A DNA stretch of 23,267 bases from a virus. The DNA lies in the IMG/VR virus record IMGVR_UViG_3300000115_000097, positions 9,801-33,067 of that record; one strand, 5' to 3'. Shown here one piece after another: positions 1 to 23,267 of the stretch (its first letter is position 1; each line of letters begins with the position of its first letter). Made by a program: the position numbers and the translations under genes. A model generated the notes under the pieces. It worked only from the letters and a program-made list of their open reading frames with translations. It searched no databases and was not told the origin of the DNA.

Positions 1-635
1 TTAAAGTAGTAATACTAGATGAGGCTGACGGTCTAACGCCTCAGGCACAGGGAGCATTGCGTAACACTATGGAGACGTACGCTAAGTACTGTCGCTTTAT
101 TCTTACTGCTAACTATAAGCATAAGATCATTCCAGCTCTGCAATCTAGGTGTCAATCACTTGATCTTAAACCTGTAATTGATCAGGCTGTTAAGAGGTGT
201 TATACTATTCTACAAGAAGAAAATGTAACTATCTCTGACGAGCAAAAGAAGGCGTTTGTTATGCTTGTTAAGAGGTACTTCCCTGACTTACGCAAGACTA
301 TTAACGAGCTTCAGAAGAGTGTAATAGGCGGTGAACTATGTATCAATAATACACAGTCAGATGAAGCATTACTTAAGACTATCCTCGAGAAGGTAACAAC
401 AAAGAATACACTAGAGTTAAGAAAGCATTTAATTGAAAATGAAGATAGGTTTCAAGGTGACTATGATACTTTAATGGCAAACTTCCTCGATTATCTCTAT
501 GAGCAACCGATAAATGGTATTAAAAAGAAAGAGATGATCGCTGTAATAGCAGATCATCTCTATAAGTCTAACTTCGTTTTAGATCGCGAAATTAACTGTT
601 TTGCTTGTTGGATTAATCTCGAGAAGATTAATTAG
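1..635 (+). CDS. 44: Sliding-clamp loader AAA+ subunit, T4 gp44-like (5' truncated)
   Basis: ATPase subunit of the phage clamp loader, which opens the gp45 sliding clamp and places it on DNA for replication and, in T4, for late transcription. The frame is already open at base 3 and reads KVVILDEADGL, a Walker B motif with DEAD-type acidic residues, followed by a sensor-1-like stretch (FILTANY) and the clamp-loader SRC motif (LQSRCQS), whose arginine acts in trans as the arginine finger. The rest is helical, as expected for the lid and collar domains. T4 gp44 is 319 aa; about 211 codons are visible, so the Walker A part lies upstream of the window. The ATG at 57 is internal because it would remove Walker B. 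The TAG stop (633-635) overlaps the stop of the convergent minus-strand gene. Identification is confident; the name follows T4 usage. Confidence 0.92.
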   Translation, partial: KVVILDEADGLTPQAQGALRNTMETYAKYCRFILTANYKHKIIPALQSRCQSLDLKPVIDQAVKRCYTILQEENVTISDEQKKAFVMLVKRYFPDLRKTINELQKSVIGGELCINNTQSDEALLKTILEKVTTKNTLELRKHLIENEDRFQGDYDTLMANFLDYLYEQPINGIKKKEMIAVIADHLYKSNFVLDREINCFACWINLEKIN

Positions 636-1222
636 CCTTTCAAACCATTCAGGTAATCCTTAGTATAGGAATTAACTTCCATCGATGGTGTAGCAGCTGT
701 TGATGGAATTTCTGTGTTTTGTGTAGGAAGCTTGGCTTGTGTTTGACTAAGCTCACCATTACCAGTATCTGACTTATTAGAGAGGTTCTCTTCATCCTCA
801 GTTACCTCTTCAGGCTTAATATTAACTTTATCCTTACGATACAGACTATCTGGTATCGGATCGAGTCCTGGGTAGGCAGACTCACCTGGTTGACCTAAGC
901 AACAAGGAATAGAGCATCGATGTGTAACTCTACCACCTGTATTATCAAGTGCAATATTAAGTACTGGTAATAGAGATCCACCATCTGCGTTTGCAGGGTA
1001 TCTCTGTGGTGACTCATCCTTAATACCTACAACACGAATCAATAAACCCGACTCAATCATCTCGTCAAGCATATCTTTAACGTTTTGACCTAAAGATTTA
1101 TACTCATCATGACTCTTAAAATTATCATCAAACTCAAAAATGTCACCTACTAAAAAACCACCTCGTTCAAACCTCTTCATATAGGATTCAAGTAGTGGAA
1201 TAAATTTCTTTTGTTTAGCCAT
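632..1222 (-). CDS. Unrecognised 196-aa phage protein, possibly structural
   Basis: I do not recognise a named family. The N-terminal part (about residues 1-70) is charged and predicted mostly helical (LLESYMKRFERGGFLVGDIF, then VKDMLDEMIESGLLIRVVGI). The middle has a cysteine cluster (HRCSIPCCLGQ, about residues 101-111) followed by a proline-containing segment (YPGLDPIPDSLYRKDKV). The last 55 or so residues are low-complexity, rich in E, N, S, T and Q, and probably disordered. The ATG at 1222-1220 is favoured because CATAAATA, a T4 late-promoter-like octamer, ends 5 nt upstream of it on the minus strand; no Shine-Dalgarno sequence is visible. It is divergent from gp25 and convergent with the clamp loader. 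A late-type promoter facing a baseplate gene suggests a virion or assembly role, but this is inference. Confidence 0.75.
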   Translation of the reverse strand: MAKQKKFIPLLESYMKRFERGGFLVGDIFEFDDNFKSHDEYKSLGQNVKDMLDEMIESGLLIRVVGIKDESPQRYPANADGGSLLPVLNIALDNTGGRVTHRCSIPCCLGQPGESAYPGLDPIPDSLYRKDKVNIKPEEVTEDEENLSNKSDTGNGELSQTQAKLPTQNTEIPSTAATPSMEVNSYTKDYLNGLKG

Positions 1223-1227
1223 AACAT

Positions 1228-1235
1228 TATTTATG
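1228..1235 (-). promoter_or_regulatory. T4-type late promoter octamer CATAAATA for the minus-strand gene
   Basis: On the minus strand the sequence reads CATAAATA, then 5 bases, then ATG. It matches the T4 late consensus TATAAATA at 7 of 8 positions; T4 late promoters need only this -10 element. In T4, transcription starts about 5-7 nt after the octamer, which here falls at or next to the start codon. Confidence 0.6.
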
Positions 1236-1245
1236 GGGCGCAGTT

Positions 1246-1253
1246 TATAAATA
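1246..1253 (+). promoter_or_regulatory. Perfect TATAAATA octamer upstream of gp25
   Basis: An exact match to the T4 late promoter consensus on the plus strand, 121 bases before the gp25 start. If used, it would give gp25 a leader of roughly 115 nt containing the palindrome and repeat at 1278-1300. No long reading frame follows it directly. Confidence 0.5.
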
Positions 1254-1277
1254 CAGCTAAAGTTATGAATAATATCG

Positions 1278-1300
1278 TGTTATAACATGTAGTATAACAT
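1278..1300. repeat. Short palindrome and direct repeat (possible operator)
   Basis: TGTTATAACA at 1278-1287 is a perfect 10-base palindrome. TATAACAT occurs at 1281-1288 and again at 1293-1300, a 12-base spacing, close to one helical turn. Such a site could bind a dimeric regulator, but it is AT-rich and could be chance. No copy was noticed elsewhere in the window. Confidence 0.25.
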
Positions 1301-1361
1301 TAAGTGATTAGACTTTTTCAAAAAATACGAACATCCACCCTGTTTAAAGCGAGGTTGCTTG

Positions 1362-1369
1362 ATTAAATA
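1362..1369 (+). promoter_or_regulatory. Late-promoter-like octamer ATTAAATA before gp25
   Basis: ATTAAATA differs from TATAAATA in its first three bases but keeps the AAATA core. It ends 5 nt before the GTG start of gp25, the same spacing as the minus-strand gene's octamer. The same variant octamer stands 6 nt before the other GTG-started gene (17602-17609). Confidence 0.45.
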
Positions 1370-1374
1370 AACTT

Positions 1375-1857
1375 GTGATTAAGTTAGATATACTAAAGCA
1401 GCCCGATTCTGAAGAGCGTGCTCTAGAAAAGGGGTATCTTTATAAGGACTTAAAAATGGACTTAGAATTCTCACGCTACATACGTGAGGAGTTATATGCA
1501 GAATCAGAGCCTAGAGATCTTAACGAGTTATTAAATGAGCAGGCAGTATTTAACTCAGTAAAAAATATACTTTCAACTTCTCCCGGTCAAAAGCTGCTTA
1601 ATCCCACGTTTGGGTTAGACCTACGTGATTACCTATTTGAGCCTATATCTTCTCGAGTAGCATTTTTTATTGCGCAAGATATATACTTTAATCTAGGTAG
1701 GCAAGAACCACGTATAACTGTTAATGGTATTGAGATCACCACCGATGAAGATAATAATGAATACAATGTTGATATTTACTTTTCTGTTCCAACCTTGGAT
1801 GTTTACGGGCTAAACCTAAAAGGTTCATTAAATAAAGATGGATACGTACTAATATGA
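1375..1857 (+). CDS. 25: Baseplate wedge subunit gp25
   Basis: Small wedge protein of the gp25/GpW family (lysozyme-like fold without known catalytic activity) that joins the gp6 ring to the tube-sheath side of the baseplate. Family hallmarks are the N-terminal DLKMDLEF segment, the helix with NEQAVFNSVKNIL, the conserved turn PGQKLLNPTFGLDLRDYLFE, and a final beta-rich part (ITVNGIEITT, YNVDIYFSVP). At 160 aa it is somewhat longer than T4 gp25 (132 aa), with the extra residues at the N-terminus. The GTG start is the first possible one: an in-frame TGA lies at 1360-1362 and the next ATG is about 28 codons in. It overlaps gp6 by ATGA, which favours translational coupling. Confidence 0.92.
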   Translation: MIKLDILKQPDSEERALEKGYLYKDLKMDLEFSRYIREELYAESEPRDLNELLNEQAVFNSVKNILSTSPGQKLLNPTFGLDLRDYLFEPISSRVAFFIAQDIYFNLGRQEPRITVNGIEITTDEDNNEYNVDIYFSVPTLDVYGLNLKGSLNKDGYVLI

Positions 1858-3686
1858 GTTTACAAAATTATACAGACTTTAAATTACCGAAGGACGCTTA
1901 TTTAAGCTTCGATGCAAATTCTTTAAAAGAATTAATTATCGAGAGGTTAAATGAGAACGAAGTTTTCACAGATCAAAACTTTGAAGGTTCAAACTTTAAC
2001 GCGTTTATCGATGTTGTATCGTATATGTATCATGTTTTGTTGTTTTATCTAAACACTACATCTAATGAAGGTACATTTACCACAGCTACAATTTACGAAA
2101 ATATTAATAAAATTGTATCTAACCTAGGCTACAAGCCTCTTGGAGATCAGACAAGTATTCTTAATATCAGTCTAGAAGCTACTGGTCTAAACTCAGGTGT
2201 TTATACTATTCCAAAGTTTTCTCTTCTTAATGTCGGTAGTATAACATACCACACCTTACAAGATATTCTATTTGAAAAGACAAATGGAGCAGCTCGTGAA
2301 ACCTTAGAGATTAGTAACGATATTTTATATCAAGGCTCCATAAAAGAAGCCACCTTTACAGCATCTGGTGAAGAATACGAAACATTTACTTTAATTGATG
2401 CTTATACATCTCCACAAATAAAGACTAAAGTTACCGACGCAGCAAATAATTTTATTGCAGATAACTCTTTTGTACTTTATGTGCGAGATAGTGTAACTGG
2501 TGAATGGTCACTATGGGAAGAAACAACCTCTCTATTTACTTCTGAGCCGTTTAATTCGTGTTATGAAAAGCGTTTTAACCATGATGGTAATTATGAGTTT
2601 AAATTCGGTGATGGTAACAATGGCCGCTCTCTTAAAGCTGGAGATACTGCAGTAATCTTTTATCTTGTCTCTGATGGTGAGGCAGGTATTATTGGTAAGA
2701 CAGCTATTAACGGTAAGAACTTTAATTTATATTCTTCAACGCTATTTGATCAAATAAAGAGTCAACTATATACTAATATAGACGAATCTTCTCTTATCGT
2801 ACCGGCGGATCTACCATTAATTAGTACTTCTAATCAATATGCTTCAACACCAATAAGGTCAGCTGAGACGGTTGATGAGATAAAGAAGAACGCGCCTAAG
2901 ATGTTTTCTGCTCAGGACAGGTTAGTAAGTAAACAGGATTACGAAAATCTTATTAATAGAGAGTTTAATAATGTAACAAGACCTGTAAAGGTACTATCAA
3001 ATGATGAGTATACATCACAAGTCTTGTTTTACTATAATAAGATCGGACTATCACAAGGTATAGATGATTCTAGAACCTTGTTAGCACAAGTTAATTTTTC
3101 TACATCAACTAACTTTAATAATATATATGTATATACTGTTCGGACAAACGAGATGGTTATTGATGAGAGACTACCAAACTATCTAAACGAAGGGCAAAAG
3201 CGTTTAATTATCGATTATTGCAATGATAAAAAAGACATCACACATAATGTCGTCATATCAGATCCTATTTTTAAAGCTTTTAGCTTCGGTGTAGGTGAGA
3301 TTACCGATACAAATACCATAGATGATATAGTGAGAAACACCTTTTTACGTATTGATGTGGATAGAAATGTGGCAATAAGTGATGCCGGTGTACGCTCCAA
3401 GATAGCAGCTATATTTAAAGCAGCATTTATAAATTTAAATCTAGGTGATCTAGTAGATATTGCACAAATAACACGTGATATTCTTAATATTGATGGCGTG
3501 GAGGGTATTGAGACTGTTAATGGTAATAATGTTACACCTAACCTTAGTTTCGTTATATGGAATCCGGATTATAGGACACAAGATAGTGTAATACTCACCA
3601 GAGATTATAAGCTTCAAAACTTCGAGTATGGATACTACTACGGTATATCTGATATACCTACAAATATTGATATACGGAGAATTTAA
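1854..3686 (+). CDS. 6: Baseplate wedge subunit gp6 (baseplate J-like)
   Basis: Core wedge protein; in T4, gp6 dimers form the continuous ring that holds the six wedges together and drives the hexagon-to-star change. At 610 aa it is close to T4 gp6 (660 aa). Around residues 245-275 it has the FGDG strand-turn with NNGRSLKAGDTAVIFYL that is typical of baseplate J-like proteins. About residue 346 it has APKMFSAQDRLVSKQDYE, the strongest family signature, followed by the dimerisation-type domains (TRPVKVLSNDEY, LIIDYCNDKKDITHNVVI, VRSKIAAIFKAAF). The start ATG overlaps the gp25 stop (ATGA), so the pair is probably translated together. No promoter octamer lies directly upstream, in keeping with operon expression. 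Confidence 0.93.
   Translation: MSLQNYTDFKLPKDAYLSFDANSLKELIIERLNENEVFTDQNFEGSNFNAFIDVVSYMYHVLLFYLNTTSNEGTFTTATIYENINKIVSNLGYKPLGDQTSILNISLEATGLNSGVYTIPKFSLLNVGSITYHTLQDILFEKTNGAARETLEISNDILYQGSIKEATFTASGEEYETFTLIDAYTSPQIKTKVTDAANNFIADNSFVLYVRDSVTGEWSLWEETTSLFTSEPFNSCYEKRFNHDGNYEFKFGDGNNGRSLKAGDTAVIFYLVSDGEAGIIGKTAINGKNFNLYSSTLFDQIKSQLYTNIDESSLIVPADLPLISTSNQYASTPIRSAETVDEIKKNAPKMFSAQDRLVSKQDYENLINREFNNVTRPVKVLSNDEYTSQVLFYYNKIGLSQGIDDSRTLLAQVNFSTSTNFNNIYVYTVRTNEMVIDERLPNYLNEGQKRLIIDYCNDKKDITHNVVISDPIFKAFSFGVGEITDTNTIDDIVRNTFLRIDVDRNVAISDAGVRSKIAAIFKAAFINLNLGDLVDIAQITRDILNIDGVEGIETVNGNNVTPNLSFVIWNPDYRTQDSVILTRDYKLQNFEYGYYYGISDIPTNIDIRRI
3676..3680 (+). promoter_or_regulatory. Shine-Dalgarno site GGAGA for the PKD protein
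   Basis: GGAGA lies 8 nt before the ATG at 3689, inside the last codons of gp6. It is the clearest Shine-Dalgarno sequence at any start codon in the window; most other starts have none. Confidence 0.6.
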
Positions 3687-3688
3687 TT

Positions 3689-6187
3689 ATGGATCAAGAT
3701 GATTTGACAGGTAATACAGAGACCGAGTTTTTCTTTTATTACACAGTATTAGATGCAACAGGTAATGAGACGCTTTCTAGTTATACACTCGATGCAACAC
3801 CCTTAACTTTTATACCAGAAAAAAGTGAAGAATGGCCGGGTGAATATTCTAATAAGCGCATTGTTTGGGATTTCGGTGATGGTACACGTACCGAGACTGT
3901 TACTGGTAGTCATGTTTATAAAACACCGGGTAAATATAGAATTCGTAGTTATGTATATAATAACAGCGGTGTAAGCTTTCGCAACTCTAGATCTGTTCTC
4001 GTAGAAATTAAAGATATAATAGAGGATAGAGTTCTTATCGATATAGATAGATCGCAATGTGGTATTGAGCACCTTACGAGTGAAATCACAAACCCTATTA
4101 ACGTAACTCAGTTTAACTCAAGTAGATCGTTTAATGCGGGTGGTCACTTACCACCTGTAGTTACATATATTGAACCTAAGAGCTTTACGACAGATTACGG
4201 TTATTTTTCTACTAATTTAAATACAGCTACTTACGGACATCTTATACCAACTTATAAATTTGTGCAGGATATAGGTGGCGTAGAAACAATACCAATTAGT
4301 TCTATTCAAGTCACAGAATATGACAGTATATATGCGTATATATCCGGAGGACAGGTTCTAACAACAACGAGTCAAAAAGAAGGGTCAGAGTTTGCTGGTG
4401 TATCGAGCAGTAATAACGTCTATTTTGTTAGCGATATACCAGGCTTATATAACTTACTGTTCGGCTTTGAGCAAGGATCTATATTTAAACATATTAATAC
4501 CACTACCTACGGTACATCAGCAAAGATTTGTGATAACCTTGCTTACGATTATTTGGGTATAACATCTAATGGTATTGATGGCGAAAATATACCTATTGAC
4601 ACCTTTAATATAAACGATGTAAAGTTTTCTTGTACAAAGATACCATTTGTAGTTCAAATAAAGGACAACGAAGGATACTCACAGAGATCACTACCTCTCT
4701 TAGAGCTCGACCCTCTATTAGGTTATTGTATACAAACAGAGTCACTAACATCTACGATTATTGGTGAGAGTTTTGATTATCATCTTAATACAGAAGATAG
4801 CGCGCATATTCCAATTAAGTTACGCTTAACAGATAAGTATAACACTACTTACCCAGCCCTTTTTACTACAAACTTTAACGACCTTTCTTCTATTCTTGTA
4901 CCAGGTTACTTTCCCGGTTATGCAGGTGGATTTTTTAAAGGTCATTTTATTATTGATTCAGAAGATAAAATAATGGAGGATGTGTGGATAGAGGCTACAA
5001 CTACATACGACAACTTCCCACTTTCCGGAGCGAGTAATAAGTTTAGTATATACCCGAAAGATCATTATATTGTCGCAAAGCAGGGTGAAGATATAAACTT
5101 TGAAGAGGTGTTTCAAGATGTTACTACACAGCCATTGTTTGATGATACTAAAATTCTTATAAATGATTTTCTTACTAGTATATTTGGCAATATTGAATCA
5201 GCTCAAACCTCTATTGGTAAAAGCACATACGAAAAAATACAAAATTTTGCGGATAATCACAGTTCTATCGATTACTCTAATATTGATCAGCTAGCAGCAA
5301 TCCTCGAGTCGTATAACTTACCTAAGATTAACAAATATACAACACCTCCGAACGTTAAAAGGTTGCTTGATATTTTATCAATTAGTATGGCGCGCCTATT
5401 CGGTGATAAAAATCAAAACACAGAAGATTATTCTCCTTATGGTTATATTGATAATGCTTGCTATGGTACAGATAGATGCGCAGAAATACCTGACGATGGT
5501 GTAGTTTTTGCAGGGCATGATATTGTTGCTTTTGAAAAGTTTAGTGGTAAGTGGGTGACTCTAAATACGATGCTTCCTTTATGTGCAAGTACACCACCTC
5601 AATTAAAATCGTGGTATCTTGACCCTGTAGAAGGTATAGACTATGAAAGTTGTTTTAAGTTTGCAAAATGTAACCCGATTTTAACTGAAACATCAATATC
5701 TGCAATTGAATTAGAGGGCGAATACTTTAACTTATGCCTTGAAGGTGATTATAATGTGGATGGAGTATTTTCTTCTTATACAAAATATTATCAATTAAGT
5801 GATTATAACGATTCATGGGGCTGGCCACTTATTCTAGATAGGGATGGTACATTGTTTGATGTATATAAGTTTTATTATAAAACTTCAAAAGAAAACACTA
5901 AGCTTGAAGCCTCGGTTATCAATTTTGAAGATAAAAATAACACTATAGAGCAGGATTATACATACGAAGAGTGGTCAAGACCTAACGGTATAATGTCAAA
6001 TATTTTTGCAAATTCATTATACAGTGGTTTAGGTTTATTTACATGTGAGGAAAGTGGTCCAATTTTCTTATACCTTAGACCAGATGGTGTAAGCTGGTAT
6101 ATAAGATACTATGATCCAAATCCACCTTGTTATATTGAAGTTAACCCACCTGCAGATAATTCAATCTACGTAAGGCCGTTCAACTAA
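3689..6187 (+). CDS. Large virion protein with N-terminal PKD domain, probable baseplate component
   Basis: An 832-aa protein that starts 2 nt after gp6. Residues about 45-115 form a PKD (polycystic kidney disease) Ig-like domain: IVWDFGDGT, HVYKTPGKYRIRSYVY and SRSVLVEIKD are its typical strands. The middle is beta-rich with no family I can name. Residues about 490-580 are helical, including VKRLLDILSISMARLFGDKN. The C-terminal third is beta-rich with many aromatics (WYLDPVEGIDYESCF, YLRPDGVSWYIRYYDPNPP) and several cysteines. No signal peptide or membrane segment is visible. T4 has gp7 (1032 aa), the outer wedge protein, directly after gp6; position and size make this a candidate structural counterpart, but I see no T4 gp7 motif, so that is inference. 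Confidence 0.8.
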   Translation: MDQDDLTGNTETEFFFYYTVLDATGNETLSSYTLDATPLTFIPEKSEEWPGEYSNKRIVWDFGDGTRTETVTGSHVYKTPGKYRIRSYVYNNSGVSFRNSRSVLVEIKDIIEDRVLIDIDRSQCGIEHLTSEITNPINVTQFNSSRSFNAGGHLPPVVTYIEPKSFTTDYGYFSTNLNTATYGHLIPTYKFVQDIGGVETIPISSIQVTEYDSIYAYISGGQVLTTTSQKEGSEFAGVSSSNNVYFVSDIPGLYNLLFGFEQGSIFKHINTTTYGTSAKICDNLAYDYLGITSNGIDGENIPIDTFNINDVKFSCTKIPFVVQIKDNEGYSQRSLPLLELDPLLGYCIQTESLTSTIIGESFDYHLNTEDSAHIPIKLRLTDKYNTTYPALFTTNFNDLSSILVPGYFPGYAGGFFKGHFIIDSEDKIMEDVWIEATTTYDNFPLSGASNKFSIYPKDHYIVAKQGEDINFEEVFQDVTTQPLFDDTKILINDFLTSIFGNIESAQTSIGKSTYEKIQNFADNHSSIDYSNIDQLAAILESYNLPKINKYTTPPNVKRLLDILSISMARLFGDKNQNTEDYSPYGYIDNACYGTDRCAEIPDDGVVFAGHDIVAFEKFSGKWVTLNTMLPLCASTPPQLKSWYLDPVEGIDYESCFKFAKCNPILTETSISAIELEGEYFNLCLEGDYNVDGVFSSYTKYYQLSDYNDSWGWPLILDRDGTLFDVYKFYYKTSKENTKLEASVINFEDKNNTIEQDYTYEEWSRPNGIMSNIFANSLYSGLGLFTCEESGPIFLYLRPDGVSWYIRYYDPNPPCYIEVNPPADNSIYVRPFN

Positions 6188-6192
6188 AAGTG

Positions 6193-6200
6193 TATAAATA
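6193..6200 (+). promoter_or_regulatory. Perfect T4-type late promoter TATAAATA
   Basis: An exact consensus octamer in the 19-base gap between the PKD gene and the 1639-aa gene, ending 6 nt before the ATG. A T4-like start site would lie at or within a base or two of the ATG. No Shine-Dalgarno sequence is present. Confidence 0.7.
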
Positions 6201-6206
6201 TTAAAT

Positions 6207-9200
6207 ATGGCAGATAGACTTCCAACACCGGTCCCGCTACGTAAGAACTTTTTTTGTTCTAAAATCACTGCGATGCCAGAGATTGAGGTTATAAAGAATG
6301 AAGTAACGACAGGACCGTATACAGAGGGTGATACAATTACTTATGAAGTTAGTGTTATCAATACCGGTGAGCGTAGCTTATCAGGCTCCGTTTTGGTTGA
6401 CTCATTATCACCTTTAAATGTTAAGCGAGATCCACTGGGGTTATTTGAAGGAGGTGTTTGCATTACCCCAGGATGGGTAACGAGAGTAGTTTATGATTAT
6501 ACAGTTACTATAGAAGATTTACAGGGACCATACATTACAAACATAGCATGCTTATCATCAGACATGCTCGGGTCGCTTGTTTTACAAAGAGAAGATGAAG
6601 AGACTCCGGTTACTACCGAAGCTTTATCGAGTATTAATTTATACCAAACACCTAATGTTGCGTGTGATGGTACACGTTCTGTACTACTGCAACCGGCTAT
6701 TGCAGATATTAATAAAACAGTTATATCAACCGGACCATATACAGCAGGTGATTCAATCACTTACAGAATAGATGTTCATAATATAGGCGGAAGTAATTTA
6801 GAGTTTGTTAGAGTTTTAGATACACAACAAACTTCTATTAATATAGTAAGCGATATATATAACCTATTTGGTGGTAATGTAACAATTCCACCTGACAGTG
6901 TCTTTTCTACCACATATGATTACGTAGTTACGACAAAAGATATGGAGGATGGTGTAGTGTTTAACTCTGCGTCAGCAATTTCTAATGTCGCGCTAGTGAC
7001 TGATTCTGTTGGCAATATAAATATAACAAAGCCATCTTTACAAGTCAGTAAGACCGTAACATCACTCGGTCCTTACACGTTTAGTAATATTATATCCTTT
7101 AATGTAGAAGTTAGTAATACGAGTGATGTTAACTTAACTAATGTAAAGCTTACAGATACACTACAGTCGAGTATCTTTAATATAGAAGATGTATATGATC
7201 TCTTAATTGGTGGTGTTACAATACCACCAAATGAAACGTATTCAATATCATATGATTATAGAGTGACAGCGAACGATGTATTAGTAGGATCACTATCAAA
7301 CGCGGCCGTGGTTGATTCAAGCGCTCCAACAGTTACAGCTACAGTAGATGATATACAAATATATACTGCTGATATATTAATTAATAAAGAAATTGAGGCA
7401 CCTGGCCCATATACAATTGATGATACAATAACGTATCTTATTAGTGTAATAAATCCGAATGCTATTGAGATATACGACGTTACATTAACTGACACCTTAC
7501 AGCAGGACATATCTATTTTAAGTGATCCATATAACCTCTTTACTGGTAATACGACTATACCTGCAAATACAACAGCAGTAGTGAAGTATAATTACACTGT
7601 AACGCAAGATGACCTTAGCACAGGAACAGTATCAAACTCTGCCTTTGTTGTATCTCTTAATAGTGATGCATATGATATGGTTGATGGTATTGAGATTCTT
7701 GAACCTGGTAATATAACTATAAGAAAAAATTTAATATCAATACCACCTACAATTACTAGACCGGTAGATGAGACGTTAAACATTAACGGTAGTGTACAAA
7801 GCTTGCTTACTGGTGGTTCGTTGATAACTACAAATATACCAATATCATCATTTATATATTACGAGCCAAAGTGGTCTTTACTTAACGATAGCACGGTCAA
7901 ACATAAAGGTTCTATTGGTGGTTTACAAATTGATGATAATGTATCTTGTACTGAGAGCTCATCAGCCGGCCTCAACAGCCAGTCCCTCAACTTCGACATT
8001 ATACCTGGCACAGTAGCAAACACACAGAGGTTAAGCACATACTGGACTGCTGCAGCACAGACAGTATGTGGGCCGGGAGTTGATGTTAATTATAATACAC
8101 GAGCATACTTTACACCTCGTGAACTTCGTAGGTTCTTTATAAGTTGGGCTACATTTCCAAACGCAACAAGCTTCTCAAATGCTTCCGATTTTCAAGGTCA
8201 GGCGCTCGATGAAGATCCATGGTTGATTAATATAACTGATTATGGATCTGTTACAGCCAGAAAGACATCGCCTACAAGTAGTAGAAATGCGCCCTTGTCA
8301 GTGTTACCTACAACATACGGTGACCCTTCACACACTCTATCATTACCATATCATGAAGCTAGGGTAACGTTTGAGTGGCCAACGCTTATTTTTGGCGCCG
8401 ACGCATCGTTTACCACTAGTAGTATATACGACACGAGATGGTCTGCTTACCCTTACAGCTCCCTTACATCTCCTTTTACTGCAGCAAGTATAGAAGGTAT
8501 ATATGATGATCCGGATTTTCCTGCACCTCTATGGCCGATTACTAATGGTTATTTAAGTGGGCCTCAGAGTAGTGGCATAAACTTTTACGTTCACATGGAT
8601 GAAGGTGAAGTATCAGGTGAGTATTCAAGAGGTGATCTGCTTGTATATAAGGTCGTATTAGAAAATACAGGTGGCATGCCTGTGAGTGAAATAGAGCTAC
8701 GTGACACTCTACCTGATATAACTATAGTTGAAGGTCAGGAGTTATTTGATGGTGGTGTTACATTAGCCGGATATACAAGCGCAGAAGCAGTTTATACGCG
8801 TAGAGTTACAAGCGATGATGTATTTAATAAAACTGCAATTGATAATACTGCTATTGTTAATACATCACTTGGCTCAAAACAAGATACATCTTCTATATCA
8901 AACATATACAGGCCAGGTCCTGGTGAGTTATCTGTTACAAAGACAATATCAGAATATTCTAGTGACCCGGTAAGGGCTGATGTAGGTGATATACTTACAT
9001 ATAAGCTGGAAATTACAAACGTTGGTGAGCTACCTGTTAGAGATATTAATATTGAAGATAACAGAGTTGATAGTAATATTTTAGATCTTTATCAAGGCGC
9101 GACTATTAACCAAGATGAAAAGTTAACTATTTTATACCCATATGTGATCACATCTACAGACACATATGATCTCTCTGCTATTGAAAATACTGTATGTGTA

Positions 9201-11126
9201 ACTGGGTTAACTGGGGGTGATTATTCCGGTGAAGTTCCAGAGCGTACATTACCGGTATGTGATGAAGCTAGATTTACTTACTTCAATCAACCCAGCCCAT
9301 TTACTACAGAGTGGGAAATAGAAACAGAAGGTGTTGTAGATTTTAGATTACAATATCATTCTAATATTAATGGAGTGCGTAACGTTCCATCGACTGGTAC
9401 AAAACTAGAATATGATTTTACTATAGATTGGGGCGACGGTACAGACCGTGAACATTATACACAATCGGAAAGACATTATAGTGAAGGTGGCGCTTTAATT
9501 TCTCACACATACCCCTCGCATGGTGACCCTACACAGACATATGAAATTAGGATATGGGGAACGTTCCCTTCATGGGCTTTAACAACAAGTTCAAAACAAA
9601 AGATAACTAAGCAACTTGCGTATGGAGAGACCGGGTTATGCTTAAACGCTCTTTATTATGGCTGTTCTAACTTTGTCGAGTTTAATGCCGGCAGCAAAAA
9701 AATACCGCTAGATATAGTTGTTGGTGGTACAACAGGTACAACGACACCCCGCTCACTCTATAGAACCTTTGGTTATACAGGTCTCACGTCATTTAGTTTT
9801 GATCAGTGGGACGTTAGTGATACATATGACGATATTTGGAATTTATACGGGACCTTTGAAGGCTGTACAAATTTAACAAGTATAGATACAACACATATAC
9901 AGAATGGTGATATACGTGATTTAACAAAAACTTTTTATAAGTGTACTAATTTAGCAGCTGTTGATGTTACAAACTGGGACGTAAGTAACTGTAGTAGGTT
10001 TCTTATGTTATTCCGTGATTGCGTATCTCTAGCTTCACCTAATTGTAGTCTATGGAACTTTAACCGTTGTAATGATACATCGTTTATGTTTTCTAATACG
10101 CGGTTTACAACGCTCGATACCAGTAATTGGTACTTTCCGGTCTTCAATACCGGTGGTATAGGTACTTTCGGCACTGCTACCGCGATGTTTAATAGCTGTA
10201 TAAACCTTACTACACTCGATCTAACAAATTGGGGTGATATGTCACGTGTAAATACAAGATCAATGTTTACTGATTGTGGTTCTATTAATAATCTTGATAC
10301 AAGGAACTGGAAGATTACAACAACAGGACAAGGGCGCTATCAAAACAATATGTTTAAGGGCTGTGGTTCTTTAGAGTATCTTAATACGGATAACTGGTTC
10401 ACGACCGGGAACTTAAACAATCTTCATGGTATGTTTGAGGCTTGCACAAGTTTAAGATCGCAAGGAACTGATATAAATACTCAGCATCCTCATGGAATAA
10501 ACGTAAGTAACTGGAACGTTAGTAATGTTGTCAATGCAGATGAGGCTTTTGCAGGTTGTAGAGCGCTAACTACACTCGATGTTAGTAATTGGAACTGGTC
10601 AAAAACAACTGGACTAGAAAACTTGTTTCAAAATTGCATTAATTTAATTGATCCGATTGATATATCGGGTTGGGATATGAGTAAAGTAACAAGTATAGCT
10701 GGGATGTTTAACGGTTGTCAATCAATTACCACTCTTGATGTATCAAGTTGGGATACCTCGTCGATTGCAGGTATGAATAGTCCATTCGGTGGTTGTATAT
10801 CTCTAGTAAATTGCGATTACAGCGGTTTTAATATTACAAGTGTACCGGATAATTACTATACCCCTACAAGATTAAATTCCTTTTTCAGTGGCCCGGATGT
10901 TTCAACCAATCAAAAGGTATTAGCTGATGCATACGTAAATTGGTACGCACAAAAGCTTGACGCTGAAGCGAATAGTACACCATTTCCACATAAAACAGCG
11001 TTCAATGTAGGATCCTTACGATTTGATACAACACATAACCCTAATGCGCCGGCGGCTCGTGCTGCGTTAGACGGACCTGCAGGGTTTAATGTACTATGGA
11101 ACCTAACCGACGGTGGCTCTGTTTAA
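6207..11126 (+). CDS. Giant modular virion protein: DUF11 repeats, PKD-like WGDG domain, BspA-type repeats
   Basis: At 1639 aa this is the largest gene here and probably a surface-exposed tail or baseplate fibre. Modules in order: DUF11-like Ig repeats at about residues 25, 166, 278 and 388 (each about 110 aa, opening with a K-V, GPYT, GDxITY pattern and closing with YDYxVTxxD and N-A); an unrecognised region, about 500-790; two more DUF11-like repeats at about 792 and 908; a PKD-like domain with YDFTIDWGDGT near 1070; then about 12 BspA-type repeats (DUF285) at 1217-1560 with the pattern FxGCxxLTTLDVSNWDxS. DUF11 and BspA repeats are best known from bacterial surface proteins; BspA proteins bind host matrix or other cells, so adhesion is a reasonable inference. 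There is no LPXTG, signal peptide or membrane segment, consistent with a virion protein. Base composition rises within the unrecognised block (see findings). Confidence 0.85.
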   Translation: MADRLPTPVPLRKNFFCSKITAMPEIEVIKNEVTTGPYTEGDTITYEVSVINTGERSLSGSVLVDSLSPLNVKRDPLGLFEGGVCITPGWVTRVVYDYTVTIEDLQGPYITNIACLSSDMLGSLVLQREDEETPVTTEALSSINLYQTPNVACDGTRSVLLQPAIADINKTVISTGPYTAGDSITYRIDVHNIGGSNLEFVRVLDTQQTSINIVSDIYNLFGGNVTIPPDSVFSTTYDYVVTTKDMEDGVVFNSASAISNVALVTDSVGNINITKPSLQVSKTVTSLGPYTFSNIISFNVEVSNTSDVNLTNVKLTDTLQSSIFNIEDVYDLLIGGVTIPPNETYSISYDYRVTANDVLVGSLSNAAVVDSSAPTVTATVDDIQIYTADILINKEIEAPGPYTIDDTITYLISVINPNAIEIYDVTLTDTLQQDISILSDPYNLFTGNTTIPANTTAVVKYNYTVTQDDLSTGTVSNSAFVVSLNSDAYDMVDGIEILEPGNITIRKNLISIPPTITRPVDETLNINGSVQSLLTGGSLITTNIPISSFIYYEPKWSLLNDSTVKHKGSIGGLQIDDNVSCTESSSAGLNSQSLNFDIIPGTVANTQRLSTYWTAAAQTVCGPGVDVNYNTRAYFTPRELRRFFISWATFPNATSFSNASDFQGQALDEDPWLINITDYGSVTARKTSPTSSRNAPLSVLPTTYGDPSHTLSLPYHEARVTFEWPTLIFGADASFTTSSIYDTRWSAYPYSSLTSPFTAASIEGIYDDPDFPAPLWPITNGYLSGPQSSGINFYVHMDEGEVSGEYSRGDLLVYKVVLENTGGMPVSEIELRDTLPDITIVEGQELFDGGVTLAGYTSAEAVYTRRVTSDDVFNKTAIDNTAIVNTSLGSKQDTSSISNIYRPGPGELSVTKTISEYSSDPVRADVGDILTYKLEITNVGELPVRDINIEDNRVDSNILDLYQGATINQDEKLTILYPYVITSTDTYDLSAIENTVCVTGLTGGDYSGEVPERTLPVCDEARFTYFNQPSPFTTEWEIETEGVVDFRLQYHSNINGVRNVPSTGTKLEYDFTIDWGDGTDREHYTQSERHYSEGGALISHTYPSHGDPTQTYEIRIWGTFPSWALTTSSKQKITKQLAYGETGLCLNALYYGCSNFVEFNAGSKKIPLDIVVGGTTGTTTPRSLYRTFGYTGLTSFSFDQWDVSDTYDDIWNLYGTFEGCTNLTSIDTTHIQNGDIRDLTKTFYKCTNLAAVDVTNWDVSNCSRFLMLFRDCVSLASPNCSLWNFNRCNDTSFMFSNTRFTTLDTSNWYFPVFNTGGIGTFGTATAMFNSCINLTTLDLTNWGDMSRVNTRSMFTDCGSINNLDTRNWKITTTGQGRYQNNMFKGCGSLEYLNTDNWFTTGNLNNLHGMFEACTSLRSQGTDINTQHPHGINVSNWNVSNVVNADEAFAGCRALTTLDVSNWNWSKTTGLENLFQNCINLIDPIDISGWDMSKVTSIAGMFNGCQSITTLDVSSWDTSSIAGMNSPFGGCISLVNCDYSGFNITSVPDNYYTPTRLNSFFSGPDVSTNQKVLADAYVNWYAQKLDAEANSTPFPHKTAFNVGSLRFDTTHNPNAPAARAALDGPAGFNVLWNLTDGGSV
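6280..7700 (+). repeat. Four tandem DUF11-like repeats in the 1639-aa protein
   Basis: Repeat starts lie near 6280, 6702, 7038 and 7368, a period of about 330-420 bases. The most similar stretch at DNA level follows the GPYT codons (near 6312, 6732 and 7404). Two more diverged copies begin near 8580 and 8928, and a further copy begins near 23167 in the last gene. Confidence 0.75.
9855..10880 (+). repeat. BspA-type (DUF285) repeat array
   Basis: About 12 repeats of roughly 25-35 residues, each with a phenylalanine then a Cys (FEGC, FYKC, FRDC, FNSC, FTDC, FKGC, FEAC, FAGC, FQNC, FNGC, FGGC), followed by a leucine-rich strand and usually an NW motif (LTTLDVSNW, LTTLDLTNW). One unit lacks the Cys (FSNTRFTTLDTSNW). 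Leucine-rich-like solenoids of this kind present an extended ligand-binding face. Confidence 0.85.
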
Positions 11127-11173
11127 TAGTGATGCGTTTTTGGATAATATTTGATTGAAAACTACAACAAAGT

Positions 11174-11181
11174 GATAAATA
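11174..11181 (+). promoter_or_regulatory. Late promoter octamer GATAAATA
   Basis: Located in the 65-base gap after the 1639-aa gene, ending 10 nt before the ATG at 11192; 7 of 8 bases match TATAAATA. No Shine-Dalgarno sequence and no terminator hairpin is visible in the gap. Confidence 0.6.
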
Positions 11182-11191
11182 TATTCATACA

Positions 11192-11899
11192 ATGCCTGAG
11201 TCACTCGAAAACACCAATATAAGTACAACTTATAAGTCTCTCATCCACACAAAGGATGCACAACTACCTACAAATGGTCAGACGGCTATTTACGATGGTA
11301 TTGGTAATGAGAGCTCTCTATCCTTTGGCGTTAGCGGTAGTGGTTTAACGGTTTCCGGTGAGGTAGTCGCTGACTCACTTACATTAAGAGGGAGTGGTTT
11401 AGGTATTACAGAAGAACTAAACGATACTATCTTAAATTTAATTTACCCTGTTGGTTCAATTTATCTTTCTATTGGTAATATTCAACCTGACACGTTATTT
11501 CCAAACACACAGTGGCAGCGTATATCACAAGGTAAATTTATTGCTGGTGTTGGAACTGGTATGGATACTAATAGCAATACCGCCACTATATCCGCTGGAG
11601 ATGATAGAGTTATACCTGTTGAGCATTCAGGTACTTATGTACATACGCTTTGCGCAGAAGAGATGCCGAGTCATACACATACCATAAAGACAGGTGAAGA
11701 TGTATTTTCTACAGTAGATAACTCAGCAGACGAGGAAGGTAATTATGTTGTAGTAGCAAGTGACGTATCGGGTGGAGCAGCTGAGAGCTTTATAGGTAGC
11801 GACCAATCACGTGAGATACTCACAACAGAAGGTAGTAACGAGTCACATAATAACATACCGCCATGGTTTGGCGTTTATGTTTGGAAAAGAATAAACTAA
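11192..11899 (+). CDS. Tail protein with gp10-C/collar-like C-terminal domain
   Basis: A 235-aa protein. The N-terminal part (about 1-75) has a pattern common in T4-like phage fibre proteins (TTYKSLIHTKDAQLPTNGQT, then AIYDGIGNESSLSFGV). From about residue 85 it enters a domain with the signatures of the T4 gp10 C-terminal / phage tail-collar group: LIYPVGSIYLSIGNIQPDTL, TQWQRISQGKFIAGVG, the MPSHTHTI histidine motif and the ending NNIPPWFGVYVWKRIN. In short tail fibres and related proteins the SHTH-type histidines can bind metal in the trimer; only the motif is visible here. Probably a trimeric baseplate or short fibre component. It is followed 7 nt later by the first fibre paralogue. Confidence 0.85.
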   Translation: MPESLENTNISTTYKSLIHTKDAQLPTNGQTAIYDGIGNESSLSFGVSGSGLTVSGEVVADSLTLRGSGLGITEELNDTILNLIYPVGSIYLSIGNIQPDTLFPNTQWQRISQGKFIAGVGTGMDTNSNTATISAGDDRVIPVEHSGTYVHTLCAEEMPSHTHTIKTGEDVFSTVDNSADEEGNYVVVASDVSGGAAESFIGSDQSREILTTEGSNESHNNIPPWFGVYVWKRIN

Positions 11900-11906
11900 A
11901 AAGATC

Positions 11907-13178
11907 ATGCCAGAAACAGAAATAGTAAAGCTTAAAATTAGACGTGGTTTAGATGCGCAACGAACAAGTGTAGTACTTGAACAGGGCGAGTTAGGCTATA
12001 CCACAGATAATAAACGAGTATGGGTTGGTGACGGCATTACTTTAGGTGGTGAAGTAATCGGTAATAAAAATTATATTACTGCAAATAAACTCACACTTAC
12101 CAGTGCAACGAGAGGTGATACTGCATATGAAAACAATAGATTATACCAGCTTAAAGGTGGTAGTGTTTCTTCATTAAGTAATTGGGAAGAAATCGGACCT
12201 AAAATTGATGAGAATACTTTAGAATATAACACCTCAGGTAAGATTACACTGAAGGAAGGTGGTATCGGTAGTAAGTATCTAGGTACAAGTGTAGTTAAAT
12301 CTACCGGTGGTTTAGCTGTTAATACAACAGATGGGTTATCGGTTAGAACAGATAACAATACAGTAAAAATTATTAATAATAGCCTCCACGTTGGTGTAAT
12401 AGGATCACCAAATATTAAACAGAATGCTTTTGGCAGTGGATTAACCGGTGGTGAGGGTGATGTAATTAAACTCAACATTGATACTAATAAGTTTAAATTT
12501 ACAAACAATAAACTTGACGTCAAACTAAGCGATGGCATGACCTCAGGTAGTAACGGTCTTACTGTTGATATTAATACTTCACACTTTCAATACAGTGCTG
12601 CAGGTAAACTCGAGCTTAAGTCTGGAAACGGCATTGATATTTCTGGTGGTGGTGCGGAGGTTGTTGTTAACACGGATCAATTTTACTTTGTTAACAACGC
12701 GTTAAATATTAGATCTAATTTAGCTGGAGTACTTGATATACGCTCGATAGATCCTAACGGGTTCGGTAGCGGTCTAGTTATAGAAAACAATAAGCTAGTT
12801 GCAGGTATATCTGACGTCGCAGATAATAATACCCTTACAGTTACAAACAAGAAAGTCGGTTTAACCGAACTTTACGCTGATCAAAACGATATTCCTGACG
12901 TACTAGCCTTTGATAGTATTAAGTTTGATGAATATGGTCGCTTTTTGCAAATCGAAGAGCTAGCAAAGCCGCTAGCCGGAGTAGTGAACGCTGGTTCGGG
13001 TTATATAGATCATTACTCTGGGGTAATAGGTCAAACAAGTTATACAGATCAATCATTTGTTGAATGTTTTGATACTACTACCTCACAGACAGTGACGCTC
13101 ACTTCCGCTGGCTTCATACGTGTACAAGTAAATGTTAACGGTGAAGAGAAGACAGTATCGATACCTGTATTTGAATAA
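11907..13178 (+). CDS. Tail fibre-like protein with Mtd_N-like adapter (paralogue 1)
   Basis: A 423-aa protein. Residues about 8-55 carry the pattern LKIRRGLDAQRTSVVLEQGE, then LGYTTDNKRVWVGDGITLGG, resembling the N-terminal domain of phage receptor-binding proteins such as Mtd, which attaches the fibre to the particle. The body (about 105-290) has short beta repeats, such as EYNTSGKITLKEGG, FKFTNNKLDVKLSDG, FQYSAAGKLELKSGNG and FYFVNNALNIRSN, consistent with a trimeric beta-helical shaft. The C-terminal part contains DSIKFDEYGRFLQIEE and ends in a threonine-rich beta segment. The gap to the upstream gene is 7 nt and there is no Shine-Dalgarno site or clear octamer, so it is probably cotranscribed. 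The adapter is shared with the next gene. Confidence 0.82.
   Translation: MPETEIVKLKIRRGLDAQRTSVVLEQGELGYTTDNKRVWVGDGITLGGEVIGNKNYITANKLTLTSATRGDTAYENNRLYQLKGGSVSSLSNWEEIGPKIDENTLEYNTSGKITLKEGGIGSKYLGTSVVKSTGGLAVNTTDGLSVRTDNNTVKIINNSLHVGVIGSPNIKQNAFGSGLTGGEGDVIKLNIDTNKFKFTNNKLDVKLSDGMTSGSNGLTVDINTSHFQYSAAGKLELKSGNGIDISGGGAEVVVNTDQFYFVNNALNIRSNLAGVLDIRSIDPNGFGSGLVIENNKLVAGISDVADNNTLTVTNKKVGLTELYADQNDIPDVLAFDSIKFDEYGRFLQIEELAKPLAGVVNAGSGYIDHYSGVIGQTSYTDQSFVECFDTTTSQTVTLTSAGFIRVQVNVNGEEKTVSIPVFE
12217..12720 (+). repeat. Short beta repeats in fibre shaft
   Basis: Four diverged units share a pattern of aromatic residue, small residues, N/G-K/A-L and alternating hydrophobics, with the last three spaced about 30 residues apart. 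They match the look of repeated shaft units in trimeric phage fibres; DNA similarity between units is low. Confidence 0.5.
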
Positions 13179-13193
13179 TAAACTTTAAAATAA

Positions 13194-15389
13194 ATGGCAC
13201 AAGAAAATAAAATTGAAATCTTTGAAAATACCCTATTAAAGCTCCTACTTAGAAGAGGTTCTGATCTTGATAGGCAGCAGATAGTCCTTACTGAGGGCGA
13301 GCTCGGCTACACCGTTGATACACGTCGAGTATATGTTGGTGATGGTGAAACAAAAGGCGGTGTTATTGTTGGAAATAAGTTCTTAGGTAGTGTCAATACA
13401 TCAGAATTAGCCAGCTTAACACAAGCTGTCTCTGGTGACACGGCATTCGACCAAGAAGAAAAGAAACTATACACATTTCTAGGTGGGCCAAACTCAACAT
13501 GGTTACAGGTAGCAGATCAAACTAATGACGGTACTGGTGTAGATGTGTTGCAAGCAGAGAAAGATGCTTGGGATGATAATTATAGCTGGACTAATACACA
13601 AAGCTCAAACTGGCTGTCAAGTTCCGCGCAAATAAGTGATAGCGCGCCAGTAAATCCTGCTACAGGTGATTTTTGGTTTAACTCTGATGTAAATAAGTTG
13701 TTTGTCTACAGTGACGGTACCGGTTGGGTTGAAGTTAGTGGTAGTGGTGTATCTATGCAAACAAGCGAGCCTACTAATCCATCAAATGGAGATTTTTGGT
13801 TTGATACTGCAGCTAGCGCGCTGTATATATACTCAGCTAGTACATGGGTCCGTATTAGTGGTTTAGATAATTCGTCAAATATTACAGTTCAGACTATTAA
13901 CGCGACAGGTGAGATTACTTCAGCTAGTTTAGACACAGATACTATTAACGCTGATACAGTAAATGCTAGTACAGTAAATGCGGACGCTATTAATATAAAT
14001 GGTAGTTCAGTTATAACTGCTAATACTCTTTTGACTGGTGTTAAAAATAAGGTTACTAATGGTAACTTCGATGTATGGCAGCGCGCTACAGAGTACGAGC
14101 AAGGTTCGAGTGAGTATTACCCTGGCACAAGAAAGAAATTCACAGTCGATACAAACGGTAAGTTCTATAGACAAGTTATAGTTGCAGATAGAATGGCAAC
14201 CGGAGTGTCGGGAAATAATACCGGTACTTGGAAAGCTTCTCGTAAAAATTGTACAACAACTGAGCTAGAAAATTTTAATGCCTCTCACTATATGAGGCTG
14301 GAAACAAATGGGATTACCTTTAGTGAAAACCCTAATGTGAGTATCGATACAGGTGTTGATGGTAAGCTATGTTTACAAGGCATTGAAGATGCAGTGGCAA
14401 TGTTAGGTAAGACAGTAACATTATCGTTTTGGGCTAGAGCGTCACAAAATACAAAGATGGTTAATGACCCACAGATTCATGCTAAGAGCTGGCGTCAATC
14501 TGATACGGAGGGGGTATGGACACCATCTGCAAATAAGACTTTTGATATAACAACTACATGGCAGAGATTTACTCACACTTGGACGATTCCAACATATGAG
14601 CTGATCCAAAGCCATGGTTATAGCTCATCCAACGTAGAATTGCTAGATAAGCTAGCTAACAATGAGGACGTTACAAGTATAGAAACTCTAGTAAATGAGT
14701 TTGGTATAAGTAAGTTACCTCTTTTACAAGATCTAAGCTATGAATTTGATCTTAAGATACTTTGGAGTCGGGCAAACTGGAAGAGACATGGTACGCAATT
14801 AAATCCACGGCCTGCAGGCTTTGGCTTAGGTCAAACAGAAGCAGATATGGAAGCCATGAATGACGCGTTCATCACGGATGGTTGGTATGATATAGCTCAA
14901 ATACAACTAGAAGAAGGTGAGATAGCCACTGCATTCGAACATAAGCCATATAGAGAAGAACTAGAGGCGTGTCAAAGATTTTATGCAAAGAGTTTTGATC
15001 AACATGTCATTCCTGGCGACGGTACTAGACAATTACGTGGTAGAGTACATACACATACTGCAGAAGCTGTTAGACCTGTAGCTCATACGGTTGAGTTTAA
15101 CTGGCCTGTTACATTAGCATCTTATCCACGAATAGTTACATCATATAACCCGATAAATAATATAACAGACACAATATATATTAATACCGAAGGTGTAACT
15201 GATGCTAATGAGCTTTACAACACCACATTACTAAATACCTTCTCCGGTGTAGCTTTTAGTGATGCAGGTGAAACAGGATTTAGCTCATGTAATTTAGATG
15301 ATTGGCGTGGTACACCTCTTGAAGGTAATGATAATGCGTTTAGATTTTTAAACATGCATGTTACTGCGGAGGTTTCATACGGGTGGTAG
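13194..15389 (+). CDS. Tail fibre-like protein with Mtd_N-like adapter and sugar-binding-like domain (paralogue 2)
   Basis: A 731-aa protein. The adapter, about residues 15-65 (LLRRGSDLDRQQIVLTEGEL then GYTVDTRRVYVGDG), is clearly paralogous to that of the preceding gene. Two tandem units follow (about 150-183 and 191-223) with the pattern P-x-N-P-x-x-GDFWF-x-LYIY-x-W-V-x-I-SG. Next is a low-complexity NADTVNASTVNADAININ stretch, then from about 285 a jelly-roll-like region (KVTNGNFDVWQRA, ADRMATG, VTLSFWARASQNT, WQRFTHTWTIP, YDIAQIQLEEGEIATAFEHK) resembling carbohydrate-binding domains of phage fibres. The last 130 residues, after REELEACQRFYAKSF, probably form the distal tip. This is the best candidate receptor-binding protein in the window. 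The start ATG at 13194 lies 15 nt after the previous stop without a Shine-Dalgarno sequence. Confidence 0.85.
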   Translation: MAQENKIEIFENTLLKLLLRRGSDLDRQQIVLTEGELGYTVDTRRVYVGDGETKGGVIVGNKFLGSVNTSELASLTQAVSGDTAFDQEEKKLYTFLGGPNSTWLQVADQTNDGTGVDVLQAEKDAWDDNYSWTNTQSSNWLSSSAQISDSAPVNPATGDFWFNSDVNKLFVYSDGTGWVEVSGSGVSMQTSEPTNPSNGDFWFDTAASALYIYSASTWVRISGLDNSSNITVQTINATGEITSASLDTDTINADTVNASTVNADAININGSSVITANTLLTGVKNKVTNGNFDVWQRATEYEQGSSEYYPGTRKKFTVDTNGKFYRQVIVADRMATGVSGNNTGTWKASRKNCTTTELENFNASHYMRLETNGITFSENPNVSIDTGVDGKLCLQGIEDAVAMLGKTVTLSFWARASQNTKMVNDPQIHAKSWRQSDTEGVWTPSANKTFDITTTWQRFTHTWTIPTYELIQSHGYSSSNVELLDKLANNEDVTSIETLVNEFGISKLPLLQDLSYEFDLKILWSRANWKRHGTQLNPRPAGFGLGQTEADMEAMNDAFITDGWYDIAQIQLEEGEIATAFEHKPYREELEACQRFYAKSFDQHVIPGDGTRQLRGRVHTHTAEAVRPVAHTVEFNWPVTLASYPRIVTSYNPINNITDTIYINTEGVTDANELYNTTLLNTFSGVAFSDAGETGFSSCNLDDWRGTPLEGNDNAFRFLNMHVTAEVSYGW
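13644..13862 (+). repeat. Two tandem GDFWF repeats in fibre paralogue 2
   Basis: Units of about 33-41 residues share PVNPATGDFWF / PTNPSNGDFWF and end WVEVSG / WVRISG. This motif is common as short spacers in fibre proteins of tailed phages. Confidence 0.7.
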
Positions 15390-15421
15390 GTTATTATATT
15401 ATGGGACTATAAGGTGGTATG

Positions 15422-15429
15422 AATAAATA
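15422..15429 (+). promoter_or_regulatory. Late promoter octamer AATAAATA
   Basis: Located in the 51-base gap after fibre paralogue 2, ending 11 nt before the ATG at 15441; 7 of 8 bases match TATAAATA. The AT-only palindrome at 15426-15437 overlaps it and is too weak to be a terminator. Confidence 0.55.
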
Positions 15430-15440
15430 ATATTATTATC

Positions 15441-15653
15441 ATGCTATCAAAGACAAAAGCATATACACTCCTAACTGAGTTTACCGATGTTATTCTAGAA
15501 GATGACAAGCGTGGTAGTTTAATAGTGTCTATACAGCAAGAGCATCTTAAGACTATTTGCTATGAACTACGTAAGTTTAATTTAAGGTTAGTTCATAAAA
15601 CTAAGACAAGTGATAAGGGTTCATACACTTTAGTTTTTCTGATTCATGAATAA
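15441..15653 (+). CDS. Unrecognised 70-aa protein
   Basis: A small protein with no recognised family. The sequence alternates predicted strands and a helix (GSLIVSIQQ, then a helix around LKTICYELRKF, then NLRLVHKT and GSYTLVFLIHE), so a compact alpha-beta fold is plausible. It is rich in lysine and aspartate, with one cysteine and no signal peptide or membrane segment. It has its own octamer 11 nt upstream and lies between two fibre-type genes in the same direction. Its stop region contains the next gene's octamer. Small genes among phage fibre genes are often assembly factors, but nothing in the sequence shows that here. Confidence 0.65.
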   Translation: MLSKTKAYTLLTEFTDVILEDDKRGSLIVSIQQEHLKTICYELRKFNLRLVHKTKTSDKGSYTLVFLIHE

Positions 15654-15656
15654 ATA
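15649..15656 (+). promoter_or_regulatory. Late promoter octamer AATAAATA overlapping the 70-aa gene's stop
   Basis: The octamer overlaps the TAA stop at 15651-15653 and ends 10 nt before the ATG at 15667. The bases between are almost all A, with no Shine-Dalgarno sequence. Confidence 0.55.
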
Positions 15657-15666
15657 AAAGAAAATA

Positions 15667-17571
15667 ATGACCTACCCAAATACATTATCAGTATCTGCCG
15701 CAGCCGTTAATATTAGCGATGGTGCCTTCTCACCACTGTATGATATTGTATGGTCTGTAAAGTATGAAGTTATAAACTGGAATAAAACCGATGATTATGG
15801 TTTATGTTTGTTCCTGAGAGATAGTAGTACGGCATTATCCGGTGAGGGCGGCGGTCGTGGTATAGATCTTGGTTACTCTGGCACTGCAAGTGTTAATACA
15901 AATGAGCCTGATGTAGAGGTAAATGGTATGGTAGGGGGTGTTATTGGAGTTGGTTTAGATACTCACGGTCTATTTGCTGCTGAAACAACCTGGCCAGGTG
16001 GCAGAGCTAGATCCGGTATTGATGACCTAGAAACGAACTCTATTACTATGAGGGGCGGTGCAGAAGATGATTTTGAGTATCTGAACGTGCATTATCCAAT
16101 TTCTGCATTTAAATTATTGAGTAACGGGCAGAAAATATTAAGAGCTCGGTTAGGTAATTACGGTCGGACGATTTTTATTGATTATAGGGGTGTTGGTGAT
16201 ACAGATTTTATTAATATTTTAACAGAAGATGTTAACCTCAACATATTACCAGGTACAAAACTCACGCCTGGTGTTTCCTTCGTTAAGCCCTTAACATCAA
16301 CGAACATGTCGTTTGATATTATTGTCGACACCTTTCATATTGAAGGTACAGAAACAGAACCTGAAGTTACAACAGAATACCCTGAACCACTACTACCAAT
16401 CGAGTGTAATTCTGTGTATGGTGGGGAGGTTATTCTTGAAAAGCCAGATGTTAATTTCCCAATAATACCTCCAATTAAGGATGTTACAATGTGTGAAGTA
16501 GCTAAAAACGCAAATCTAACCTTAACTGTAGATGCACCAACTAGTGTGCAGTCGAGAGGTGATATTATTACATATAAAATACAGGTAGAGAACAATAGCT
16601 CACAAAGAGCAGAAAATGTTATTGTATATAACAGCGTTACAAATGCAGAAAGGTTATCCGCGACGGGTGACACCTTCTTATTTACTAGTGGTGGTGCACT
16701 GTCCGCTGGGTCTACGTACAGTGTTGAGTTTTCGTATATAGTTAATGGTACAGAGGGAGAAGAGCATCAGACAACGACTACGGTGACTAGTCTATATGAT
16801 GAACCGAAGAGTGTACAGACGGCTGTACCTATCAAACTAGATCAGTTTAAGTTTAAAATAGATACAAACAAAGGATCAGGTCGCACTTTTGTACTACCTC
16901 TAATCGCTAGCGGTGCTTATGATATAAATGTCGACTGGGGTGATGGGTTTAATAATGATATAACCGAATACAACTCACCAGATGTGATTCATAAATATAA
17001 CGTAGACGGTATATATACAATTACTATTTCAGGTCAATTATCAGGGTGGCAGTTTGGTAATGATGCACACTTTAGTAAGCTACAGTATATCGATACATTA
17101 GAATGGACCGGTCTCTACATAACAACTAATGCTGCATTCAGTGGGTGTGCAAACTATACAGGTAAAACCACTGCCATAGGCGCGCCAACAATAAGTACAA
17201 CAGACTTGAGTTATACCTTTGCTGAGTGCGCGCAATTCAATGGTGTAATTAACAATTGGAATATATCTAATGTAGAAAATATAGAGTATATGTTTACACA
17301 GGCTTATAAATTTAACCGCGAGTTAAATGATTGGAATGTAAGCTCCTTAACTACTGCCGAGAACTTCCTATCTGGTGGTGATGATTATGCGTTCTCAATC
17401 ACAGCATATGATAAAACGCTGTTAGGTTGGTATAATTTATCTAAGAACGTAGCTACGTTCCCTGATAGTGTAAGACTAGATGTTAAGCAGTATCATAAGA
17501 AAGAAACCGCTTATAATCAACTTAGTAATAAACATAGCTGGGTAATTAATGATCTAGGTCACCGAGATTAG
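15667..17571 (+). CDS. Lectin-like, DUF11, PKD-like and BspA modular fibre protein
   Basis: A 634-aa protein. Residues about 1-230 look like an L-type (legume lectin, concanavalin-like) beta-sandwich: YGLCLFLRDSSTALSG with a glycine-rich loop, then VIGVGLDTHGLFA, then ARLGNYGRTIFIDYRG. About 275-390 is a diverged DUF11-like Ig repeat (RGDIITYKIQVENN, YSVEFSYIVNG). About 400-465 is a PKD-like domain with YDINVDWGDG and HKYNVDGIYTITISG. About 490-575 are three or so BspA-type repeats (FSGC, FAECAQFNG, NNWNISNVENIEYMF, NDWNVSS). The last 60 residues resemble the capping region of BspA-type phage proteins. The WGDG+BspA order repeats that of the 1639-aa protein. No signal peptide. Likely role: glycan or surface binding at the tail. 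Confidence 0.82.
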   Translation: MTYPNTLSVSAAAVNISDGAFSPLYDIVWSVKYEVINWNKTDDYGLCLFLRDSSTALSGEGGGRGIDLGYSGTASVNTNEPDVEVNGMVGGVIGVGLDTHGLFAAETTWPGGRARSGIDDLETNSITMRGGAEDDFEYLNVHYPISAFKLLSNGQKILRARLGNYGRTIFIDYRGVGDTDFINILTEDVNLNILPGTKLTPGVSFVKPLTSTNMSFDIIVDTFHIEGTETEPEVTTEYPEPLLPIECNSVYGGEVILEKPDVNFPIIPPIKDVTMCEVAKNANLTLTVDAPTSVQSRGDIITYKIQVENNSSQRAENVIVYNSVTNAERLSATGDTFLFTSGGALSAGSTYSVEFSYIVNGTEGEEHQTTTTVTSLYDEPKSVQTAVPIKLDQFKFKIDTNKGSGRTFVLPLIASGAYDINVDWGDGFNNDITEYNSPDVIHKYNVDGIYTITISGQLSGWQFGNDAHFSKLQYIDTLEWTGLYITTNAAFSGCANYTGKTTAIGAPTISTTDLSYTFAECAQFNGVINNWNISNVENIEYMFTQAYKFNRELNDWNVSSLTTAENFLSGGDDYAFSITAYDKTLLGWYNLSKNVATFPDSVRLDVKQYHKKETAYNQLSNKHSWVINDLGHRD

Positions 17572-17601
17572 AAGTATTTCTTTGCTTAAGGCATATATTA
17601 T

Positions 17602-17609
17602 ATTAAATA
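17602..17609 (+). promoter_or_regulatory. Late-promoter-like octamer ATTAAATA before a GTG start
   Basis: Located in the 44-base gap after the lectin-like gene, ending 6 nt before GTG at 17616. It is the same octamer variant that precedes the other GTG-started gene, gp25. No Shine-Dalgarno sequence is visible. Confidence 0.45.
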
Positions 17610-17615
17610 TATACA

Positions 17616-20600
17616 GTGAAAAAGTATTGTAATAAGGCGGTATATAACAGCACAAGAGAAATATGCTTTCCTGAGGTTACATATCCCGACAGTACTAGGC
17701 GCATTAAACAATATAGATCTAATCTAGAGCAGGGGTTTAGGGTTAACAATATTGCTGCGTTTGAAGAACTAAGAGATCAGAAAAATAATAACTTTAGCTT
17801 AAATTACCTTACAAACAGTAGCCTATTAACCGATCTTATTGAGTTGCCTACTAAAGCTACAGGGTTAGAGGTTATAACTACACCTCTTAGGTTTTTTGCT
17901 CCGGAAGATACTGTTGAAAAGAGAAATCTTTATATTTATAAACCGGATGGTGATAAGTCTCTTACACAGCGCGCGGTTGGTCTAGAGGATATTAATAGAG
18001 CCATCAAAAATAACTTTTATTTCGAGCTTGAAATATTAAATGATTACTTTTTACGTATTAGACATAATGATGGGTCGAACTACTTTTATATGCACTGGGA
18101 CGAAGCTTTAAATAAGTTTGTCTTCTTACGAGGTGAGGCTGAAATAGATAAGCTGGTTGAGACAAGTGATATGTTCAGATATAATATTGATGAATTTGGT
18201 AGGATGCATTTATTTAAATGCACAGATGAAAAGTTGTTTGTGATGTCTGCTAGTGAAACAGATATTATAATGGAACAAATTAAGCCTGATTTACGTTTCA
18301 GCGCGACCGGTGCAAATACTATCGCGATTAACTATAACTTTATAAATATAAACAACAGTCAAAACAATGATTTTGTAAATTACGAGGTAAATAAATTTAA
18401 TACGCTTACTATTAACCCACTTAAAAGTCTATTTAACCAGAAAGGTCAGTACCTTTTTCACTGCGAATATAATAGTCAAGATTTAAAGAAGTGTAGCTTA
18501 GAGTTTAACTTCTTTACTCTTGATACCAGTCGTTCTGAGTATGGATTTATTAAGAGAGGTACGAATACTTTAGATTCGTTTGATACTTTTCCTACATTTA
18601 CATATAGAAAGTATAATACTATCGATACAGGTGGTGATGAAGAGGGGGGACACGACAAAATGTCTTTAATTTACACCTTCTTTGATAAAGATATATACAT
18701 AGAAAGTGGTAGAACTACTGCATTTACAGCGCCGTCTTCTATATACCCCTTCGAGAAGCTTAATATTAATGATACTACATTCACTAAAAACGGTGCTTTC
18801 AGTGGACCATCACCAGCTTTATCGGATAAGTTCTACGTAAAGCAAAATCAACCTGGACATTATCAAAACGGTAGGTATTTATGTACATGGTTGTCAGCTA
18901 GTAGCCCTTTACAGCCGGCTGTGTGGGTTGATAGGTATTATTACCCTGATGCTGCATCAAAGTTTGACGCTTTAGGAGAAATACCTAGATACGTAACTTC
19001 TTTTACCGATAACGCTGATCAGGATGTTACATATAGTGATAGGTTAAGGCAGGATACTGCAGGAATAAAGTTTTTTGATAAAAAAAGTGACGCTGTTATT
19101 ACTCCAAACAGTCTTCTGAAGTATGAAAGGGTTGGAATTAGTGATATTAATAATATAATTAGCTCGTCTATGCCTTTAGCTTCGGGATTTGATAACTATC
19201 ATTATCAGGTCCTGCAAAGAGATATAGATAATACAGCAAATAGAAGTCTAGGTAAGATTACAGAAGATTTTTGTGTTGAATCATCGCAGAAGGAGCTATT
19301 ATTTGACGGGACATTCTATACAAAGTTAAGTGTGTATGAAGATATTAACAAAACTAAAGAATTTTCTCTATCTTTTGATGCAGACATAGATACTGACACA
19401 CAGTATGGCTATAAAATAATGGGTAATAGTGTAGGCTCAGGTTTTGGAGTGTTTCAGGACCGTACTATAACGCCATTCTTGCATATAGTTAACAAAAATG
19501 TGTTAAGAATATATAATACAGATGCAACACTACTAAATACTATAACGTTTCAATCAACAATAGAAGATGGTGATGAAAATATTAAGGATATATTTAGATT
19601 TGCAGCTCTAGAGGACTTTATCGTTGTAAGTGAGAGTGATAACTTTACTTTTATGTATCGAGTTGATGCGGAGGGTAATAAGAAAAGATTAGAAATAGAC
19701 TCTTCCGGTATATACGGTTATATTAATACATATATGGCTGTAGATCATATATTGTTCCTATTACCACTTAACAGAGTAAAAAAGCTTAATATATACACAC
19801 TTGAACTAACAGAATATACACTTGATGATGATTTAGTTGAAGAGTTTGACGAATATAAAGATTCAGCTGGTTTGGCATACTATGAAGGTGTTATTGAATA
19901 TAATAATAAGATATACCTACTTCCAGCGTGTGTGCATCAGCCAAAATGGTGCGGTGATGATATAATTTTTTATACAGTTCGATCTACAAATACAGAGCAG
20001 AAGCAATATGCTTTAATTAAGCACGACTTAAGACGTAACGAGGCAATTACGTTTTTAACATCAGATTGCCCGATATCTGATCTGATTGTTACTAATAGAG
20101 AACCAGTTAAGACGATTGTTATTGCTATTGGAAATACAACTCGCGAGTATAACACTAATGGTGTGTTTATAAACGCGGTCAATTATGATGAGCAATTAGA
20201 TTTTGGTCTAGTAGAAGGTGATGATACAGAGATACAGGATTTGCAAGGCGAGCTTAACACAGGTGATGTTATAACTAGTGAAATTATTGCTTTAGATATA
20301 GTAAACGAATACGTTCAGGGCGGTGTTGGTAACTTTAGTGAATTAGTGTTGTTTGCAAATAGTGATAACTCTGTCACATTAAATGCGCCTACAGGAGCGT
20401 CTGTACCCTTTGAAGGTGTAACCGCAGAAGGTCTAGTAGTAACGCCGATTACAAATTATAATACACTTAACCATATATACAGTAACAAAACTTTAGACTT
20501 TAAAATTACTCTCACAAATAAATACAATTCTGAAGATGTTCTTAACCGAGTAATTGAATTCGACCCGGCTCGAGTTGATAAAGGAAGGCATACCTTTACA

Positions 20601-21113
20601 TTTAACTTTGATAGCATGCTGGGAGTAGCTGCACTATTTGTTGATGGTGTGTTTTATGAGGATATTCGCTTTGAACGTGGTAAATATAAGATACATAATT
20701 TATTTAACGATGAGTTTTATGTGGGTACAGCAGGTTTCGCTAATGGTTTAGATTTAGCTACATACTTAAAGCAGCCTGGCTACTATTTTATTAATAACTT
20801 AAAGGTAGAAAACTTCTACATTAATAATAAAACACTCAATAATACGGAGATATTTGCTTTGAGTTTACGAGATAAAAAGATTGATGATTTAGTATTATCT
20901 ATACCTCACGGTCAGCGTAATAATAAGGCTACAATTGAACGCTTTTATAAACTCGGTAGACATAATGCTAGCAAGGCAATTGATGTAGTGATAAATAACT
21001 TTAGAATAGAAGATACAAAGTTACAATCCCAGATAAAGATTAACTTACTGCAAGACTTTCAAACCATCTTACCTGTTGGGGTTAAGGTAAATAATATAAC
21101 ATTTAGCAATTAA
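17616..21113 (+). CDS. Large unrecognised beta-rich virion protein (1165 aa)
   Basis: No named family. The N-terminal part (MKKYCNKAVYNSTREICFPE; about 1-130) is mixed. About residues 135-160 show a strand pattern of FYFELEILNDYFLRIRHNDG. From about 650 to 870 repeated strands (FIVVSESDNFTFMYRVDAEG, LFLLPLNRVKKLNIYTLEL, NNKIYLLPACV) suggest a beta-propeller-like domain. About 955-1075 looks like a concanavalin/LamG-type sandwich (GRHTFTFNFDSMLGVAALFV then DGVFYEDI). The last 90 residues (KIDDLVLSIPHGQRNNKATI, then ERFYKLGRHNASKAIDVVIN) form a separate C-terminal domain. It starts with GTG; the following ATG-started gene overlaps its stop by TAATG, suggesting translational coupling and a shared structure. 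A tail or baseplate periphery role fits the context. Confidence 0.75.
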   Translation: MKKYCNKAVYNSTREICFPEVTYPDSTRRIKQYRSNLEQGFRVNNIAAFEELRDQKNNNFSLNYLTNSSLLTDLIELPTKATGLEVITTPLRFFAPEDTVEKRNLYIYKPDGDKSLTQRAVGLEDINRAIKNNFYFELEILNDYFLRIRHNDGSNYFYMHWDEALNKFVFLRGEAEIDKLVETSDMFRYNIDEFGRMHLFKCTDEKLFVMSASETDIIMEQIKPDLRFSATGANTIAINYNFININNSQNNDFVNYEVNKFNTLTINPLKSLFNQKGQYLFHCEYNSQDLKKCSLEFNFFTLDTSRSEYGFIKRGTNTLDSFDTFPTFTYRKYNTIDTGGDEEGGHDKMSLIYTFFDKDIYIESGRTTAFTAPSSIYPFEKLNINDTTFTKNGAFSGPSPALSDKFYVKQNQPGHYQNGRYLCTWLSASSPLQPAVWVDRYYYPDAASKFDALGEIPRYVTSFTDNADQDVTYSDRLRQDTAGIKFFDKKSDAVITPNSLLKYERVGISDINNIISSSMPLASGFDNYHYQVLQRDIDNTANRSLGKITEDFCVESSQKELLFDGTFYTKLSVYEDINKTKEFSLSFDADIDTDTQYGYKIMGNSVGSGFGVFQDRTITPFLHIVNKNVLRIYNTDATLLNTITFQSTIEDGDENIKDIFRFAALEDFIVVSESDNFTFMYRVDAEGNKKRLEIDSSGIYGYINTYMAVDHILFLLPLNRVKKLNIYTLELTEYTLDDDLVEEFDEYKDSAGLAYYEGVIEYNNKIYLLPACVHQPKWCGDDIIFYTVRSTNTEQKQYALIKHDLRRNEAITFLTSDCPISDLIVTNREPVKTIVIAIGNTTREYNTNGVFINAVNYDEQLDFGLVEGDDTEIQDLQGELNTGDVITSEIIALDIVNEYVQGGVGNFSELVLFANSDNSVTLNAPTGASVPFEGVTAEGLVVTPITNYNTLNHIYSNKTLDFKITLTNKYNSEDVLNRVIEFDPARVDKGRHTFTFNFDSMLGVAALFVDGVFYEDIRFERGKYKIHNLFNDEFYVGTAGFANGLDLATYLKQPGYYFINNLKVENFYINNKTLNNTEIFALSLRDKKIDDLVLSIPHGQRNNKATIERFYKLGRHNASKAIDVVINNFRIEDTKLQSQIKINLLQDFQTILPVGVKVNNITFSN

Positions 21114-23267
21114 TGGACTACTATTCATATAAAAAAATATACACATACGGTGATATGTTCACTTTATCCGGTGAGGATTTCATCGGTTATGTTCAATATA
21201 AAGATGGTCAGGTATCTTCTTCTGAAACGGGAGCCGTTCTTGAGCCAAAAGCTACATATAATACTGATCTGTTTACTTCTAGAATTTTTAGAGACAGAAG
21301 CGTAGATGATAGTAACATTAAACTACCTAGATCAAAAAGTGAATGTCTTTTTGGGTTAAACGAAACGTTTAACTATGAAGTATTTAAACGTAAGCTAGAC
21401 TATCTACGAGAAAATAATACATATTTTTATAGTAGGTTGTTTATTGCTTCTAACAACCTACCCTTTACAGATGAAATAGTTTACGCCGGGTTATCCTCTG
21501 CAGCTGCAGAGACCTTTTCTTCATATAGAGTCGATCGAGATATTCCTATAATATATAACACCACTATATTTAACGAATCGATATTTTATAACGATCTTGG
21601 TAAAGTTTTCGGTACAGCTGTCCAGCTAAACTATAAAGATACTACTAAATTTACACTATTTAACGTTACAGATACTAGCTTTGTATCTATTACTGGTAAT
21701 AATGAAGAGTTTGGTGTTGTTGAGGTGAGTAATTTTTATGAGTCTCTTACAAGTGGGCCGGTAAATGAAGTTGAGGCCGTATTAGAGGCGTTAGAACAAA
21801 GCTCTTTAAATGATAATGTTGAGTTAGAAAGAGTTTTTCTACCAGGTAGAGAGAATGACCTGCAGTTTGGTAAAATTGGTGGTATTGCGTGTAATAGTAG
21901 TCATATGTTTATTACTGATAGGGGTAATAATACAGTACTTAAGTATGATATTACTGGTTATCTTAATAATGATAACTCGATACAAAATAGGCGCTTACTT
22001 GAAAAGATATTAGGTGGCTCGGGTAATACCGATCGCAGGAGTAACTTTAACGAACCAACAGAAGTAGCGTGTAATGAACAATATGTCGCAGTTTACGATA
22101 ATGCTAATGCTTGCGTAAAAGTATATACTGTAGATTTTGAATACATAACAACACTAACACTGTTTAATATCAAACAGCAAAAAGCAGGTATTGAGGAAGT
22201 TAAGGCATTAGGATTTGACCCGGATTTTGGCGTTTTATGTATTATGACTGTAAATGATAGTCGTAATATATTTTTATATAGAGTTGATATAAATACGCGT
22301 GATACGGAGGTGCAGCAGCTGCCTGAAGTCCTGGAGATTGATGAAGAGTTAAGGTGTATAGATTTTTCTAAGACAGATAGTAACTTTTGGTATTTTTGTA
22401 CGAGTAAAAACCTTTATAAAAAGTATAAGACGGATGTAGCTAAATCTGTAGGGTCATATAACGAGACTAGGTTGTTTGATCTAGCACGGAGAGGGGGGTT
22501 TGAAAGGGCTATAGTGTGGGAGGATCAATATACACAGTGGGAAAATACAAACTTTAATTGGAATACAGCAAAACTAGGAGATATTAACATTGTTACAGAG
22601 CAAGCGCCTGTATCCGCTCAAAAATTCAGAGGTGCACATATAACACAAGGTGAAGATGGCTTAGACAAAGTATTTATATTTAACGAGGCTAGGATTTACC
22701 ACTTTAACGAGCCCTCATCGACATCGTTTCGTAAGGTTATTAATAAATTTAACTATAATAATTTTGGCGTCAACGGCTTCTCCTTGAGCCCAAAAGAATA
22801 TGTACAAGTACCAGTCATTAACGGTGAGTTATTTAAGATTGTTAATGATATTTTAACCCTAAAAAATAATATCATAGGTAGATTTGCTGGTGTATATGAA
22901 AATGATACGATTATATTAGATTCGTACAACTATAATATTGACCTGACGCAGTTTAACATAGATTCTATAGAGTCATATTATGTACATCACAATGAAGAAA
23001 ATATTACCGGAGCTCTTAACAGAGTTGTAGGTCAAATATATGACTTACAACTTAAATTAATTGAAAGTATACAAGTTGACTCAGGCGATCTTGTACAATC
23101 GACTACACAGCGGTCGTTTAGAGAAATAGACGATGAAGGTTGTGATAGACCGTATATACCACCCGGTAAAATAGCTATTGAAAAGGTCGAGACGTCAAGT
23201 CAACCTCTATATGCACAAGGTGATACTATTACATATACAATATCATTATCAAATATTGGAGGGCAAG
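21113..23267 (+). CDS. Large virion protein with NHL-like propeller and C-terminal DUF11 start (3' truncated)
   Basis: An uninterrupted frame of 718 complete codons from ATG 21113 to the window end, so the protein continues beyond it. It begins MDYYSYKKIYTYGDMFTLSG. Residues about 252-360 resemble NHL-type propeller blades (GGIACNSSHMFITDRGNNTV, then LKYDITGY; later EPTEVACNEQYVAVYDNANA). About 600-680 are mixed alpha-beta (SPKEYVQVPVINGELFKIVN, then ALNRVVGQIYDLQLKLIESI), a look seen in large tail proteins. From about 686 a DUF11-like repeat begins (IAIEKVETSSQPLYAQGDTI, then TYTISLSN), closely like those of the 1639-aa protein. The start overlaps the previous stop (TAATG); there is no strong Shine-Dalgarno site or octamer. 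Further DUF11 or BspA modules beyond the window are likely but unseen. Confidence 0.82.
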   Translation, partial: MDYYSYKKIYTYGDMFTLSGEDFIGYVQYKDGQVSSSETGAVLEPKATYNTDLFTSRIFRDRSVDDSNIKLPRSKSECLFGLNETFNYEVFKRKLDYLRENNTYFYSRLFIASNNLPFTDEIVYAGLSSAAAETFSSYRVDRDIPIIYNTTIFNESIFYNDLGKVFGTAVQLNYKDTTKFTLFNVTDTSFVSITGNNEEFGVVEVSNFYESLTSGPVNEVEAVLEALEQSSLNDNVELERVFLPGRENDLQFGKIGGIACNSSHMFITDRGNNTVLKYDITGYLNNDNSIQNRRLLEKILGGSGNTDRRSNFNEPTEVACNEQYVAVYDNANACVKVYTVDFEYITTLTLFNIKQQKAGIEEVKALGFDPDFGVLCIMTVNDSRNIFLYRVDINTRDTEVQQLPEVLEIDEELRCIDFSKTDSNFWYFCTSKNLYKKYKTDVAKSVGSYNETRLFDLARRGGFERAIVWEDQYTQWENTNFNWNTAKLGDINIVTEQAPVSAQKFRGAHITQGEDGLDKVFIFNEARIYHFNEPSSTSFRKVINKFNYNNFGVNGFSLSPKEYVQVPVINGELFKIVNDILTLKNNIIGRFAGVYENDTIILDSYNYNIDLTQFNIDSIESYYVHHNEENITGALNRVVGQIYDLQLKLIESIQVDSGDLVQSTTQRSFREIDDEGCDRPYIPPGKIAIEKVETSSQPLYAQGDTITYTISLSNIGGQ

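Follow-up and report, generated by a model that had tools for sequence, protein, structure and literature searches.

Late transcription in bacteriophage T4 is a textbook system, and its mRNAs carry leaders with Shine-Dalgarno (SD) sites. Leaderless transcripts are found elsewhere among phages: one case is phiYS40, which infects Thermus and is not known to use the T4 late-promoter system, and the late transcripts of phiKZ are another. In phiYS40 both middle and late transcripts are made without leaders (PMC3594737). In Deinococcus-Thermus bacteria a -10 element adjacent to the ORF gives leaderless mRNA (PMC12340547), and in Flavobacterium johnsoniae transcripts are mostly leadered, 87% of them by over 10 nt (PMC6847099). 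The T4 late TATA box begins at -13, roughly one turn upstream of +1 (PMC2988020), gp55 contacts positions -12, -9 and -8 of the late promoter (PMC7892883), and the late promoter of cyanophages and pelagiphages is NATAAATA (PMC2984593). An octamer that begins at -13 spans -13 to -6, so that a gap of 5 nt between octamer and start codon places the start codon at +1. A search of the open-access literature gave no description of late mRNAs without leaders in phages of the T4 type. For the large family of uncultured T4-like phages described here, we consider it very probable that late mRNAs are leaderless or near-leaderless throughout and are transcribed from gp55-type octamer promoters, a conclusion reached without mapped 5' ends: the start site is inferred from the T4 register, and the translation mode and the host are likewise inferred.

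The stretch of DNA analysed (the window, 23,267 nt) corresponds to bases 9801-33067 of a 33,067-base T4-like virus contig (23 kb of 33 kb). Among the genes of the window is one for a clamp loader of T4-like type (lowest E ~1e-31 to T4-like phages). A preliminary description had placed octamers before seven of 12 start codons, and the coordinates, strands and spacings (5, 5, 6, 6, 10, 10 and 11 nt) were all found to be exact. On the minus strand CATAAATA (1228-1235) lies 5 nt before the ATG at 1222 of a 196-residue gene (632-1222, no Pfam match) that is divergent from gp25, and the baseplate wedge gene gp25 itself (1375-1857, plus strand, GTG start; identified by PF04965, E=1e-11, and tblastn) is preceded at the same distance by ATTAAATA (1362-1369). 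The remaining five octamers are also on the plus strand. TATAAATA (6193-6200) precedes by 6 nt the ATG at 6207 of a 1639-residue protein with matches to DUF7507, DUF11 and DUF285 (6207-11126), and a second ATTAAATA (17602-17609) precedes, again by 6 nt, the GTG at 17616 of a 1165-residue gene. The three wider spacings belong to GATAAATA (11174-11181), 10 nt before the ATG at 11192 of a protein with a Gp10 C-terminal domain, and to two copies of AATAAATA, one (15422-15429) 11 nt before the ATG at 15441 of a 70-residue gene and one (15649-15656) 10 nt before the ATG at 15667 of a DUF285 protein (15667-17571); the leaders predicted for these genes are 5, 6 and 5 nt, respectively. The starts without an octamer (1854, 3689, 11907, 13194 and 21113) overlap or trail an upstream gene with a gap of no more than 15 nt, as had been claimed, and include that of the operon-internal baseplate wedge gene gp6 (1854-3686, plus strand; weak Pfam match, below cut-off). 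Next to the baseplate genes are large proteins, surface or fibre-like, that contain DUF11, DUF7507 and DUF285 repeats (6207-11126 and 15667-17571).

The signal on the window contig lies in the position of the octamers and not in the overall abundance of TATAAATA. Only one of the seven window octamers is a perfect TATAAATA, and contig-wide the exact string is not enriched (7+4 copies; reversed string, 7+1). By distance to the start codon, [N][AT]TAAATA stands at 5-7 nt in four of the 18 genes of the 33-kb contig, where the rate inside genes would predict 0.03 (P=2.5e-8), and three further genes have the octamer at 10-11 nt. In a relative 71% identical (L013/L052), TATAAATAATAGT-ATG stands at the place of the divergent-gene octamer of the window, and octamer and spacing are kept at both gp25 and the divergent gene despite changed flanking bases.

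With gene starts assigned by a simple longest-ORF caller and [N][AT]TAAATA octamers counted by distance to the called starts, the window pattern recurs on a far larger scale in relatives, where the preliminary description had proposed that it be counted. In all 13 contigs of the clade (the window contig, G003, G015, G013, G010, G017, G005, G009, G016, G011, G012, G014 and G006) the spacing peaks at 5 nt, followed by 6 and 7 nt; chance would give counts of 0.01-0.27, and the P values run from 3e-5 to 8e-44; in the 75-kb relative G015, for example, 21 of 70 genes have an octamer at 5-7 nt (expected 0.12; P=2e-40). Among 407 genes at 74 further loci the octamer is at 5 nt in 64, at 6 nt in 82 and at 7 nt in 11. 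The variants seen have A, T or C at -12 and any of the four bases (A/C/G/T) at -13. With the same caller, octamers in T4, KVP40, Syn9 and S-PM2 lie mostly 12-50 nt upstream of starts. Pelagiphages are mixed, with an octamer at exactly 5 nt in seven genes of HTVC008M, six of Mosig and two of Melnitz (as in TATAAATAGTATT-ATG in an HTVC008M/Mosig gene of this kind) and the rest further upstream. In the cultured HTVC008M and Mosig (L080-L086, L096-L100) this 5-nt subset occurs among leadered genes, and bS21 is encoded.

A single orthologous gene gives the same picture. Of the 89 contigs in which a gp25 gene could be read upstream of gp6, the gp25 octamer is at 5 nt in 44 and at 6 nt in 37 (together 81 of 89), at 8 nt in one and at 9 nt in one, and is absent in six; several of these contigs are near-identical, and the counts are in part redundant. 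Within groups, gp25 N-termini show conservation from the called start codon on, which confirms the called starts.

The genes that carry the octamer are mainly those expected of late promoters. They encode sheath, tail tubes, hub, wedges, head proteases and virion and fibre proteins (one G013 octamer gene is endonuclease/regulator-like), and genes without it are mainly those for polymerase, helicase, endonuclease and dUTPase, a terminase gene being an exception; the structural share is 13 of 16 categorised octamer genes versus 1 of 6 non-octamer genes (Fisher P=0.01). The preliminary description had suggested a search for homologues of gp55 and gp33. A gp55 homologue was detected in the larger relatives G005, G009, G010, G013 and G017; the 33-kb window contig and G015, both of which are fragments, yielded none. 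Searches of the clade records detected no gp33 (phrog_254), which was found in pelagiphages. In the relatives inspected the gp55 homologue, of 146 residues, adjoins UvsW-like and gp47/gp46-like genes (neighbours named by eye from sequence, without a family search), and its C-terminus lacks the SLDFLYE-type sliding-clamp motif of T4. The homologues at L120-L124 end in EYDDND.

None of the seven octamer genes of the window has an SD-like run, in agreement with the original claim, and such a run precedes only one of 141 clade genes with an octamer at 5-7 nt. At the 74 further loci SD sites occur at 7.1% against a background of 7.2%; SD use in the clade is not above background. The corresponding values are 24-46% against a background of 2-9% in T4, KVP40, Syn9 and S-PM2, and SD use is 41-43% in pelagiphages. 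SD-like sequence is not wholly absent from the window, since the octamer-less start at 3689 has CGGAGA ~9 nt upstream, and in G015 SD-like sites precede 7 of 29 operon-internal genes versus 1 of 41 elsewhere (P=0.007), so that some hosts may make use of SD sites. Neither bS21 nor IF3 was found in the clade; bS21 is present in pelagiphages and Melnitz.

The large relatives contain a second promoter type with the same implied start site. Small early-type genes in G013, G010, G017 and G005 are preceded by TTAAAAAACTAGAATACAAT, in some cases with TTGACA further upstream. Exactly 6 nt separate the end of the -10 hexamer from the ATG in 32, 14, 9 and 10 genes, respectively. In G013 (L057-L066) a block of such genes, each with TTAAAAAACTAGAATACAAT ~6 nt before the ATG, extends over ~9-58 kb. 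The hexamer of sigma70 promoters ends at -7, which means that early and late promoters point to one and the same +1, the start codon. No gene in these four genomes has both octamer and early motif. The designation of these genes as early is inferred from promoter type and from their small, non-virion character, and the register is borrowed from sigma70 for the early genes and from T4 for the late genes, no transcript 5' ends being available for the lineage.

In the proposed mechanism, gp55-type octamers would place the start of transcription at, or 1-2 bases before, the start codon in the 5-7 nt class, and 5-6 nt before it in the 10-11 nt class of the window. With the promoter so placed, late mRNAs would be leaderless or nearly so, and the 5-6 nt leaders would be too short for an SD site. 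The ribosome is presumed to begin on a 5'-terminal AUG or GUG without SD pairing, and operon-internal genes may be reached through coupling or overlap. The leaderless prediction of the preliminary description is supported, with the qualification that the three 10-11 nt cases of the window would have leaders of 5-6 nt instead of none. Its view of a host tolerant of leaderless mRNA is still only inferred, as neither a transcript nor a host is known.

That the spacing peak is an artefact of start calling is scarcely tenable. The caller takes the longest ORFs and the octamer has stop codons in some frames, so that called starts could fall just downstream of the TAA it contains; because of this possible bias, permuted octamers of the same letters were tested, and they gave no peak, except for 1-nt-shifted overlaps of the same motif. 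The same caller moreover found zero octamers at 5-7 nt in T4, KVP40, Syn9 and S-PM2, and the conservation of gp25 N-termini from the called codon is likewise not expected of an artefact. It also appears highly improbable that the octamers are promoters of a host sigma factor and not of phage gp55. The likeness of TATAAATA to a -10 box and the missing gp55 in the window contig and G015 could be read in this way, but gp55 is present in the five larger relatives, all of which except G009 have, at other genes, an early promoter of a distinct sigma70-like type, and the octamer variants match known late promoters, with T/A at -13 as in T4 and C at -12 as in Aeh1.

The alternative raised in the preliminary description, that the octamer is not a promoter and is instead an A/T-rich translation-initiation signal of an SD-less host, similar to that of Bacteroidota (A at -3, -6 and -11 to -14), is in our judgement very unlikely. 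It would fit the background level of SD use in the clade, and in F. johnsoniae the enrichment of A at -14 to -11 and the helpful A at -3, -6, -12 and -13 overlap the octamer position (PMC6847099); the Rhodothermus phage RM378, with SD sites not above background, also has a start-anchored motif, TATTTAA. However, the octamer has fixed T positions, marks mainly virion genes and is mostly missing from operon-internal genes (2 of 96 in G013), the SD-using pelagiphages also have a sharp subset at 5 nt, and Bacteroidota-type TTG/TAnnTTTG promoters were looked for without any enrichment being found. The early genes also weigh against it: two unrelated sequences, never together at one gene, that imply one start site are unexpected for a translation signal and favour the promoter reading. 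The late-promoter, near-leaderless reading is supported in addition by the peak in the T4 register, the bias to virion genes and the gp55 of the larger relatives, and typical T4-like phages lack this arrangement. Beyond it, we put forward only tentatively, as possible and not as probable, that this widespread lineage combines early and late promoters that abut start codons, makes most first-gene mRNAs leaderless, and has a shortened gp55, no recognisable gp33 and possibly late transcription uncoupled from the clamp.

Candidate placements of the lineage and its host were examined and rejected. Membership of the Far-T4 group was ruled out, as the matches of G013 sum to 532 bits to RM378 versus 2728 to HTVC008M and 2724 to Syn9. 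In RM378 (L242-L244) the start-anchored motif is TTATTTAAA, 5-6 nt before ~11 starts. A host could not be taken from MAG contigs, the two closest matches being in conflicting bins (Lachnospiraceae and Paludibacteraceae). One 375-kb contig from a Paludibacteraceae MAG (L165) looks TAG-recoded, with TAG as a sense codon joining ORFs of up to 2934 residues. The tRNA and tmRNA genes present in G013 and G015 are uninformative on the host; G015 (L049:14706-15112) encodes a tmRNA with the tag AEAKLELV as well as seven tRNAs.

If the preferred reading is true, the lineage has kept a T4-type promoter and slid it onto the start codon, re-engineering expression for an SD-free host, and the spacing would provide a rule by which transcription starts and gene starts could be predicted in many phages not yet cultured, as well as a hint at host physiology. 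The likeness to T4 late promoters lies in the TATAAATA-type octamer, the lack of conservation at -35, the position upstream of virion genes and, in the larger relatives, a gp55 homologue with UvsW-like and gp47/46-like genes as neighbours. The clade differs from T4 in that its octamer is 5-7 nt from the start codon without an SD site, whereas that of T4 is mostly 12-50 nt away, in that T or C at -12 is common, and in a gp55 without the C-terminal clamp-binding motif together with an undetected gp33. Cyanophages share the octamer but have none at 5-7 nt. Pelagiphages also share it, and HTVC008M and Mosig share the 5-nt subset, but they differ in their leadered genes and SD use (41-43%); as these mixed-state phages are cultured, the prediction is testable now. 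Initiation in Bacteroidota is similar in making no use of SD sites and different in that the transcripts of F. johnsoniae mostly carry leaders. Compared with phiYS40, the clade places a T4-type late promoter at the start codon, and whereas the Deinococcus-Thermus arrangement concerns cellular genes and a host sigma factor, that of the clade consists of a phage late octamer and a phage early promoter.
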